Shown here: one piece after another, positions 1-64,000 of the stretch | Layout of the letters: every line of letters begins with the position of its first letter | Numbering within the stretch: the first letter of the stretch is position 1 | Assembly (NCBI GenBank): GCA_016787645.1 | Contig: JAEUUF010000013.1 | Location: forward strand, 124,001 to 188,000 | Source of the DNA: Cyclobacteriaceae bacterium | Lineage (GTDB): Bacteria; Bacteroidota; Bacteroidia; Cytophagales; Cyclobacteriaceae | DNA length: 64,000 bases | Reading direction: 5' to 3' | Translations under genes and position numbers: made by a program | Notes under the pieces: model-generated | Databases searched by the model: none | What the model was told of the DNA's origin: nothing | Seen by the model: only the letters and a program-made list of their open reading frames with translations

Positions 1-100
1 CATCAAGCTGCTGTGGGACGGCGACAACATGAAAGTGACGAACTTCGAGTTGGCCAACCAGTTTGTGAAGCGGGAGTACCGGGAGGGGTGGAAGCTGTAG
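1..100 (+). CDS. Gfo/Idh/MocA family oxidoreductase, C-terminal fragment
   Basis: Only the last 32 codons are inside the window; the reading frame begins at base 2 and ends at the TAG at 98-100. The visible tail (LLWDGDNMKVTNF, then ANQFVKREYREGWKL) matches the usual C-terminus of Bacteroidota Gfo/Idh/MocA-type NAD(P)-dependent oxidoreductases, where a 'WD.dnMkvtN...an.yi..eYR.GW.l' ending is common. No Rossmann domain or catalytic residues can be seen, so the substrate cannot be stated. Assignment is by recognition of the tail only; a secreted twin-arginine member is possible. Confidence 0.6.
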   Translation, partial: IKLLWDGDNMKVTNFELANQFVKREYREGWKL

Positions 101-149
101 AATAAGACATATCGGACATTGGATGTCCCCTATATTAACATTGTGCGTA

Positions 150-647
150 ATGCCACGGGACAGATTGAGTCAAATATTGACTAAACTATTATATCCCATT
201 CTTGCATTTATTGCACTCACGATGAATTCATGCCTATATAGTGATGAAAAAGCTACTAAGGACCTGACCGTGTATTCTTATGACAAAATGAAGTATGCCT
301 TGGCTATCAAGTATAGAACAGAAGGGAGAGGCAATATTCATACATTCGACTTTTCGAAATATGAATTGGATGATGCCGATTGGATTTATACAAACAGAAT
401 TAAAGGCCAAATCACAAGTGACAGCATAATATTTACGCACTATCAAGATGAACTGGAGTACCCTTGGAGTCAATCCAACCTCAAAGGGACTGTGACATTT
501 GACAGCCTATCTGTGAAAATTGAACTCATGATGCCGGAATATGATGATGGAGTGAATATTAGCCGATGGGTTCCTTACAAGTTTAACGGAGAATATAAAC
601 TCACATTATCAACTGAGAGACCTCCAATCATAGACAAAAAACCTTAG
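150..647 (+). CDS. Hypothetical lipoprotein
   Basis: A 165-residue protein from the ATG at 150; an in-frame upstream ATG at 123 would add nine residues ahead of the signal peptide and is less likely. Residues 1-27 form a basic N-terminus plus hydrophobic stretch, ending in a lipobox-like MNSC with Cys28, so export and lipidation are expected. The rest is rich in Asp, Tyr and Lys with short alternating hydrophobic segments that suggest a small beta-rich periplasmic or surface domain. I do not recognise the family. It stands alone between an oxidoreductase and another lipoprotein on the same strand. Confidence 0.6.
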   Translation: MPRDRLSQILTKLLYPILAFIALTMNSCLYSDEKATKDLTVYSYDKMKYALAIKYRTEGRGNIHTFDFSKYELDDADWIYTNRIKGQITSDSIIFTHYQDELEYPWSQSNLKGTVTFDSLSVKIELMMPEYDDGVNISRWVPYKFNGEYKLTLSTERPPIIDKKP

Positions 648-791
648 ACTGCGGCACGCTGCACTACGCACAACCGTGTGCCTGCCCGCTCTTTCCTGCA
701 TACAAGCGATTACCCGTTCAAGAGCTTGTGTAAAATTAATAAAGGCAGGCGGGCCAGGAATTCGCTCTTGAAATAAATAGTTAACTTACTA

Positions 792-1529
792 GTGAAATTG
801 TTCCCTTCGACCTTAAACGAGAAGGCATTGAATTCCCGGATTATCATTCTTGGTCTCTTGATACTTGGACAACCCGGGTGCTCGGAAGAGCCGGTCGACG
901 CTGCCTTAAAGGGCACATGGGTTGACAGTGAAAGTTTACCCCTGCAATTCATGGAATTTAGTTCAACAACCAAAGGCAGGTTCGGCCTTTTCAGTAAAGC
1001 TTCTGAACGATATATCAATTTCAGCTACCGGCTGCTTTCTGATAAAATAGCCATTGACATTGAAGGTGATGCATCCGGGGAGACGATACACAACATCACC
1101 TTGAACGGAAAAGAGAGCTTTGAAATATCCGGAATTACCGCGCTGCCGGGAACATCCACGAGGGTCTTTACGAGAAAAACAATGCTTACCGGCAATGGAT
1201 CCAAAGTCATTTCTCTTGGCAAGGATGATATCTATTTTGATTTTGATGATGGTTACAGCCTGCAAGCGCATAAGACCGAAGATGGACGATGCCCGCAAGG
1301 CGCGGTTTGCATATGGCAAGGATATGCCGCCGCTGAATTCAATTTCGTCGGGGATGGAAATGTAACCTCCACATTCCACTTAAGCACTTACGAACTCCTG
1401 CCCCAGTTGAGAACCGATACACTAATACAGGGCCTAACGTTTACCTTAACGGACATCACCCCCTATCCCGGAATCGGGAAACAAATCAAACCCGAGGATA
1501 TTAAGGTTATCGTAACCGTTGAGAAATAG
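792..1529 (+). CDS. Hypothetical lipoprotein with RCP...CIW motif
   Basis: A 245-residue protein starting at a GTG. A hydrophobic segment (residues 17-28) precedes Cys30 in a GQPGC lipobox, so a lipoprotein is likely. The C-terminal part carries the motif GRCPQGAVCIWQG, which I recognise as recurring in small uncharacterised Bacteroidota lipoproteins; its two cysteines could form a disulfide. The N-terminal half after the signal (about residues 40-125) resembles a lipocalin-like small beta domain in composition, but this is only an impression. Function unknown. It is followed by the zincin-like gene on the same strand after a 22-base gap. Confidence 0.6.
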   Translation: MKLFPSTLNEKALNSRIIILGLLILGQPGCSEEPVDAALKGTWVDSESLPLQFMEFSSTTKGRFGLFSKASERYINFSYRLLSDKIAIDIEGDASGETIHNITLNGKESFEISGITALPGTSTRVFTRKTMLTGNGSKVISLGKDDIYFDFDDGYSLQAHKTEDGRCPQGAVCIWQGYAAAEFNFVGDGNVTSTFHLSTYELLPQLRTDTLIQGLTFTLTDITPYPGIGKQIKPEDIKVIVTVEK

Positions 1530-1551
1530 ACGCTTCCGTGCAGACCGCCCC

Positions 1552-2343
1552 ATGAAGCACCCAATCAAAACGTGGACACTTCGGCTGATGGCAACGGGCC
1601 TGCTCGTAGCCGCCTTGTTGTTCGCCATCATTTTAAATCCCGGTTTGGTCTATGCCCACAAGACGACGTACAAGCACCTTACCATCTATCACGACAGACC
1701 ACTTTCCCCTACACTAATCGACAAATTCAACCAGGCAGCGGCCCTTGTAGCGGCCAGCTCCGTACATAATCCAAAACTCACACTTGACATTTGCCTGCAC
1801 GACAATTCAGTATATCCCCAACTCATGCAGTCCTTGCGTGGACCGGCCTTTGCGTGGGGTTTTTACAACAAGGTTGTGCTGCAAGGAACGGCACACGTTG
1901 ACAGCAATTACGTTGAACTCAATGGCTACCGCTGGAACATGACCCAGCTGCTCGCCCATGAAATGACCCACTGTTATCAGTTTAATCAACTGGGCTTCTG
2001 GAATTCAAAACCCATTGCCCCAATTCCAAACTGGAAGTGGGAAGGCTATGCAGAATATGTATCCAGGCAAAACACTGACCAAAAAGATCTTTCGAAAAAC
2101 CTTGCCCGATTAATGGAAACGGATGAGAGCCAATGGGGGGTCAAATTCTCAGACCATACCATCACCCCAAGGGCGTACTATGACCACTGGACTTTGGTTC
2201 AGTATTGCCTTGAGGTTAAACAAATGAATTACCTGCAGATGCTCGCGGACACAACCCGCGAGTCCTCCATCCGGGCTGAAATGATGTGCTGGTTTAACAG
2301 GCCAGAGATTCTATCAACGCCGTCACCAATCCAAAACAGATGA
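1552..2343 (+). CDS. Zincin-like HExxH putative metalloprotease
   Basis: A 263-residue protein from the ATG at 1552; a TTG further upstream would overlap the preceding gene and sits before the signal sequence, so I prefer 1552. Residues about 10-34 form a signal peptide or membrane anchor. The motif HEMTH (residues 136-140) is a classic zinc site, and a downstream WEGYAEY (Glu164 and Glu168) could supply the third ligand, as in gluzincins. The length and the ordering HEMTH...WEGYAEY fit a small peptidase-MA-like domain. Substrate unknown. The stop codon overlaps the start of the DUF2200 gene (ATGA), suggesting co-translation. Confidence 0.6.
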
Positions 2344-2702
2344 AAAACACCGACACCCCCAACGAACGAATCATGAAAATGACCTTCGCGTCGGTCTACC
2401 CCATGTACGTCGCCAAGGTGGAGAAGAAGGGGCGTACAAAAGCGGAACTCAACCAGGTGATCAGCTGGCTAACGGGCTATGACAACAAAAAGCTGCAAGA
2501 CCTCATCAAGGAGAAGGTAACGTTTGCCGACTTCTTCGGGCAGGCCTCACTAAATCCAAAGGCGAGCCTCATCACCGGCGTGATCTGCGGATACCGCGTC
2601 GAGGATATCAAAGATCCACTAACCCAACAGGTCAGGTACCTGGACAAGCTGGTCGATGAACTGGCAAAAGGAAAGCAAATGGAGAAGATTCTGCGCAGCT
2701 AG
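2340..2702 (+). CDS. DUF2200 family protein
   Basis: A 120-residue cytoplasmic protein matching the DUF2200 family in length and key strings: [21 protein letters not shown] near residue 13, ISWLTGYD near residue 42 and TFADFF near residue 61. It lacks a signal peptide. The start overlaps the stop of the upstream zincin gene by four bases (ATGA), which fixes the start well. The family is uncharacterised; the repeated 'WLTGY' segment is its hallmark. No enzymatic residues are evident. Confidence 0.8.
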
Positions 2703-2763
2703 AATGCCTTTACCTACCAGGCGGCTGAACCCGAACCGTAAGAAAGTAACTTTCTAACACCGA

Positions 2764-2826
2764 TCACTGGTCACCGATTACCGGTCACTGATCACCGATC
2801 GCCGGTCACCGATCACCGGTCACCGC
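2764..2826. repeat. Heptamer tandem array, TCACCGA type
   Basis: Nine consecutive 7-base units with consensus TCACCGR (TCACTGG, TCACCGA, TTACCGG, TCACTGA, TCACCGA, TCGCCGG and so on). The array lies in the gap between the DUF2200 stop and the convergent ABC permease stop, ending four bases from the latter. The same heptamer family, partly in opposite orientation, recurs at 53279-53306 and 60198-60246. Confidence 0.85.
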
Positions 2827-2830
2827 ACCC

Positions 2831-5239
2831 TCACTCCCCCTTCAACGTCTCTGCCGGATTCGTACGCGCCACTTTCAAGGTGAGATAACTCAACGTCACC
2901 CAGGCCACCAGCATCAGCAGCGAACCTACAGAAACAAAAATCAACGGGTTCACTTCCGTACGGTAACTGAAGTTGTTGAGCCAGCGATTCATCGCCCACC
3001 AGGTGAAGGGAACCGCCAGCACAACCGCGATCAGCACCATCCGGGTGAAATCTTTCAGCAACAGGAAGATAATTTTCTCCACAGTCGCTCCCATCACCTT
3101 GCGAATGCTCACTTCCTTGACTTTCTGTCGGAACGTCAACGCTGCAATGCCCAGCAACCCAAAACTGGCGATTGCCACGGCCAGCAACGCAAAAGCCGTA
3201 AGGGCAGCAGAGAGATTGTTTTCCTCCGCGTACTGGGTATTCAGCTCGTCGCGGAGAAAATGATATTCAAACTCAAACCGATCGTCGAACGTGCGCCATA
3301 CGGATTGCACCGACTGCATGCGCTCCTCGAAATTCTCCGTATCCATCTTCACGAGCACATAGTTGTACCGCGGCTGCAACCGGAACATCAATGGCCTGAC
3401 GGGATCGTGCAGCGACTGGAAATTAAAATCCTTCACCACACCAATCACCGTTCCCTTGACCGGACCCGACTCGACATCCCAAACCATCTCCTTACCAATT
3501 GCGCCTTCCGGAAACATGGCACGGGCAGCGGCTTCATTGATGATGAACGCCTCGGCATCAGCCGGATTCCCCCTCAGGAAACCCCTACCCTCCGCAATGG
3601 TGATTCCGAGCGTAGTGAAAAAATCGTAGTCGCACATCTCTTCGGCGATTACCGTCCGAATCTGCGGATCCTTCGCGTTCCAGGCCATGTTGCGGTTGAA
3701 ATGCGTTCCCGGAATATTGGTCGCCGCTGATACCTGCTTCACTCCCGGAATTTTCAGCAATTCATTGCGAAGCGCATCCAGGCGCGGAACAATGGCGCCA
3801 ACATTTTTCAAAGGAAGTGAGACCACCTCCTCTTGTTCAAAACCCAGCGGTCGGTGCTGGATGTAACTCAGTTGGCTATAGATGATCGCACTGCTGCAAA
3901 TGAGCGTCATCGATGCGAAAAACTGGAACGTAATGAAACCCTGGCGCAGTCCCTTCGCTTCCTGACCTTGCGGCAGTGAGCCCTTGAGAATCAGAGTTGG
4001 ACGGACGGCTGCCAACCGGAAGGAAGGAAAAATTCCCGCCAGCACCCCGGTAATCAAACCCAGGGCTAGCAACCAACTGATCAGGGTGATGTAGTCAACT
4101 TGTTGCTCGACGCCGGTCAGGCTGCTATAGATGGGAAGCAACACCTCAATCAGCACGGCGGCCAGGGCAACGGCCATCAGGCTGACCAGGAGCGCCTCGC
4201 CGGTGAACTGCGTTGCCAACTGCGCACGGTACGCACCCAACGACTTGCGGATACCAATTTCACGGGCGCGTCCCGCGGACTGGGCCGTGGTGAGATTGAT
4301 GAAGTTGATGCACGCAATGACGAGGATCAACAAGCCTGCGGCCGCCAGCATATAGACGTAAGCGATATAACCGTTCGGTTCCAGTTCCCACAGCAAATGA
4401 GAGCGGAGGTGAATGTCCGTGATCGGTTGCAGTTCAAAACGAACTCCACGTGCTTTCGCATCACGAAAAACCTCATCAGACACATTCAGGTACTTGGCAA
4501 TCCAATCGAGCAACTTGGCTTCGAGGGCATCCGGATCGGCGCCAGGTTTCAGTCGCACGTAATTGTAATGCCCAAAGTCCGCCCAGGTATAGTACGGGTC
4601 GCCTGGATCCAGCGCCTTCTCCCTTACATACGAGGCAAGAATGTCAAAATGGAAATGCGAGGCCTTCGGAACATCCTTGAATACACCCACCACCTCAACC
4701 AGGTTCTCTTCACCATTGACCATCAGCTTTTTGCCGATCGGTTCCTCTTCACCAAAATATTTCTTTGCCGTCGACTCTGACACCAGGCAGCCATTTACCT
4801 GCTTCAGCGCAGTCGCGGGGTTTCCTTTCACCAACGGAAAAGTAAATACCTGGAAGAAGGTGGAGTCCACCGCCAAGACGTTGCGCTCGTCATAGCTGGC
4901 GTCGCGTTCAGGGTTTCTCACCGAGAACACCCGCCGGGTCAGGCCAGCCGCCCAGATCGGTGAAAGCGTGACTGCACTTTCCACTTCCGGGAAGTCTTCG
5001 ACCATCGCCTGGGCCATCGGGTGCGGCGTGCGGGGCTGGGGATTGTCATCAAACCACGCCACCCGGTAAATGTTTTCCGCTCCTTCATGGAATTTGTCAT
5101 AGCTCAATTCTACACTCAAGTATTGCGCGATGAGGAACACGCAAGCCAGCCCCAACCCCAATCCGGTGATATTGATCACGGCGAACATCTTATTCTTGAG
5201 CAGGTTTCGGACGGCGACGCGGAAGTAGTTGCGGAGCAT
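2831..5239 (-). CDS. ABC transporter permease, MacB/FtsX type
   Basis: An 802-residue inner-membrane protein of the duplicated MacB_PCD plus FtsX architecture common in Bacteroidota. The order is: first membrane segment at about 18-43, a large periplasmic domain, a three-helix FtsX unit around 290-450, a second periplasmic domain, and a second FtsX unit around 680-795. The cytoplasmic coupling motifs GRAREIGIRKSLGA and KEVSIRKVMGA appear once in each half, which marks the internal duplication. Such permeases work with a separate LolD/MacB-like ATPase for lipid, peptide or stress functions, but no ATPase gene is adjacent; lolD at 62335 is far away. The substrate cannot be inferred. Confidence 0.88.
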   Translation of the reverse strand: MLRNYFRVAVRNLLKNKMFAVINITGLGLGLACVFLIAQYLSVELSYDKFHEGAENIYRVAWFDDNPQPRTPHPMAQAMVEDFPEVESAVTLSPIWAAGLTRRVFSVRNPERDASYDERNVLAVDSTFFQVFTFPLVKGNPATALKQVNGCLVSESTAKKYFGEEEPIGKKLMVNGEENLVEVVGVFKDVPKASHFHFDILASYVREKALDPGDPYYTWADFGHYNYVRLKPGADPDALEAKLLDWIAKYLNVSDEVFRDAKARGVRFELQPITDIHLRSHLLWELEPNGYIAYVYMLAAAGLLILVIACINFINLTTAQSAGRAREIGIRKSLGAYRAQLATQFTGEALLVSLMAVALAAVLIEVLLPIYSSLTGVEQQVDYITLISWLLALGLITGVLAGIFPSFRLAAVRPTLILKGSLPQGQEAKGLRQGFITFQFFASMTLICSSAIIYSQLSYIQHRPLGFEQEEVVSLPLKNVGAIVPRLDALRNELLKIPGVKQVSAATNIPGTHFNRNMAWNAKDPQIRTVIAEEMCDYDFFTTLGITIAEGRGFLRGNPADAEAFIINEAAARAMFPEGAIGKEMVWDVESGPVKGTVIGVVKDFNFQSLHDPVRPLMFRLQPRYNYVLVKMDTENFEERMQSVQSVWRTFDDRFEFEYHFLRDELNTQYAEENNLSAALTAFALLAVAIASFGLLGIAALTFRQKVKEVSIRKVMGATVEKIIFLLLKDFTRMVLIAVVLAVPFTWWAMNRWLNNFSYRTEVNPLIFVSVGSLLMLVAWVTLSYLTLKVARTNPAETLKGE

Positions 5240-5243
5240 GGCA

Positions 5244-5291
5244 GTCTAAGTGTGTTTGAGTGTCTAAGTGACTAGGTGTCTAAGTATTGGG
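5244..5291. repeat. Degenerate octamer array, GTGTCTAA type
   Basis: Six 8-base units (GTCTAAGT, GTGTTTGA, GTGTCTAA, GTGACTAG, GTGTCTAA, GTATTGGG) begin four bases upstream of the ABC permease start codon. The consensus GTRTCTRA is the same as the array at 32286-32381. No promoter is evident between the array and the gene. Confidence 0.75.
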
Positions 5292-5417
5292 ATGTAGGGC
5301 TATGGGCTACATGACTCAAAAGGCGTACCGATAAGCCAAGAAGTCATTTTCGTAATAGTTTTGGGCCAAATTCAGCTATCTAGTGTCCATAATCGAGTGG
5401 GGATGGTCGAAATCGGT

Positions 5418-5443
5418 CATTCTTCGACAGGCTCAGGATGACC
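5418..5443. repeat. Possible dispersed 'TTCGACAGGCTCAGGATGAC' repeat copy
   Basis: The string TTCTTCGACAGGCTCAGGAT followed by GACC resembles a short dispersed repeat that I recall from many bacterial genomes in the form CCTGAGCCTGTCGAAG. One copy only is seen here, 30 bases upstream of the secreted EEP-fold gene. No function is implied. Confidence 0.4.
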
Positions 5444-5471
5444 TGTGGGTGGTCTGAGAGTATCTTGCGTT

Positions 5472-6365
5472 ATGATGAAGGGGGTAGTTGTAATTGCAGT
5501 CTTGCTGATGATTCCCGCACCATCGCATGGGCAGGATACGCTTCGGCTCCTTTCCTGGAACATACAAATGCTTCCCTTCCCGGCACCTCCGCATGGCAAG
5601 GCAAAACGGGCGCGGGCGATTGCCTCGATACTCAAAGAGCAGAACCACGACATTGTCGTCTTCCAGGAAGCCTTCAAACGACGAAGCCGACGCATCTTGC
5701 GCCGTGAACTGAGCAACGCGTTTCCTCATCAAACCGATGTCCTCAACCAAAAGACGTTCTCTATCAAGACAAACGGAGGGGTCATGATCTTTAGCCGTCA
5801 TCCAATCACCACAGTACATGAGATCCGCTTCACCAAGCGCACCGGTTACGACAAGTTTGCCCGCAAGGGGGCCATGCTCGCTGAAATCCAGTTCCGTGAA
5901 AAACCGATCCAGGTGCTGGGCACTCACCTCCAGGCCTTCGGCACCGACGATATTCTGATCAGTCAATACAACCAGATGAAGTCTGAACTGCTGGATCCTC
6001 GCCGGCGTAACGGGGTACCGCAGTTTCTGCTGGGTGATTTCAACACACGCAAAGTGCCTTCAGTTCCGGCCGGGCTTTCGGGCACTACACCGATGCCCCA
6101 GACCCGCTACAGTGCGATGCTCCAAACCCTTGAGGCCGAAGACGGCGAACTGGAAGGTCCACAACAATACACGATGGACCGCCCCTATAACGACCTCTGC
6201 ACCCGGCGCAAGGAAGCGAGGCTCCTCCTGGACTATGTCTTGGTTCGTCCAACAGAAACAAATCTTGAGGTCATGCGCAAAGTGAAGATCTTCCGTAAAC
6301 AATGGACCAAAGACCACCAGGATCTCTCCGATCACTTTGCCCTCGAAGCCACTATTGGCTTTTAG
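5472..6365 (+). CDS. Secreted endonuclease/exonuclease/phosphatase-fold hydrolase
   Basis: A 297-residue protein from the ATG at 5472 (5475 is equally possible; an upstream GTG adds residues before the signal). Residues 1-21 form a Sec signal ending in SHGQ. The EEP fold signatures follow in order: SWNIQ (Asn30), VFQEAF (Glu66), LGTHLQA, LLGDFNT, LLDYVLV and the terminal LSDHFALEA (Asp287-His288). These are the metal and catalytic positions of the DNase I/sphingomyelinase superfamily. The overall pattern and secretion fit a sphingomyelinase C-like phosphodiesterase better than a nuclease, but the substrate is not proven. It is monocistronic as far as I can see. Confidence 0.8.
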   Translation: MMKGVVVIAVLLMIPAPSHGQDTLRLLSWNIQMLPFPAPPHGKAKRARAIASILKEQNHDIVVFQEAFKRRSRRILRRELSNAFPHQTDVLNQKTFSIKTNGGVMIFSRHPITTVHEIRFTKRTGYDKFARKGAMLAEIQFREKPIQVLGTHLQAFGTDDILISQYNQMKSELLDPRRRNGVPQFLLGDFNTRKVPSVPAGLSGTTPMPQTRYSAMLQTLEAEDGELEGPQQYTMDRPYNDLCTRRKEARLLLDYVLVRPTETNLEVMRKVKIFRKQWTKDHQDLSDHFALEATIGF

Positions 6366-6402
6366 CTAAAGGCCAAAGGCTAAAAGGTAAAGGCCAAAAG
6401 CA
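6364..6402. repeat. Degenerate AAAGGCC short repeats
   Basis: Four to five imperfect units of about 6-9 bases built on TAAAGGCC / AAAAGGTA start inside the stop codon of the EEP-fold gene. Together with the octamer array at 6454-6640 they fill the 306-base gap before the ACMSD-type gene; I see no gene or clear promoter in that gap. Confidence 0.5.
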
Positions 6403-6453
6403 AGGTGCTTCGATTCAGCCTTTTCCCAATAACGTTAACACCCTTGCACAGTA

Positions 6454-6640
6454 ACACGACGACACCTAAACACGACGACACCTAAACACGCAGACACCTA
6501 AACACGCAGACACCTAGACACGCAGACACCTAGACACGCAGACACGCAGACACCTAGACACGCAGACACGCAGACACCTAAACACGCAGACACCTAGACA
6601 CGCAGACACCTAGACACCTAGACACGCAGCACCTAGACAC
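6454..6640. repeat. Octamer array, alternating ACACGCAG / ACACCTAG
   Basis: About 23 consecutive 8-base units on the frame ACACNNNN, most of them ACACGCAG or ACACCTAG (also ACACCTAA and ACACGACG), often alternating to give an apparent 16-base period. One unit near 6630 has lost a base. There are no spacers, so this is not a CRISPR array. It is the longest array in the window without an accompanying small gene. Confidence 0.9.
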
Positions 6641-6671
6641 TTTCGTCAACACATCAGAAAAACCCCGATAT

Positions 6672-7700
6672 TTGCCAGATTATCAAGGTCCCGTGCTCAA
6701 AATCGACTCCCATACCCACATCCTTCCGAAGAAGATGCCCAATTGGAGCGAGAAATTCGGGTATGGGGACTTCATCTACCTCCAGCACCACAAGCGTGGA
6801 TTCGCGAAGATGATGCGGGGCAACCAGTTCTTTCGTGAAATCGAGGAAAACTGCTGGAACGCCGACCTGCGCATCGATGAATACGAAACGCACCACACCA
6901 AAGTACAGGTCGTCTGCACAATACCGGTGATGTTTTCCTATTGGGCCAAGCCTATGGATACGCTCTCCCTCTCGAAGTACCTCAACGACCACCTTGCCCG
7001 GCTGGTGGAAAAATATCCCAAGAACTATGTAGGCCTGGGTACGCTGCCCATGCAAGACACCGAACTGGCCATCCAGGAATTGACCCGGTGCAAAAAGATT
7101 GGTTTGCACGGCATCCAGATTGGCTCCAACATTAACGACGAGAACCTCAACGAAGAACGCTTCTTCCCCATCTTCGAAGCTTGTGAAAAACTAAGCATGG
7201 CGGTGATGGTTCACCCGTGGAACATGATGGGTGAAAAGAACATGACCCGTTACTGGCTGCCCTGGCTGGTGGGCATGCCTGCAGAGACGGCAAGGGCAGT
7301 TTGCTCCATGATCTTTGGCGGGGTTTTTGAACGTCTCCCGAAACTGCGTGTCATGTTTGCCCATGCTGGCGGCTCGTTTCTCTTCACATTAGGGCGAATC
7401 CGCCATGGCTTCGAGTGCCGCCCCGACCTGGTGGCAATCGACAACCCGGTTGACCCCGAAAAATACCTGGGTCAATTCTGGGTGGACAGCATCACACACG
7501 ACCTGCCGATGCTGGAGTATGTCATCAGCAAAGTGGGATCAAAACGAGTCACATTGGGGTCGGATTATCCCTTCCCCCTGGGCGACCTGCAGATTGGAAA
7601 GTTTATTGAAGAATCAGGCCTCCCGAAGAAGACAAAAGAGGATATTTTTGTGAACGCAACACTGGAATGGCTGCAATTACCCAAGAAAAGATTTCAATAG
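6672..7700 (+). CDS. ACMSD-type amidohydrolase (aminocarboxymuconate-semialdehyde decarboxylase)
   Basis: A 342-residue TIM-barrel amidohydrolase. The metal ligands expected for 2-amino-3-carboxymuconate-6-semialdehyde decarboxylase are present: His14 and His16 in DSHTHILP, His181 in MVHPWNMMG, His231 in FAHAGGSF and Asp298 in GSDYPFPLG. The enzyme removes the alpha carboxylate of ACMS, diverting tryptophan catabolism from NAD synthesis toward glutaryl-CoA. kynA and gcdH in this window support that role. The start shown is a TTG; a GTG at 6693 is an alternative and no ATG is suitably placed. The 3' end overlaps the next gene by 34 bases. Confidence 0.8.
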   Translation: MPDYQGPVLKIDSHTHILPKKMPNWSEKFGYGDFIYLQHHKRGFAKMMRGNQFFREIEENCWNADLRIDEYETHHTKVQVVCTIPVMFSYWAKPMDTLSLSKYLNDHLARLVEKYPKNYVGLGTLPMQDTELAIQELTRCKKIGLHGIQIGSNINDENLNEERFFPIFEACEKLSMAVMVHPWNMMGEKNMTRYWLPWLVGMPAETARAVCSMIFGGVFERLPKLRVMFAHAGGSFLFTLGRIRHGFECRPDLVAIDNPVDPEKYLGQFWVDSITHDLPMLEYVISKVGSKRVTLGSDYPFPLGDLQIGKFIEESGLPKKTKEDIFVNATLEWLQLPKKRFQ

Positions 7701-8329
7701 CCGGTGCCCTGGCCCTGCTCCTGCTTCTAATTAGCTCTCCTCTCCTGGCCCAGGACGATGTGGAGCGGGAGAAACTTAGGGAATTGGAAAAACAGCGCGA
7801 ATACCAGAAAACACGCGTCATCACAGCCCGATTGGATTCAGCCATTGAGTTGATGAACCTCGGGCAATACGAACTCGCCGATGTCAAGTTTCGCTCCGTG
7901 CTGGCCAACGTGAAGAGTGTTCCTTCGGACCTGGCGTACCATTTTGGTAAGAATTCTTACTACATGGAGAAATACAAACAGAGTGTGGACTGGCTAACTA
8001 AATACATCCAACTGAAAGGTACCACCGGTCAGTATTCCTCCGACGCGGCAGCCTGGTTGAAGAAAGCAGAAGAAGGACTACTCCAGCAACGACAAGTGCA
8101 GTCAGCGAAAGCGGTGGAAGTGCTGTCGCGGGATTTCACCATTGATTGCGGTCCCACCGGCAAAGTGGTTTGCCCTGTTTGCAATGGCTCGACTGTCGTC
8201 ATCCGCAAGACTTACCTCGGCGACAAATATTCCACCTGCGGATACTGCAAGAAAACCGGGTACCTAAGTTGCGATGAATACAATCAATTGATACGGGGGC
8301 AGTTGAAAGCCACTGCCGACCAGCACTGA
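7667..8329 (+). CDS. Secreted TPR-like protein with DnaJ-type zinc-ribbon cysteines
   Basis: A 220-residue protein whose first 29 residues form a signal peptide (cleavage after LLAQ). Residues about 50-140 are helical with a YHFGKNSYYMEKY...SVDWL pattern like tetratricopeptide repeats. The C-terminal part has two CxxC knuckles, CPVCNG (169-172) and CGYCKKTG (191-194), resembling DnaJ central-domain zinc ribbons. The combination suggests a periplasmic scaffold; I do not recognise a named family. The start overlaps the upstream amidohydrolase by 34 bases, and the next gene begins one base after its stop. Confidence 0.6.
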   Translation: MAAITQEKISIAGALALLLLLISSPLLAQDDVEREKLRELEKQREYQKTRVITARLDSAIELMNLGQYELADVKFRSVLANVKSVPSDLAYHFGKNSYYMEKYKQSVDWLTKYIQLKGTTGQYSSDAAAWLKKAEEGLLQQRQVQSAKAVEVLSRDFTIDCGPTGKVVCPVCNGSTVVIRKTYLGDKYSTCGYCKKTGYLSCDEYNQLIRGQLKATADQH

Positions 8330-8330
8330 C

Positions 8331-9368
8331 ATGGCCATACTCCATAACCGGGTCAACAAACGCATCCTCAAACAGCGCATCCGCTCCAGCCACGATGACC
8401 GGCTGACACTTTCCTTTTATAAGTATCACACCCTGAAAGATCCCGCTGCATTCCGTGACAAGATGTTCGCTACCTGGGCTCCCCTTGGTGTCCTGGGCAG
8501 GATCTACGTTGCCCACGAGGGAATCAACGCGCAGCTTAGCGTTCCCAAGGAGAACGTTGAAGCATTCAAGAAATCCCTTGACGAAACAGGTTTCCTGAAA
8601 GGAGTTCGGCTGAACATTGCCATCGAAGACAACGGCAAGTCATTTTTTGTGCTGAACGTGAGGGTGAAAAGGAAAATCGTTGCTGACGGTTTGCGTGATG
8701 AGACTTTTGACGCCGCGGACTCCGGCACACACCTTAGCGCCACTGGCTTCAATGAATTAAGCAGCAAACCAGGAACCATTGTCGTCGACATGCGCAATCA
8801 CTATGAGAGCGAAGTCGGTCACTTCCGGGATGCCGTTTGTCCCGATGTAGATACTTTCAAAGAGGCCTTGCCCGTGGTGGAAGAACTTCTGAAAGAAAAG
8901 AAGGAGAACAATATCATCATGTATTGCACCGGAGGAATTCGTTGTGAAAAAGCCAGTGCATGGATGAAGCACCGTGGTTTCAAGAACGTATTCCAATTAG
9001 ATGGCGGCATTATCGAATATGCCCGCCAGGTTAAAGAACAAGGACTGGAAAACAAGTTCATCGGAAAGAACTTCGTGTTTGACGAGCGGTTGGGTGAACG
9101 CATCTCCCCCGAAATCATCAGTGTCTGTCATCAGTGCGGCAAACCCTGCGATACCCACACCAATTGCAAAAATGACGGCTGTCATCTCCTCTTCATCCAG
9201 TGCGAGGAATGTGCCGCGAAATATGATGGCTGCTGCTCTGAGGAATGTAAATCCGTAGTGGCCCTTCCGAAAGAACAGCAAAAGGAATTGCGCAAAGGCA
9301 AAGCACAGTTAAGGAAGATCTTCCGTAAAGGCCGGTCCGAAAAAATTCAATTCAAGGGCAACGCATGA
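8331..9368 (+). CDS. trhO: tRNA uridine(34) hydroxylase TrhO (rhodanese-related)
   Basis: A 345-residue protein of the YceA/TrhO family, which makes 5-hydroxyuridine at tRNA position 34 using oxygen. The order is an N-terminal acylphosphatase-like domain with RIYVAHEGINAQLS (residues 58-70), a rhodanese domain with active-site MYCTGGIRCEKA (Cys199), and the family's cysteine-rich C-terminal tail (HQCGKPC, CEECAAKY, CCSEEC). It lies in a run of same-strand genes, beginning one base after the upstream stop and overlapping mogA by four bases (ATGA). Confidence 0.9.
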   Translation: MAILHNRVNKRILKQRIRSSHDDRLTLSFYKYHTLKDPAAFRDKMFATWAPLGVLGRIYVAHEGINAQLSVPKENVEAFKKSLDETGFLKGVRLNIAIEDNGKSFFVLNVRVKRKIVADGLRDETFDAADSGTHLSATGFNELSSKPGTIVVDMRNHYESEVGHFRDAVCPDVDTFKEALPVVEELLKEKKENNIIMYCTGGIRCEKASAWMKHRGFKNVFQLDGGIIEYARQVKEQGLENKFIGKNFVFDERLGERISPEIISVCHQCGKPCDTHTNCKNDGCHLLFIQCEECAAKYDGCCSEECKSVVALPKEQQKELRKGKAQLRKIFRKGRSEKIQFKGNA

Positions 9369-9889
9369 TCCGAATCGGTATCATCAATGTCTCCGACCGA
9401 GCGAGCCGTGGGGAATACGAGGATCTCCCCGGTAAGGCCATAGAAGCAACCCTTCGTGAGTACCTTATCAGCCCCTGGGAAAAGGTGTACGCCGTGATCC
9501 CGGATGAGCAACCACTCATCGAGCGGACGCTCATTGACATGGCCGACAAGCAAGGATGCTGCCTGATTGTCACTTCGGGCGGTACTGGGCCAGCCGTACG
9601 GGATGTGACCCCCGAAGCCACGGAAAAGGTGTGCCAGAAGATGCTCCCTGGGTTTGGGGAGAGGATGCGGGCAGAAAGCCTTAAATACGTGCCTACGGCC
9701 ATACTTTCCCGTCAAACGGCCGGAATTCGAGGGAAAACCCTTATCGTAAACTTGCCTGGGAAGCCCAAATCCATACGCCAATGCCTGGATGCCATTTTTC
9801 CAGCAATACCTTATTGCTTAGATTTGCTGGGTGCGCCCTATTTGGAATGCAATCAATTAGTTATAAAAGCGTTCCGGCCCACCACATAA
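9365..9889 (+). CDS. mogA: Molybdopterin adenylyltransferase MogA
   Basis: A 174-residue MoaB/Mog-fold protein. SGGTG (71-75) and RDVTPEA (79-85), followed by a VNLPGKP loop near residue 129, are the nucleotide and molybdopterin binding segments of the family. It adenylates molybdopterin before metal insertion. The ATG overlaps the trhO stop (ATGA), fixing the start. No other molybdenum cofactor gene is in the window, so the rest of the pathway must lie elsewhere; MoaB-like annotation would be the alternative. Confidence 0.85.
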   Translation: MIRIGIINVSDRASRGEYEDLPGKAIEATLREYLISPWEKVYAVIPDEQPLIERTLIDMADKQGCCLIVTSGGTGPAVRDVTPEATEKVCQKMLPGFGERMRAESLKYVPTAILSRQTAGIRGKTLIVNLPGKPKSIRQCLDAIFPAIPYCLDLLGAPYLECNQLVIKAFRPTT

Positions 9890-9901
9890 TACACAAGCCA
9901 G

Positions 9902-10882
9902 ATGGCCAAGATTAAGTATTACTACGATACTGAAGCCTGTAAGTACGTCCGCGTCAAGACCAAGACATCTGATGTCATTTTGAACATACTTGGCGTTGTG
10001 TCGCTGACCATGGCGATGGCCGTTGGTTTGGTGCTGCTCTATAGCAACTACTTCGAGTCCCCCAAGGAACTCATGCTGAAGAACGAGGTGAAGGAATTGG
10101 AGTTCTACTACCAGGACCTCCGGCAAAAAGTGGACAACCTCGACAAGATCCTCGCCGACATGAGCTACCGCGATGACAATATCTATCGTGTAGTGCTGGG
10201 GTCAGAACCTATTGACAAATCCATCCGCGAGGCAGGCGTAGGCGGTACCGACCGTTATGCCGATATCCGCAATAAAGACATCAGCCACGAAGACCTGATT
10301 ATCCAACTCAACGAATCCGTAGATAAGCTCCGCCGTAAGGTATACATCGAATCCAAGTCACACGACGAGATCATACAGCTGGCTGAAAACAAAGAGAAAC
10401 TGTTCGCGGCCATTCCTGCCATCCAGCCTGTACCCAAAAAAGAGACTGTCGTCCTGGCCTCCGGGTATGGCATACGCATCCATCCCATTTACAAGGTGAG
10501 GAAGATGCATCACGGTATTGATTTCGCGGCACCGATCGGTACACCGATTTATGCAGCAGCTGATGGAACCGTGGATAATGTTGAAATCAGTTTTACGGGT
10601 TACGGCAAGAAGGTGGAAATCGACCATGGCTTCGGTTATCGCACCCGCTACGCTCATATGCACATGTTCGTCGTACGCAACGGCCAGCACGTCAAGCGCG
10701 GCGACCTTATCGGCTACGTGGGTGACACCGGTCTTTCCACCGCACCGCATTTGCACTATGAAGTATTTATCAACGGCGCTCAGGTGAATCCAATTCACTA
10801 TTTCTTCAACGACCTGAACCCGGCTGAATACGCCAAGATCATCGAGCTGGCTTCCATCGAGAACCAGAGTCTTGGCATGTAA
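9902..10882 (+). CDS. M23 family metallopeptidase, membrane anchored
   Basis: A 326-residue protein with a short cytoplasmic N-terminus, one transmembrane helix (about 24-47), a predicted coiled coil (about 55-170) and a C-terminal LytM/M23 domain. The zinc motifs are complete: HxxxD in HHGIDFAAP (His203, Asp207) and HxH in APHLHYEV (His283, His285). Proteins of this layout hydrolyse peptidoglycan cross-bridges or activate amidases during growth and division. It starts 12 bases after mogA; no division gene is adjacent. Confidence 0.88.
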   Translation: MAKIKYYYDTEACKYVRVKTKTSDVILNILGVVSLTMAMAVGLVLLYSNYFESPKELMLKNEVKELEFYYQDLRQKVDNLDKILADMSYRDDNIYRVVLGSEPIDKSIREAGVGGTDRYADIRNKDISHEDLIIQLNESVDKLRRKVYIESKSHDEIIQLAENKEKLFAAIPAIQPVPKKETVVLASGYGIRIHPIYKVRKMHHGIDFAAPIGTPIYAAADGTVDNVEISFTGYGKKVEIDHGFGYRTRYAHMHMFVVRNGQHVKRGDLIGYVGDTGLSTAPHLHYEVFINGAQVNPIHYFFNDLNPAEYAKIIELASIENQSLGM

Positions 10883-10944
10883 TTGCCTCCTCACCCGTCT
10901 TCCAAGTTTACGGCTGGAATGATACCTTAGCAGGGATATCTCCT

Positions 10945-11889
10945 ATGCGTACACCTTTCCTTGCTATTCTCTTCCTTCTACTGAACCTAACTGCCTACAG
11001 CCAAGGCTGCAGCGATGCCGGTTTCTGTACCATGGGCGCCATGAAGCCCGACCAGCCTTACAACAAGAGGGTTCAAGTCAAACTGAAAACCATCGAACTG
11101 AGTTTTTACCGTGGCACAACTACATTGACTCCCATTGTCTATGTCGCCAACCTCGATTTTAACTTCAGCCTGAACTCAAGAAACGCTTTCCAGATTAAGG
11201 TTCCGTATCAATGGGTTAACGGGCAGCTCGGCAATACTGCCACGATCGGAGATTTGTCTTTGTGCTATACGCGCAATATCTATTCTTCTGATCGGTTTGA
11301 TCTGAACGCCTCCGTGGGAACAAAACTTCCCACGAACAACTCCAATATTATGGCCGGCCCCAATCCGCTGCCCATGTACTATCAGACCAGCCTCGGCACT
11401 TACGACTTTATTGCAGGCATCTCGATGATCAGCAGGAAGTGGCTGTTTGCAACCGGTATCCAGATTCCTTTCAACCGCAATGGAAACCAGTTCGACTGGC
11501 ACCGGTGGATCAGCAGCGACCCGGCCGAACAAGCTTACGTACAGAAGTATCCCAACTCATCGGAACTTCAGCGTGGCATAGATGTCATGCTTCGTGTCGA
11601 ACGGAACTTCCGACTTTCAAGGTTCAATTTCTCCGCGGGACTACTTCCGATCTACCGAATTACCGCGGATGAGATCACCAACTTCCAGGGTGTCCGCACT
11701 TCAAAAGACGCCAAGGGTAATGTAGCGAAAGGGCTGGCCCTGTCATGGATCCTCACGGCTGGTTACAACTTCAACGCGCGCGCTGGCGTAAGGCTCCTGG
11801 TTGGACACAAGATTGTGCAGCGTGAATTCAGTCCCGACGGCCTTACCCGCGAATTAGTCACCTCCCTCAGCTACGCTTATCGGTTCTGA
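10945..11889 (+). CDS. Outer-membrane beta-barrel protein
   Basis: A 314-residue protein with a signal peptide (residues 1-20, cleavage after AYSQ), then alternating hydrophobic strands and a C-terminal aromatic (AYRF), features of an outer-membrane barrel. The segment IGDLSLCYTRNI and the later strand pattern resemble transporter/aromatic-degradation outer-membrane proteins, but the similarity is general. Three cysteines (in GCSDAGFC and DLSLCY) are unusual for a barrel. It overlaps the TPR-CHAT gene by one base, so the two are likely co-expressed. Confidence 0.65.
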   Translation: MRTPFLAILFLLLNLTAYSQGCSDAGFCTMGAMKPDQPYNKRVQVKLKTIELSFYRGTTTLTPIVYVANLDFNFSLNSRNAFQIKVPYQWVNGQLGNTATIGDLSLCYTRNIYSSDRFDLNASVGTKLPTNNSNIMAGPNPLPMYYQTSLGTYDFIAGISMISRKWLFATGIQIPFNRNGNQFDWHRWISSDPAEQAYVQKYPNSSELQRGIDVMLRVERNFRLSRFNFSAGLLPIYRITADEITNFQGVRTSKDAKGNVAKGLALSWILTAGYNFNARAGVRLLVGHKIVQREFSPDGLTRELVTSLSYAYRF

Positions 11890-14561
11890 TGAAAGGTCTT
11901 CGCATTATTTTCAGCATCCTGCTCCTGATCATCGCCTTACCAGGTATTGGCCAGGACTTCGGAAAAATTGATTCATTGGTCAACGATGGACAATATGAGT
12001 CTGCGCTTGTAATGATCGACCGGTTCCTACCTGGATCAACCACAGAATCAGATATACGCCTTACCAACCGGCGCGCTGAAGTCCTCATCCTCCAGGGAAA
12101 ACTCAACGAGGCTGAATTCATACTCACTGACCTCGCAAAAGGCGGCGCCCGGGAAAACCCCTTCCTTCTGGCAGAAACAAAAACAAACCTGGGCTTTCTG
12201 TATCTGAACAAAGCCCGCAATGACATGGCCCTCACCAGCCTGTTGGAAGCCCTGGAATTATACCAACAAGCCGGACAATCCAACTCCCTCGAAGCAGCCA
12301 GATGTCTGTCTACCCTCAGTTTCGTTTACCTGACAACCGGCAAGTATAACCAGGCAGAGGAGAATGGATTAATTGCATTGCAACTGCGCCAGCGGTTGAA
12401 GGGTGAAGCCAGTGAAGTGGTTGCCGCTTCTTATAATGACTTGGGCCTGGTGTATGCCCAGAGCAATCCTGAGAAAGCACTTGACTATTATGACATGGCC
12501 ATGGCCGTGTACCAAAAACTTCACGGCAATGATCATCGGAAGATAGCCATCGCAAGCAACAACCTGGGCGCCGCGTACCGCAACCTGAAACTCTACGGGG
12601 ATGCCATCACCAATTTTGAAACGGCTGAGGCGATCTGGAAACGAATATACCCGGAAGGCCATCCGAACCAGGCTTTCGCACTGGTTAACCTCGGGCTTAC
12701 CTATGACAACATGGGGAATCATACATCGGCGCTCGGATATTTCAACCGCGCACTGGAGATGTACCGGAAGTCCTATGGCGAGCGTCACTCCGACATCGCC
12801 TTTGTATTGAATCAGATGGGGTTGATCAAACAGGATGAGAAGAAGTATGCAGAAGCCCTGACGCTTTATCAGCAAGCCCTCATTGCAAACTCTCCCACCT
12901 TTTCTTCCACGGCCATTGAGAAAAATCCCAGCGTAACCCGGTATTACAATGCCAAGGGGATGCTCTACACCCTTCGACTAAAAGCCGAGGCCCTGGAAGC
13001 CCGCTACCTGGGCCAGACCCTCAAATTGACAGATCTCACGTTGGCGCTTTCCACCCTACAGTCGTGCGACACCCTGATCGACAATATCCGTTACAGCAGT
13101 GCCAATGAAAATGACAAACTGGAGATCGGCGCCAGCGCCAATGAAGTCTATGAAAACGGCGTGAGTATCGCTCAGTCCATCAGTGAAATGACCATCAACG
13201 GGGCAAAATACCGCGAGATGGCATTCTACTTCGCCGAAAAGAGCAAATCCGCAGTGCTCCAGGAATCCATTGCCGATGCGGAGGCCAAATCATTTGCGGG
13301 TATTCCCCCTGAAGTGCTGGAAACTGAAAATGAGTTGAAAGCCAGCATGGCGTTGTTCACACAAAAGCTGGCTCAGAAACCTTCACCAGAGGAAGAAGCG
13401 TCCCTCCGCGAGAAACTTTTTAAGGCGAACCAGGAATACCAGGCGCTGGTCAAGCGAATGGAGAAGGAATACCCCGACTATTTCAATCTTAAATTCAATC
13501 GTGCTGCACCCTCAACCACAGATGTTCAGAAACAACTTTCAACGGGTCAACTTGTCGTGAGTTATTTCGTGGCGGAAAAACGTTCCAGGTTGTATTCCTT
13601 CATTCTTACCCCCGATAAGTTCAGGGTGGTGAACTCCACCCTGCCGGGTGATTTCGATAAACAGATCAAAGGATTTACCAATGGAATCTATTTCATGGCC
13701 CCCGATGTTTTCCTCACCTCGGCAAAGTCATTGTCGCATTTATTGCTGCGGGGCGTCCCTGCGGCAAAGGAGATTATCTTTATTCCTTCCGGCCGGTTGA
13801 GCACGATCCCTTTCGAAGCATTGCTGAAGGGAAATATTCCAATGGAAGGCGGATTTGATCAGCTCCCCTACCTCGTGAAACAAGTGGGTGTGAGTTATGA
13901 ATTCTCGGCTGGTGTGTTGCTGCAAAAGACAACAATTCCATCCATTCCGACCAATGCCATTTTGCTCTGCGCCCCAATCGACTTTCCCGAAAAAGACAAC
14001 CTCGCCAATCTTCCAGGCACACAAAAGGAAGTGACGGATATTGCGTCGTTATTTGGCAGCGATGCACGGATTGCCCTGGGCCCTGATGCCAACGAAGGAC
14101 TGGTCAAGTCGGGCAACCTTGGCAACTACCGGTATCTTCATTTCGCCACGCATGGCATCGTAGACGAATCGGCGCCTGAACTGTCCCGCATCTTTCTTCA
14201 AACGTCCGACCGGGAAGACGGTAATGTCTTCTCCGGTGAGATTTTCAATATTAAACTGAACGCCAATCTATGTGTGCTGTCGGCCTGTCAAACCGGGCTG
14301 GGAAAGTATTCCAAAGGAGAAGGGGTGATTGGATTATCTCGCGCACTGGTGTATGCAGGCGCCAGGTCTATCATTGTCTCATACTGGAGCGTTGCGGATG
14401 ATTCAACTGCTGAATTGATGACCGAGTTCTACCGAATTCTACTTGCCAACCCCGGCCTGTCCGCAAGGGTGGCACTGCAACTGGCGAAGATCAATATGAT
14501 TCAAAAAAGAAGGTATTCAGCCCCCTATTTTTGGGCACCTTTTGTGTTGATTGGATCCTAA
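11889..14561 (+). CDS. Secreted TPR-CHAT protein (caspase-like peptidase domain)
   Basis: An 890-residue protein: signal peptide (1-21, ending GIGQ), a long tetratricopeptide region (about 25-340, with the NNLGAAYRNLKLYGDAITNFETA type pattern), a helical linker, and a C-terminal CHAT domain. The caspase-like dyad is intact: His755 in HFATHG and Cys800 in LSACQTG, followed by the usual SRALVYAGARSIIVSYWSV. CHAT enzymes are cysteine proteases and some act in defence, but exported TPR-CHAT proteins are common in Bacteroidota without a proven role. Its start overlaps the barrel gene by one base. Confidence 0.88.
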   Translation: MKGLRIIFSILLLIIALPGIGQDFGKIDSLVNDGQYESALVMIDRFLPGSTTESDIRLTNRRAEVLILQGKLNEAEFILTDLAKGGARENPFLLAETKTNLGFLYLNKARNDMALTSLLEALELYQQAGQSNSLEAARCLSTLSFVYLTTGKYNQAEENGLIALQLRQRLKGEASEVVAASYNDLGLVYAQSNPEKALDYYDMAMAVYQKLHGNDHRKIAIASNNLGAAYRNLKLYGDAITNFETAEAIWKRIYPEGHPNQAFALVNLGLTYDNMGNHTSALGYFNRALEMYRKSYGERHSDIAFVLNQMGLIKQDEKKYAEALTLYQQALIANSPTFSSTAIEKNPSVTRYYNAKGMLYTLRLKAEALEARYLGQTLKLTDLTLALSTLQSCDTLIDNIRYSSANENDKLEIGASANEVYENGVSIAQSISEMTINGAKYREMAFYFAEKSKSAVLQESIADAEAKSFAGIPPEVLETENELKASMALFTQKLAQKPSPEEEASLREKLFKANQEYQALVKRMEKEYPDYFNLKFNRAAPSTTDVQKQLSTGQLVVSYFVAEKRSRLYSFILTPDKFRVVNSTLPGDFDKQIKGFTNGIYFMAPDVFLTSAKSLSHLLLRGVPAAKEIIFIPSGRLSTIPFEALLKGNIPMEGGFDQLPYLVKQVGVSYEFSAGVLLQKTTIPSIPTNAILLCAPIDFPEKDNLANLPGTQKEVTDIASLFGSDARIALGPDANEGLVKSGNLGNYRYLHFATHGIVDESAPELSRIFLQTSDREDGNVFSGEIFNIKLNANLCVLSACQTGLGKYSKGEGVIGLSRALVYAGARSIIVSYWSVADDSTAELMTEFYRILLANPGLSARVALQLAKINMIQKRRYSAPYFWAPFVLIGS

Positions 14562-14562
14562 C

Positions 14563-14664
14563 AAAAAAGCCCTCGAAAAGGGCTCTGCGGATGTTGAATA
14601 TGATGGATTCTGAAACTCTCCTGGCCCCTACAGTAGAGGGTGGTTTTTGAGCCACTCCTACTGT
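14563..14664. other. Two hairpins in a 254-base intergenic gap
   Basis: Just after the CHAT stop, AGCCCT-CGAAA-AGGGCT (14568-14584) forms a hairpin whose A-run lies on its 5' side, so its T-run serves the minus strand. A longer imperfect hairpin follows (ACAGTAG and GGGTGG at 14630-14643 against CCACTC and CTACTGT at 14652-14664). No gene is evident between 14562 and 14815. The function of either structure is unknown; a small RNA or element remnant is possible. Confidence 0.4.
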
Positions 14665-14815
14665 CCGGGTCAGGTACACAGTTGAACGCTATGGCAAAAT
14701 AGACTTCACTGTGATTTCAGAGGACTTCAAAGTAGGCTGATCGCGTTCAATTTTCCTAAGAAAATCAAAAAACTTTGTTTTCGCGCAAAAAATGGCCTTT
14801 TTAGGGTCCTAATTG

Positions 14816-15481
14816 ATGATTGAGGATAACTACAAGCAGCGGGGATTGCGCGGAAAATTAGTCCGAAAACTACGCCAAAAAGGCATAGCGGATGAGCGGG
14901 TCCTGGAGGCCATCGGGAAGGTGCCCAGGCACGTGTTTTTCGACGATGCCCTGCTTAATCACGCCTACGAAGACAAGGCATTTCCCATCGGCGAAGGCCA
15001 GACTATTTCACAGCCTTATACCGTCGCTTTTCAGACCGAACTCCTCGGGGTAAAACCGGGTGATAAGGTGCTGGAAATCGGGACAGGTTCCGGCTACCAG
15101 GCATGTGTCCTCCTCGAACTGGGTGCCAAGGTTTATACCATCGAATTCAACCGGAAACTGTATGAGCGAACAAAGGATTTCCTTCCCGCATTGGGCTACC
15201 ATCCTTACTTCTTCTTTGGGGATGGTTCCAAAGGGGTTCCGCTCCGGGCACCCTATGATAAAATCATCGTCACCGCCGGCGCCCCGGTGGTGCCTGATTC
15301 ATTAGTGCAACAATTGGCGAACCATGGTGTGCTGGTCGTGCCGGTCGGAGGGCGTGATAAACAAACGATGGTGCGCATTACCAAAAACAACGGTCAACTT
15401 AAGAAAGAAGAATTCGATACGTTTGCCTTTGTTCCTCTCCTCGGGAAAGAGGGCTGGAATCCCAATGACCGAAAACCGTAA
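14816..15481 (+). CDS. pcm: Protein-L-isoaspartate O-methyltransferase
   Basis: A 221-residue SAM-dependent methyltransferase that repairs isoaspartyl residues. Recognisable elements are PRHVFFDDALLNHAYEDKAFPIGEGQT, split here as PRHVFF...YEDKAFPIGEGQTIS (substrate-binding region), the SAM motif VLEIGTGSGYQAC and VPVGGRDKQTM near the end. Length matches the family. The ATG at 14816 is preferred to a TTG one codon earlier. It is followed by a thioesterase gene with an overlap or an eight-base gap, depending on the latter's start. Confidence 0.92.
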   Translation: MIEDNYKQRGLRGKLVRKLRQKGIADERVLEAIGKVPRHVFFDDALLNHAYEDKAFPIGEGQTISQPYTVAFQTELLGVKPGDKVLEIGTGSGYQACVLLELGAKVYTIEFNRKLYERTKDFLPALGYHPYFFFGDGSKGVPLRAPYDKIIVTAGAPVVPDSLVQQLANHGVLVVPVGGRDKQTMVRITKNNGQLKKEEFDTFAFVPLLGKEGWNPNDRKP

Positions 15482-15488
15482 CGACCTC

Positions 15489-16010
15489 ATGAGAAAAAAG
15501 AAAACACCCAGCGAGTCATTTGTCAGCATGACTGAACTGGTTCTTCCCAACGATACCAATACCCTCAACAACCTGATGGGTGGCCGGCTGATGCATTGGA
15601 TGGATATTGTTTCTGCCATTTCCGGTCAGAAACATTGCAACAGTATTGTGGTCACGGCCTCGGTCGACAACATCTCTTTCCGCACCCCTATTTATCTGGG
15701 AAACGTGGTTACTTTGAAAGCACGCGCCACACGTGCCTTCAAATCATCCGTTGAAATCCGTATCGATGTGGAAGCTGAGAATATTCCGGAAGGCAAGAAA
15801 GTGGCCAGTCATTCTGCCTACTTTACCTTCGTTGCTGTAGACAAGGATGGTCACCCGGTAGAGATTCCAGAAGTGGTCCCTGAAACGGAAGAAGAAAAGG
15901 CATTGTATGACGGTGCCCTCCGCCGGCGGCAATTGCGCCTGATCCTCTCCGGACGCATGAAACCATCGGAAGCAAATGAGCTGAAATCACTATTCGATAC
16001 GAAGGGCTGA
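15489..16010 (+). CDS. Acyl-CoA thioesterase, hotdog fold
   Basis: A 173-residue protein from the ATG at 15489; an in-frame ATG at 15465 would overlap pcm by 17 bases and is the alternative. The hotdog thioesterase signature is present: NTLNNLMGGRLMHWMDIVSA, with Gly-Gly and the catalytic Asp, then SVDNISFRTPIYLGNVVTL. Family members hydrolyse acyl-CoA to free acid and CoA in the cytoplasm. The stop overlaps the next small gene (ATGA). Chain-length preference cannot be read from sequence. Confidence 0.85.
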   Translation: MRKKKTPSESFVSMTELVLPNDTNTLNNLMGGRLMHWMDIVSAISGQKHCNSIVVTASVDNISFRTPIYLGNVVTLKARATRAFKSSVEIRIDVEAENIPEGKKVASHSAYFTFVAVDKDGHPVEIPEVVPETEEEKALYDGALRRRQLRLILSGRMKPSEANELKSLFDTKG

Positions 16011-16390
16011 TGGACTACTCACTTTTCCAAACCACTTTCCCGGAAGAAGTTTACGCGGTTCCTTCACCCCTCACGGTGATCCTCGACAGGCCGTGGTCAG
16101 AGCAACCTGCGGAATGCCGTGAAGCGCTCACGAAATTACTGGCCGCCGTCCGGCAGTCTCCGGAATCCGTCCGCATGATTCACCAGGAAACTCTGGACTT
16201 GTCTGCGTGGGCGCAACCGCCCAGCCGGCTTGTGGCGTTTGTCAAGCCCCAAAAAGGTATCGCGCTCAACGAGAAGATTTCCACCCCTGCCACCGAAATG
16301 GTGGTCACTGAACCGCTTTCCGCGCTGCTGACGAATGAGGAGTCCAAGCGCAAGTTCTGGACAGCCTTCAGAACCCTCTTCACCTCCTGA
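16010..16390 (+). CDS. Hypothetical protein
   Basis: A 126-residue cytoplasmic protein with no signal peptide or cysteine. It begins MDYSLFQTTFPEEVYAVPSP and has mixed helix/strand character. I do not recognise the family. The start is fixed by an ATGA overlap with the thioesterase gene, arguing that it is genuinely translated. It is followed by the hppA promoter region. Confidence 0.55.
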   Translation: MDYSLFQTTFPEEVYAVPSPLTVILDRPWSEQPAECREALTKLLAAVRQSPESVRMIHQETLDLSAWAQPPSRLVAFVKPQKGIALNEKISTPATEMVVTEPLSALLTNEESKRKFWTAFRTLFTS

Positions 16391-16391
16391 A

Positions 16392-16419
16392 AAGCCCATT
16401 TTTGGGAATATTTGGGCTT
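16392..16419 (+). terminator. Weak hairpin after the small ORF
   Basis: AAGCCCA (16392-16398) pairs with TGGGCTT (16413-16419) across a 14-base loop immediately after the stop at 16390. Only a short pyrimidine tract follows. It could end transcription from pcm onward, but it overlaps the hppA promoter, so its role is uncertain. Confidence 0.35.
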
Positions 16420-16431
16420 GTTCTATATTTG
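16402..16431 (+). promoter_or_regulatory. hppA promoter, Bacteroidota type
   Basis: TTG at 16402-16404, then 19 bases, then TATATTTG at 16424-16431. This matches the known Bacteroidota housekeeping-sigma consensus (TTTG, 17-23 bases, TAnnTTTG) in both boxes. The hppA ATG is 65 bases downstream. Confidence 0.65.
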
Positions 16432-16496
16432 CGGGTCTTTTTTGATGCCCTGCATCCGGAAAGGCAAACTATCTTAAACCTCATCGACCTATTCTC

Positions 16497-18803
16497 ATGC
16501 AAAATCTAGTTTATTATTTGCCCGCATTCGGTGTCATTGGATTGCTCTACGTCCTTTGGAAAAGCGCCTGGGTCAACAGCCAGGATGCCGGTACGGACAA
16601 GATGAAGAAAATCGCCGACCACATTGCTGAAGGCGCCATGGCCTTCCTGAAGGCCGAATACAAAGTATTGATAGTATTTGTCGTATGCGTCGCTGTCCTT
16701 CTCGCCGTAACGGCAGACAGCGAAACTTCTTCACCGCTGGTGGGTGTTTCTTTCATCCTCGGCGCATTCAGCTCGGCGTTGGCCGGATTCATCGGAATGC
16801 GCGTTGCTACGAAAGCCAATGTGCGCACCACCAATGCCGCGCGCACCAGTCTCGGCAAGGCACTTGAAGTGGCCTTCACCGGTGGTTCTGTCATGGGCAT
16901 GGGTGTGGTCGGAATCGGGGTTCTTGGCTTGAGCGTGTTGTTCATCATCTATTCTCAAATGTTCGGCGTGGATACCCAGGCTGGACTTAACCAAGTCATC
17001 ACGGTAATCACCGGGTTCTCCTTTGGCGCCTCGTCTATCGCCCTCTTTGCCCGCGTAGGCGGAGGGATTTACACCAAAGCAGCTGATGTCGGCGCTGACC
17101 TCGTCGGCAAAGTAGAAGCTGGCATTCCCGAAGATCACCCGCTTAACCCTGCAACCATCGCCGACAACGTCGGTGATAACGTGGGCGACGTGGCTGGCAT
17201 GGGTGCTGACCTTTTCGAATCATATGTAGGTTCCATCGTAGGTACGATGGTGTTAGGTGCTGCTTTTATGGTGCCTGGTTTCTCTGACAACTTCCAGGGA
17301 CTTTCTGCCGTGCTGCTGCCTTTGGTATTGGCGGGTGTCGGGATCATTATGTCATTCCTCGGAACATTCTTCGTGAAAGTGAAAGAAGGCGGTGATCCTC
17401 AGAAAGCGTTGAATATGGGAGAAATCATCTCCTCCCTGATCATGATTGTCGCATCCTGGTTTATCATCAAGTGGATGCTCCCTGCAGAATGGTGGTTTCA
17501 GGACCCCCTCTACACCTGGGCTGATCCGGTAAAAGGAACCCTGTATACCTCCACGGGCGTTTTCTATGCCACCGTAATCGGTCTCGTAGCGGGTGTCGTG
17601 ATCGGCCTCATTACGGAGTACTATACGGGTATGGGCAAGAAACCCGTCAACTCGATTGTCCGTCAATCTTCGACAGGCGCAGCAACCAACATCATCGCCG
17701 GACTTGGTGTGGGTATGATGTCAACCATGTGGCCCGTCATCATTATCGCTTTCTCGATTATTGGTGCTTTCTACTTCGGCGGTCTCTACGGTATCGCTAT
17801 CGCTGCGGTCGGTATGCTTTCCAATCTGGGCATCCAGTTGGCTGTTGACGCCTACGGTCCTATCTCTGACAATGCCGGCGGTATCGCCGAAATGTCGGAG
17901 CTTCCCAAGGAAGTTCGTTCACGCACCGATAAGCTGGACGCAGTAGGTAATACAACCGCTGCCATCGGCAAAGGGTTCGCTATTGCATCAGCAGCCCTCA
18001 CCGCACTGGCACTCTTCGGGGCCTTCATGACGACGGCACATGTTAAGACCATCGATGTTTCAAAGGCCAACGTGATGGCCGGTTTGTTCATTGGCGGTAT
18101 GCTCCCGTTTGTCTTCTCGGCCTTGGCCATGGGCGCGGTAGGTCGTGCCGCCATGAAGATGATTGAGGAAGTTCGTCGCCAGTTCAAAGACATCCCTGCC
18201 CTCAAGGCGGCCTTGGAAGCGATGAAGAGAAATGATCACAAGGAAATGAAAGATTGGTCTGCCGAAGACCTCAAGATCTTCCAGGAAGCCGATGGAAAAG
18301 CAGAGTATGGCAAATGTGTGGAGATCTCCACGCAAGCTGCACTCAAGCAGATGATCGTTCCTGGATTGATGGCGGTTGTCGTGCCGGTGGTGATTGCCTT
18401 CCTCCCTGGTTTCGGAGTTGAAGCACTCGGCGGAATGCTCGCGGGTGTTACCGTAACGGGTGTATTGATGGCTATCTTCCAGGCAAACGCCGGTGGTGCG
18501 TGGGACAATGCCAAGAAGAGCTTTGAAGAAGGTGTTAATATCAACGGCCAGATGTACTACAAGAAATCTGAGCCCCACAAAGCGGCGGTGGTGGGCGATA
18601 CGGTGGGTGATCCCTTCAAGGACACTTCCGGTCCTTCCCTGAATATTCTTCTTAAGCTTATGTCGGTGGTGGCCCTGGTCATCGCCCCTCTGCTGGTCCC
18701 CGCCTCAGAAACGGCCACGAGCCATGCTGAGCCCGCCAAAGTCAAAATGACCGAAGTGCCTGTGGCTACCACACAGCCTGCTACCAGCACTCCCATCAAA
18801 TAG
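16497..18803 (+). CDS. hppA: Membrane-bound ion-translocating pyrophosphatase
   Basis: A 768-residue polytopic membrane enzyme that couples pyrophosphate hydrolysis to H+ and/or Na+ pumping. The cytoplasmic catalytic segments are intact: [19 protein letters not shown] with [19 protein letters not shown] (about residues 197-243) and the C-terminal [19 protein letters not shown]. The segment [10 protein letters not shown] (about 484-493) carries Ala where K+-independent enzymes have Lys, so a K+-dependent subclass is expected from family knowledge. Pumped ion specificity I leave open. The Ala/Thr/Pro-rich C-terminal tail beyond about residue 740 looks like an extension. A good promoter and terminator flank it, so it is monocistronic. 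Confidence 0.95.
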
Positions 18804-18825
18804 ACTCAGTTAATCCAAAATCAAA

Positions 18826-18850
18826 GCCTCCCTGTCAGGAGGCTTTTTTT
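18826..18850 (+). terminator. Rho-independent terminator of hppA
   Basis: GCCTCC-CTGTCA-GGAGGC followed by seven T residues, 22 bases downstream of the hppA stop. A perfect six-base-pair GC-rich stem with a T-run on the plus strand. Confidence 0.9.
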
Positions 18851-18868
18851 ATTTATTTTTATCCCAAC

Positions 18869-19309
18869 ATGACCTATTCGAGAATCCTGACTGCATTCTT
18901 CCTATTGGTTTCTGGATTGGCAGTAGGCCAAAACGATGAAACTATACTTGGACGGTGGAAGACCATCGATGATAACACCGGGGAAGCCCGGTCTATCGTA
19001 GAGATCCTCGAGCACCAGGGTGCCGTTGTAGGACGGGTCGTAAAAATCTTCCCCCGTCCCAATGTTGAACCGGACCCGGTCTGCGATAAATGCAGCCCGG
19101 AAGACCCCCGCTACAAGAAGAAAATCATCGGAATGGAGATTATCCGCAACCTCAAAAAATCCGGGTCAGAATATGGGGGCGGCGATATACTTGATCCTGA
19201 AAATGGCAAAGTCTACCGGTCGAAAATCTGGGTGGAAGGAAAAGTTCTGAAAGTAAGGGGTTACTGGGGACCCTTTTACCGTACTCAGACATGGCAACGT
19301 GTGGACTGA
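18869..19309 (+). CDS. DUF2147 secreted protein
   Basis: A 146-residue protein with a signal peptide (1-21, ending AVGQ). The mature part matches DUF2147: ILGRWKTIDDNTGEARSIVEI near the start, a CDKCSPEDPR pair of cysteines, and a terminal KVRGYWGPFYRTQTW. The family is a lipocalin-like periplasmic barrel of unknown function often linked to growth on fatty or aromatic substrates. It lies between the hppA terminator and the sigma factor gene. Confidence 0.85.
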   Translation: MTYSRILTAFFLLVSGLAVGQNDETILGRWKTIDDNTGEARSIVEILEHQGAVVGRVVKIFPRPNVEPDPVCDKCSPEDPRYKKKIIGMEIIRNLKKSGSEYGGGDILDPENGKVYRSKIWVEGKVLKVRGYWGPFYRTQTWQRVD

Positions 19310-19380
19310 AACCATTGGTGGAAATTAGTGTAGTTTAGACCCCAGATACCTGCTATTCAACCCCCTACCAGGTTACTTCC

Positions 19381-19953
19381 GTGGCATACCAAGTATTCAA
19401 GTCCGGTGCTGAGTTGACCGAAAAGGACCTTTTTGAAAGGATTCAAAAAGGCGATGAAAAGGCCCTGGAAGTCATTTATAAGAAGTACTACCGGATGATG
19501 ACCAAGTTGGTGGTCACCAATAGTGGTACGGAGGAGGAGGCCCGGGACGTTTACCAGGATGCGCTGGTGGTTTTCTGGCAGAAGGCACGTTCTGGAAACC
19601 TGGTGCTCACGTCAAAAATGAGCACCTATATCTACAGCATCTGCCAGAACCTGTGGAGGAAGGAACTGGAGCGGAAGAAAAGGCTGTCGAACGAAGAGAA
19701 AGATATCCCTCACTCGATTGACCAGGACTCCGCCGAACGGGAGAAGATTATTGCGAAGTGCCTGGAGCAGTTGGGTGAAACGTGCAGGAAGGTATTGATG
19801 TATTATTATTTCGATGAGTTGTCCATGCAGGAGATCGCCGACAAACTCGGCTTTGCCAACACGGACACCGCGAAGACGAAGAAATATAAGTGTAAACAGA
19901 AGCTCGATGAACTGGTGAAGTCCCAGTATTCCGAGCGAGACTTTTTGGATTGA
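19381..19953 (+). CDS. ECF-type RNA polymerase sigma factor
   Basis: A 190-residue sigma-70 family regulator starting at GTG. Region 2 spans about residues 28-95 (ALEVIYKKYYRMMTKLVV, then EEEARDVYQDALVVFWQKA) and region 4 about 125-180 (CLEQLGETCRKVLMYYYFDELSMQEIADKLGF, interrupted here as LGETCRKVLMYYYF...SMQEIADKLG), with the helix-turn-helix intact. It precedes, with one base between stop and start, a single-pass membrane protein that looks like its anti-sigma partner, so the two likely form a signal-responsive pair. Confidence 0.9.
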   Translation: MAYQVFKSGAELTEKDLFERIQKGDEKALEVIYKKYYRMMTKLVVTNSGTEEEARDVYQDALVVFWQKARSGNLVLTSKMSTYIYSICQNLWRKELERKKRLSNEEKDIPHSIDQDSAEREKIIAKCLEQLGETCRKVLMYYYFDELSMQEIADKLGFANTDTAKTKKYKCKQKLDELVKSQYSERDFLD

Positions 19954-19954
19954 T

Positions 19955-20767
19955 ATGATGAATTTTGAAAAGATTGACGACTACCTCGCGAACCGGCTCC
20001 CCGCCGAAGAGCGCGCTGCCTTCGAGCAAGCGCTGGAGGGGGACCCTGCGCTAAAGTCTGAGGTGGCGTTCCAGGAAAAAATAGTGTCAAGTGTTCGGCA
20101 GGCCCGTGCCGCTGAACTCAAGCAAATGTTGCAGCAAGTTCCCGTGCCTACTGGCGGATGGAGCACAGGTCAGATTGCCGCGGGTATTCTTGCGGCCGGT
20201 GTCGTGGCTACCAGTTTGTACTTCTACCTCAGCGCACCCAAGCCGACTCCCGCTGTTGAGACCATAACGCCTGAGATCATAACCCCTCAACCCCCCACCG
20301 AAGAGAAACAACCGGAGACAACGCCTGAGACTCCCGTGACTGCAGAAAAAGCAAAGAAAGAAACTCCGGCACCCACTAAGGAAAGAACCGTCAAGCCGGT
20401 TCAAAAGCCGGATCTGCAGGTGGTTGATCATGCAGCAGACATCACCGATACGCAACCCTCTGAGCAGCCAACAACGACCAGCACACGGAGTGAAATCTCG
20501 GTCTCCAAACTCGAAGTGGTAACCTTACCTCCGGACAAGAAGTACACCTTCCATTACCAATTCATGGAGGGCAAGCTCCGGCTCTACGGTCCCTTTGACA
20601 AGAACCTCTATGAGATACTGGAGATTAACGGCGATACTCACGCGGTATTCCTTTTCTACAAAGAGAACTACTATCTCCTCGATGAGTCTCAGAATTCCAT
20701 CACTCCTTTGGCACCTATCCGTGACGGACAGTTACTGAAGAAGCTTAGGGAATACAGAAGCCGCTAA
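19955..20767 (+). CDS. Putative anti-sigma factor, single-pass membrane
   Basis: A 270-residue protein (the first ATG at 19955 is used; 19958 is equally possible). The N-terminus FEKIDDYLANRLPAEERAAFE is the typical start of anti-sigma proteins, but the HxxxCxxC zinc site is absent. One transmembrane helix at about 70-92 (AAGILAAGVVATSLYFYL) is followed by a Pro/Thr/Glu-rich periplasmic stalk (about 95-165) and a globular C-terminal domain. Gene position directly after the sigma factor supports the role. A strong terminator follows. Confidence 0.7.
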   Translation: MMNFEKIDDYLANRLPAEERAAFEQALEGDPALKSEVAFQEKIVSSVRQARAAELKQMLQQVPVPTGGWSTGQIAAGILAAGVVATSLYFYLSAPKPTPAVETITPEIITPQPPTEEKQPETTPETPVTAEKAKKETPAPTKERTVKPVQKPDLQVVDHAADITDTQPSEQPTTTSTRSEISVSKLEVVTLPPDKKYTFHYQFMEGKLRLYGPFDKNLYEILEINGDTHAVFLFYKENYYLLDESQNSITPLAPIRDGQLLKKLREYRSR

Positions 20768-20778
20768 CCGACAATGAC

Positions 20779-20803
20779 ACCCCTCCCCTCGGAGGGGTTT
20801 TTT
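20779..20803 (+). terminator. Rho-independent terminator after the sigma/anti-sigma pair
   Basis: ACCCCTCC-CCTC-GGAGGGGT followed by a T-run, 12 bases after the anti-sigma stop. Eight-base-pair stem on the plus strand. Confidence 0.9.
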
Positions 20804-20828
20804 ATGCTCACAAGTCACCCCGGCTTGC

Positions 20829-20836
20829 TATCTTTG
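20829..20836 (+). promoter_or_regulatory. ftsX -7 element, very close to the start codon
   Basis: TATCTTTG is a perfect TAnnTTTG -7 box, ending seven bases before the ftsX ATG at 20844. No TTG is seen at the -33 position. If used, transcription would start at or next to the ATG, giving a leaderless or near-leaderless message. Confidence 0.5.
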
Positions 20837-20843
20837 CCCATCC

Positions 20844-21737
20844 ATGGCCGGAGAATATACCCGCAAACCCAAGAAACTCGGCAGCTACCCGTTCATCAGC
20901 GTGGTACTGAGCATCACCCTCGCCTTGTTTGTAGTGGGCCTGTTCGGTGTACTGCTGATTTATTCTCAGGAACTGGGAAGGATGGTGAAGGAGAATGTGC
21001 GTATCCAGGTGTATCTCAAGAGCACCATCCAGGAGGATGAACGCCGGCTGCTGGAGAAGAAACTCAAATCCTCCGACTTCATTCTCAAAGACTCAACCCG
21101 CCAAAGAATAGTGTTCGTTTCAAGGCAGGACGCTGCCAAACAATTCATCCAGGACACGGGCGAAGACTTTCAGAAATTCCTCGGCGAGAACCCCCTCCGT
21201 GATGCCTACCTCGTCAACGTCGATCCCGCCTTTCATGACAAGAAAAGCCTGGCCGAAATCAAAACCAGGCTGGAAAAAGAAAAGGGAGTATTCCAGGTTT
21301 ACTATGTGGAAAGTCTCATCGAGTCGATCAACCGAAACATGGCAAAGATTGGATTGGTCCTGCTCGGGATAGCCTCGGTGCTATTGCTGGTGGTGGTTCT
21401 TCTGATCAACAACACGCTTCGTCTGGCCTTGTTTAGCCAGCGCTTCCTGATCCGCAGCATGCAACTGGTCGGTGCTACCCGCTTCTTTATCCAGGGACCC
21501 TTTATTCTCCGTTCAATGTTGCTGGGCGCCCTTGCTGGTCTGATAGCCTGCGGGATGATTTACGGCCTCATCCGTTATGGCCACGCCCGAGTCGAGGAAT
21601 TGCAGTTGCTTGAAAATAAATCCCGGCTGCTGATTCTCCTTGCCAGTCTGCTGGCGATGGGTATTTTTGTGGCCGCCGTCAGTACGTGGCGGGCCGTAAG
21701 CCGGTATCTTAAACTCTCGCTTGACGAACTCTATTAA
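20844..21737 (+). CDS. ftsX: Cell division protein FtsX
   Basis: A 297-residue inner-membrane protein with the FtsX layout: cytoplasmic N-terminus, first helix at about 22-44, a periplasmic domain to about 160, then three helices (about 168-190, 220-245, 262-285). It contains the FtsX region SQRFLIRSMQLVGATRFFIQGPF, read here as RFLIRSMQLVGATRFFI, just after the second helix. With FtsE it activates cell-wall hydrolases at the septum. FtsE is not adjacent, which is usual in this phylum. It heads the run with DUF3098, uppP, truB and ribF. Confidence 0.92.
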   Translation: MAGEYTRKPKKLGSYPFISVVLSITLALFVVGLFGVLLIYSQELGRMVKENVRIQVYLKSTIQEDERRLLEKKLKSSDFILKDSTRQRIVFVSRQDAAKQFIQDTGEDFQKFLGENPLRDAYLVNVDPAFHDKKSLAEIKTRLEKEKGVFQVYYVESLIESINRNMAKIGLVLLGIASVLLLVVVLLINNTLRLALFSQRFLIRSMQLVGATRFFIQGPFILRSMLLGALAGLIACGMIYGLIRYGHARVEELQLLENKSRLLILLASLLAMGIFVAAVSTWRAVSRYLKLSLDELY

Positions 21738-21739
21738 CC

Positions 21740-21943
21740 ATGAGTAAACTTCCTTTCGGAAAAAAGAATTATCAACTAATGATCATCGGCCTGGTTATCC
21801 TCGTTGTAGGATTCATCACGATGACATTGGACAAAGAGCCACATGGGTTTGGTTTCCTCGGCCTCACCCTTGGGCCCCTCATCGTCGTAGGCGGCTTCAT
21901 TGTAGAAATCTTCGCTATCCTCCACCGCCCGTCGGACCGATAG
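21740..21943 (+). CDS. DUF3098 small membrane protein
   Basis: A 67-residue protein with two hydrophobic helices (about 13-29 and 39-61) separated by a short DKEPHGFG turn, beginning KLPFGKKNY as the DUF3098 family does. It lies two bases after ftsX and three before uppP, the gene order known from Bacteroidota. Function unknown, possibly linked to division or envelope synthesis because of its neighbours. Confidence 0.85.
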   Translation: MSKLPFGKKNYQLMIIGLVILVVGFITMTLDKEPHGFGFLGLTLGPLIVVGGFIVEIFAILHRPSDR

Positions 21944-21946
21944 TCC

Positions 21947-22741
21947 ATGTCCCTCCTTCAGGCCATAGTGCTGGCAATTATCGAGGGCATAACGGAATTC
22001 CTCCCGATCTCCTCTACGGGGCACATGATCATAGGATCCACGGCCATGGGAATCGCCTCCGACTCCTTCGTCAAAGCATTTACCGTGGCAATCCAGTTTG
22101 GTGCCATCGCCTCCGTAATTGTCCTCTACTGGAAGCGTTTCTGGCAGTCGATCAAGTTCTACCTGGTGCTCTTCGTTGCCTTTGTCCCCGCCGCCGTGGT
22201 CGGTTTTCTACTCAACGACGTGATTGACGCCTTATTGGAGCGGGTGGACGTGGTTGGATGGACGCTGATCGCCGGGGGCATTGTGCTGTTGTTTGTGGAC
22301 AAATGGTTTTCACGAACAGTGGAAGAAGGATCGACCGCCATTTCTTATCCGCGTGCTTTGAAAATCGGACTCTTTCAATGCCTGGCCTTGGTGCCGGGAG
22401 TTTCACGGTCAGCGGCCACCATTATTGGAGGACTCAGCGTGGGGCTTAACCGCAGAACGGCCGCCGAGTTTTCTTTTTTCCTCGCGGTTCCCACCATGCT
22501 GGCAGCAACTGTATACAAGTTGGGGAAGTTTTATGCAGATGGAAATGCCTTCGGCAACGAACAACTCGTACTATTGATTACCGGGAATGTGGTCGCCTTC
22601 CTGGTGGCTATGGCCGCGATCAAGCTTTTCATCGGATATCTTACCAAGCACGGTTTTCGGCTGTTTGGTTACTACCGCATCATCGTAGGCTTGATTATCC
22701 TTGGGCTGTATTATTTCGGCGCCGCCACTGAAATCATATGA
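21947..22741 (+). CDS. uppP: Undecaprenyl-diphosphate phosphatase
   Basis: A 264-residue polytopic membrane enzyme of the BacA/UppP family that recycles the lipid carrier used for peptidoglycan and other polymers. Both catalytic motifs are present: [15 protein letters not shown] near the N-terminus and [14 protein letters not shown] near residue 148. The distribution of helices fits the family. It overlaps truB by four bases (ATGA). Confidence 0.95.
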
Positions 22742-23418
22742 TGGAAACCGGGGATGGCATCATGCTGCTGGTCGACAAACCACTGGAGTGGACCAGCTTT
22801 GATGTAGTCAACAAGCTCCGTTACATCCTCCACACCCGAAAGATTGGTCATGCAGGCACGCTTGATCCCCTCGCCACCGGACTGCTGATTATCTGCGCAG
22901 GGAAGATGACCAAGCGAATTGACGAATACCAGGGAATGGAAAAGGAATATACAGGAACCATAACCCTTGGCCAGACAACACCCTCGTTTGACCTCGAGAC
23001 GCTGCCTTCAGCGCCTGTTGATATTTCCCACATCACAGAAGAAGTTATCAAGACGGCAGCTGCGACTTTTGTGGGGAATATTGAGCAAGTACCGCCTGCC
23101 CACTCCTCGATTAAGGTTGACGGACGTCGCGCATATTCCCACGCAAGAAAAGGACGTGTCGTTGAAATGAAACCGCGGCAAGTGACCGTCCGCACCTTTG
23201 AAATCACCGCTTGCCGATTCCCGGAAGTGGAGTTCCGGGTAGTCTGCTCAAAAGGAACGTACATCCGGAGCCTGGCCCATGACCTGGGACAGCAGCTTGG
23301 CGTGGGTGCCCATTTGTCGTCCTTATGCCGGACACGAATCGGCGAATACCGGCTGACCGATGCAGAAACCATCGAACAAATCAGGGCGCGATTCGAAGCA
23401 GCGCCTTCGATGTCATGA
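22738..23418 (+). CDS. truB: tRNA pseudouridine(55) synthase
   Basis: A 226-residue pseudouridine synthase. Catalytic Asp43 lies in [32 protein letters not shown] and [15 protein letters not shown] are the other hallmark segments. It converts U55 in the T-loop of tRNAs. It overlaps uppP at the start and ribF at the end (ATGA each), so the three are translationally linked. The C-terminal PUA-like domain of longer TruB proteins is absent, as is common in this phylum. Confidence 0.95.
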
Positions 23419-24344
23419 AGATCTATCACACTCCCAGCGATTTCCTCCGGCTGAATTATGCCGTTGTCACCAGCGGCACCTTTGACGGTGTTCACCTGGG
23501 CCATCAGAAAATCCTTACCCGGATCAAGGAGATCGCACAACGGAATGGCGGAGAAACCGTAGTCCTCACTTTCTGGCCACACCCACGCCTGGTACTGCAT
23601 CCGGACGATAAGTCCCTAAAGTTGCTCAATACATTTGAAGAGAAGGCGGATCTGCTGAAAGAGCAAGGTATCCAGCACCTCGTCCGCATTCCTTTCACCA
23701 AAGAATTTTCACAGTTATCATCCGTGGAGTTTGTGCAGCGGATACTGGTCGACACTATCGGAACACGGAAGCTGGTAATTGGATACGATCATCATTTCGG
23801 CAAGAACCGGGAAGGCAGTTTTGAACAGTTGCGCCTGAAAGGATCAGAGTACGGGTTCGAGGTGGAAGAAATTCCTGCCCAGGACATCGACCACATCACC
23901 GTTAGTTCCTCCGCCATCCGGCGCGCATTGTCTACCGGCGACGTGATCACGGCCGCCCATCTCCTGGGGCGCTCCTATTCCCTGACCGGAATGGTGGTGG
24001 TGGGGGACAAGCTGGGCAGGGTCATGGGGTATCCAACCGCCAATATCAGCATTGAATCGCATTTCAAACTTATCCCGGCGGACGGCATCTACGCGGTGCG
24101 CGTTTGCCATGGCAGCCAGTGGTATGGGGGGATGCTTTATATCGGCGTGCGTCCCACCGTCAACGGTGCAAAGCGATCGATCGAAGTAAATATCTTTGAA
24201 TTTGATAACGATATTTACGGAGAGACGCTGACGGTGACCTTTGAGAAGTTGCTTCGTACGGACACGAAGTTCAAGGACCTGGAGGCCCTCAAGAACCAGC
24301 TAGCCATAGATAAGCAACTTGCCCTCGAGGCCCTGAAGAATTAA
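23415..24344 (+). CDS. ribF: Bifunctional riboflavin kinase / FAD synthetase
   Basis: A 309-residue protein from the ATG at 23415, which overlaps the truB stop (ATGA); an in-frame start farther upstream lies inside truB. The N-terminal nucleotidyltransferase domain shows [14 protein letters not shown] (about residues 20-33) and [23 protein letters not shown] marks the ISSTxIR-like motif. The C-terminal riboflavin kinase domain begins near 185 ([11 protein letters not shown]). It makes FMN and FAD from riboflavin. Confidence 0.95.
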
Positions 24345-24366
24345 CGGTAACCAAAATTCGACTACC

Positions 24367-25068
24367 ATGATCCACAAAGTGGTCAAGAATGCCGACGACG
24401 CCATACGCGATATTCCCGACAATGCCACCTTGATGGTGGGTGGCTTCGGGCTTTCGGGGATCCCGGAGAATTGCCTGGCTGCCTTGCTAAGAAAAGGAAC
24501 GAAAGGGCTGACATGTATTTCCAACAACGCCGGGGTGGACGACTTCGGCATTGGACTTCTTCTTAAAACTCACCAGGTGCGCAAGATGATTTCCTCGTAC
24601 GTCGGCGAGAACGAAGAATTCGAGCGGCAGTTACTCTCAGGCGAGTTGGAGGTGGAATTGATTCCGCAAGGAACCCTTGCCGAACGGATTCGCGCCGGGG
24701 GTGCAGGCATTCCGGCGTTCTTCACACCAGCCGGCGTTGGTACGGAGGTAGCGGAAGGAAAAGAAACACGAACGTTTGAAGGAAAGGTTTATCTGATGGA
24801 ACGCTGGCTTCGGGCCGACTACTCGCTGGTGAAAGCATGGAAAGGAGACACCCTCGGCAATCTCATTTACCGCGGAACAGCACGCAATTTCAACCCGATG
24901 ATGGCCGCGGCAGGGACAATAACCATCGCGGAGGTCGAAGAACTTGTGCAGCCGGGAGAGCTGGATCCGAATACGATCCACACGCCGGGCATCTATGTTC
25001 ACCGAATCTTCAAAGGGAGCAATTACGAAAAACGTATTGAACAGCGGACCGTTCGCTCAATTCGGTAA
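24367..25068 (+). CDS. scoA: Succinyl-CoA:3-ketoacid CoA-transferase subunit A
   Basis: A 233-residue class I CoA-transferase alpha subunit. It has the [12 protein letters not shown] glycine-rich segment (about 24-37), [11 protein letters not shown], and [16 protein letters not shown], all typical of ScoA. With ScoB it moves CoA from succinyl-CoA to acetoacetate, linking ketone and amino-acid breakdown to the TCA cycle. ScoA and ScoB genes are normally adjacent; here they are separated by a 543-base insert with a four-helix-bundle gene. The last codons and the stop lie inside the left repeat of that insert. Confidence 0.92.
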
Positions 25069-25090
25069 TTTGGTAATTCGATAATTCGGC
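25059..25090. repeat. Left inverted repeat, TAATTCGG octamers
   Basis: Four degenerate 8-base units (TCAATTCG, GTAATTTG, GTAATTCG, ATAATTCG) run from 25057 to 25088 and include the scoA stop codon. The 32 bases from 25059 form an imperfect inverted repeat with 25580-25611; of the four mismatches, two would be G-U pairs in RNA. Confidence 0.8.
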
Positions 25091-25123
25091 GATGAAGAGT
25101 TGATAACCGCAATAATAAAATTG

Positions 25124-25137
25124 TCATGTAAACATGA
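25124..25137. promoter_or_regulatory. 14-base palindrome upstream of the four-helix gene
   Basis: TCATGT-AA-ACATGA is a perfect inverted repeat 46 bases before the start of the four-helix gene. It could be an operator or a small hairpin. Short palindromes also precede the genes at 32760 and 61784. Confidence 0.3.
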
Positions 25138-25183
25138 TATCGAGCAACGCTGAAACTCTGTGTACCATTAATACCTTGGCCGA

Positions 25184-25570
25184 ATGGATACCGAGCCAGG
25201 TCAGAAGAAGAAGTACAATCCCAATTTTGGAGAAAACCTGATTGTGAACATGTCCTTTGAGTTTTCAATGAATATCCTTTCTTACTCTTCCTTATTAGAG
25301 GGACATCGGCGGTATGCTCTCGCAAATCAACTAATCCGATCCGGGACTTCGATTGGGGCCAATGTCCGTGAAGCGCAAAATGCAGAATCCAGGCAGGACT
25401 TCATTCATAAAATGAAGATAGCAGCCAAAGAAGCTGACGAAACGGAATACTTTCTGGAACTATGTAATCAATCGCCAGGATATCCAAGTTGCTCCGCACT
25501 GCTCTCAAATATTCTTGCCATCAAAAAGGTTCTTTCAAAAATCATCGCAACAACCAAAAAGAGATCTTAG
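25184..25570 (+). CDS. Four-helix-bundle protein (23S rRNA intervening-sequence family)
   Basis: A 128-residue all-helical protein of the S23/IVS family (PF05635 type). Typical strings are FGENLIVNMSFEFSMNI, ANQLIRSGTSIGANVREAQNAES, and FIHKMKIAAKEADETEYFL. Homologues were first seen inside 23S rRNA intervening sequences of spirochetes and share a fold with Avd of diversity-generating retroelements; no reverse transcriptase is seen here. It lies on the operon strand, between scoA and scoB, within inverted octamer repeats. Biochemical role unknown. The start at 25184 is the first ATG; a later ATG (before SFEFSM) would cut off conserved sequence. Confidence 0.85.
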   Translation: MDTEPGQKKKYNPNFGENLIVNMSFEFSMNILSYSSLLEGHRRYALANQLIRSGTSIGANVREAQNAESRQDFIHKMKIAAKEADETEYFLELCNQSPGYPSCSALLSNILAIKKVLSKIIATTKKRS

Positions 25571-25579
25571 TATCCTATA

Positions 25580-25611
25580 GCCGAATCGTCGAATCACCGA
25601 ATTACCGAATT
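25580..25611. repeat. Right inverted repeat, CCGAATTA octamers
   Basis: Four 8-base units (GCCGAATC, GTCGAATC, ACCGAATT, ACCGAATT) end directly at the scoB ATG. They are the reverse complement of the left repeat at 25059-25090 with 28 of 32 matches. Confidence 0.85.
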
Positions 25612-26271
25612 ATGCTCGACAAAATTGGAATTGCAAAGCGCATCGCCCAGGAAGTCCGGGACGGGATGTACATTAACCTGGGGATCGGTATTCCCACCCT
25701 CGTGGCCAATTACATTCCGAAGGACATTCATGTCATTCTGCAATCCGAGAATGGGCTACTCGGCATTGGCCCTTTCCCGACGGAGGACAAGGTAGATCCG
25801 GATTTGATCAATGCAGGGAAGCAAACCATCACCATGGTACCGGGTTCGGCGCTTTTCAGCTCGGCAGAAAGTTTCGGGATGATCCGAAGCGGGAAAGTAG
25901 ACCTGACCATTTTGGGCGCCATGGAAGTTTCCGAAGACGGCGATATCGCCAACTGGAAGGTGCCCGGCAAGATGGTAAAAGGCATGGGCGGTGCGATGGA
26001 CCTGGTGGCCTCGGCCAAAAATATTATAGTGGCCATGCAGCATTGCAGCAAGGATGGCGCCTCCAAGCTTCTGAAGAAATGTACGCTGCCCATCACCGGG
26101 CTGAAGTGCGTCAAGCGGATCGTTACCGACATGGCGGTGCTCGAAGTTTTGCCTGGCGGAGGGTTCCGCCTCCTGGAGCGCGCTCCGGGAGTCACCGTTG
26201 ACCAGGTTAGGAAAGCCACGGCAGGAAGACTGGAGGCTCATGACGACGTGCCCGAAATGCGCCTTCAATAG
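25612..26271 (+). CDS. scoB: Succinyl-CoA:3-ketoacid CoA-transferase subunit B
   Basis: A 219-residue CoA-transferase beta subunit. The catalytic glutamate is Glu46 in LQSENGLLGIGP; INLGIGIPTLVANYIP precedes it and GGAMDLVASAKNIIVAMQH follows. The ATG at 25612 begins the conserved LDKIGIAKRIAQE sequence; longer upstream frames run through the repeat and the four-helix gene and are not real. The start codon directly abuts the right repeat of the insert, so its usual translational signals may have been replaced. Confidence 0.93.
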   Translation: MLDKIGIAKRIAQEVRDGMYINLGIGIPTLVANYIPKDIHVILQSENGLLGIGPFPTEDKVDPDLINAGKQTITMVPGSALFSSAESFGMIRSGKVDLTILGAMEVSEDGDIANWKVPGKMVKGMGGAMDLVASAKNIIVAMQHCSKDGASKLLKKCTLPITGLKCVKRIVTDMAVLEVLPGGGFRLLERAPGVTVDQVRKATAGRLEAHDDVPEMRLQ

Positions 26272-26299
26272 TTAACTTGCCACCCCAAGTTGCAACTCC

Positions 26300-26635
26300 A
26301 TGAAGAAATCCAAGATTGAGTTTACAGTTCATCTCGATGATGCCAATACACCCGAACGAATAGAGTGGAATGCCACCGATAAGCCCGAACCCGGATTCTC
26401 AGAAACGAAGTCCATCAGCATCTCGCTGTGGGATCATTCCCAGAAAAATACCATGCGTATCGACCTCTGGGCCAAGGACATGCCGGTCGACGAGATGAAG
26501 CGCTTTTACATTGACTGCATCGGCGGGCTTAGCCAAAGTGTGCTGTCCGCCACAGGAGATGAGCATATGGCGGCGGAGATGAACGCCCTTTGCGAGCGAC
26601 TGGCCCGGTACGTCAGGGAATCCGAGCGTCAGTAG
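26300..26635 (+). CDS. gldC: Gliding motility protein GldC
   Basis: A 111-residue protein matching GldC: KKSKIEFTVHLDDANTPERIEWNATD at the N-terminus, DLWAKDMPVDEMKRFYID in the middle, and the C-terminal LCERLARYVRESE helix. GldC is a small cytoplasmic or peripheral protein linked to gliding in Bacteroidota; it is not a core type IX secretion component. It follows scoB by 28 bases. Other gld genes are not in the window. Confidence 0.92.
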   Translation: MKKSKIEFTVHLDDANTPERIEWNATDKPEPGFSETKSISISLWDHSQKNTMRIDLWAKDMPVDEMKRFYIDCIGGLSQSVLSATGDEHMAAEMNALCERLARYVRESERQ

Positions 26636-26695
26636 CCTGATCCTTAGGCTTCTGTGAGGTCCCTACCGTGTGCTAAAATCCAAAAGCACAATCGT

Positions 26696-26724
26696 TTGTA
26701 TTTCTGCAATTTCTCGTAGATTTA
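26696..26724 (+). promoter_or_regulatory. Promoter of the TonB receptor gene
   Basis: TTG at 26696-26698, 18 bases, then TAGATTTA at 26717-26724 (seven of eight matches to TAnnTTTG). The start codon is 22 bases downstream. It fits the Bacteroidota housekeeping promoter consensus. Confidence 0.6.
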
Positions 26725-26746
26725 AGAGATTAAACCATTACTTCTT

Positions 26747-29560
26747 ATGAAAAAATTCTACTCATGGTCGCTGCTGTCCTTCTGTCTTTTGCTGGCGGGC
26801 AGCACGAATGTATGGGCGCAGGCAACTACCATATCCGGTACTGTAAAAGATCAGGCCGGGACCCCAATTCCCGGGGTGAACGTGGTAGTCAAAGGAACTG
26901 TCGCTGGAACGATAACCGATGTTCAGGGAAATTATTCCCTCACGGTCAAACAGGCGCCGCCGTTTACCCTTTCATTCTCCTTTGTGGGTTATCAAACCCA
27001 GGAAATCGAGGTCAAGGACGGGGCGGCCACCACGGTTGACGTGGCGATGCAGGAAGGTACCCTGCTCGGCGAAGAGGTCGTGGTTTCCGGCAGCCGCTAC
27101 CCGGAAAGCTACATGAAATCGGGGGTCACCATCGAGAAGATGGATATCCTCGAAATCAAGGCAGCCCCTACCCCGGACTACTATGACGGCCTAGCTAATA
27201 TGAAAGGCGTGCAGGCCAGCTCGGGCAGCTTGAACTTCACCGCCATTAATACAAGGAGTTTTGCCACCATCGCCAACGTGCGCTTCGTGCAGTGGGTAGA
27301 TGGTATGGATACCCAGGCACCCCTCCTGAACTTTCCTACCGGCAATATTATCGGTATCGGTGAATTGGACGCAGAGAGTATGGAGCTGATCCCTGGCGCA
27401 TCCTCCGCATTGTATGGCCCTAACGCCTTCAACGGAATCCTGATCATGAAGAGCAAGAGCCCCTTCGAGTACCAGGGTCTCAGCGCCCAACTGAAGTATG
27501 GCATGACCCAGCAGAGCGGACTCTCCTCCAACCCGATGACGCAATACAGCCTCCGGTACGCCAAGGCCTTCAACAACAAATTTGCTTTCAAGATCAACGG
27601 AACCATCATGAAGGCGAAGGACTGGTTGGGCAATGATTACAAGACCGACCGGGTGAACCCGGAGTCAAAGACCGATCTCAGCGGCACCAATAATTTTGAC
27701 GGCCTGAACCTCTACGGGGACGAAACGCAGATCAACTTACAATCCGTTCTTCCCAGCCTCGGCGTAATCACCCGTACGGGCTTCCGCGAAGAGGATCTCG
27801 TGGACAACCGCGAGGCCAACAGCTACAAGTTCGATGCCGCCATCGCCTATAAGATCACCGACAAGATCGAAGCTTCGCTGAGCTATCGGTACGGCGGTGG
27901 AAGTTCAATCTACCAGGGAACTGAAAAGTATGCGCTCCGTGACTTCTCCCAGGAATTCATCAAGGCAGAAATTAAAGGTGACAACTTCTTCCTTCGCGCT
28001 TACCAGACGGCGACTGATGCCGGTAAGTCCTATAACCTCACGGCACTGGGAGCTTATATGAATGAAACGGTAAGCCCTTCTTCCTCCACCTGGGTACCTG
28101 ACTATGTGGTGGCCATGCAAGGATATGTTCCTGGCGTGCCTGCAGGAACACCTTCAGCAGCGAGGGCTTTCGCCGACCGCAACCGGCCGGTTCCGGGAAC
28201 ACCTGAATTCGCGAACCTCATCAGCACGGTAAAGGCCAATTATTTCCAGAAGACCCCTACAGGTGTTTGGTATGATAAGAGTGGCAACCCGCATAACGCT
28301 GCCGGTGGAGCTTCTTTCTTTGATAATTCCAAACTCTACCACATTGAGGGTAACTACCAATTCCGCGAAATGATCAAGTGGGCAGACATCCAGGTGGGTG
28401 GTAACTGGCGGAGATACAGCTTGTTTTCCAATGGCACCATCTTCAATGAGGCCCCCAACGATGGAATCAATTTTGAACGCATCAACATTGATGAATATGG
28501 AATGTACGGCGTGATCGCCAAGTCATTCAGCAAACTGCGCGCTACTGCCTCAGTTCGCTACGACAAGAACCAGAACTTCCAGGGCCAGGTTACACCCCGT
28601 CTTACGCTGGTGTATGAGTTGACTCCTGAAAACAATCTGCGGGCATCGTTCCAGACCGGCTTCCGCAACCCCGATACACAGGCACAGTTCATCTACTTCC
28701 CGTCTTCCGGCGGCACCCTGCTCGGAAGCGCCCAGGCTAACGCCGAGCGTTACTATGTGCACAATGGTGGCGCCTATACACAAGCTTCTTATAACGACTT
28801 TGTAAAAGCAGGTGGAAGCCTTGATCCCAACACCGGTACCCCGATCAACCCAGCCACCAATCCCACAGCAAGCCAGTTGCTGAAGATTGCGAATGTGGCC
28901 TACGTTAAACCGGAGAAACTCTGGTCCGGTGAGGTTGGATACAAAGGACTGTGGCTGGACAAGAAGCTGCTCCTGGACCTGAATGGATATTACACCTCCT
29001 ATGACGGTTTCATCGGTGGACAGATCGTTGCCAGCAAGAATGCTCTGGATCCCCAGGGCAACACCATTAAGCACCAGGGCAAAGCAGTTCTGCCAGGTAC
29101 ACTCTTCTCTCCCTATGTGAACTCTACCCGTGCGGTGACTTCCTTTGGAGCAGGACTTGGGTTCACCTACAAACTGCCTCGCGACTTTGAGCTCAATGGC
29201 AATTACAATTATGCCAACTACACGGCCGAAGAGGACAAGGATTTCCGCGCCGGGTTCAACACCCCGAAGAACCGCGGTTCAGTGGGCCTTAGCAACCGCA
29301 AAATCTTCAAGAACTTCGGTGCTAGCGTCAACTACCGGTACCAGACAGCCTTCTTGTGGGAATCCTCCTATGGAACATGGAATGTTCCTGAATTTGGCGT
29401 GCTGGACGCACAGGTCAGCTATACCGTCTCCAAGATCAAGTCCGTCTTCAAACTGGGTGCGACGAACCTGGGCGGCGGTGATTACCGTACCAACCTCGGC
29501 GCTCCGTATGTAGGACAGCAGTACTACATCTCGGTTACGTTTGACGAGTTCCTGAAATAA
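26747..29560 (+). CDS. TonB-dependent outer-membrane receptor
   Basis: A 937-residue outer-membrane protein: signal peptide (1-25, ending VWAQ), a carboxypeptidase-regulatory-like domain (about 27-113, with GTVKDQAGTPIPGVNVVVKGT), a plug domain (about 115-245, with SSALYGPNAFNGILIMKSK) and a 22-strand-type barrel ending YYISVTFDEFLK. It imports or exports substrates with TonB energy. The next gene encodes an SGNH-hydrolase lipoprotein rather than SusD, so the pair may handle a lipid or ester substrate. A recognisable promoter precedes it. Confidence 0.92.
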   Translation: MKKFYSWSLLSFCLLLAGSTNVWAQATTISGTVKDQAGTPIPGVNVVVKGTVAGTITDVQGNYSLTVKQAPPFTLSFSFVGYQTQEIEVKDGAATTVDVAMQEGTLLGEEVVVSGSRYPESYMKSGVTIEKMDILEIKAAPTPDYYDGLANMKGVQASSGSLNFTAINTRSFATIANVRFVQWVDGMDTQAPLLNFPTGNIIGIGELDAESMELIPGASSALYGPNAFNGILIMKSKSPFEYQGLSAQLKYGMTQQSGLSSNPMTQYSLRYAKAFNNKFAFKINGTIMKAKDWLGNDYKTDRVNPESKTDLSGTNNFDGLNLYGDETQINLQSVLPSLGVITRTGFREEDLVDNREANSYKFDAAIAYKITDKIEASLSYRYGGGSSIYQGTEKYALRDFSQEFIKAEIKGDNFFLRAYQTATDAGKSYNLTALGAYMNETVSPSSSTWVPDYVVAMQGYVPGVPAGTPSAARAFADRNRPVPGTPEFANLISTVKANYFQKTPTGVWYDKSGNPHNAAGGASFFDNSKLYHIEGNYQFREMIKWADIQVGGNWRRYSLFSNGTIFNEAPNDGINFERINIDEYGMYGVIAKSFSKLRATASVRYDKNQNFQGQVTPRLTLVYELTPENNLRASFQTGFRNPDTQAQFIYFPSSGGTLLGSAQANAERYYVHNGGAYTQASYNDFVKAGGSLDPNTGTPINPATNPTASQLLKIANVAYVKPEKLWSGEVGYKGLWLDKKLLLDLNGYYTSYDGFIGGQIVASKNALDPQGNTIKHQGKAVLPGTLFSPYVNSTRAVTSFGAGLGFTYKLPRDFELNGNYNYANYTAEEDKDFRAGFNTPKNRGSVGLSNRKIFKNFGASVNYRYQTAFLWESSYGTWNVPEFGVLDAQVSYTVSKIKSVFKLGATNLGGGDYRTNLGAPYVGQQYYISVTFDEFLK

Positions 29561-29581
29561 CCCTTCTAAATCGAGAACACC

Positions 29582-31267
29582 ATGAAAACAAATAAGATAG
29601 CATCCATTGTTCTTCTGACGGCTCTGTTTACAGGGGCTTGCAAGCAACAACCGATTGTACCGGTAGCCCCTACTCCGCCGGTGACCGAGACCCCCAGCAA
29701 GGGAAATGCGGACTTTACGAAGTTCGTTGCCCTCGGTGACTCCTATGTGGCCGGAGCACAAGGGGGTACACTTTTCAACGCTTCGCTGACCAACTCAATC
29801 CCGAAGATCCTGTCGACACAATTTGCCACCGTCGGCGGAGGCGCATTCAATCAGCCGGATGTTAACCATGAAAACGGTTTGAACTTTGCCGTTTTTGCCG
29901 CTTCTGGTGGTACGGTCAGCTTGGGCCGATATGTACTGTTCGATCCGGATGGCGACTTTGACCCGGATGGACCAGGCTGTGCGACTTCGCGCTCTGCTGC
30001 ACCTCGCGCGGCTGGGACACCCTTGTCCCCTGCTGTTTGCCCGTCAACATCGACCACGCCCGCAATGCCGGCTCCTTATGATACGTATCAGACACTGGGA
30101 TCATTATTAGGCTTCGCTGGAGACAAGGCCGCACTCAATAATTTCGGTGTTCCGGGAACACGCGTTTTCCATACTACCGCAGCCGCCTACGGAGCAGCAC
30201 CCCCCACAGGTAGCCCCTGGTATTTCAGGTTCGCTTCCGCACCGGGTACATCCACGTTGTTGGGTGATGCAGCCTCTAAAGGGCATAAGTTCTTCCTTCT
30301 TTCCATGGGATTGTTTGATATCCTCAGCTATGCAACGGCTGGCGGAGCTGGAAATCCTAACGGTATTGGTTCAGCAGACATGACGCCCGAGGCTGCAGTA
30401 TTCACACCAAGCTACAATGCAAACTTGTCGACTATGCTGACAGACCCTTCCACCAATGGAGTGGTGACTACCATACCTGACATTACCACGCTTCCGTTCT
30501 TCTTCGCGGTAACCTGGAATGCCGTCGAGTTTAAATCAACCAACTGTAGCGACGCCGCAACCATTGCCGGGCTCAACGGTCTGTTCAGCGGATATAACGC
30601 AGCACTGGACGGTCTCCTCCTGGGTGGCTATCCCGGATTAACCGCGGAAGAAGTAGCCAAGCGAAAGGTTTCTTACAAGTACGGCAAGAACCCAGTGGTG
30701 ATAAGTGATGAAGGCCTGACCGATCTGGGCGCCGCATTGGGTGGCATTAGTCCTGCCCTTGCTCAATTCGGAAGAACACGTCCTGCCACCAGCACGGACT
30801 TGATCCTTCTAACTGCAGGATCAGTTCTGGGCACCTGTGCCCCTTCTCCGCCTACCGGCGTGCCGGCTACCAGCTGGATCTGGGGTGTATCCGCACCGCT
30901 CACGGATCAACTGGCGCTCATCCCCACCGAGATTGCTGATATCCAGGCGCGTACCGTGCTGTTTAATACCAAAATCAAGGAACAGGCAGATCTCTTCCCT
31001 GGCCGAGTAGCTGTCGCTGACCTCTACCAGGCCTACAAGGAGCTTGTCACGAATAAAGCATACGCTGCCGATGGAGTAACCATCGTACCTTCCTTCGCTC
31101 CGCCTGCCGGTATGTTCTCAGAAGATGGCATACACCCGAACAGTCGTGGCAACGCCTTTACCGCAAACGTGATCATTGATGCCATCAATGCAAAGTTCGC
31201 TGCTAAGGTGCCCAAGGCAAGCCTGGCCAATTTCTCAGGCACCGGATTGCCGGTCAAAGGTCAGTAA
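29582..31267 (+). CDS. SGNH/GDSL hydrolase-like lipoprotein
   Basis: A 561-residue lipoprotein: lipobox FTGAC with Cys20. The GDSL block VALGDSYVAG places the nucleophile at Ser54, and the C-terminal DGIHPN gives Asp515 and His518 as catalytic partners, so the triad of an SGNH esterase/lipase is intact. The mature protein is rich in small residues and likely surface or periplasm exposed. It starts 21 bases after the TonB receptor, with which it is likely co-transcribed. Substrate unknown. Confidence 0.85.
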   Translation: MKTNKIASIVLLTALFTGACKQQPIVPVAPTPPVTETPSKGNADFTKFVALGDSYVAGAQGGTLFNASLTNSIPKILSTQFATVGGGAFNQPDVNHENGLNFAVFAASGGTVSLGRYVLFDPDGDFDPDGPGCATSRSAAPRAAGTPLSPAVCPSTSTTPAMPAPYDTYQTLGSLLGFAGDKAALNNFGVPGTRVFHTTAAAYGAAPPTGSPWYFRFASAPGTSTLLGDAASKGHKFFLLSMGLFDILSYATAGGAGNPNGIGSADMTPEAAVFTPSYNANLSTMLTDPSTNGVVTTIPDITTLPFFFAVTWNAVEFKSTNCSDAATIAGLNGLFSGYNAALDGLLLGGYPGLTAEEVAKRKVSYKYGKNPVVISDEGLTDLGAALGGISPALAQFGRTRPATSTDLILLTAGSVLGTCAPSPPTGVPATSWIWGVSAPLTDQLALIPTEIADIQARTVLFNTKIKEQADLFPGRVAVADLYQAYKELVTNKAYAADGVTIVPSFAPPAGMFSEDGIHPNSRGNAFTANVIIDAINAKFAAKVPKASLANFSGTGLPVKGQ

Positions 31268-31290
31268 GCCGCAAGGTTGTAAAAAAAGAG

Positions 31291-31312
31291 AAGGGGCTTC
31301 GGCCCCTTTTTT
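31291..31312. terminator. Bidirectional terminator between SGNH gene and metF
   Basis: AAGGGGC-TTCG-GCCCCTT, a seven-base-pair stem with a stable TTCG loop, followed by T residues on the plus strand and, a few bases past the stem, a T-run on the minus strand. It sits between two convergent stops (31267 and 31321). Confidence 0.88.
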
Positions 31313-31320
31313 ATTGTGCT

Positions 31321-32277
31321 TCAGAACAGCTCTTTCGCAATGCGGTAGATGGGATCTGATTTCCCCATGGAGTAGAAATGAAGTGTCGGTACACCAAATT
31401 TTATCAGCTCTTTGGACTGCTGTATGGCCCACTCTACCCCAACTTGCTTGGCCGCTGCATTGTCCTTGCATCGCTCCACTTCATCCGCCAATGCTTCCGG
31501 CAAATCAATATGAAATACCGTAGGGAGGATGCTGGCCTGGTTCTTGGTCGTGATGGGTTTGATACCCGGGATGATCGGTACGTTAATTCCTGCTTCGCGG
31601 CAGAGTCGTACAAATTCAAAGTACTTCTGATTGTCGAAGAACATCTGGGTCACAATGTACTCTGCTCCCATGTCTACCTTGAGCTTGAGGTATTTCAGGT
31701 CTACTTTCAGGTTGGGTGCCGCGAAGTGTTTCTCCGGGTAACCGGCCACACCAATGCAGAAGTTAGTCGGTGACGCATTTTCCAGATCTTCATCGAGAAA
31801 TTTGCCCTGGTTCATGGCCACAATCTGGCCAAGCAGTTCGGATGCAAAACGATGACCATCCGGATCCGGGGCAAAGCGCCCTTCGGACTTGATGGCATCT
31901 CCCTGCAGTGCCAGGACGTTGTCGATGCCGAGGAAATGGAGGTCAATCAGCGCATTCTCCGTCTCCTCCTTGCTGAAACCGCCGCAAATGATGTGTGGAA
32001 CGGTATCGATCTGGTAGTGGTTCTGAATCGCCGCGCAGATACCCACCGTGCCGGGCCGCTTGCGCGTGGAACGCTTCTCGAGCAGGCCCCCTTCTTTCTT
32101 CTTGTAGACATACTCCTCGCGGTGATAGGTCACATCGATAAAAGGAGGCTTGAATTCCATCAAGGGGTCGAGGTTATCGAACAAGGAACGGATGTTCTCG
32201 CCTTTTAACGGGGGGAGAATCTCAATCGAGAACAGGGTCTTTCCAGCAGCTCTGGTGATGTGGTCTATAACTTTCAC
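31321..32277 (-). CDS. metF: Methylenetetrahydrofolate reductase
   Basis: A 318-residue TIM-barrel flavoenzyme that reduces 5,10-methylene-THF to 5-methyl-THF for methionine synthesis. Hallmarks are FSIEILPPLKGENI (catalytic Glu), IDVTYHRE, NVLALQGD, and GVAGYPEKH with QMFFDNQKYFEF. It is the last gene of the metH operon on the minus strand but is separated from metH by the four-helix cassette; the cassette's octamer array begins nine bases upstream of its start codon. Confidence 0.95.
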   Translation of the reverse strand: MKVIDHITRAAGKTLFSIEILPPLKGENIRSLFDNLDPLMEFKPPFIDVTYHREEYVYKKKEGGLLEKRSTRKRPGTVGICAAIQNHYQIDTVPHIICGGFSKEETENALIDLHFLGIDNVLALQGDAIKSEGRFAPDPDGHRFASELLGQIVAMNQGKFLDEDLENASPTNFCIGVAGYPEKHFAAPNLKVDLKYLKLKVDMGAEYIVTQMFFDNQKYFEFVRLCREAGINVPIIPGIKPITTKNQASILPTVFHIDLPEALADEVERCKDNAAAKQVGVEWAIQQSKELIKFGVPTLHFYSMGKSDPIYRIAKELF

Positions 32278-32285
32278 GGTGGTTA

Positions 32286-32381
32286 GTTTCTGCGTGTCTG
32301 AGTATCTAAGTATCTGAGTATCTAAGTATCTGAGTATCTGAGTATCTGAGTGTCTGAGTGTCTAGGTGTTAAGGTGTCTGG
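32286..32381. repeat. Octamer array GTATCTGA / GTGTCTGA
   Basis: Twelve consecutive 8-base units, for example GTGTCTGA, GTATCTAA, GTATCTGA (repeated), GTGTCTAG and GTGTCTGG. The array begins nine bases upstream of the metF start codon and ends one base from the stop codon of the four-helix gene at 32383. It is inverted relative to 32854-32998. Confidence 0.92.
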
Positions 32382-32382
32382 G

Positions 32383-32760
32383 TTAGGTCTTATTTCTAGA
32401 CATAAGGTATTTTATCAGTTTTCGATTCATTGCCCTAATCTTCAGGGTTGATTGATGAAGGGTCTCAACTTCTTGATCAGTCCAATAGCCAAGATCCTTT
32501 GCTGCATATGTAATACTCCTTACTTCATTGGCCGAAGCTGATGCAATCTCATAAAAGCGAATCGACTCGCGGCAACTCATGCGTCCAAATCCTTCGGCAA
32601 TGTTGCTCATCACGGAAAGTGCTGCTCTCCGAACCTGGTCCTTGAACCCGTAATCTCCCGATACCTCGCCTTTGGCTGTCATTTCATACACGATTTTGAC
32701 CAAATATCTCGCTTCTTGCCAACATCTTAAGTCTTCAAATCTCTCAATCATTGCCATCAC
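32383..32760 (-). CDS. Four-helix-bundle protein (23S rRNA intervening-sequence family)
   Basis: A 125-residue all-helical S23/IVS family protein (start 32760; 32757 or 32751 also possible). Typical strings are FEDLRCWQEARYLVKIVYEM, FKDQVRRAALSVMSNIAEGFGR and SIRFYEIASASANEVRS, closer to the canonical family than the copy at 25184. It is on the operon strand between metH and metF. Its stop codon is one base from the flanking octamer array. Function unknown; the family is known from rRNA intervening sequences. Confidence 0.9.
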   Translation of the reverse strand: MMAMIERFEDLRCWQEARYLVKIVYEMTAKGEVSGDYGFKDQVRRAALSVMSNIAEGFGRMSCRESIRFYEIASASANEVRSITYAAKDLGYWTDQEVETLHQSTLKIRAMNRKLIKYLMSRNKT

Positions 32761-32772
32761 TAACTTATTTCC

Positions 32773-32784
32773 GGCAATATTGCC
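32773..32784. promoter_or_regulatory. 12-base perfect palindrome upstream of the four-helix gene
   Basis: GGCAATATTGCC lies 12 bases upstream of the start codon of the minus-strand four-helix gene. It has operator-like symmetry; no binding protein is known. Confidence 0.35.
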
Positions 32785-32853
32785 TTTGTTCTATTCCTAT
32801 CAACGAATCATATGTCCAAAAATCCTGATCAACCTTAGCAACACTATAACAAC

Positions 32854-32998
32854 CCAAATACCAGACACCTCAATACCCAGAAACCCTTACACCTATCACC
32901 CAGATACCCAGACACCCAGACACTCAGACACCCAGACACCCAGACACCCAGACACCCAGATACCCAGACACCTAGACACCCAGATACCCAGACACATC
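32854..32998. repeat. Octamer array ACACCCAG / ATACCCAG
   Basis: About 18 consecutive 8-base units on ACACCCAG, ATACCCAG, ACACTCAG and ACACCTAG, more degenerate toward 32854-32900. The array ends two bases before the metH stop codon at 33001. Apparent open frames with DTQTPRH-type repeats across it are artefacts of the octamer. Confidence 0.92.
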
Positions 32999-33000
32999 TT

Positions 33001-35685
33001 CTAGTATGCCAGCACCGGTGCCAACCAACGCTCAACTTCTCCTACGGTCATTCCCTTTCGTTTGGCATAATCCTCTACCTGGTCGCGGGTAATCTTTCCA
33101 AGACCGAAGTATACTGCCTTCGGATTAGCGAAGTAGTAGCCGCTTACGGCGGATGCCGGCATCATCGCATAAGATTCTGTCAGCTGGATGCCAGCATTCT
33201 TCTCTGGAGCCAACAGAGTGAACAGCGTGTTCTTCTCGGTATGATCAGGGCAAGCCGGGTATCCCGGTGCTGGTCGAATACCTACATACTCCTCTGAAAT
33301 TAGTTGTTCCGTTGACAGTTTTTCCTGACTGGCGTAACCCCACCATTCGGTGCGCACCCTGGCGTGCATACATTCAGCAAACGCCTCAGCCAACCGGTCT
33401 GCCAGCGCTTTAGCCATAATCTCCTTATAATCGTCCTGCTGCGCCTTGAAGGGGGCAATGAGTTTCTCGAGCCCGATACCGGTAGTCACGGCAAACAGCC
33501 CGATGTAGTCCGTCTTTCCACTTTGATCAGGTGCAATGAAGTCCGCCAGGCTGAAGTTGGGTAGTTTGGCGGCCTTCTTGTTTTGCTGGCGGAGGAAGTG
33601 GAGGGTGTCCATAATAACACTCCTCTCCTTGTCGCGGTACAATGTAACATCCTCGGGGCCAGTGCGCTGGGCTGGATAAAAGGCGATTACCGCATTAGCC
33701 TGCAGCTTCCGGCCAGCTACAATGGTGTCCAGCATTTTCTGCGCATCATCGTAAAGCCGAGTGGCCTCCGCGCCGACAATTTCATCCTTCAGTATTTCCG
33801 GAAACCTGCCTGAAAGCATCCAGGTCTGGAAAAACGGTGTCCAGTCAATGTACTTCCGTATCTCTTCCAGCGGATAGTTGAGGAACTCACGTCGACCCAA
33901 GAATGACGGCACGGTGGGTTCAAACCCAGACCAATCAATCGACACTGCGTTCCGTCGGGCTTCCTCCAACGAGATGAAGGACTTCTCTTGTCGACGGCCT
34001 TCATGCTCGAGGCGCAGCTGGGCATACTCTTTTTTGAAACGCTCCTTTATGGCGCCACGGGTCTCGGTACTGATCAGTTCGCTGGCTACCGGGACCGACC
34101 GCGATGCATCGAGCACATGAATCACGGGGCCATCATAGCAAGGGTCAATCTTGACGGCCGTATGAATGCGTGAGGTAGTCGCCCCGCCGATCAGGAGTGG
34201 GAGGCTCATCTTATCATGTTGCATCTCCTTGGCCACGTGGACCATCTCATCCAGGGAGGGCGTGATAAGCCCGCTGAGCCCAATGATGTCGACTTTTTCA
34301 CGTTTTGCGGCTTCAAGAATCTTCTCGGAAGGCACCATAACGCCAAGGTCTACCACCTCATAGTTATTGCACGCAAGCACCACGCCTACGATATTCTTCC
34401 CAATGTCGTGCACATCTCCTTTAACCGTAGCCATAAGTATCCTGGCGGCGGGTTTACCTACCTGGCCGCTTCGGCGCTTTTCTTCTTCGAGGAAGGGCGT
34501 CAGGTAAGCCACGGCCTTCTTCATCACACGAGCGCTCTTAACGACCTGAGGAAGGAACATCTTGCCCGCTCCAAACAGGTCTCCTACTACGTTCATTCCC
34601 GCCATCAAGGGGCCCTCGATTACCTGAAGGGGCTTGTCGAACTTGAGCCGAAGTTCTTCCACGTCCTGGTCGATGTAATCAATTACACCTTTCACCAACG
34701 AATGCGTAATGCGATCCTCCACCGGTTGCCTCCTCCACTCGTCATCCAACTCCTTCTTTTTGGCCGAACCCTTGACCGTTTCGGCGAACTCAAGTAACCG
34801 TTCCGTGGCGTCATCCCGACGATTGAGGAGTACATCTTCGACTCGCTCGAGCAAATCCTTAGGGACCTCATCGTAAACAGCCAGCATGGTGGGATTCACG
34901 ATACCCATGGTCATGCCGTTTCGGATGGCATGGTACAAGAAGGCCGAATGCATGGCCTCGCGGACGAGTTGATTACCCCGGAAGCTGAAGGAAACGTTAC
35001 TGACGCCGCCGCTCACCTGTGCGTAGGGCAAGTTCTCGCGGATCCATTTGGTGGCCCGGAAGAAATCAATGGCATAGTTCCTGTGCTCTTCGATCCCGGT
35101 GGCTACTGGGAATATGTTGGGGTCAAAAATGATGTCCTGGGGAGGAAAATGCACCTCGTAAACCAGAATATCATATGCCCTTTTGCAGATATCAATCCGT
35201 CGCTGGTATGTGTCGGCCTGACCCTGCTCGTCAAAAGCCATCACCACAGCTGCCGCACCGTAGCGACGTACCAATTTGGCCTGCCGCACAAACTCTTCTT
35301 TGCCGGCTTTGAGGCTGATGGAGTTGACGATACTTTTACCCTGCAGGCATTTTAAACCTGCTTCGATCACATTCCATTTTGATGAGTCGACCATGACCGG
35401 CACTCGAGCGATCTCGGGCTCTGCCGCCATCAGGTTGAGGAACTTCACCATGGCAGCCTCGGAATCGAGCATGCCCTCATCCATGTTCACATCAATCACC
35501 TGGGCCCCTCCACGTACCTGGTCCAGGGCAACCTCCAGTGCCTCATCAAACTTATCTTCCTTGATCAGTTTGAGAAAACGGGCAGAGCCGGTCACGTTAG
35601 TCCGCTCGCCAATATTCACAAAATTGGACGCAGACGTTACTTCAACCGCCTCGAGGCCGCTAAGTTTTAGTGTAGGTTCAGGCAT
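33001..35685 (-). CDS. metH: Methionine synthase, folate, cobalamin and activation domains
   Basis: An 894-residue protein carrying the pterin-binding domain (about 15-270, [11 protein letters not shown] near the start), cobalamin cap and binding domains with the base-off ligand His426 in [15 protein letters not shown], and the C-terminal SAM-dependent reactivation domain (ending with EESYAM-type segment [17 protein letters not shown]). The homocysteine-binding half is encoded by the upstream gene, overlapping by eight bases. Together they equal one full MetH. Split MetH is known in this phylum, so this is probably not a sequencing error. Confidence 0.93.
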
Positions 35686-36676
35686 GGGCAGGCACCTCCC
35701 TCGGTTTATACTTTGCCGCGAGGGCGGCGATCACTCGAATATGTTCGGGAGTAGTGCCACAACAGCCGCCGACAACATTCACCAAACCTTCGTCAAGGAA
35801 CTCCTTGATTTGCTCACCCATTTCAGCTGGCGTCTGGTCATAATGGCCAAACTCATTCGGCAAGCCGGCATTGGGGTAAGCACTGACAAAAAATGGAGCG
35901 TGCTCATTAAGGACCTGCAAGTACGGTCTCAAGGCCTTGGCCCCCAACGCACAATTCAGCCCGATGCTCAGCAACGGAACATGTGATACAGAGACGAGGA
36001 ACGCTTCCGTCGTTTGACCGGAAAGCGTGCGGCCGCTGGCGTCTGTGATTGTACCGGATACCATGATGGGAAGCGTCCGCCCGATTTCATCAAACAATTC
36101 CTCGATGGCAAATAGTGCCGCCTTGACATTCAGTGTATCAATGATGGTTTCGAGGAGGAGGATGTCCACACCCCCGTCGACCAGGCCCCTTGCCTGCTCC
36201 TTGAAGGCTTCTTTGAGCCCATCAAAAGTGATGGCCCGATAACCGGGGTTGCTGACGTCTGGAGAAAGCGAAGCAGTTTTGTTGGTGGGGCCCATGGCTC
36301 CGGCAACAAACCGGGGTTTGTGCGGTTCTTTGCGAGTCATCTCGTCAGCCACTTCCCTGGCGATCCTGGCCGCCTGGACATTGAGCTCATATACAACCTC
36401 TTCGAGGTGATAATCCGCCTGGGCAATACGAGTACCACTGAACGTGTTGGTCTCAGCGATATCAGCGCCGGCTTCAAAATATTGGCGATGGATGTCCTTG
36501 ATGATATCTGGACGCGTGAGGCACAGGATATCGTTGTTTCCCTTCAGGGGATACCGGTGGTCCATGAAACGTTCGCCACGGAAATCCTTTTCCTCGAGTT
36601 GATGGCGCTGAATCATGGTACCCATGGCACCGTCCAGCACCAGGATTCGTTTGCGTAAGATTTCTTCGATATTCAC
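35678..36676 (-). CDS. metH: Methionine synthase, homocysteine-binding domain
   Basis: A 332-residue N-terminal half of Met[17 protein letters not shown] at the start, [15 protein letters not shown], and the zinc-binding cysteines in GLNCALG and [16 protein letters not shown]. It binds and activates homocysteine for methylation by the cobalamin half. It overlaps the second metH gene by eight bases and is the first gene after the SAM riboswitch. Confidence 0.93.
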
Positions 36677-36726
36677 TCTTCCTGGTTATTTGTACATGCT
36701 GTCCAGAAAGAGCCGCTGCGATGGCT

Positions 36727-36834
36727 GCCTATCTTTTCCCGACATGAAGTCGGGATGGGAGTTAGCACCTTTGTGGTCGACATCAGGTTGCTAAGACTTC
36801 AACGGGCCCAGTCCCTCGGTCTTTCTGGATAAGC
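36727..36834 (-). ncRNA. SAM-I (S-box) riboswitch upstream of metH
   Basis: On the minus strand the leader contains the conserved S-box parts in order: GCTTATC (P1 5' arm, 36828-36834), AGAAAGACCGAGGGACTGG, CCCGTTGAAGTCTTAGCAACC, AAGGTGCTAACTCC, a CCCGACTTCATGTCGGG hairpin (P4), and GATAGGC (P1 3' arm, 36727-36733). P1 pairs over seven bases including one G-U. It should repress metH-metF when S-adenosylmethionine is high. I see no clear terminator between it and metH, so the mode of switching is unresolved. Confidence 0.93.
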
Positions 36835-36939
36835 TCCGCAAAGAAAGTCAAACGCGGCCAAAAAGTAAAAAATTCCCTCATTTTAATGATTTCGCTCAGT
36901 TCCGGGATCAGGGATTAACCCGTATTTTGCGCAGATCAG

Positions 36940-37881
36940 ATGAAACTTGCCGCCATAGACATAGGGTCCAACGCCATTCGCTTTCAAGTCTCCAGTGTAC
37001 TCGAGCGCAAGGACCGGATTCTCTTCAAGAAACTGGAGTACGTTCGCTTCCCGCTCCGGTTGGGGCATGACGTATTCGGCAGTAAACGCATCAGCAAAAA
37101 GAGCATTGAGAAGTTCAAGAAACTGATGAAGACGTACAAGCTGCTCATTGAACTCTATGAAGTGGATGACTTTATGTTTTGTGCCACCTCAGCCATGCGG
37201 GAATCGAAGAACGGGCATGAACTGGTTCGGGAAGTGAAGAAAGAAGTCGGCGTTGAGATCCGGATTATCGACGGTCAGCTGGAGGCCGAATTGATCAACC
37301 AGGCCATCTCCTCCTTTCTCGACAAGAAGTCCTACCTCCATATTGATGTGGGTGGCGGAAGTACTGAACTCAACCTGTATTCAGAAGGTAAGAAGGTAAA
37401 GACACGCTCCTTCCGGGTTGGCTCGGTACGGGTCCTCGAGCATCATGACTCTCCCGAGGTCTGGAAGGAAATGGAAAAGTGGGTAAAAGACAGCCTCCAT
37501 CGGGACCTGGGCACTATTACCTCGGTGGGCACTGGCGGTAACATAAGCAAACTCTACGAGTTGTCTCGGACCAAGCAAGGCAAGCCCATGTCACTCAAAA
37601 AGATGGTAGAAACAAGGCAAATGGTTGATGCAAGAAGCATGGAGGAGCGTATCTACGAACTGCAGATGAACCCTGACCGGGCTGACGTCATCGTGCCCGC
37701 CAGCGATATCTATATCCAGGTGATGCAATGGGCCCGCTCCAAACAAATGTTGGTGCCGGAGGTAGGCTTGAAGGATGGCATCCTCCTCCACTTGTTTGAA
37801 AAAAACCGGACAAGGAAGAAAGTTGAATTTGTGAACGCGGAAGACCAATCCCAGGGTAAGAAGACAACCCGGGTTCGCTAA
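36940..37881 (+). CDS. ppx: Exopolyphosphatase (Ppx/GppA family)
   Basis: A 313-residue ASKHA-fold phosphatase. KLAAIDIGSNAIRFQV (phosphate 1), DGQLEAELI, YLHIDVGGGSTELNLY (phosphate 2) are the family hallmarks. It lacks the C-terminal HD-like extension of E. coli Ppx. It hydrolyses terminal phosphate from polyphosphate or pppGpp. It converges with ppk1, with only four bases between the stops, placing synthesis and degradation genes together. A C-terminal basic tail (RTRKKVEF, then QGKKTTRVR) is present. Confidence 0.9.
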   Translation: MKLAAIDIGSNAIRFQVSSVLERKDRILFKKLEYVRFPLRLGHDVFGSKRISKKSIEKFKKLMKTYKLLIELYEVDDFMFCATSAMRESKNGHELVREVKKEVGVEIRIIDGQLEAELINQAISSFLDKKSYLHIDVGGGSTELNLYSEGKKVKTRSFRVGSVRVLEHHDSPEVWKEMEKWVKDSLHRDLGTITSVGTGGNISKLYELSRTKQGKPMSLKKMVETRQMVDARSMEERIYELQMNPDRADVIVPASDIYIQVMQWARSKQMLVPEVGLKDGILLHLFEKNRTRKKVEFVNAEDQSQGKKTTRVR

Positions 37882-37885
37882 GCAG

Positions 37886-40030
37886 TTAGAAGAATTTTAC
37901 TTCCTGTAGCGTCTCGCTGGTCACCTCATAAAACGCCGTGTGAATGTTGAATGGCACCTCGCCGTTCAGTTCTCTCCTGACATAACTGCCGTCTTCCTTC
38001 ATGATATACGCATTGACGTTGTCACGAAGGTTGAAATCCAGGATACTCTTTAACTGCCGCTGGATCAATTCCTGCTCGAGGAGAACGAGTGACTCCACCC
38101 GGCGATCGAAACTCCGTACCATGGCATCTGCGCTGCCGATGTATATCTTGGGGTTCCCTGCATTGTGGAAGTAATAAATCCGGGAATGTTCAAGGTAATC
38201 ACCCACGATCGAGGTCACTTCAATATTTTCACTTAACCCCGGCCTTCCCGGCCTCAGGCAACACATTCCACGCACAATCAGCTTGATCTTCACCCCAGCC
38301 TGGCCAGCCTCATACAAGGCATCAATGAACTCGCGGTCCTGAAGTGAATTGAACTTAATAATAATACCCGAAGGCAGTCCTTTTTTGGCATTGAGCGCTT
38401 CCTGCTTGACCAGGTGGCACAGCTCCGTCCGCATGTCTCTCGGCGACGTGATCAGGTTCTTGTAGCTGCTCGGCTGCGAATGGCCGGTGATGACATTGAA
38501 GAACTCGGATACATCACTGGCATAGGTCTCCTGTGTAGTCAGCAAACCGATGTCGGTATACAATCGGGAGGTTACCTCGTTGTAGTTGCCACTGGCAATG
38601 TGTACATAGCGGAATACCCGGTCATCCGGCTCGCGACGAACGATCAACAACAGCTTGGTATGTGTTTTCAAAGCACCGAATCCATAGATCACGAAGCAGC
38701 CAGCGCGCTGCAGCTTCTGGGCTTCCCGCAGGTTATTTTCTTCGTCAAACCGCGCTTTCACCTCGAACAGGACTGAAACGTGCTTGCCATTTTCTGCCGC
38801 TTTCAACAAAGCCGCACTCACCCGGGACTCTCGCGCCAGACGGTAGATGGTGATCTTAATGGAGAGCACGAGTGGATCGTCGGCCGCTTTCTCCAGTAAT
38901 TCCAATACGGGCTCCATCGAGTTATAAGGATGGTGAAGAAGGATATCTCTTTCCTTCAGCACATCAAACAAATCCTGCGTTCCTTGCTCCGGAAAGGTTA
39001 CCGGCTTGATCGGCGGTCTGGGGCTCGAGCGGCGATCCTTGAACTCTTTATGCCCGATGATCTGATTCATACCGGTAAAGTCGAGGAGGCTTTCCCGCGG
39101 CACCATAAAGATGTTCAGTACATCGAGGTCCCATTGAATCTTCAGCAGCCTTACCATCCAGGGGTCAGCTCCTTCCAGCACATCCATCCGCACCACCCGA
39201 CCGGTACGTCTTGTCTGTAATTTCCGTTTCAATTCCTCCAGGAAATTGGACTCAATATCTTCGCTTTCCTCGAGTGTAAAATCTCCGTTTCGGTTAATGC
39301 GGAACAGGCTGACCGACAGCACCTCCACGTTGCGGAAGAGGTGATGGATGTTGTGGATAATGATATCCTCGACCGGCACAAAGGCGATGGTACCGTCCAT
39401 CTGCAGGATCTCAAAGAACCTGGCGATGTTGCTCGGAATCTGGATAAACGAGGCCTTCTGGGGCTGATTGGACTCACCGTGCGCCCGGGTGACAACCCCC
39501 AACAGCAACCGGTTATTCTTAAGCGTTGGGAACGTGTGATAGCTGTCAAACATCATCGGCGTGAGCATCGGGTAGATGGTCCGGATGAAGTATTGGTCGA
39601 CCCGCTGTTTGTCGGCCGGTGACAAGAACTCATACTCGCCCAGCTGAAAACCATTCTGTCTGAAAAGCGGCTTAAGGTTGCCGAGGTAGTACCCGTGTTG
39701 ATCCTTCAGAAACTTTTGAACCTCCCGGAGCAGTGTCGTCCGGAATGGTGTCTCCCGGAGCCCGCTATAGTCAAATCGTTCCTTTCCAAAATCAAGGTAA
39801 TTGTAAAGGCTACCCAGGCGGATGGTGCAAAACTCATCCAGGTTGGAAGCGGTGATGCACAGGAATTTCAGCCGGTCGAAGATGCTCCGGTCCATGTTCA
39901 TCGCCTGGTCCAGCACCCGGTAATTGAATTTCAGCCAACTCAGGTCACGACTGATGTACCGACTCTCCGCAATCTGATTGGGGGCCTGCGGGGGAACCTC
40001 TGCGATTAATTCTTCCTCATCCTCTTCCAT
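37886..40030 (-). CDS. ppk1: Polyphosphate kinase 1
   Basis: A 714-residue PPK1 that reversibly polymerises ATP gamma-phosphate into polyphosphate. The N-domain begins at YISRDLSWLKFNYRVLDQA; the catalytic histidines are His477 in YVHIASGNYN, the expected autophosphorylated position, and His622 in YYFHNAGNPKIYIGSAD. Length fits the family. It is convergent with ppx and starts 11 bases from the gyrB stop on the same strand. Confidence 0.95.
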   Translation of the reverse strand: MEEDEEELIAEVPPQAPNQIAESRYISRDLSWLKFNYRVLDQAMNMDRSIFDRLKFLCITASNLDEFCTIRLGSLYNYLDFGKERFDYSGLRETPFRTTLLREVQKFLKDQHGYYLGNLKPLFRQNGFQLGEYEFLSPADKQRVDQYFIRTIYPMLTPMMFDSYHTFPTLKNNRLLLGVVTRAHGESNQPQKASFIQIPSNIARFFEILQMDGTIAFVPVEDIIIHNIHHLFRNVEVLSVSLFRINRNGDFTLEESEDIESNFLEELKRKLQTRRTGRVVRMDVLEGADPWMVRLLKIQWDLDVLNIFMVPRESLLDFTGMNQIIGHKEFKDRRSSPRPPIKPVTFPEQGTQDLFDVLKERDILLHHPYNSMEPVLELLEKAADDPLVLSIKITIYRLARESRVSAALLKAAENGKHVSVLFEVKARFDEENNLREAQKLQRAGCFVIYGFGALKTHTKLLLIVRREPDDRVFRYVHIASGNYNEVTSRLYTDIGLLTTQETYASDVSEFFNVITGHSQPSSYKNLITSPRDMRTELCHLVKQEALNAKKGLPSGIIIKFNSLQDREFIDALYEAGQAGVKIKLIVRGMCCLRPGRPGLSENIEVTSIVGDYLEHSRIYYFHNAGNPKIYIGSADAMVRSFDRRVESLVLLEQELIQRQLKSILDFNLRDNVNAYIMKEDGSYVRRELNGEVPFNIHTAFYEVTSETLQEVKFF

Positions 40031-40041
40031 ACCGACGGGTC

Positions 40042-42009
<1,968 letters not shown>

Positions 42010-42021
42010 TTACAAAGGGGT

Positions 42022-42029
42022 CAAAAATA
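42022..42029 (-). promoter_or_regulatory. gyrB -7 element
   Basis: On the minus strand TATTTTTG is a perfect TAnnTTTG match, 21 bases before the gyrB start. No TTG is seen at the -33 position, so support is partial. Confidence 0.45.
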
Positions 42030-42144
42030 AGGATTTTAGGGGTAAAAACCCGCATTTTGGCACCTCCGGCGGTAAGAAATTTTGGTCGAATTTTGATTAA
42101 ATAAATCCAATTTGCAGGTTGCTTTTAATACCCTCTTTTTGACC

Positions 42145-43521
42145 ATGCCAAGGCACTTTTTTTTACTGGTTTTCCTCACTTCTTCTTTGCCTTCTGTGGC
42201 TCAACAACGGATCCCTGTTTTTGCGACCAAAGAGGACTCTGCTGCCTACGAACAAATCAACCTAAAGTTGGCAGATGCCATGAGGAACCCCAGGTACACC
42301 TTCCGGATTGACAGCTTGGGAAAGGCCAGTGCCCTGCTACGTGAAAAAGCCATCCGGTTCCGAACTGTTTACAGGTCTTCACCTGGATTCACCCGTTATG
42401 GGAGGTTTCCAGCCGACCTCAAGACAGTCACCAAGGTTTCACTGGCGGACTTCAAAGGCACTACCCTGCCCGATAGCCTCTTTCTCCTGACCAACCTTAC
42501 CGAGCTGGAACTTGTAAACACACGCATCCGGAAATTACCATCGAAGCTTACTGAGCTAAAAGTGCTGAAACGAGTATCGCTGATGAACAATCGGCCGTCA
42601 GGACGACTCAGGATAGGAAAGAATGACCATCTCCAGGCCTTGGCCATCCATGATGACGAACTGGACCGGCGTCCCCGCAACTACCGGAAGCTTACCTCCC
42701 TCCAATCATTGGATCTCTCTCGCTGCAACCTGGAGAAGTTCCCCGTCTTACGCGGCAGTTCCAAACTGAAGCGATTGGTGCTGACTGACAATCACCTGAC
42801 CCTTGACGACCTCCGCAAGGGCTTACCCGAATTGGAAGAATTGGTGCTGACTTCCAACGCCATACGGAAAGTGCCGACGGCCATCGGGGCATTTCCAAAA
42901 TTGAAGAAGCTCAATCTGAACGCTAACCAGGTAGAATCGATTCCTGCTTCTATTGAGCAACTCCAACAGCTTGAGCAACTCTCCCTGTACAAGAATAACC
43001 TACGCACCCTACCACCGGAAGTGTATGAACTCAGGAACCTGAAAGTTGTTGATCTTTATTACAATCAGCTGGAGGAACTGACCCCGGCTGTTCGACAATT
43101 GGCCAACCTTGAAATTCTGTATGCCGCGAATAACCGGCTCTTTACGGTTCCGGAGGAATTGGGTGAGCTAAAGAACCTTCGAGAACTTTACCTTCATCAC
43201 AACCGTCTCAGCAACCTTCCAGCCTCCCTTCGCGGCCTGGATAGCCTGAAGATTCTCAGGGTGAATGATAACCTGCTTGTGGAATTCCCTCCTCCCGTGT
43301 TGTCTCTGAAAGCCCTGGAGAACCTGGATATCGCCTCCAACCAATTGACAGAGATTCCTGAGGCCTTATTTACAATGCCCCAACTTCAGATTCTAAGTCT
43401 GAAAGGAAACCCCCTGGAGCCAAAGGCAAAGGCCAGCGCGTTGCAGTGGGCGCGAGCGCTCATGCAACGGCGGCCGGTAATGATTCACCTGGAAGGAATT
43501 CTGGAACCTGAAACGAAGTAG
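42145..43521 (+). CDS. Secreted leucine-rich-repeat protein
   Basis: A 458-residue protein from the ATG at 42145; an upstream in-frame start would precede the signal peptide. The signal (1-20) ends SVAQQ. From about residue 95 to 445 it consists of leucine-rich repeats of the 23-residue bacterial type (LPxLxxLxLxxNxL; for example LYKNNLRTLPPEVYELRNLK). Such proteins mediate protein contacts at the cell surface or in the periplasm. No enzymatic domain is seen. It is convergent with the PPK2 gene, three bases away. Confidence 0.85.
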   Translation: MPRHFFLLVFLTSSLPSVAQQRIPVFATKEDSAAYEQINLKLADAMRNPRYTFRIDSLGKASALLREKAIRFRTVYRSSPGFTRYGRFPADLKTVTKVSLADFKGTTLPDSLFLLTNLTELELVNTRIRKLPSKLTELKVLKRVSLMNNRPSGRLRIGKNDHLQALAIHDDELDRRPRNYRKLTSLQSLDLSRCNLEKFPVLRGSSKLKRLVLTDNHLTLDDLRKGLPELEELVLTSNAIRKVPTAIGAFPKLKKLNLNANQVESIPASIEQLQQLEQLSLYKNNLRTLPPEVYELRNLKVVDLYYNQLEELTPAVRQLANLEILYAANNRLFTVPEELGELKNLRELYLHHNRLSNLPASLRGLDSLKILRVNDNLLVEFPPPVLSLKALENLDIASNQLTEIPEALFTMPQLQILSLKGNPLEPKAKASALQWARALMQRRPVMIHLEGILEPETK

Positions 43522-43524
43522 GTA

Positions 43525-44553
43525 TCAGTTGAGGGACAATTCCTTTGCCTTCTCATCCTTGCCATTCAGTTTTGGCTCCTCCTTGGAAACCTTCGCTTTG
43601 TTCTTTCCCTTCGACTTTTTCTTGTCCTTCTTCTTGGACTTCTTGTCATCGCCCTCGTCCTCGCTCATCAGTTTTGCTTTGGCCTTTTGGAGTTCAGCCT
43701 TTTGCGATTCACTAACCGTAGGATAGCTCAGCTCAAGTTTTTCAAACTGGCGATAAATGATGGCGGCGATGGCGAGGCGGCTGTACCACTTGTCGTCGGC
43801 AGGAATAATGAACCACGGCGCATCCTTGGTGGAAGTTGCGCTGATGGCTTCTTCGTAAGCTTTTTGATAATCATCCCAGTAACCCCGCTCCTTCAGATCA
43901 GAGAGGGAAAACTTCCAGTTCTTGCTGGGATCGTCGATGCGCTCCATGAAGCGCTTCTTCTGCTCCTTCTTGGAAACGTGCAGGAAGAACTTCAGGATGA
44001 TCATTCCGTTTTGGGCAAGGCTCTTTTCAAAGCGCGTAATTTGCTTGTACCTCATCTTGAAGAAATCCTTGTGGAGATCTTTGACCGATTCGATACCCGG
44101 TATGTTTTCATTCATGATGAACTCGGGGTGTACCCGGGTCACCAATACGTTTTCATAATGCGAACGGTTGTGTATCGCAATTTCTCCGCGGGCCGGCAAT
44201 GCAATCATGTGTCTCCAGAAATAATCGTGGTCCAACTCAAAGCTGTTGGGTGCTTTAAAGCTATACACTTTGACACCCAGCGGATTGAACCCTGACATGA
44301 TGTGCTTTACGGCGCCATCCTTACCCGCTGCATCCATGGCCTGGAAGACGATCAGAACTGAATAGCGGTTGTGTGCATACAACTTGTCCTGAATTTCAGC
44401 AAGGCCTTTCCGGCCCATATCCAGCAACATCTCAGCATCCTGCTTGTTCAGGTCTTTGCCTTTGTACTTGGTGCTATAGTCCTTTAAGGAGATCTGTTTG
44501 TCCGGAGGAACTACAAGATCCTTGGTGCGAATGAGTTTTTCTTCATTTAACAT
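43525..44553 (-). CDS. ppk2: Polyphosphate kinase 2 family protein
   Basis: A 342-residue PPK2. The P-loop is FQAMDAAGKDGAVKHIM (about 70-86) and the lid region contains HNRSHYENVLVTRVHPE. Together with GVKVYSFKAPN these fit the class III group that transfers phosphate from polyphosphate to AMP or ADP. The last 50 residues form a Lys-rich tail (KKSKKKDKKKSKGKNKAK) unlike the core. With ppx and ppk1 about 4-8 kb away it gives the locus three polyphosphate enzymes. Confidence 0.9.
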   Translation of the reverse strand: MLNEEKLIRTKDLVVPPDKQISLKDYSTKYKGKDLNKQDAEMLLDMGRKGLAEIQDKLYAHNRYSVLIVFQAMDAAGKDGAVKHIMSGFNPLGVKVYSFKAPNSFELDHDYFWRHMIALPARGEIAIHNRSHYENVLVTRVHPEFIMNENIPGIESVKDLHKDFFKMRYKQITRFEKSLAQNGMIILKFFLHVSKKEQKKRFMERIDDPSKNWKFSLSDLKERGYWDDYQKAYEEAISATSTKDAPWFIIPADDKWYSRLAIAAIIYRQFEKLELSYPTVSESQKAELQKAKAKLMSEDEGDDKKSKKKDKKKSKGKNKAKVSKEEPKLNGKDEKAKELSLN

Positions 44554-44710
44554 AGTGGTACGATTTGGATTGGAAGTCTGCGTTGATTACCCAATGTAGC
44601 AAGAGCCCCTTACAGCCGGGATGATTATTGTCATATTTGAGCCTGAAAAAACTGGTGATTTAACCCAATTAACCGGCTTTTTTCTAAATTTCGACTTTCC
44701 CGAACGGCGC

Positions 44711-45178
44711 ATGACCCCTACTGCTTATCGTCCCTTTCTTATCCTTGGATTTTGCCTCCTTTGCGCCCCTGTTTTTGCCCAGGATACCGAAAAAGAGGCC
44801 ATTAAACGGGTCGTTATGCAAGAGACGGAATCATACCTCGGTGTGGATTTTGAGACGTGGTCCGGATGCTGGTTGCCTGTACCCTACGCCTATTGGTCAT
44901 TTTCTGACAAGAGTGGCACCCAGTTTATTGATGGATGGAATACCATCCAGAAGACCTTTGAGACTTATTTCCAAAGCCAGAAACCTTCCCGGTCCAAACT
45001 GACCTACACGTGGCAGGAAATCCGGGTATACAACAACGGGGCCTATGTCCGGTTCCGTGAACATGCCGACGATGGTATCCGGGTGGAAGAGACTGACCAG
45101 ATCCGTGTCCTAGAAAAGAAGGATGGCAAATGGAAAGTGGTGTGCATGAGCGCCGTCGTCAAGGATGACGAAGGCTGA
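44711..45178 (+). CDS. Secreted SnoaL/NTF2-like protein
   Basis: A 155-residue protein from the ATG at 44711; a longer in-frame start adds sequence before the signal and is unlikely. The signal peptide (1-24) ends PVFAQ. The mature part EKEAIKRVVMQETESYLGVD...WSGCWL and the terminal KWKVVCMSAVV fit the SnoaL-like/NTF2 fold of periplasmic Bacteroidota proteins. No catalytic residues can be assigned. It converges with the CoA-binding gene, two bases apart. Confidence 0.65.
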   Translation: MTPTAYRPFLILGFCLLCAPVFAQDTEKEAIKRVVMQETESYLGVDFETWSGCWLPVPYAYWSFSDKSGTQFIDGWNTIQKTFETYFQSQKPSRSKLTYTWQEIRVYNNGAYVRFREHADDGIRVEETDQIRVLEKKDGKWKVVCMSAVVKDDEG

Positions 45179-45179
45179 T

Positions 45180-45548
45180 CTAGTACTGCCTCGTTCGCAA
45201 CATCACCAGCGTGCAGGCTTCTATCGTTTCAATCCCCAGTGCTTCCAATGATTTTTCCAACGCTGGATTTTCCGTCCCCGGGTTAAAGATTACTCGCTTG
45301 GGTTTTAACCTGGGGATGTAATCGAACAAGGTTTGCTGGTTAGCAGGTCCTATGTACAACGTGACCGTATCCACATTGTCCACGAGCGGGAAATTCCGGA
45401 TATCCTGGATTTCTTTACCGAACACTGCACCCTTCTTGAGGCCGACCGGCACTATTTCATGTCCGAATTCGGTAAGCATGTCCGCGGCGATATAAGCATA
45501 CCGCGATGGGTTTGTAGATGCTCCTAAAATGACGGTCCTCTTACCCAT
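45180..45548 (-). CDS. CoA-binding domain protein (YccU-like)
   Basis: A 122-residue Rossmann-type protein from the ATG at 45548, which overlaps the upstream FAD gene by eight bases; longer frames lie inside that gene. It begins KRTVILGASTNPSRYAYIAADML, with the small CoA-binding domain pattern, and has VDTVTLYIGPANQ and VIFNPGTENP. Function unknown; members bind acyl-CoA or CoA. It is transcribed with the FAD-dependent protein. Confidence 0.8.
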   Translation of the reverse strand: MGKRTVILGASTNPSRYAYIAADMLTEFGHEIVPVGLKKGAVFGKEIQDIRNFPLVDNVDTVTLYIGPANQQTLFDYIPRLKPKRVIFNPGTENPALEKSLEALGIETIEACTLVMLRTRQY

Positions 45549-47115
45549 CCGCAAACTTTCTGATAATCGCTTCCGCGCAACGCTCGCCGTCCATGGCGGC
45601 TGAGACAATTCCTCCGGCATAACCCGCGCCCTCTCCACAAGGAAAAAGCCCGGCAACCTGTGGATGCTCCAGGGTCTTTTCATCCCGGGGAATTCGGACC
45701 GGAGATGAGGTGCGGCTTTCCACGCCGACCACCTGCGCCTCATTGGTCAGGTATCCTTTCATCTTCACACCAAAGCTACGGAATCCTTCACGCAGACCTT
45801 TGGTAACAAAATCAGGGAACAGTCCGCCGACATCCACCGCGGCAAGACCGGGCTGATACGAGCAATCCAGCAGGGAGGTAGAAGCTTTACGATCGACAAA
45901 ATCAATAAGGCGCTGGGCCGGGGCAGTTTGCGTGCCTCCCGCCTGCTGGCAAGCGCGCTGCTCCACCTCCATCTGAAATCGGAGTCCGCGAAGTGGGCCA
46001 TGAATCTCATAGTCGCGGAGATCTTCGAGGCCGACGGCCACCACAATTCCAGAATTGGCAAATTTTGAATCACGGCGCGAAGGACTCATTCCATTGACCA
46101 CGACCTCGCCAGGTGCGGTTGCCGCCGGAACGATAAATCCTCCCGGGCACATGCAAAAAGAGAAGACGCCTCGTTCACGCCCACCACTCTTAACCTGCGC
46201 TACCAACGAATAAGCGGACGCAGGTAGATAAGGATTGCGCTCGCCCTCGCAGTGATATTGGATTTTGTCAATCAGGTTCTGGGCATGTTCCACCCGTACG
46301 CCCAACGCAAAGGGTTTGGCTTCGATCGCAATTCCTTTTCGATGCAGCAATTCAAAAATATCGCGCGCTGAATGTCCGGTGGCCAGGACGCAGGCTTCAC
46401 CCATGAGGTGCTCGCCGGTTGCTGTGTGCACGCCCACCAGGGAATTGTTCCTGACTTCCAGGTCGGTTACCCGGGTCTCGAACCGAATTTCGCCACCACA
46501 GTTCAGGATAGTCTCCCGCATCTGGCGGATGACCATCGGGAGTTTGTTCGTGCCAATGTGAGGGTGGGCGTCGTAAAGAATTTCTGGCTTGGCCCCGTGT
46601 ACGGAGAGGATTTCCAGTATCCTCCGAACATTCCCCCGTTTGGTACTGCGGGTGTATAGCTTTCCATCAGAATAAGTGCCTGCTCCTCCCTCACCAAAAC
46701 AATAATTGGAATCCGGGTTCACAACATGATCCTTGTTGATCGCAGCGATATCCCGCCGCCGTGACTGAACATCTTTACCACGTTCGAGGATGATGGGCTT
46801 CATTCCCACCTCCAATAATTTGAGGGCAGCAAACAGACCGGCGGGTCCGGCGCCGATGATGATCACGGGTTTGCCCTTGGAAACATCGCGCGATGGCTTA
46901 ATGTAGTCAATGGTCATTGCCGCCTCTTCCTTGGCAACCACTTCGCCGGCAATACGGACCACTACATTGCGGCTCCGCGCATCAATGGATCGTTTGATCA
47001 TCCTGAAGCCCTGTTGGGGACTAAGATGCGCCATCTCCGCCAAGGCCACCTGGAAGGCCGCTTCGTCAAAAGCTTCTTCGGGAGTAAGTACTAACTCAAC
47101 GATTTTGCTGGTCAC
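45541..47115 (-). CDS. FAD-dependent dehydrogenase (COG2509 type)
   Basis: A 524-residue flavoprotein. An N-terminal domain of about 80 residues (RMIKRSIDARSRNVVVRIA) precedes the FAD-binding GxGxxG in VIIGAGPAGLFAALKLLE. Other signs are the ERGKDVQSRRRDI loop, YSDGKLYTRS, VLATGHSARDIFELL and the C-terminal GLFPCGEGAGYAGGIVSAAMDG. This matches uncharacterised FAD-dependent dehydrogenases of COG2509. Substrate unknown. It starts 27 bases upstream of a divergent-free gap and ends overlapping the CoA-binding gene. Confidence 0.88.
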   Translation of the reverse strand: MTSKIVELVLTPEEAFDEAAFQVALAEMAHLSPQQGFRMIKRSIDARSRNVVVRIAGEVVAKEEAAMTIDYIKPSRDVSKGKPVIIIGAGPAGLFAALKLLEVGMKPIILERGKDVQSRRRDIAAINKDHVVNPDSNYCFGEGGAGTYSDGKLYTRSTKRGNVRRILEILSVHGAKPEILYDAHPHIGTNKLPMVIRQMRETILNCGGEIRFETRVTDLEVRNNSLVGVHTATGEHLMGEACVLATGHSARDIFELLHRKGIAIEAKPFALGVRVEHAQNLIDKIQYHCEGERNPYLPASAYSLVAQVKSGGRERGVFSFCMCPGGFIVPAATAPGEVVVNGMSPSRRDSKFANSGIVVAVGLEDLRDYEIHGPLRGLRFQMEVEQRACQQAGGTQTAPAQRLIDFVDRKASTSLLDCSYQPGLAAVDVGGLFPDFVTKGLREGFRSFGVKMKGYLTNEAQVVGVESRTSSPVRIPRDEKTLEHPQVAGLFPCGEGAGYAGGIVSAAMDGERCAEAIIRKFADG

Positions 47116-47142
47116 ACCTGGAGTTTTTGAAGATTGACCACC

Positions 47143-48960
47143 TCATCGACGGCCGTCGAAGGAAAGTGAATATCCGAAATTCAGAACGAATCGAAATGAA
47201 TGCGCGAAATTGTTGGTACTCTCCGAACTAAAGTATTGCGCCGCCGAGGGATCAACATCGAAAGCCCGGTAGCCAACATTATATCCTATACTGGCATCAA
47301 TAGTCAGGCCATCCCCGTTGTTGCGTTGCATCAGCCGGGCACCGAGCATGATGCCGTATTCGGCGCGTTGTTCAGAGGCGCTTACCGTAATCAGTGCATT
47401 CGGCGCTTGGGGTAACATGACATTGTTGAAATAACTTACATTGGCCAGCCGCACTTCGTGACCAAAGTACCACATGCCGAACTTCCGGGCATTATAGAAC
47501 TTTTGCTTCAACGCAATAGAGTATCCGCGTTGATAGGTGGTCCCTTCTGGCACCTCGGAGTCGGCCGTATAGAAGGGCGACCGAATTGCCTCAAACTCAA
47601 ATTCATGACCCAGGCGCTCCTGGTTATAGAATTCTACTGCCAACGGCAATCGACCCACAAAGGTCATCATGGGATTAGTACCCAGAATTACACCTCTATA
47701 TTCCGGGTACCGGGGTTTGAAGTAGTAGAATCCTGTCCGGCGAACTGTGCGGGCCGCAGGAGCCGGGGTGGTCGCCGCCTTTGTCTTCTTAATGAGAGAA
47801 GTAATTTCGTTCGACAATTCGTTGTTCTCGTAAAAAGGCTTGTAGTAGCCGGACAAGGTGCCATCGGGCTCATAGAGTTCCCATGTTCCTACCCGCAAGC
47901 CATCTTCCATCTGCCCTTTGGTCTGCAAGGTGCCGGTTGGATAGTAGCCCTTATAGAGACCTTTGCCCTCTTTATACTCGCAATTACCTTCGAGCGTGCC
48001 TTTATTTGAAAAATACTCCCACTTCCCTTCATTCTTCCCATTGACGATGCGGCCCTTCACTTTGAGTTTGTCGTCCGGGTAGTATTCACGGTATTCACCG
48101 GCACCATCGACGTAAGTTATTTCGCTTTTGCGTTTCCCATCCTTACCGGAGGTCATCCAATAGCCCTGTTTCACCCCTCCCGAAAATTCCCCGCTTGAAC
48201 TTACCGTTCCATCCTCGTAGTAATACGTCCATTTTCCGGACTCGCGATCGTTATCGTAGGTTCCAACAGTTTGCACCTTCCCGGAAGGAAAGTAAAACTT
48301 CCAGCTGCCGGTTTTTTTGCCATTGACAAAATCACCTTCACTCAGCAGTGTACCACCCTCTGCAAAAAAGCGCCAATGGCCCACATTGCGTCCCCCTGCT
48401 CTTGGCCCTTCCCCCTGGACTTTCCCAGAATGGTAGTACTCCGTATGTCGGCCGTGATCGTCAACATATTCTGTCTCACCGCGCCTGGATCCATCTTCAA
48501 AGTAAGTGAGCCAACGGCCTGTGCGTTTGTTGGCCGTGTATTCACCCACCTCCTTGAGCTCCCCGCTTTCATAGTAGATCTTCCACTCCCCCTCTTTATT
48601 CTTGCCATTCACCGTTCCTTCCATGCTCTTGTTTCCATTCTCATAGAAATACTCCCATGCACCAAAATTTGAATTTTGACGCAGCATACCCCGCATCCGC
48701 AGCTTCCCGGTTTCATAATAGAACTCCCAGACGCCGGACGTCTCGTTGTTATTGAACTGCCCTTTGGATTCTATGACGCCGTTGAGGAAGTAGGATACAT
48801 AACTTCCGTGGAGCACATTTTGAAAAGTATCCTTGACCTGGTAGATCTCTTTGATGTTCTTTTTCGCGGCATCGTGATACGTATAGCGCGTAAAGCCCTG
48901 GCCATTGGAAAGCCAGGGAAGAGCCAACAACACCAAGCCAACCGCAACGCGCTTCACCAC
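47143..48960 (-). CDS. MORN-type (YwqK-like) repeat protein with C-terminal barrel-like domain
   Basis: A 605-residue secreted protein: signal peptide (1-20, ending SNGQ), then about a dozen repeats of roughly 23-24 residues (G.W.yYyedG.l...g.y..g; for example GVWEFYYETGKLRMRG) from about residue 45 to 375. The remaining part (about 400-605) has alternating strands and ends SLSFDGRR, suggesting a beta-barrel-like domain. The repeats resemble MORN_2/YwqK units; 'antitoxin' in some database names for this family is not supported by a neighbouring toxin here. Function unknown. Confidence 0.75.
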   Translation of the reverse strand: MVKRVAVGLVLLALPWLSNGQGFTRYTYHDAAKKNIKEIYQVKDTFQNVLHGSYVSYFLNGVIESKGQFNNNETSGVWEFYYETGKLRMRGMLRQNSNFGAWEYFYENGNKSMEGTVNGKNKEGEWKIYYESGELKEVGEYTANKRTGRWLTYFEDGSRRGETEYVDDHGRHTEYYHSGKVQGEGPRAGGRNVGHWRFFAEGGTLLSEGDFVNGKKTGSWKFYFPSGKVQTVGTYDNDRESGKWTYYYEDGTVSSSGEFSGGVKQGYWMTSGKDGKRKSEITYVDGAGEYREYYPDDKLKVKGRIVNGKNEGKWEYFSNKGTLEGNCEYKEGKGLYKGYYPTGTLQTKGQMEDGLRVGTWELYEPDGTLSGYYKPFYENNELSNEITSLIKKTKAATTPAPAARTVRRTGFYYFKPRYPEYRGVILGTNPMMTFVGRLPLAVEFYNQERLGHEFEFEAIRSPFYTADSEVPEGTTYQRGYSIALKQKFYNARKFGMWYFGHEVRLANVSYFNNVMLPQAPNALITVSASEQRAEYGIMLGARLMQRNNGDGLTIDASIGYNVGYRAFDVDPSAAQYFSSESTNNFAHSFRFVLNFGYSLSFDGRR

Positions 48961-49003
48961 AATAGTAAGGAAAGAACAAATTTAATGATTTGCCGGCAAC
49001 CGC

Positions 49004-49954
49004 TCAGGACCTGCTCATCGCCTTTTCAATGGCGGGGCGGCCCCACTCGGCTTTTTCTGTATCGGACCAAAGGGTCGGGAAAAAGTGAATCTTCTGGAAT
49101 CGCGGCGGCAGGTACTTCTGCCAGTTGGTGCCTCCCGTGGCTTTGATGTCTTCCGGATCCTTGTGCAGGTATCGTGCTGCCGACTTCATGTGTGATAAGG
49201 GCCAGAATACATTGGCAAGCAAATCAAACTCCCTCATCCGCTTTATAACCTCCTCACGACCTTCAAAATTCCTTACGTAGATCTGCCAGAGGTTCTTACC
49301 GGCAAAGTCCTTGCCGATTTCCAGAAAGCTTTGAATGTATTTCTCCTCGAATTGACGCAAAGTCAGCGTCTTCTTTCCGGACGACAGCTCAGTTGCCCCG
49401 CTTCGCCAATACAATTTCTCCAATTGATCTGAAAGAGGCTTACCCGTCATCCCCGGGCGACTCACGGGGTCAACCAGGTTAATCATGTCAGTCGATTTTA
49501 ACTCAATCAACCTGTATTGCGCTGATTGGAATCCGCTGGCCGGCAAAAGAGACATCCTGAAATTAAGGAACTGCTCGCGTTCCATACCATCGGTCATGAT
49601 ATCGAAGCTGGCACACAGGTTCTGGAAGTAACGGATCATGCGATCAAGCCGCGCCACGAAGAACTTTTCATCAAGATCAGGCTTGTGGCTGAGTTGATCC
49701 ATTTCCCACAGCACGAGGTTGAAGTACAGTTCCGTGATCTGGTGGTAGATAATGAACACCTTTTCATCCGGGAAGCTCGTCTTCGGGTTCTGCAGACTAA
49801 GCAATGTATCCAGGTGAATGTAATCCCAGTAGGTCAGGTAATCCGCATGAAGCAAGCCGTCGAGGTAGGAAGTCAAGTCCTGACCCATCACATCGTATTT
49901 TTGCTGCAAGCGCGTGAGTAAATCGCGCAGGGTTGGGTCGAGTGAACTATCCAT
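49004..49954 (-). CDS. kynA: Tryptophan 2,3-dioxygenase
   Basis: A 316-residue heme dioxygenase that opens the indole ring, the first step of the kynurenine pathway. The ATG at 49954 is chosen because an upstream start would overlap the divergent gcdH. Key strings: LLHADYLTYWDYIHLDTLLSL (His47), FIIYHQITELYFNLVLWEMD (His71), and FNFRMSLLPASGFQSAQYR, written here as LNFRMSLLPASGFQS. It faces gcdH across a 38-base divergent gap, both part of tryptophan catabolism. Confidence 0.93.
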   Translation of the reverse strand: MDSSLDPTLRDLLTRLQQKYDVMGQDLTSYLDGLLHADYLTYWDYIHLDTLLSLQNPKTSFPDEKVFIIYHQITELYFNLVLWEMDQLSHKPDLDEKFFVARLDRMIRYFQNLCASFDIMTDGMEREQFLNFRMSLLPASGFQSAQYRLIELKSTDMINLVDPVSRPGMTGKPLSDQLEKLYWRSGATELSSGKKTLTLRQFEEKYIQSFLEIGKDFAGKNLWQIYVRNFEGREEVIKRMREFDLLANVFWPLSHMKSAARYLHKDPEDIKATGGTNWQKYLPPRFQKIHFFPTLWSDTEKAEWGRPAIEKAMSRS

Positions 49955-49963
49955 TCTTATCGC

Positions 49964-49971
49964 TAAATTTG
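49964..49971 (+). promoter_or_regulatory. gcdH -7 element
   Basis: TAAATTTG is a perfect TAnnTTTG match, 21 bases before the gcdH ATG, within the kynA/gcdH divergent gap. The -33 box is not evident. Confidence 0.45.
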
Positions 49972-49992
49972 AGACCAAATTAATCAAATTGT

Positions 49993-51207
49993 ATGGCATC
50001 CACAGCCGCTACCCCAGCAAAGAAGAGCCTCAAACAAGACGTTTACGATCACCCGGATTTCTACCAGATCGACAGCCTCCTCACTGAAGAGCACAAGCTC
50101 ATCCGTTCCTCCATTCGAGACTTCGTGAAGCGGGAGATCAGCCCCTACATTGAGGACTGGGCGCAGCGTGCGCACTTTCCTTATGAGATCGTAAAGAAAT
50201 TCGGCGAGATCGGCGCCTTCGGTCCGACCATTCCCCAGGAATACGGCGGTGGCGGGTTGGACTACATTTCATATGGCATCATCATGCAGGAAATTGAGCG
50301 TGGCGATTCCGGGATGCGATCAACTGCCTCGGTGCAGGGCTCCCTCGTGATGTACCCGATCTACAAATTCGGTTCTGAAGCACAGCGGAAGAAATATCTG
50401 CCCAAACTGGCTTCGGGTGAATGGCTCGGGTGCTTTGGCCTCACAGAGCCTGATCACGGCTCCAACCCCGGTGGCATGGTTACCAACTTTAAAGACATGG
50501 GCGACCACTATTTACTGAATGGCGCCAAGATGTGGATATCCAACTCACCGCGGGCTGATATTGCCGTGGTATGGGCGAAGAACGAGGCCGGAAGAATTCA
50601 TGGTCTCATTGTGGAGCGTGGAATGCCTGGATTCTCCACACCAGAAACGCACGGCAAATGGTCATTGCGGGCCAGCGCCACCGGTGAATTGGTATTTGAC
50701 AATGTGAAAGTCCCGAAAGAAAATCTCCTGCCCGGCAAGAACGGGTTGGGCGCCCCGTTGATGTGTCTTGATTCAGCGCGATATGGTATTGCATGGGGCG
50801 CCTTGGGCGCAGCCATGGACTGCTACGAGTCCGCACGCCGGTATGCCAAGGAACGCATTCAGTTTGGAAAGCCCATTGGTTCATTCCAGTTGGTGCAGAA
50901 AAAACTCTCCGAGATGCTCTCTGAGATCACCAAAGCGCAGCTGCTCGTATGGCGACTTGGTACACTGCTTAATGAAGGAAAAGCCACGACACCGCAGATC
51001 TCCCTTGCCAAGCGCAACAACGTAGCGATGGCGCTGGAAATCGCCCGCGAGGCCAGGCAGATTCATGGCGGAATGGGCATCACCGGGGAATATTCGATCA
51101 TGCGTCACATGATGAATTTGGAGTCAGTGGTGACCTACGAAGGAACCCACGATATTCACCTGTTGATTCTCGGCCAGGAAATCACGGGTATTTCCGCGTT
51201 TGTATAG
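49993..51207 (+). CDS. gcdH: Glutaryl-CoA dehydrogenase
   Basis: A 404-residue acyl-CoA dehydrogenase-family protein. The terminal segment TYEGTHDIHLLILGQEITG places the catalytic base at Glu383, in the same context as human GCDH; IPQEYGGGGLDYISYG, FGLTEPDHGSNPGG and RQIHGGMGITGEYSI also fit. It oxidises and decarboxylates glutaryl-CoA to crotonyl-CoA in lysine and tryptophan degradation. Divergent neighbour kynA supports the tryptophan route. A hairpin and an octamer array follow its stop. Confidence 0.93.
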   Translation: MASTAATPAKKSLKQDVYDHPDFYQIDSLLTEEHKLIRSSIRDFVKREISPYIEDWAQRAHFPYEIVKKFGEIGAFGPTIPQEYGGGGLDYISYGIIMQEIERGDSGMRSTASVQGSLVMYPIYKFGSEAQRKKYLPKLASGEWLGCFGLTEPDHGSNPGGMVTNFKDMGDHYLLNGAKMWISNSPRADIAVVWAKNEAGRIHGLIVERGMPGFSTPETHGKWSLRASATGELVFDNVKVPKENLLPGKNGLGAPLMCLDSARYGIAWGALGAAMDCYESARRYAKERIQFGKPIGSFQLVQKKLSEMLSEITKAQLLVWRLGTLLNEGKATTPQISLAKRNNVAMALEIAREARQIHGGMGITGEYSIMRHMMNLESVVTYEGTHDIHLLILGQEITGISAFV

Positions 51208-51257
51208 GAAGGCGCTACAATTTGATACCAGCTCCGGCGAGCCGCAGGAATAAATGA

Positions 51258-51288
51258 GGTGCTGATGTGTGTTACCATCATCAGCACC
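51258..51288. terminator. Hairpin after gcdH
   Basis: GGTGCTGAT (51258-51266) pairs perfectly with ATCAGCACC (51280-51288) over a 13-base loop, between the convergent gcdH and zinc-ribbon genes. No T-run follows on either strand, so a role as terminator is uncertain. Confidence 0.4.
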
Positions 51289-51294
51289 CCACCA

Positions 51295-51350
51295 CTTCAA
51301 CACCTCAACACCTCAACATTTCAACACCTCAACACTTCAACACCTTTAAG
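51295..51350. repeat. Octamer array CCTCAACA
   Basis: Six 8-base units (CTTCAACA, CCTCAACA, CCTCAACA, TTTCAACA, CCTCAACA, CTTCAACA) and a seventh, degenerate CCTTTAAG that contains the stop codon of the minus-strand gene at 51346. A different octamer sequence from the GTRTCTRA arrays, but the same period. Confidence 0.85.
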
Positions 51351-52083
51351 CATTAGTAGACAACTTCGCGATGACCGCATCCCTGCGTTCGCGATGCTTG
51401 CAATAGCTGCAGCGATAGTGTTTCACTAATAGTCCTTCTTCTGTAGCGGATGGTTTTCTGACTATTTCCTCGGAGTCAATTTTCATGGTAAAGAAACCAC
51501 ACTCGCCGCATTTCTCGGCATGCTGGTAACCCATGTATTTTTCCACGCGCTTGAATCCGGTCTTCTCATCTACCCACACATCATATTCCACGGAGTGGAT
51601 TGTGCTGGCCTGGGCGTCAATCTGGCTCTGGTCGAGATGGACAGATTCCTCTTCTTCTTTCAGTTTACGCATGACGTTGCCCGCTGGTGAAACACGTGGC
51701 TTGTTGCGAATCTTGTTCAGTCTTCGTTCAATTACGGGAGGATACAGAAGCTTCACTCCATTCGACAGCAGCAAATAAGCGATCACGACGAACGCCGCCA
51801 GGAAGAAGATCCGTACAATCGGTAACATGGATTCAGGTACCGGGATCATCGGGCCGACCACCTTGTTGAGGTACAAGCCGGCAGAGGCTATGATGGCGAT
51901 AACCGCATACCAGAAATAACGGATTTCATGGGTGTTGACATAGTCGTAACGGTCTTTGGGATCCCTGACCAAGAGGATCCGCACCTCATGAAATATCAGA
52001 ATGGCAATGGCTGCGGCGAGGCAAGCGACGGCACCAACGCCCAACAGCGAACTGGTGCTTTCAAACATGGTGGAATTTTCCAT
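51346..52083 (-). CDS. Membrane protein with C-terminal zinc ribbon
   Basis: A 245-residue protein from the ATG at 52083 (52068 also possible; a longer frame adds a Cys-rich non-conserved stretch). Three hydrophobic helices at about 13-32, 53-72 and 87-108 are followed by a cytoplasmic or exposed tail. Two CxxC pairs, CGECGFF and CSYCKHRE near the C-terminus, form a zinc-ribbon. I do not recognise a named family; similar membrane zinc-ribbon proteins occur in Bacteroidota. Confidence 0.6.
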   Translation of the reverse strand: MENSTMFESTSSLLGVGAVACLAAAIAILIFHEVRILLVRDPKDRYDYVNTHEIRYFWYAVIAIIASAGLYLNKVVGPMIPVPESMLPIVRIFFLAAFVVIAYLLLSNGVKLLYPPVIERRLNKIRNKPRVSPAGNVMRKLKEEEESVHLDQSQIDAQASTIHSVEYDVWVDEKTGFKRVEKYMGYQHAEKCGECGFFTMKIDSEEIVRKPSATEEGLLVKHYRCSYCKHRERRDAVIAKLSTNA

Positions 52084-52217
52084 ATAGACGTGTTTAGGAG
52101 GTGATATTCGACCTTTGAAACAGCATAAAAAACGGCAACTAAAGAATGACAATGGTCAGGTTATAAGGCGACATTTCGAAGGTGATCGTATCTTTCGCGC
52201 TGCCAGGGACCATAACT

Positions 52218-53294
52218 ATGAAGATTGTCACGATTTTGGGCGCGCGGCCCCAGTTCATCAAAGCCGCTGCCGTTTCCAGGGCCCTGAACAAGGTTGGAAT
52301 CGAGGAATGCATAATCCACACCGGCCAGCATTTCGATAAGAACATGTCCGATGTATTCTTCACGGAAATGGAGATTCCTGCACCCCACTACAACCTTGAA
52401 ATTCACAGCCTTGGCCATGGGGCAATGACCGGAAGAATGCTGGAAAAAGTGGAGGAAGTCCTTACCACAGAAAAACCTGGCGCTGTGCTCGTTTATGGAG
52501 ATACCAACTCAACTCTGGCTGGCGCGCTGGCCGCCGCAAAACTACGAATCCCGGTAGCGCACGTTGAAGCGGGTCTCCGCAGCTTCAATATGGACATGCC
52601 GGAAGAAATCAATCGAATCCTTACTGACCGGATCAGTACCATCCTCTTTTGTCCTACTTCTACCGCGGTGAAAAATCTCAAGGCGGAAGGCTTTGGAAAG
52701 TTCAATTGCCGGATCGAACAGCCCGGTGACGTCATGTTTGACGCCATCAAGTACTACAGCCAGAAAGCGGAAAAGGCCTCTACGATTCTGGCTACATTGG
52801 GCTTATCAGGGAAAGATTTTGTATTGGCCACACTCCACCGGGAAGAGAATACTAACAACCCGGCCCACCTCCGCGCTATTGCCGAGGCACTAAACACTAT
52901 TCATGCCTCGGTACCGGTAGTCTTACCGCTTCACCCGCGGACTCGCAACTACCTCACTTCCCATCGCATTCAGTTGAAAGTAATACTTATTGACCCCGTC
53001 GGCTATTTCGACATGCTTATGCTTCTCCGGCACTGCCGTCTTGTGCTCACGGACAGCGGTGGTCTGCAAAAGGAAGCGTACCTCTCTGGAAAATTCTGCA
53101 TTACACTTCGGGCTCAAACCGAATGGGTGGAATTGGTAAAGGCCGGGGCCAATGTGATTACCGGCGCGCACACCAAGAAGATTCTAGCCGCGTTCAAAAA
53201 ATACCGCTCCAAGAAAATCACCACAAAGGCGCTTTATGGAAATGGGGATGCTGCGGTAAAGATTGCGAAGAGCTTGAAGATCAGTAATTGGTGA
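52218..53294 (+). CDS. wecB: UDP-N-acetylglucosamine 2-epimerase (non-hydrolysing)
   Basis: A 358-residue GT-B-fold epimerase from the ATG at 52218; an upstream start adds 12 non-conserved residues. Hallmarks: KIVTILGARPQFIKAA, IHTGQHFDKNMSDVFF, VYGDTNSTLAGALAA, HVEAGLRSFNMDMPEEINR and LTDSGGLQKEAYL. It makes UDP-ManNAc for surface polysaccharides. No other polysaccharide gene is near. Its stop codon lies inside a short heptamer array. Confidence 0.93.
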   Translation: MKIVTILGARPQFIKAAAVSRALNKVGIEECIIHTGQHFDKNMSDVFFTEMEIPAPHYNLEIHSLGHGAMTGRMLEKVEEVLTTEKPGAVLVYGDTNSTLAGALAAAKLRIPVAHVEAGLRSFNMDMPEEINRILTDRISTILFCPTSTAVKNLKAEGFGKFNCRIEQPGDVMFDAIKYYSQKAEKASTILATLGLSGKDFVLATLHREENTNNPAHLRAIAEALNTIHASVPVVLPLHPRTRNYLTSHRIQLKVILIDPVGYFDMLMLLRHCRLVLTDSGGLQKEAYLSGKFCITLRAQTEWVELVKAGANVITGAHTKKILAAFKKYRSKKITTKALYGNGDAAVKIAKSLKISNW

Positions 53295-53306
53295 TCGGTA
53301 ATCCGT
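53279..53306. repeat. Four degenerate heptamers across the wecB stop
   Basis: GATCAGT, AATTGGT, GATCGGT and AATCCGT follow one another across the wecB stop codon. They resemble the reverse complement of the TCACCGA array at 2764-2826. Confidence 0.55.
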
Positions 53307-53315
53307 AAACTTGCC

Positions 53316-54392
53316 TCAGCGATCATTTACATACGCCGAGACACTCACCAATTGCACAGGGTTGCGCGGGTCATTCGTATAAAGTGTGATAGCCTTCTGC
53401 TGCGTGCCTCCGCGGGTCTGGGGCTTGAACAAGATGGTAATCTGAGTAGAATCACCAGCACGGATGCTCTGCTTGGCAGCCTCCGCGGTGATGCAGGGAC
53501 AGTTCCCCTGGAGGGCTTTTATCTTCAGTTCCTTCTTCCCGCGGTTGTATAAGGTAATCTTACGCTCCAATGCAGCGCCTGATGGAAATTGACCGAGGTC
53601 AATGCTCTGCTCTTTTAGATATGCCAACGGAGCCGACGCCAATTCATCCGCCGTGGGAAGAGCGTAATATTCTTCAAGGGTAGCAAAAACTGAAATGCTC
53701 TTCGCTTCTTCTTCCGTGTCGCTGGTCGTGAACAGCAGGTTATCTGAAGCAAATCCGAAAGTTCCTTTGGCCCTTGCATCATAGATTACCTTGATAACTC
53801 CCTTCTGGTTTGGTTCGAGCGCAGCCGGCATGTCGACCTGGATGTATTCAGGTTTCTGGACCGCCAGAAATTTCAGGGGCTCACTTCCAGAGTTCATGAC
53901 GGCAAATTGCTTCATCATGGGCTCTTTGTTGATGTAGAGTGTCCCCATGGCAAAGGATTTTGACTTCAACCGAAGATTGCCCATGGCGACCGGGAAGTTC
54001 ATGTCCTCCTGCTCTGCTGGCTGCGCCACGGATCCCTTGATCTGAAGCACAATGGGATTGGCATCCAGGTCAGTAAGTACGGTCAGTGTCTTATTAAAGT
54101 ACCCTGGCCTGCCCCGAGGGTCGAAACTGGCTTTGATGAATCCGGTCTTACCTGGAGCAATAGGTTCTTTTGACCAACCTGGCGTAGTGCAGCCGCAGGA
54201 AGCGGATACATTCAGGATCTTCACAGGCCGGCCGGCGCTATTGGTGAAGACGAACTCATGGTCAGCATTGCCTTGGTTTTCGGCAATCGCTCCAAAGTCA
54301 TACACCTTCTCACGAAAAATAAGGGGCTCTACCGCCTGGGCCTGCCCGAACAAGGGCCACAGCATCACCAGCACTACGATCAGTCTCTGCAT
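53316..54392 (-). CDS. DUF1573 domain protein, secreted
   Basis: A 358-residue protein with signal peptide (1-19, ending GQAQA). DUF1573 domain near residues 22-120 with the marker SASCGCTTPGWSKEPIAPGKTG; a second related domain near 235-345 has QGNCPCITAEAAKQSIRAGD. The fold is an Ig-like/ASPM-SPD-2-Hydin type found in many secreted Bacteroidota proteins. Function unknown, likely structural or protein-binding at the envelope. Confidence 0.85.
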   Translation of the reverse strand: MQRLIVVLVMLWPLFGQAQAVEPLIFREKVYDFGAIAENQGNADHEFVFTNSAGRPVKILNVSASCGCTTPGWSKEPIAPGKTGFIKASFDPRGRPGYFNKTLTVLTDLDANPIVLQIKGSVAQPAEQEDMNFPVAMGNLRLKSKSFAMGTLYINKEPMMKQFAVMNSGSEPLKFLAVQKPEYIQVDMPAALEPNQKGVIKVIYDARAKGTFGFASDNLLFTTSDTEEEAKSISVFATLEEYYALPTADELASAPLAYLKEQSIDLGQFPSGAALERKITLYNRGKKELKIKALQGNCPCITAEAAKQSIRAGDSTQITILFKPQTRGGTQQKAITLYTNDPRNPVQLVSVSAYVNDR

Positions 54393-54406
54393 ACAACTAT
54401 TTGATA

Positions 54407-54414
54407 CAAAAATA
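54407..54414 (-). promoter_or_regulatory. -7 element of the DUF1573 gene
   Basis: On the minus strand TATTTTTG is a perfect TAnnTTTG match, 14 bases upstream of the start codon. No clear -33 box. Confidence 0.4.
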
Positions 54415-54451
54415 AGGCTATTTGCACTAACCCTGTTTTCTTTGCATTCCT

Positions 54452-55426
54452 ATGGCACGAATTCTTACTGGCATTCAAAGCAGCGGCAGGCCTCACCTGG
54501 GTAACCTGCTGGGCGCCATTATCCCGGGCATTGAACTTTCCCGGAAACCTGGGAACGACTCGTTGTTCTTTATTGCAGACCTTCACTCGCTCACCACGGT
54601 CCGTGATGCGGAAACCAGGAAGCAAAATACACTGGCCATCGCAGCCGCCTGGATTGCTTTCGGATTTGACACTAATAAGAATCTGTTATACCGGCAAAGC
54701 CGAATTCCGGAAGTATGCGAGCTCACGTGGTACCTCAGTTGCTTCACGCCCTACCCCATGCTGGCCAACTCGCATGCCTTCAAGGATAAGTCCGACCGGC
54801 TGTCGGATGTGAATGCCGGTCTTTTCGTCTACCCAGTACTGATGGCTGCTGACATTATCGGCTATGATGCCGACATTGTGCCGGTAGGCAAAGACCAGAA
54901 GCAACACCTGGAGATGACACGCGATATCGCCAACACATTCAATGTCCAATACGGTGATACTTTTGTGATTCCTGAGTCGCAGATCGATGACCGGGTAATG
55001 ACGATCCCGGGCACCGATGGCAACAAAATGAGCAAGTCGGCCAACAACATCATCGATATCCTGGTAGATGAAAAGCAACTGAAGAAGCAGGTGATGTCGA
55101 TCGTTACGGACAGTACGCCGATGGAGGCACCCAAGAACCCGGACACAGACACCATCTTCGCTATTTACAAACTTGTCGGCACCCCAGAACAAACCGCTGA
55201 ACTGCGCAACAAATACCTGGCTGGAAATTTCGGTTACGGTCACGCCAAGCAGGAACTTCTGAGTTTACTGACGGAGAAGTACAAAAATGAACGCGCAGAG
55301 TTTCAACGATTGATGGCAAACCCCTCCGAAATCAATCAACGGCTTGAAGCAGGTGAGGCAAAAGCGAGGGTGATTGCGAGGGAAGTATTAGGAAGAGTGA
55401 GGAAGAAGTTGGGGTACACCAACTGA
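54452..55426 (+). CDS. trpS: Tryptophan-tRNA ligase
   Basis: A 324-residue class I aminoacyl-tRNA synthetase. The HIGH-like motif is PHLGN (14-18) and the KMSKS motif is intact at 192-196 in GNKMSKSANN. Other marks are FIADLHSLTT and PVGKDQKQHLEMTRDIA. It charges tRNA-Trp. One base after its stop codon begins the left repeat of the GxxExxY cassette. Confidence 0.95.
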   Translation: MARILTGIQSSGRPHLGNLLGAIIPGIELSRKPGNDSLFFIADLHSLTTVRDAETRKQNTLAIAAAWIAFGFDTNKNLLYRQSRIPEVCELTWYLSCFTPYPMLANSHAFKDKSDRLSDVNAGLFVYPVLMAADIIGYDADIVPVGKDQKQHLEMTRDIANTFNVQYGDTFVIPESQIDDRVMTIPGTDGNKMSKSANNIIDILVDEKQLKKQVMSIVTDSTPMEAPKNPDTDTIFAIYKLVGTPEQTAELRNKYLAGNFGYGHAKQELLSLLTEKYKNERAEFQRLMANPSEINQRLEAGEAKARVIAREVLGRVRKKLGYTN

Positions 55427-55427
55427 G

Positions 55428-55457
55428 GCCACAGATTACACAGATTTACACAGATTA
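55428..55457. repeat. Left decamer repeat CACAGATTA
   Basis: Three decamers (CCACAGATTA, CACAGATTTA, CACAGATTAG) running from 55429 to 55458, inverted relative to 55924-55953. Confidence 0.85.
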
Positions 55458-55535
55458 GTATACGGTCCAATTTTGTCAGGTTTTCCTGCAGTCTGGCTTG
55501 ATTGCCTTGTACTCAGATGTTCAGAGATTGCTGAT

Positions 55536-55916
55536 GTGAGCACTGAGTACTACTACAAGGAAGAAACCTATCTGATTATTGGCATCTGCATGGAAGTTCA
55601 TCGCGTGCTGGGGCATGGCTTTCTGGAGGTTGTGTACAAAGATGCCATTGAGTTAGAGTTGACCGAACGGAGAATTCCCTTTAGTCGGGAGGAGGAGTAT
55701 TTGATTGACTACAAAGGCGCCACACTCAGGCATAAGTACAGATCAGATTTCGTAATCTATGACAAGATCATCATAGAAATTAAGGCTCAGGAAGGTGGGC
55801 TCGTTAAAGCAAATCAGAAACAGACCATAAATTACCTCAAGGCCTCCGGATGTAAGATAGGGTTGGCCATCAACTTTGGCAAAGCCAGTCTCGAGTACAA
55901 ACGCCTTGTTTTATAG
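55536..55916 (+). CDS. GxxExxY protein, PD-(D/E)XK-like
   Basis: A 126-residue protein; the GTG at 55536 is the best start because the family's conserved region begins soon after (YLIIGICMEVHRVLGHGFLE), although a longer frame exists upstream. The name-giving motif is GFLEVVY. The later RSDFVIYDKIIIEIKA supplies Asp, Glu-x-Lys of a PD-(D/E)XK nuclease-like core (PF13366 type). The family's activity is unproven. It is transcribed in the same direction as trpS and lies between inverted decamer repeats. Confidence 0.85.
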   Translation: MSTEYYYKEETYLIIGICMEVHRVLGHGFLEVVYKDAIELELTERRIPFSREEEYLIDYKGATLRHKYRSDFVIYDKIIIEIKAQEGGLVKANQKQTINYLKASGCKIGLAINFGKASLEYKRLVL

Positions 55917-55923
55917 CTGCCCC

Positions 55924-55953
55924 AAATCTGTGCTAATCTGTGCAATCCGTGGC
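55924..55953. repeat. Right decamer repeat TAATCTGTGC
   Basis: Three decamers (AAATCTGTGC, TAATCTGTGC, AATCCGTGGC), the reverse complement of the left repeat, ending two bases from the stop codon at 55956. Confidence 0.85.
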
Positions 55954-55955
55954 AT

Positions 55956-56363
55956 TCACTTCGCTGTCCACACCACTTGCTGCTTCTCCGTACCGATACT
56001 GAGCGCAATACGGGGCGGGCTGGGAAGTATGACGAGTTTGGTGTCCTTGCCCGGGTAGTCGTCCATTTCAACAAAGACACCCTCAGTGGCCGCGACAGAA
56101 TACTCCTGTTTTTCGTTCACCTGGTATTTTTTGGCGATATAGGCAATAGGCACAAGTACATCGCTGTCCGGACAGTATTCATCATGAATTTCCTGAAGCG
56201 CACGCTCGAGGTCATCCCCGAAATTTTCCATGAAGTCGTCTTCCATGTCGTGCAACTTCTCCTCCAGGTCATCGTACTTCGGATTGTTGTAATCAATGGC
56301 CGCCAGCTCCTGGCGCGTTTTGATGATTTCAATCAGGGCGTTGTCGAGGGATTTGACATCCAT
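55956..56363 (-). CDS. Hypothetical acidic protein
   Basis: A 135-residue cytoplasmic protein (ATG at 56363; a start at 56414 is possible but adds non-conserved sequence). The N-terminal 70 residues are a charged helical region (LDNALIEIIKTRQELAAIDY, then DDLEEKLHDMEDDFMENFGD), followed by a small strand-rich domain with PIAYIAKKY and VFVEMDDYPG. I do not recognise a named family. It converges with the GxxExxY cassette. Confidence 0.6.
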   Translation of the reverse strand: MDVKSLDNALIEIIKTRQELAAIDYNNPKYDDLEEKLHDMEDDFMENFGDDLERALQEIHDEYCPDSDVLVPIAYIAKKYQVNEKQEYSVAATEGVFVEMDDYPGKDTKLVILPSPPRIALSIGTEKQQVVWTAK

Positions 56364-56585
56364 GGGAGGAATTTTCGGCAAGATAGCCAGAAAGAACCGC
56401 ACGTCGCAAGCCAACCCCGCTGCGGTTAATCTATCTTTAATGCCCCACCCCCCAGGACGGTGCTGCTATCCGAACGATGCTCCGTATAAGATGGTGATAC
56501 ACGTTTATTTCGCTGTTCCGGAATCCCTGGCGCTTGTCATCAATACCCGGCGAATACGTAACTTTACCCATCAAATTCACGGCAT

Positions 56586-57680
56586 ATGCAAAAGGACTTC
56601 CTCCCAATCAACGGTACCGATCATATCGAGTTTTATGTCGGCAATGCCAAACAGGCTTCGTTGTATTACCAGCATTGCTTTGGCTTCAACCTGGTTGCCT
56701 ATGCGGGACCTGAAACGGGCATCCGTGACCGCGCTTCCTACGTACTCCAACAAGACAAGATCCGGCTGGTCCTTACTACTTCATTGCAGCCTGGCTCTGA
56801 AATTGCCGAGCATGTCGCCCGCCACGGTGACGGCGTAAAAGTGCTGGCACTCTGGGTGGATGATGCCACCAAATCTTTTAACGAAACGGTAGTCAGGGGT
56901 GCGCAGCCGGCCTTCGCGCCGCATACTATGAAAGATGAGTTTGGCGAGGTGGTCCTTTCGGCCATTCGCACGTACGGAGATACACTCCACACTTTTGTAG
57001 AAAGAAAGTACTATAAAGGCGCATTCCTTCCCGGGTATAAGCCTGTCAAATCAACTTTTACTTCCACCCCGATCGGCCTGAAGTACGTTGACCATTGTGT
57101 CGGCAATGTCGAATTGGGTAAAATGAATACCTGGGTGGAATTCTATGAGAAAGTGATGGGATTCAGCCTGCTGATTACGTTTGATGACAAAGACATCTCG
57201 ACGGAATACAGCGCGCTTATGTCCAAGGTGGTCTCCAATGGCAACGGTTACATTAAGTTTCCAATCAACGAGCCCGCACAAGGGAAAAAGAAATCGCAAA
57301 TCGAAGAATACCTTGACTTCTATAAAGGCGCCGGCGTGCAACATATTGCCATCGCTACGGATGACATCATTCACACCGTCTCCGAACTGCGCCGCCGTGG
57401 CGTGGAATTCCTCTACGTACCCGAAACCTATTACGAAGACGTGATGGGTCGTGTAGGGGAAATCAATGAATCGTGGGATGAATTAAGGAAGCAGAACATT
57501 CTCATTGACCGTGATGAGGAAGGCTACCTGCTCCAGATCTTCACAAAACCTGTCGAAGACCGGCCGACATTATTCTTTGAAATCATTGAGCGCAACGGCG
57601 CCAAATCGTTTGGCAAAGGGAACTTCAAGGCCCTGTTCGAGTCCATCGAACGCGAACAGGCCCTCCGTGGAAATCTTTAG
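56586..57680 (+). CDS. hppD: 4-hydroxyphenylpyruvate dioxygenase
   Basis: A 364-residue non-heme iron dioxygenase of the vicinal-oxygen-chelate fold. The two-His-one-Glu iron site is His170 (YVDHCVGNV), His253 (VQHIAIATDD) and Glu332 (LFFEIIERNG). It converts 4-hydroxyphenylpyruvate to homogentisate in tyrosine catabolism, which later yields fumarate and acetoacetate. ScoAB in this window could activate that acetoacetate. No homogentisate genes are adjacent. Confidence 0.95.
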   Translation: MQKDFLPINGTDHIEFYVGNAKQASLYYQHCFGFNLVAYAGPETGIRDRASYVLQQDKIRLVLTTSLQPGSEIAEHVARHGDGVKVLALWVDDATKSFNETVVRGAQPAFAPHTMKDEFGEVVLSAIRTYGDTLHTFVERKYYKGAFLPGYKPVKSTFTSTPIGLKYVDHCVGNVELGKMNTWVEFYEKVMGFSLLITFDDKDISTEYSALMSKVVSNGNGYIKFPINEPAQGKKKSQIEEYLDFYKGAGVQHIAIATDDIIHTVSELRRRGVEFLYVPETYYEDVMGRVGEINESWDELRKQNILIDRDEEGYLLQIFTKPVEDRPTLFFEIIERNGAKSFGKGNFKALFESIEREQALRGNL

Positions 57681-57717
57681 CCGCGCCTAATTCGGACATC
57701 GCACTATCCTTTCGACT

Positions 57718-59451
57718 ATGATCCAGACTTCTGAACTCCTCTCCCAATCGACGGCCCGCGCCAAAGAATGGCTGGCCAGCAACATTGATGCAGATTCCAA
57801 GAAACAGGTGGAGGCCTTGCTCAACCGCGAGGATCCCAAACTGCTCATCGACAGCTTTTACAAGACACTTGAGTTTGGCACAGGAGGACTCCGCGGAATT
57901 ATGGGTGTGGGCTCCAACTGCATCAACCGGTATACCATTGGCGTCGCTACGCAGGGCCTGGCGAACTACCTGAAGAAGACTTATCCGAAAGAACCAGTTC
58001 AGGTGGCCGTTGGCTACGACAGTCGTAATAACAGCAAGTATTTCGCCCAGGTCACCGCGGATGTGTTTTCCGCCAATGGCATCACGGTCCACCTGTTCCC
58101 TGAACTCCGCCCCACTCCCCTGCTCTCCTTTGCCATCCGGCACCTAAAATGCCAGTCGGGCGTGGTTATCACTGCATCGCATAACCCGAAGGAGTACAAC
58201 GGTTATAAAGCGTACTGGAATGACGGCGCGCAACTTGTACCCCCTCACGACAAGAACGTCATCAAGGAAGTCAACGCAATCACCAGCTTTGATCAGATCA
58301 AGTTCAATTCAGATCCGACGAAGATCAAGACCATTGGGCCTGAACTGGAAGAAGCATACTACCAGGAAGTGCAGAAGCTCATTCCCCGGAAGGAAAGCAT
58401 CAAGAAGCAAAGCCAGACTTCCATTGTCTATTCCAGCCTACACGGTGCAGGAATTACCATGGTTCCTGAATGCCTCAAACGACTTGGATTCCAAAATGTC
58501 ACGATCATCGAAGAGCAGCGTGTCCCCGATGGCAACTTCCCCACTGTTGAATCTCCCAACCCGGAAGAGCGCTCCGCGATGGATCTGGCTCTGCGCAAAG
58601 CTTCGGCCATTGGGGCTGATCTCGTCATGGCTACCGACCCGGATACCGACCGTGTTGGAATAGGCATTCGCAACCCAAAGGGAGAATTCTTTCTGCTCAA
58701 TGGCAACCAGGCCCTCAGCCTGATGATGTGGTTTATCCTGAAAAATCTCAAAGATCCCAAAGAAAGCTACGTTGCCAAGACGATTGTGACCACAGATCTC
58801 ATTGACCGAATGGCTGAACACTTCGGGGTTGAATGCGTCAATACCCTGACAGGCTTCAAATACATCGCTGAGTTGATTCGAGACAATGAGGGCAAAAAGA
58901 AGTTTATCGCCGCGGGTGAGGAGAGCTACGGGTATATGGTCGGTGATTTTGTCCGCGACAAGGACGCTGTCTCCGCCTGCGCATTCTTTGCGGCGATGTT
59001 GGCGGCTGCCAAGGATGAAGGACAAAGCCTCTTTGGTTGGCTCGTTGAGATGTACCGTGAATTCGGTCTGTATCGAGAAGGATTGGTGAATGTCGTCCGG
59101 AAAGGGGCTGAAGGTGCGGGCCAGATCAAGTACATGATGGAACGCTTCCGCAGCAATCCCCCGCATGTCATCGCCGGTCAGAAAGTAATCCGGCTGTTGG
59201 ATTATGAGCGAAGCATCGAACGCAACTTGTTGAACGGGCACGAAAGGCCGATAACTCTTCCTAAATCTGACGTTCTGCAATTTCTGACTTGGGAAGGCGC
59301 TAAGATTTCAGTTCGTCCGTCAGGCACGGAACCGAAGATCAAGTTTTATGTCAGTGTCAATCTCCGGCTCACCGATCCTAAAAACTTTGAATTGGCGATG
59401 GAGCACCTGGGGGACAAGATTGCGGCGATTGAGAAGGACCTTGTCAGGTAG
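57718..59451 (+). CDS. Phosphosugar mutase (phosphoglucomutase/phosphomannomutase)
   Basis: A 577-residue alpha-D-phosphohexomutase. The active-site serine is Ser154 in TASHNPKEYNGYKAYW; the metal loop is DPDTDR (Asp307, Asp309, Asp311); the sugar-binding and phosphate-binding loops are GEESYGYM and RPSGTEPKIKFY. Length matches the long phosphoglucomutase/phosphomannomutase branch. The last codons belong to the first of three tandem copies of a 109-111 base repeat that continues past the stop. Confidence 0.92.
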   Translation: MIQTSELLSQSTARAKEWLASNIDADSKKQVEALLNREDPKLLIDSFYKTLEFGTGGLRGIMGVGSNCINRYTIGVATQGLANYLKKTYPKEPVQVAVGYDSRNNSKYFAQVTADVFSANGITVHLFPELRPTPLLSFAIRHLKCQSGVVITASHNPKEYNGYKAYWNDGAQLVPPHDKNVIKEVNAITSFDQIKFNSDPTKIKTIGPELEEAYYQEVQKLIPRKESIKKQSQTSIVYSSLHGAGITMVPECLKRLGFQNVTIIEEQRVPDGNFPTVESPNPEERSAMDLALRKASAIGADLVMATDPDTDRVGIGIRNPKGEFFLLNGNQALSLMMWFILKNLKDPKESYVAKTIVTTDLIDRMAEHFGVECVNTLTGFKYIAELIRDNEGKKKFIAAGEESYGYMVGDFVRDKDAVSACAFFAAMLAAAKDEGQSLFGWLVEMYREFGLYREGLVNVVRKGAEGAGQIKYMMERFRSNPPHVIAGQKVIRLLDYERSIERNLLNGHERPITLPKSDVLQFLTWEGAKISVRPSGTEPKIKFYVSVNLRLTDPKNFELAMEHLGDKIAAIEKDLVR

Positions 59452-59742
59452 ATAAGTGTGATAGCCGCGCGGCTGGATTTAAACCGCAAAATGTAGAATG
59501 TCAAATGTAGAATGTAAAAGGAATTACAAGTGGGCGATTGAGAATGAGCTAGTGGGGTAGAATAAGTGTGATGGTCGCGCGGCTGGGTTTTAAACCGCAA
59601 AATGTAGAATGTCAAATGTAAAATGTAAAAGGAATTACAACTTGGCGATTGAGAAGGAGCTCGTGAGGTAGAAAAAGTGAGATAGCCGCGCGGCTGGCAT
59701 TAAACCGCAAAATGTAGAATGTCAAATGTAAAATGTAAAAGG
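59424..59742 (+). repeat. Three tandem copies of the mutase 3' end plus flank
   Basis: Units start at 59424, 59533 and 59644 (spacing 109 and 111). Each contains the last codons of the mutase gene (GCGATTGAGAAGGA and similar, still readable as AIEKELVR plus stop in copy 3), a GCCGCGCGGCTGG palindrome-like stretch, and a tail of heptamers (AATGTAG, AATGTCA, AATGTAA, AATGTAA). This 298-base region between the mutase and DinB holds no other gene. It is a local tandem duplication. Confidence 0.9.
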
Positions 59743-59749
59743 ACGGAGT

Positions 59750-60205
59750 ATGAATTTGGCTACTGAATCGTTGATGGCATTGTATAACCGGGACCTGGAT
59801 AAGCTGGCGGAAGAATTGAAGCAGTATCCCTCGGAGGAATCGATCTGGAAGGTCCAGGAGGGGATCGCCAATTCGGCTGGTAACCTGTGCCTGCACTTGT
59901 GTGGCAACCTGCAGCACTTCATCGGGGCGGTGCTCGGCAAGACCGGTTATGTGAGAAACCGGGATGCTGAGTTTGCCTCCAAAAACATTCCCCGCGCGAC
60001 ACTCCTCGAGCAAATTGCGCAGACTAAAGCCGCTATTGCTCAAACCTTACCCATTCTTCCCCACGAGCAACTCCATGCGCAGTATCCTGTTGATGTGTTC
60101 GGTAGGCCGATGACTACGGTTTATTTCCTGATGCACCTTGCGACGCACCTCGGATATCATCTTGGGCAGGTGAATTATCATCGCAGACTGGTGGGTAGTC
60201 GGTGA
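59750..60205 (+). CDS. DinB family protein (DUF1572 type)
   Basis: A 151-residue four-helix protein of the DinB/YfiT-like metal-binding superfamily. The conserved histidines lie in LHLCGNLQHFIG (about residue 44-54) and HLATHLGYHLGQVNYHRR near the C-terminus. Family members bind a divalent metal and some act as thiol-dependent transferases; the role here is unknown. The start follows the third tandem repeat copy and the stop lies inside a heptamer array. Confidence 0.88.
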   Translation: MNLATESLMALYNRDLDKLAEELKQYPSEESIWKVQEGIANSAGNLCLHLCGNLQHFIGAVLGKTGYVRNRDAEFASKNIPRATLLEQIAQTKAAIAQTLPILPHEQLHAQYPVDVFGRPMTTVYFLMHLATHLGYHLGQVNYHRRLVGSR

Positions 60206-60246
60206 TCAGTGACCGGTAACCAGTGACCAGTTGCCAGTGACAGGCG
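60198..60246. repeat. Heptamer array across the DinB stop
   Basis: Seven 7-base units (GTCGGTG, ATCAGTG, ACCGGTA, ACCAGTG, ACCAGTT, GCCAGTG, ACAGGCG), containing the DinB stop codon. They are the reverse-complement relatives of the array at 2764-2826. Confidence 0.75.
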
Positions 60247-60280
60247 ACGTGAGTGGTAACCAGTTGCAGTTAGTAGAAAA

Positions 60281-61618
60281 TCACAGAGTTTTTATCAAGT
60301 CAACAATCTCAGGAGTCGTGGCACGGGCAACGCCTTCATCATCAATTGTATCAATTCGCACCGTCCGAATCTCATTGACGAGGTCTTGCTCCACGGGTAT
60401 AGCTACCCGAACGTAGTTCTCGGTGAAGCCGTGGATGAAGCCATCTTCAATATCATCCTCGAAAAGTACTCGCCTGGTTGAACCGAGGTTTGCTTCGTAG
60501 AATACGCGTCGCTTCTTGTCTGAAAGAATATGAAGCATCTTCGACCTTTGGTGACGAACGTTCATCGGCACCGGGTCGGGCATCGCAATTGCCAGTGTGT
60601 TCTCGCGCTCGGAATAGGTGAATACGTGGAGGTAAGAAATTTCCAGTTCGTTGAGAAAGTCGTAGGTCTCAAGGAAGTCTTCGTTAGTCTCGCCAGGAAA
60701 TCCCACAATGACATCCACGCCGATGCACGCGTGCGGCATCTCCGCCTTGATCTTCGCCACCCGTTCGGCATAGAGTTCGCGCAGGTAGCGGCGACGCATC
60801 AGCTTGAGCATGCGGTTGGACCCTGACTGCAACGGTACATGAAAATGCGGGGCGAACCTTTTGGACCCGGCCACGAACTCGATCACTTCGTTGGTAAGCA
60901 GGTTCGGCTCGATCGAAGAGATCCGAAAGCGTTCAATTCCTTCTACCTCATCCAGCGCGCGGACCAGGTCGATAAAACGTTCTTTGCGTTCACCTTGCTG
61001 AATTCCAAAATCGCCGGTGTTCACGCCTGTGAGCACAATTTCCTTCACGCCTGTAGTCGCTATTTCATGTGCGGCTCTCACAATATTCACCACCGTGTCG
61101 CTCCGGCTCGCTCCCCTGGCCAACGGAATCGTGCAAAAGCTGCAAGAGTAATCACAGCCATCCTGGACTTTGAGGAAGGTCCGTGTTCTATCCTGCATGG
61201 AAAACGAAGTATGAAAAGTATTCACGTGGTCGATATCACAGGAGTACACCACGGGCTGCGGTGGTCGGACAAAGCCATCCAGCAACTCGATCAACCTGAA
61301 CTTCTCCTGGGCACCCAACACCGCATCCACCCCTGGAATTGACGCGATCTCTTTCGGTTTCAACTGCGCATAGCATCCGATAATGGCCACGTAGGCATTC
61401 GGCGAGATGGCCCGCGCATCACGAACGAGCTTATGACACTTCTTGTCCGCGTTTTCCGTGACTGAACAGGTATTGATAATGAAAATGTCAGGTGTATCCG
61501 TAAAGTCGACCTTCTGGTACCCCTTCTCCTCGAATTTCCTTGAAATGGTGGAAGTCTCGGAGTAGTTGAGTTTGCAGCCCAGGGTGTAGAAGGCGACTTT
61601 TTTCATGTGCGGATGCAA
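60281..61618 (-). CDS. mtaB: tRNA t6A37 methylthiotransferase MtaB
   Basis: A 445-residue radical-SAM methylthiotransferase. Order: UPF0004 domain (about 5-120, TLGCKLNYSET, NTCSVTENADKKC, IIGCYAQ), radical SAM domain with the cluster motif DYSCSFCTIPLARG (CxxxCxxC), and a C-terminal TRAM domain (about 385-440). TLGCKLNYSE places it with MtaB/YqeV, which make ms2t6A in tRNA, and not with MiaB. The start may be the second Met. Confidence 0.93.
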   Translation of the reverse strand: MHPHMKKVAFYTLGCKLNYSETSTISRKFEEKGYQKVDFTDTPDIFIINTCSVTENADKKCHKLVRDARAISPNAYVAIIGCYAQLKPKEIASIPGVDAVLGAQEKFRLIELLDGFVRPPQPVVYSCDIDHVNTFHTSFSMQDRTRTFLKVQDGCDYSCSFCTIPLARGASRSDTVVNIVRAAHEIATTGVKEIVLTGVNTGDFGIQQGERKERFIDLVRALDEVEGIERFRISSIEPNLLTNEVIEFVAGSKRFAPHFHVPLQSGSNRMLKLMRRRYLRELYAERVAKIKAEMPHACIGVDVIVGFPGETNEDFLETYDFLNELEISYLHVFTYSERENTLAIAMPDPVPMNVRHQRSKMLHILSDKKRRVFYEANLGSTRRVLFEDDIEDGFIHGFTENYVRVAIPVEQDLVNEIRTVRIDTIDDEGVARATTPEIVDLIKTL

Positions 61619-61661
61619 AGATACCGCGCTGGGCGATATCCCTCAAAACAAAAGTGCCCTG

Positions 61662-61718
61662 CCTTGCGGATGAAGTGGGTGACCACCGCAAAGGCACAAG
61701 GACGCGAAGGCCGCTAAG
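61662..61718. repeat. Left repeat with CGCAAAGG octamers
   Basis: CCTTGCGGA, a 17-base stretch, then ACCACCGCAAAGGCACAAGG followed by ACGCGAAGGCCGCTAAG; the last part is four octamers (CGCAAAGG, CACAAGGA, CGCGAAGG, CCGCTAAG, 61687-61718). CCTTGCGG and CCGCAAAGG are themselves inverted. Confidence 0.85.
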
Positions 61719-61758
61719 ATTGTCATGATTTCCTTCGCTCAAGAGTTTGAGCTGAACC

Positions 61759-61777
61759 AAATAATTAGTCATTATTT
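61759..61777. promoter_or_regulatory. Inverted repeats upstream of the second GxxExxY gene
   Basis: AAATAAT-TAGTC-ATTATTT (61759-61777) is a perfect seven-base inverted repeat ending six bases before the ATG. A second perfect one, GCTCAA-GAGT-TTGAGC, precedes it at 61737-61752. They may be an operator or may fold over the start region. Confidence 0.4.
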
Positions 61778-61783
61778 GCAGGT

Positions 61784-62173
61784 ATGAAGACAAGAGAGGA
61801 ATTAGATTCACTTTCCGCACAAATTCTGGATTCAGCCATCAAGGTGCATCGGGCTATGGGACCCGGGTTGCTTGAGGCGGTTTATCATCATTGTATGCTG
61901 GCAGAGTTAAGATCACGCGACCTCCAGGTAGACACAGCTGTACCTGTGCCCCTTTTCTACGATGGAATGCCCCTCGATAAGGAATACATTATTGACCTTC
62001 TTATCGACGAAGAGATTATTTTAGAGTTGAAATCAGTTGAGGGCTTGCTCCCGGTGCACGAAGCCCAACTTATCAGCTACCTTAGGTTAGCCGATAAGCG
62101 GCTCGGGTTTCTTATCAACTTCAATGTGCCCCTGCTCAAGAATGGATTCAGAAGATTTGTAAACAAATTCTAA
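61784..62173 (+). CDS. GxxExxY protein, PD-(D/E)XK-like
   Basis: A 129-residue protein with the motif GLLEAVY and, further on, IIDLLIDEEIILELKSVEGL, which gives Asp and Glu-Leu-Lys of the PD-(D/E)XK-like core. The sequence differs clearly from the copy at 55536, so it is not a recent duplicate. Both neighbours are on the other strand. It lies between repeats built on CGCAAAGG octamers. Activity unknown. Confidence 0.88.
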   Translation: MKTREELDSLSAQILDSAIKVHRAMGPGLLEAVYHHCMLAELRSRDLQVDTAVPVPLFYDGMPLDKEYIIDLLIDEEIILELKSVEGLLPVHEAQLISYLRLADKRLGFLINFNVPLLKNGFRRFVNKF

Positions 62174-62180
62174 CTCCTTG

Positions 62181-62237
62181 CCTTGCGGAGGGATGGGGTG
62201 ACCACCGCAAAGGCACAACGACGCCAGGGACGCAATG
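62181..62237. repeat. Right direct copy of the left repeat
   Basis: The 44-base repeat CCTTGCGGA...ACCACCGCAAAGGCACAA matches 61662-61705 at 39 positions, in the same orientation, and starts eight bases after the GxxExxY stop. Confidence 0.9.
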
Positions 62238-62261
62238 ATTGAACACATTTTGATCTACTCC

Positions 62262-62301
62262 TCTTTGCGCATCCTTGCGGCTTAGCGTCTTTGCGGTGGT
62301 T
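62262..62301. repeat. Inverted copy with octamers, CTTTGCGG type
   Basis: CTTTGCGCATCCTTGCGG followed by CTTAGCGTCTTTGCGGTGGT; the reverse complement reads as octamers CGCAAAGA, CGCTAAGC, CGCAAGGA and matches the left repeat around ACCACCGCAAAG. Confidence 0.8.
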
Positions 62302-62334
62302 ACACACGCTCCCTACGAAGCCGTACAAGTGCTG

Positions 62335-62991
62335 TTAACTACTGCCCAACACCCCATCCTTCATCTCCAGCTTCCGGTCGGCCAGGTTGGCGAACTCGTG
62401 GTTGTGGGTGACGATAATGAAGGTCTGGTTGAGTTTTTTGCGGAGGTTGAAGAACAGCTGGTGGAGGTCGTGCGCGTTTTTGGAATCTAGGTTTCCGGAA
62501 GGCTCATCTGCGAGGATAATATCGGGGGCATTCATGAGGGCGCGGGCGCATGCAGCACGCTGTTGTTCGCCGCCGGAAAGTTCGGAGGGTTTATGATCCA
62601 TCCGATCGCGGAGACCAAGTTCATCGAGTAACGAAGTTGCCCGTTCGCGTACCTCATTATCTGCCTTGCCTGCCAGGTAGCCGGGGATCATGACATTTTC
62701 CAGTGCTGAAAATTCCGGTAGCAGGTTGTGAAACTGGAACACAAAACCAATGTGCCGGTTGCGAAAGGCCGCCAGGGCGTTGGAAGTCTGATGGAACACG
62801 TTGATGCCGTTGATCATGACAGTACCTCTATCCGGTACGTCCAGGGTTCCAAGCAGGTGAAGGAGCGTGCTCTTGCCCGCTCCGGACGCTCCGACGATGG
62901 ACACGATCTCCCCTTTTGAAATGGACAGGTCTACTCCCTTCAGCACCTTGAGGGCACCGTACGATTTCTCCAATCCTTTAGCCTCCAGCAT
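62335..62991 (-). CDS. lolD: ABC transporter ATP-binding protein, LolD type
   Basis: A 218-residue ATPase. Walker A GASGAGKST (34-42), signature LSGGEQQRAACARAL and Walker B IILADEPSGNLDS are intact, and the FQFHNLLPEFSALENVMIPG segment is typical of the LolD/MacB/FtsE group. LolD drives lipoprotein release from the inner membrane with LolC/LolE-type permeases. No permease is adjacent; the one at 2831 belongs to the related MacB type. Confidence 0.85.
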   Translation of the reverse strand: MLEAKGLEKSYGALKVLKGVDLSISKGEIVSIVGASGAGKSTLLHLLGTLDVPDRGTVMINGINVFHQTSNALAAFRNRHIGFVFQFHNLLPEFSALENVMIPGYLAGKADNEVRERATSLLDELGLRDRMDHKPSELSGGEQQRAACARALMNAPDIILADEPSGNLDSKNAHDLHQLFFNLRKKLNQTFIIVTHNHEFANLADRKLEMKDGVLGSS

Positions 62992-63052
62992 GCTGCAATT
63001 TCTTGAAAAGAATGGCTAAAAAAAGTAGATTGCCCGTGAAACTTACCCTTTT

Positions 63053-64000
63053 ATGAACATTCACGAATACCAGGCCAAGGAGATATTGAAGAAGTACGGA
63101 GTAGCTGTGCAGGGCGGCATTGTCGCTGACACGCCAGACCGTGCCGTTGCCGCGGCCAAAGAGCTGGCCAGCGAGACAGGGACGAAGTGGTTCGTCGTCA
63201 AATCACAGATTCATGCCGGCGGGCGGGGTAAGGGCTCCATCAAGGAGACCGGCTCCAAAGGGGTTGTGCTGGCCAAGAGTGTCGATGAAGTATTCGACAA
63301 GTCCAAGGCCATCCTGGGCGGTACCCTGGTGACACACCAGACGGGCCCTACGGGTAAAAAGGTGAACAAAGTGCTGATTGCCGAGGATGTTTACTACCCC
63401 GGCGAGTCGCAGCCGAAGGAATACTATATGAGCATCCTGTTGGATCGCTCCAAGAGCAAGCCAGTTATTATGGCGTCTACGGAGGGCGGGATGAACATTG
63501 AAGATGTTGCCGCCGCCACACCCGAGAAGATTATCAAGGAGTGGGTGGATCCAGCCATTGGATTGCAGCCTTTTCAGGCCCGAAAAGTCGCGTTTGCACT
63601 GGGTTTGGAGGGGAACGCCTTCAAGGAAATGGTGAAATTCATTCACGCTCTTTATGGCGCCTACATTGCCATTGATGCCTCCATGTTTGAGATCAACCCT
63701 GTCCTGAAAACCTCCGACAACAAGATTCTCGCTGTGGATGGTAAGGTAAACCTCGACGACAATGCTTTGTTCCGTCACAAGGAACTGGCTGAACTGAGGG
63801 ACATTACGGAAGAGGATCCCCTGGAAGTGGAAGCCGGGAAGTCAGGCCTCAACTACGTGAAGCTGGATGGCAACGTTGGGTGCATGGTAAACGGGGCCGG
63901 TTTGGCCATGGCGACCATGGATATCATCAAGCTCTCCGGCGGTGAGCCTGCCAACTTCCTTGACGTGGGTGGAGGCGCCAATGCCGAAACTGTGGAGGCT
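63053..64000 (+). CDS. sucC: Succinyl-CoA ligase (ADP-forming) subunit beta, N-terminal part
   Basis: The first 316 codons run off the window's end. The ATP-grasp domain begins [21 protein letters not shown], with [19 protein letters not shown] as the nucleotide-binding segment, [19 protein letters not shown] and [18 protein letters not shown] following, and the C-terminal domain beginning with [19 protein letters not shown]. With SucD it makes succinate and ATP from succinyl-CoA. The start ATG at 63053 gives the family's usual N-terminus. Confidence 0.94.

Follow-up and report, generated by a model that had tools for sequence, protein, structure and literature searches.

Why should small genes of two unrelated families each sit between short-period repeats that are inverted with respect to one another? 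The question is raised by a window of 64,000 nucleotides (the whole stretch of DNA that was analysed) from a Cyclobacteriaceae bacterium, in which a first-pass annotation had described four inserts of this design. All four were present where it had placed them, and Pfam searches assigned their genes, as it had proposed, to PF05635 (inserts 1 and 2) and PF13366 (inserts 3 and 4). Each cassette is about 0.5–0.7 kb long and has a single short gene. Insert 1 occupies the scoA/scoB junction and insert 2 the metH/metF junction, inserts 3 and 4 have protein-sized ORFs on both sides, and none is in a 23S rRNA gene. Their parts, identified by inverted-arm alignment (arrays), Pfam (genes) and box search (boxes), are as follows.

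25059..25093, + strand: insert 1 left array, AATTCGGT unit, with the scoA stop codon inside it
25184..25570, + strand: insert 1 gene, four-helix bundle, PF05635 / TIGR02436, 128 aa
25577..25611, + strand: insert 1 right array, inverted; the scoB ATG follows directly at 25612
32286..32388, no strand assigned: insert 2 array adjoining the metF start, the right arm of a minus-strand cassette
32383..32760, − strand: insert 2 gene, four-helix bundle, PF05635, ~125 aa
32861..32998, no strand assigned: insert 2 array adjoining the metH stop, the left arm, inverted relative to the metF-side array
55428..55456, + strand: insert 3 left array, CACAGATTA unit
55473..55486, + strand: insert 3 box TTGTCAGGTTTTCC, common to other cassettes of the same genome
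55539..55916, + strand: insert 3 gene, GxxExxY, PF13366 / TIGR04256, 125 aa counted from a GTG start
55925..55953, + strand: insert 3 right array, inverted
61675..61720, + strand: insert 4 left array, CGCAAAGGCAC... unit
61720..61733, + strand: insert 4 box TTGTCATGATTTCC
61784..62173, + strand: insert 4 gene, GxxExxY, PF13366, 129 aa
62176..62241, + strand: insert 4 left-arm region repeated in direct orientation, 83% identity to 61657–61722
62262..62307, + strand: insert 4 right array, inverted relative to 61675–61720

Alignment of the arms showed that left and right repeats are mutually inverted in every insert, in agreement with the annotation. Identity was 30/35 in insert 1 (25059–25093 with 25577–25611), 78% in insert 2 (32286–32388 with 32891–32995) and 25/29 in insert 3 (55428–55456 with 55925–55953), while the arms of insert 4 (61675–61720 with 62262–62307) gave a gapped alignment with a score of 31. 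The description of insert 4 as an inverted pair needs one correction: its right side also bears a direct copy of the left arm, giving the arrangement L-gene-L'-R. The outer ends had been said to fall near host codons, as is seen in insert 1, where the left array contains one neighbour's stop codon and the other neighbour's start codon abuts the right array.

To measure the framing, we compared 250 nt upstream and 200 nt downstream of each gene with 200 dinucleotide shuffles per gene. In the genome that holds the window, 13 of the 14 PF05635 and PF13366 genes lie between inverted short-period arrays that score above every shuffle; the remaining gene (L009) did not beat all of its shuffles. Among other genes in 464 kb of this genome one of 375 was framed, and the same gene was the only one among the 78 separated from each neighbour by 60 bp or more, so that the enrichment foreseen by the annotation holds against genes of comparable spacing. 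Similar units often form lone arrays; a single array therefore means little, and the rare thing is the inverted pair around these genes. In other Bacteroidota genomes the test was passed by 16 and failed by 14 of 30 GxxExxY loci, and passed by 11 and failed by 19 of 30 four-helix loci, each set being the best 30 of more matches. For GxxExxY genes on genome contigs, 46 of 78 passed and 32 failed (80 loci minus L128 and L174, which lie at a contig edge). Genomes of the same family had 9 of 18 genes framed when the two gene families were pooled. Cyanobacterial four-helix genes were framed in 13 of 20 cases (22 minus L285 and L286), compared with 8/283 and 5/206 control genes in Nostoc.

The repeat word is specific to the protein family. 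A degenerate word, CRCNRAG, is common to GxxExxY genes of several phyla and is used by most of them; in the 80-nt flanks of 117 such genes it occurred 209 times forward and 51 times reverse on the left, and 58 times forward and 215 times reverse on the right, against 10.5 on the left after shuffling. The word ranking took in 112 of these 117 loci. The corresponding four counts in 37 four-helix loci were 4, 3, 1 and 1, and the four-helix genes use other words, mostly of period 7–9. At Nostoc and Anabaena loci, the four-helix genes are framed by intergenic tandem heptamers of the STRR type. Arm and protein were correlated in partial Mantel tests, with r of 0.27 (n = 101) and 0.31 (n = 55) and 0/999 permutations in each.

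The annotation had anticipated relatives with empty sites, and these were found at both junctions compared. Many relatives have a bare junction at metH/metF, and likewise at scoA/scoB, judged on the best 30 of more matches at each (L233 being left out at metH/metF), and a profile search confirmed the cassette genes there. Host reading frames were intact at the junctions examined, also as predicted; empty and filled sites are strongly diverged, too far for a target duplication to be read. Enrichment and empty sites together support a single cassette class common to two unrelated protein families.

Exchange could be followed at one junction in one genus, where the cassette is present in 46 of 88 species (90 minus L353 and L388, the sample comprising the best 30 of more matches and 60 of the further junctions listed); this junction allows gain, loss, exchange and decay to be counted directly. 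The dialects of the left and right arms agree in 44 of the 46. Of these 46 species, 44 were used for counting dialect changes (L352 and L357 being outside the protein tree), and on trees that have few columns and weak support, the host-gene tree required 16 (IQ-TREE) or 17 (FastTree) changes, no fewer than the shuffled-label mean of 17.2, and the cassette-protein tree required two. Starred branches of the host-gene tree force at least seven changes for dialect B and at least six for dialect A. Moreover, near-identical host genes enclose different cassettes, and the difference extends from one neighbour's stop codon to the other neighbour's start codon: in L308 and L310 the upstream gene is alike at 447/450 nt and the downstream gene at 863/900 nt, yet the cassette proteins agree at only 74/120 aa. 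Since the dialect fits the protein tree and not the host tree, and since near-identical hosts carry different cassettes, arms and gene move together as a unit, which is swapped as a whole between hosts whose flanking genes are nearly identical. The arm word thus tracks the protein, not the host. The annotation had further supposed that the cassettes spread to new sites, for which we found no sign: across 150 congeners, with the four best candidates per genome scored, long near-identical cassette DNA occurred at the same junction and never at a second site. Recent exchange therefore keeps the site, and it takes place between alleles as in homing elements.

Any one junction may have the unit or lack it, and some cassette-free junctions hold hairpins or single arrays without a gene. 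Hairpins were found at 16 of 40 testable gene-less junctions (42 minus two short ones), and the other 24 had no significant hairpin. A further check added L223 as a hairpin; L229, L243, L250 and L262 gave no significant one. At other sites, inspection by eye revealed a hairpin in L449 and L448 and a lone array in L446. Genome-wide, at least 20 matches to CTRAG arrays were present in 33 of the 40 species with a four-helix cassette of dialect A or B, seven falling below this number, compared with 9 of 48 others; after phylogenetic correction this association was not significant (six supported independent pairs, with means of 2.1 for, 0.1 against and 3.8 equal). Genomes with dialect A have many CTRAG arrays (median 129.5), so array numbers do not mirror the dialect at the junction itself. 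Among Bacteroidota genomes with at least eight CRCRRAG pairs, 16 of 17 carry GxxExxY, against a base rate of 60/118.

In all GxxExxY proteins examined, the D...ExK residues of the nuclease superfamily are retained: D67, E77 and K79 occur in 110 of 110 proteins of 110–190 aa. Comparison of GxxExxY with solved structures gave no match at E up to 1. The four-helix protein matches structures 2gsc and 2rld, and we know of no catalytic site in this family.

A conserved box lies 61–64 nt before the start (78–80 nt in two cases) in 8 of the 14 cassettes of this genome, and is missing from 18 other cassettes of the same family. As a 14-mer it gave 156 matches in this genome, compared with 69 for the reversed control. 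With one mismatch or none there were 23 matches, of which only five, all at known cassettes, had inverted arms that were clear (scores 31–62); no other scored above 26. We therefore rejected the box as a marker of a third cargo, the non-cassette matches being without clear inverted arms. A de novo search of 464 kb for short-period inverted pairs, judged by eye, returned two cases besides the cassettes:

5445–6365: endonuclease/phosphatase-fold gene between inverted arrays
C15:543870–544260: hairpin without a gene

We regard the chances as about even that the inserts are selfish cassettes similar to REPIN/RAYT systems and based on different proteins, each protein recognizing the arm word and promoting both exchange and gene-less array copies. 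Each insert is a compact genetic element consisting of a left array, one small gene and an inverted right array. A pentamer-forming four-helix ring or a PD-(D/E)XK nuclease would bind its cognate words in both inverted arrays, and would either draw the two ends together or cut them; we infer both the recognition and the cleavage of the arms. The cassette might thereby be copied into a cassette-free or foreign-cassette allele, recombining through the flanking genes in a homing-like manner. Occasional gene-less array copies would arise at other sites, in the way proposed for RAYT proteins and REPINs, and lone arrays, including STRRs, would be by-products and relics. Alternatively, the arms could be operator sites for regulation of the gene itself or its operon, the cassettes ordinary accessory genes and the exchange plain homologous recombination. 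Operators would be expected to track the protein as the word does, the box before the start would suit them, and the allelic exchanges observed could also arise by recombination within the conserved genes on either side. Nevertheless, operators need neither a mirror-image framing on both sides of the gene nor up to hundreds of matches per genome, nor would they form gene-less hairpins, and the full nuclease site kept in GxxExxY also argues against this explanation, which we consider unlikely, though likelier than the other alternatives.

The dispersed intergenic hairpins and arrays without a gene look like REPINs (as these are described in parts of PMC3116915), and the small genes might be passengers of elements that depend for their movement on a Y1 (RAYT) transposase acting in trans. 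This seems improbable, given that the word tracks the supposed passenger and that the four cassette proteins of the window match only PF05635 or PF13366, with no Y1 transposase among them. It is similarly doubtful that the inserts are RNA-level insertions like the intervening sequences (IVSs) of 23S rRNA, which RNase III excises after the arms have paired in the transcript. The arms are indeed complementary, and PF05635 is also the family of the IVS ORFs, in which inverted repeats surround the S23p ORF inside 23S rRNA as a bounding stem (PMC4990558, in part). However, GxxExxY belongs to another Pfam family and has the same framing, and the arms obey words. Pairing as an RNA stem, which the annotation had entertained, would favour arm mismatches that G-U pairs tolerate on the coding-strand RNA, and no significant excess over the reverse kind was seen: 100 versus 104 for GxxExxY, 37 versus 22 for four-helix loci (p = 0.07) and, in one genus, 42 versus 72 (p = 0.006, in the opposite direction). 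After two such wobble-asymmetry tests we rejected this reading, the arms conforming instead to a degenerate word that goes with the protein. Neutral slippage of short intergenic repeats, having nothing to do with the genes, would account for the lone arrays, but is scarcely credible in view of the framing of 13/14 genes versus 1/375 and 1/78 controls and of an oriented, family-specific word seen across phyla.

Returning to the cassette interpretation, the likeness to REPIN/RAYT systems lies in repeats beside a small protein gene, a repeat type specific to the protein and perhaps dispersed inverted pairs without a gene (PMC3116915, in the parts consulted). The same source gives each RAYT as single copy, whereas several cassettes occur per genome here; a four-helix bundle or PD-(D/E)XK nuclease takes the place of the Y1 transposase, and tandem arrays of 7–11 base words that of single palindromes. 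The 23S rRNA IVS likewise has a four-helix-bundle ORF within an insertion bounded by inverted repeats (according to the same excerpts of PMC4990558), but the present cassettes sit between protein genes and have family-specific tandem-word arms, GxxExxY shares the design, and there is no sign of RNA-stem selection. PF05635 also resembles Avd of diversity-generating retroelements (PMC10053308, in part); a cassette here is a single short gene, and L001 matched the Avd model weakly, with 21 bits where the cut-off is 80. In the open-licence PubMed Central literature searched, including PMC4679880 and PMC8934634, we found no paper that joins the PF05635 or PF13366 families to tandem-array arms.

More tentatively, and with the balance somewhat against it, the cassettes could represent an undescribed class of bacterial selfish elements distributed among many phyla: a tiny protein from either family would co-diversify with inverted arrays of its own word, and the element would home between alleles and leave up to hundreds of gene-less arrays per genome. 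It would be the source of STRR-type heptamer repeats, with the 23S rRNA IVS as a special landing site. If true, this would provide a function-linked origin for tandem arrays of heptamers and octamers that have so far been listed with no gene to which they belong. It would also unite two widespread families whose role is unknown (TIGR02436 and TIGR04256) in one kind of element, and supply a natural series of protein–word pairs for testing the evolution of a recognition code. It may also explain the source of some puzzling short repeats in bacterial genomes.

STRR-type repeats are the same kind of intergenic array as the heptamers that frame the cyanobacterial four-helix genes. PMC4692102 describes GGGGA(C/T)T in Nostoc, with few paired, and GGGAATC in Xanthomonas, with 70–75 inverted pairs, and reports that such repeats are generally not associated with mobile elements; its main text uses neither 'four helix' nor 'S23'. 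Further leads are TAACTGA in Beggiatoa and the Xanthomonas word GGGAATC itself.

The four inserts described by the first-pass annotation were present as reported on re-reading the window. Pfam assigned the small gene of two of them to PF05635 (four-helix) and that of the other two to PF13366 (GxxExxY):

25059-25611, insert 1, scoA-scoB junction: four-helix gene
32286-32998, insert 2, metH-metF junction: four-helix gene
55428-55953, insert 3: GxxExxY gene
61662-62301, insert 4: GxxExxY gene

The source genome (4.02 Mb, 28 contigs; window on contig C15) carries seven PF05635 genes, counting one match below the family cut-off (L007), and seven PF13366 genes. Read by eye in gene orientation, short-period arrays flank all 14 on both sides. 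To test these arms, the upstream flank was aligned locally with the reverse-complemented downstream flank, and the score was compared with those of dinucleotide shuffles. The arm score exceeded all 200 shuffles in 13 of the 14 cassette genes, L009 being the sole failure. Among other genes of the same genome, 1 of 375 in 464 kb passed, as did 1 of 78 separated from each neighbour by 60 bp or more, and it was the same gene (5445-6365) in both control sets. The proposed enrichment of inverted short repeats around both families therefore stands; lone arrays are common in this genome, and the inverted pair is the rare feature.

The control gene that passed encodes an endonuclease/exonuclease/phosphatase fold and is framed by inverted GTGTCTAA/GACACC arrays (5252-6629); it is possibly a third cargo type. 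At C15:543870-544260, inverted AGGAGTT arrays lie 274 nt apart with no gene and no ORF of at least 60 aa between them, and this is a decayed or empty cassette. A 111-bp repeat in about three copies, each with AAAATGT heptamers, occupies 59424-59743, upstream of a DinB-like gene at 59750. In 8 of the 14 cassettes, from both unrelated families, a box like TTGTCAGGWTTTCCGT precedes the start by 61-64 nt (78-80 nt in two). Copies in the window lie at 55473-55486 and 61720-61733; that of insert 3 falls outside the count because the start chosen for its gene was further upstream. The box was found in none of 18 other Cyclobacteriaceae cassettes and in 2 of 60 other loci, and is perhaps a host regulator site or a promoter common to the cassettes.

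Empty sites, which the annotation had suggested seeking in relatives, were frequent at both junctions where profile searches confirmed the cassette genes. metH lies upstream of metF in 29 of the 30 best-matching relatives. The gap is 51 nt or less in 15 of these 29; a four-helix cassette is present in six, own genome included, a GxxExxY cassette in one (L220), a gene-less hairpin better than 100 shuffles in three (L218, L223, L231) and other spacers in three. L229 looks like a decayed cassette by eye; 14 of 100 shuffles match or exceed its hairpin, which is therefore not significant. Both sco genes were found in all 30 best matches, with a gap of 62 nt or less in 16 (26 nt in the same-genus genome G134), a four-helix cassette in three (L235, L237, L264) and longer spacers in 11. 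Among the latter, L240 has a significant hairpin and by eye resembles an internally deleted cassette; the hairpin test was not significant for L243, L250 and L262. Neighbouring reading frames are unbroken at both junctions, as had been proposed, the scoA stop codon of the window being supplied by the array itself. In L246, L249, L251 and L256 the repeats of the scoA-scoB spacer are of another family (GAAATATGCCTTCGGCGATATA-like); by eye, parts of them are inverted.

Exchange of whole cassettes was seen at one junction of one genus. The downstream gene was found in 146 of 150 congeners; 90 junctions were taken and both neighbours were readable in 88. A four-helix cassette is present in 46 of these and absent from 42. 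Two junctions are bare (13 and 24 nt), and 16 of 40 testable gene-less ones fold as a hairpin better than 50 shuffles. Word counts define three arm dialects, A (CARAG-like), B (CTRAG-like) and C (GTTTAA), and left and right dialects agree in 44 of the 46 cassettes. Dialect requires 18 changes on the upstream host-gene tree of 46 species. For the 44 species shared with the protein tree, the host tree requires 17 changes (FastTree) or 16 (IQ-TREE), no fewer than with shuffled labels (mean 17.2), versus two, the minimum possible, on the cassette-protein tree, each tree having few columns. Well-supported host branches force at least seven changes for B and at least six for A. The five dialect-C proteins of the tree cluster with L004 and L005 of the window's genome (support 99) rather than with A and B of their own junction, suggesting that C arrived separately. 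In L308 and L310, 447/450 nt upstream and 863/900 nt downstream are identical, whereas the cassette proteins share 74/120 residues and the arms differ; L307/L315 (434/450, 834/900, 78/124) and L309/L311 (423/450, 846/900, 79/120) are of the same kind. The entire cassette has been swapped, from one neighbour's stop codon to the other's start codon. With a whole B cassette as DNA query and four candidates scored per genome, matches of at least 76% over at least 370 nt occurred at the same junction only, so that the visibly recent exchange is allelic. Matches elsewhere were shorter, mainly the coding part or about 48 nt of right arm. Inspection of five arm matches by eye showed a lone array in L446 and what look like gene-less hairpins in L448 and L449.

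PF05635 occurs in 90 and PF13366 in 60 of 118 sampled Bacteroidota genomes. All shuffles were beaten by 11 of the 30 best-scoring PF05635 loci, 16 of the 30 best-scoring PF13366 loci and 9 of 18 further cassettes from three same-family genomes. Named genomes were scanned as well and yielded 80 GxxExxY loci, of which 78 were testable and 46 beat all shuffles; Bacteroidota, Ignavibacteria, Planctomycetota, Chloroflexota, cyanobacteria, acidobacteria and proteobacteria are among the groups represented. GxxExxY arms share one degenerate word, CRCNRAG. Over 117 loci, the 80 nt preceding the gene hold 209 forward and 51 reverse copies (10.5 in shuffled left flanks), and the 80 nt following it hold 58 and 215, respectively. 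The corresponding counts in 37 four-helix loci are 4 and 3 on the left and 1 and 1 on the right. A GxxExxY subfamily with a LGYGFLEKVYENA-like motif has CACGGAT-like arm words by eye. Right arms score higher against their own left arm than against left arms elsewhere (GxxExxY, n=112, means 32.4 and 18.0; four-helix, n=37, 28.5 and 15.8). Protein similarity predicts arm similarity, with a partial r of 0.27 for 101 GxxExxY and 0.31 for 55 four-helix loci (0/999 permutations each), the control flank allowed for being only a partial correction for genome composition.

Arrays were also counted across genomes. CTRAG-array matches, overlapping ones included, are lacking in 74 of 150 congeners and reach 393 in one; the pattern totals 6674 and its reverse 213. 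Where the junction holds an A/B cassette, 33 of 40 species have at least 20 matches; of the remaining 48 species, 9 do (Fisher p 2e-9). This association was not significant after correction for phylogeny (six supported independent pairs; mean 2.1 for, 0.1 against, 3.8 equal). Across the phylum, 17 genomes have eight or more CRCRRAG pairs, counts that include the cassettes' own arms, and 16 of them carry GxxExxY genes (base rate 60/118; Fisher p 1e-4, Mann-Whitney p 0.009).

Pairing of the flanking repeats as an RNA stem had been offered as one reading. If a coding-strand stem were under selection, G-U-tolerated mismatches should outnumber the mirror kind. There was no significant excess in GxxExxY arms (100 vs 104) or four-helix arms (37 vs 22, p 0.07), and the genus set deviated in the opposite direction (42 vs 72, p 0.006), so this reading found no support. 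The 23S rRNA IVSs (PMC4990558) have the protein family and inverted frame in common with the cassettes; however, the cassettes sit elsewhere and the RNA logic is not matched on present evidence. The closest working likeness is to REPIN/RAYT systems, although the Y1 transposase that defines them (PMC3116915) is missing from the window cassettes. We found no open-licence paper linking either family to tandem-array arms. Arrays and gene are inherited as one unit with word specificity, and that unit is present or absent, or replaced, as a whole. The cassette protein may recognise the arm word, upon which the ends would be paired or cut; the cassette could then convert alleles and seed gene-less copies. 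D67, E77 and K79 are kept in 110/110 aligned GxxExxY proteins, for which the structure search found no solved relative. Known-structure relatives of the four-helix protein are 2gsc and 2rld, and X. campestris XCC0516 is described as a pentamer of four-helix bundles (PMC4990558).

Four cyanobacterial genomes reached through GxxExxY loci gave 22 four-helix matches, and 13 of 20 loci beat all shuffles, compared with 8 of 283 Nostoc control genes and 5 of 206 with matched spacing; L267 and L271 have TTGGTCATTTGTCA-type arrays and did not pass. Arm heptamers include GGGGACT, GAGTCAG and GGGGGCAG; these are STRR-type repeats. According to PMC4692102, GGGGA(C/T)T is a repeat unit in Nostoc, such repeats are generally not found alongside mobile elements, and in Nostoc only few are paired as inverted repeats. 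That distribution is more in keeping with solitary relics than with complete cassettes.

The upstream flank of the four-helix locus L066, whose arms fail the shuffle test, contains TAACTGA, a heptamer that PMC4679880 places before start codons in marine Beggiatoaceae. In L098, L113 and L183, extra gene-less arm repeats of the same type lie as direct copies on either side of a GxxExxY cassette. L144 and L175 have a block of about 90 nt (right arm, spacer, left arm) on each side of the gene, nearly identical in L144 and more diverged in L175, which tandem or circular intermediates might leave. At G026:C9:91047, G054:C1:72351 and G038:C22:338274, the GxxExxY domain is contained in an 883-aa open frame that may encode a fusion protein.
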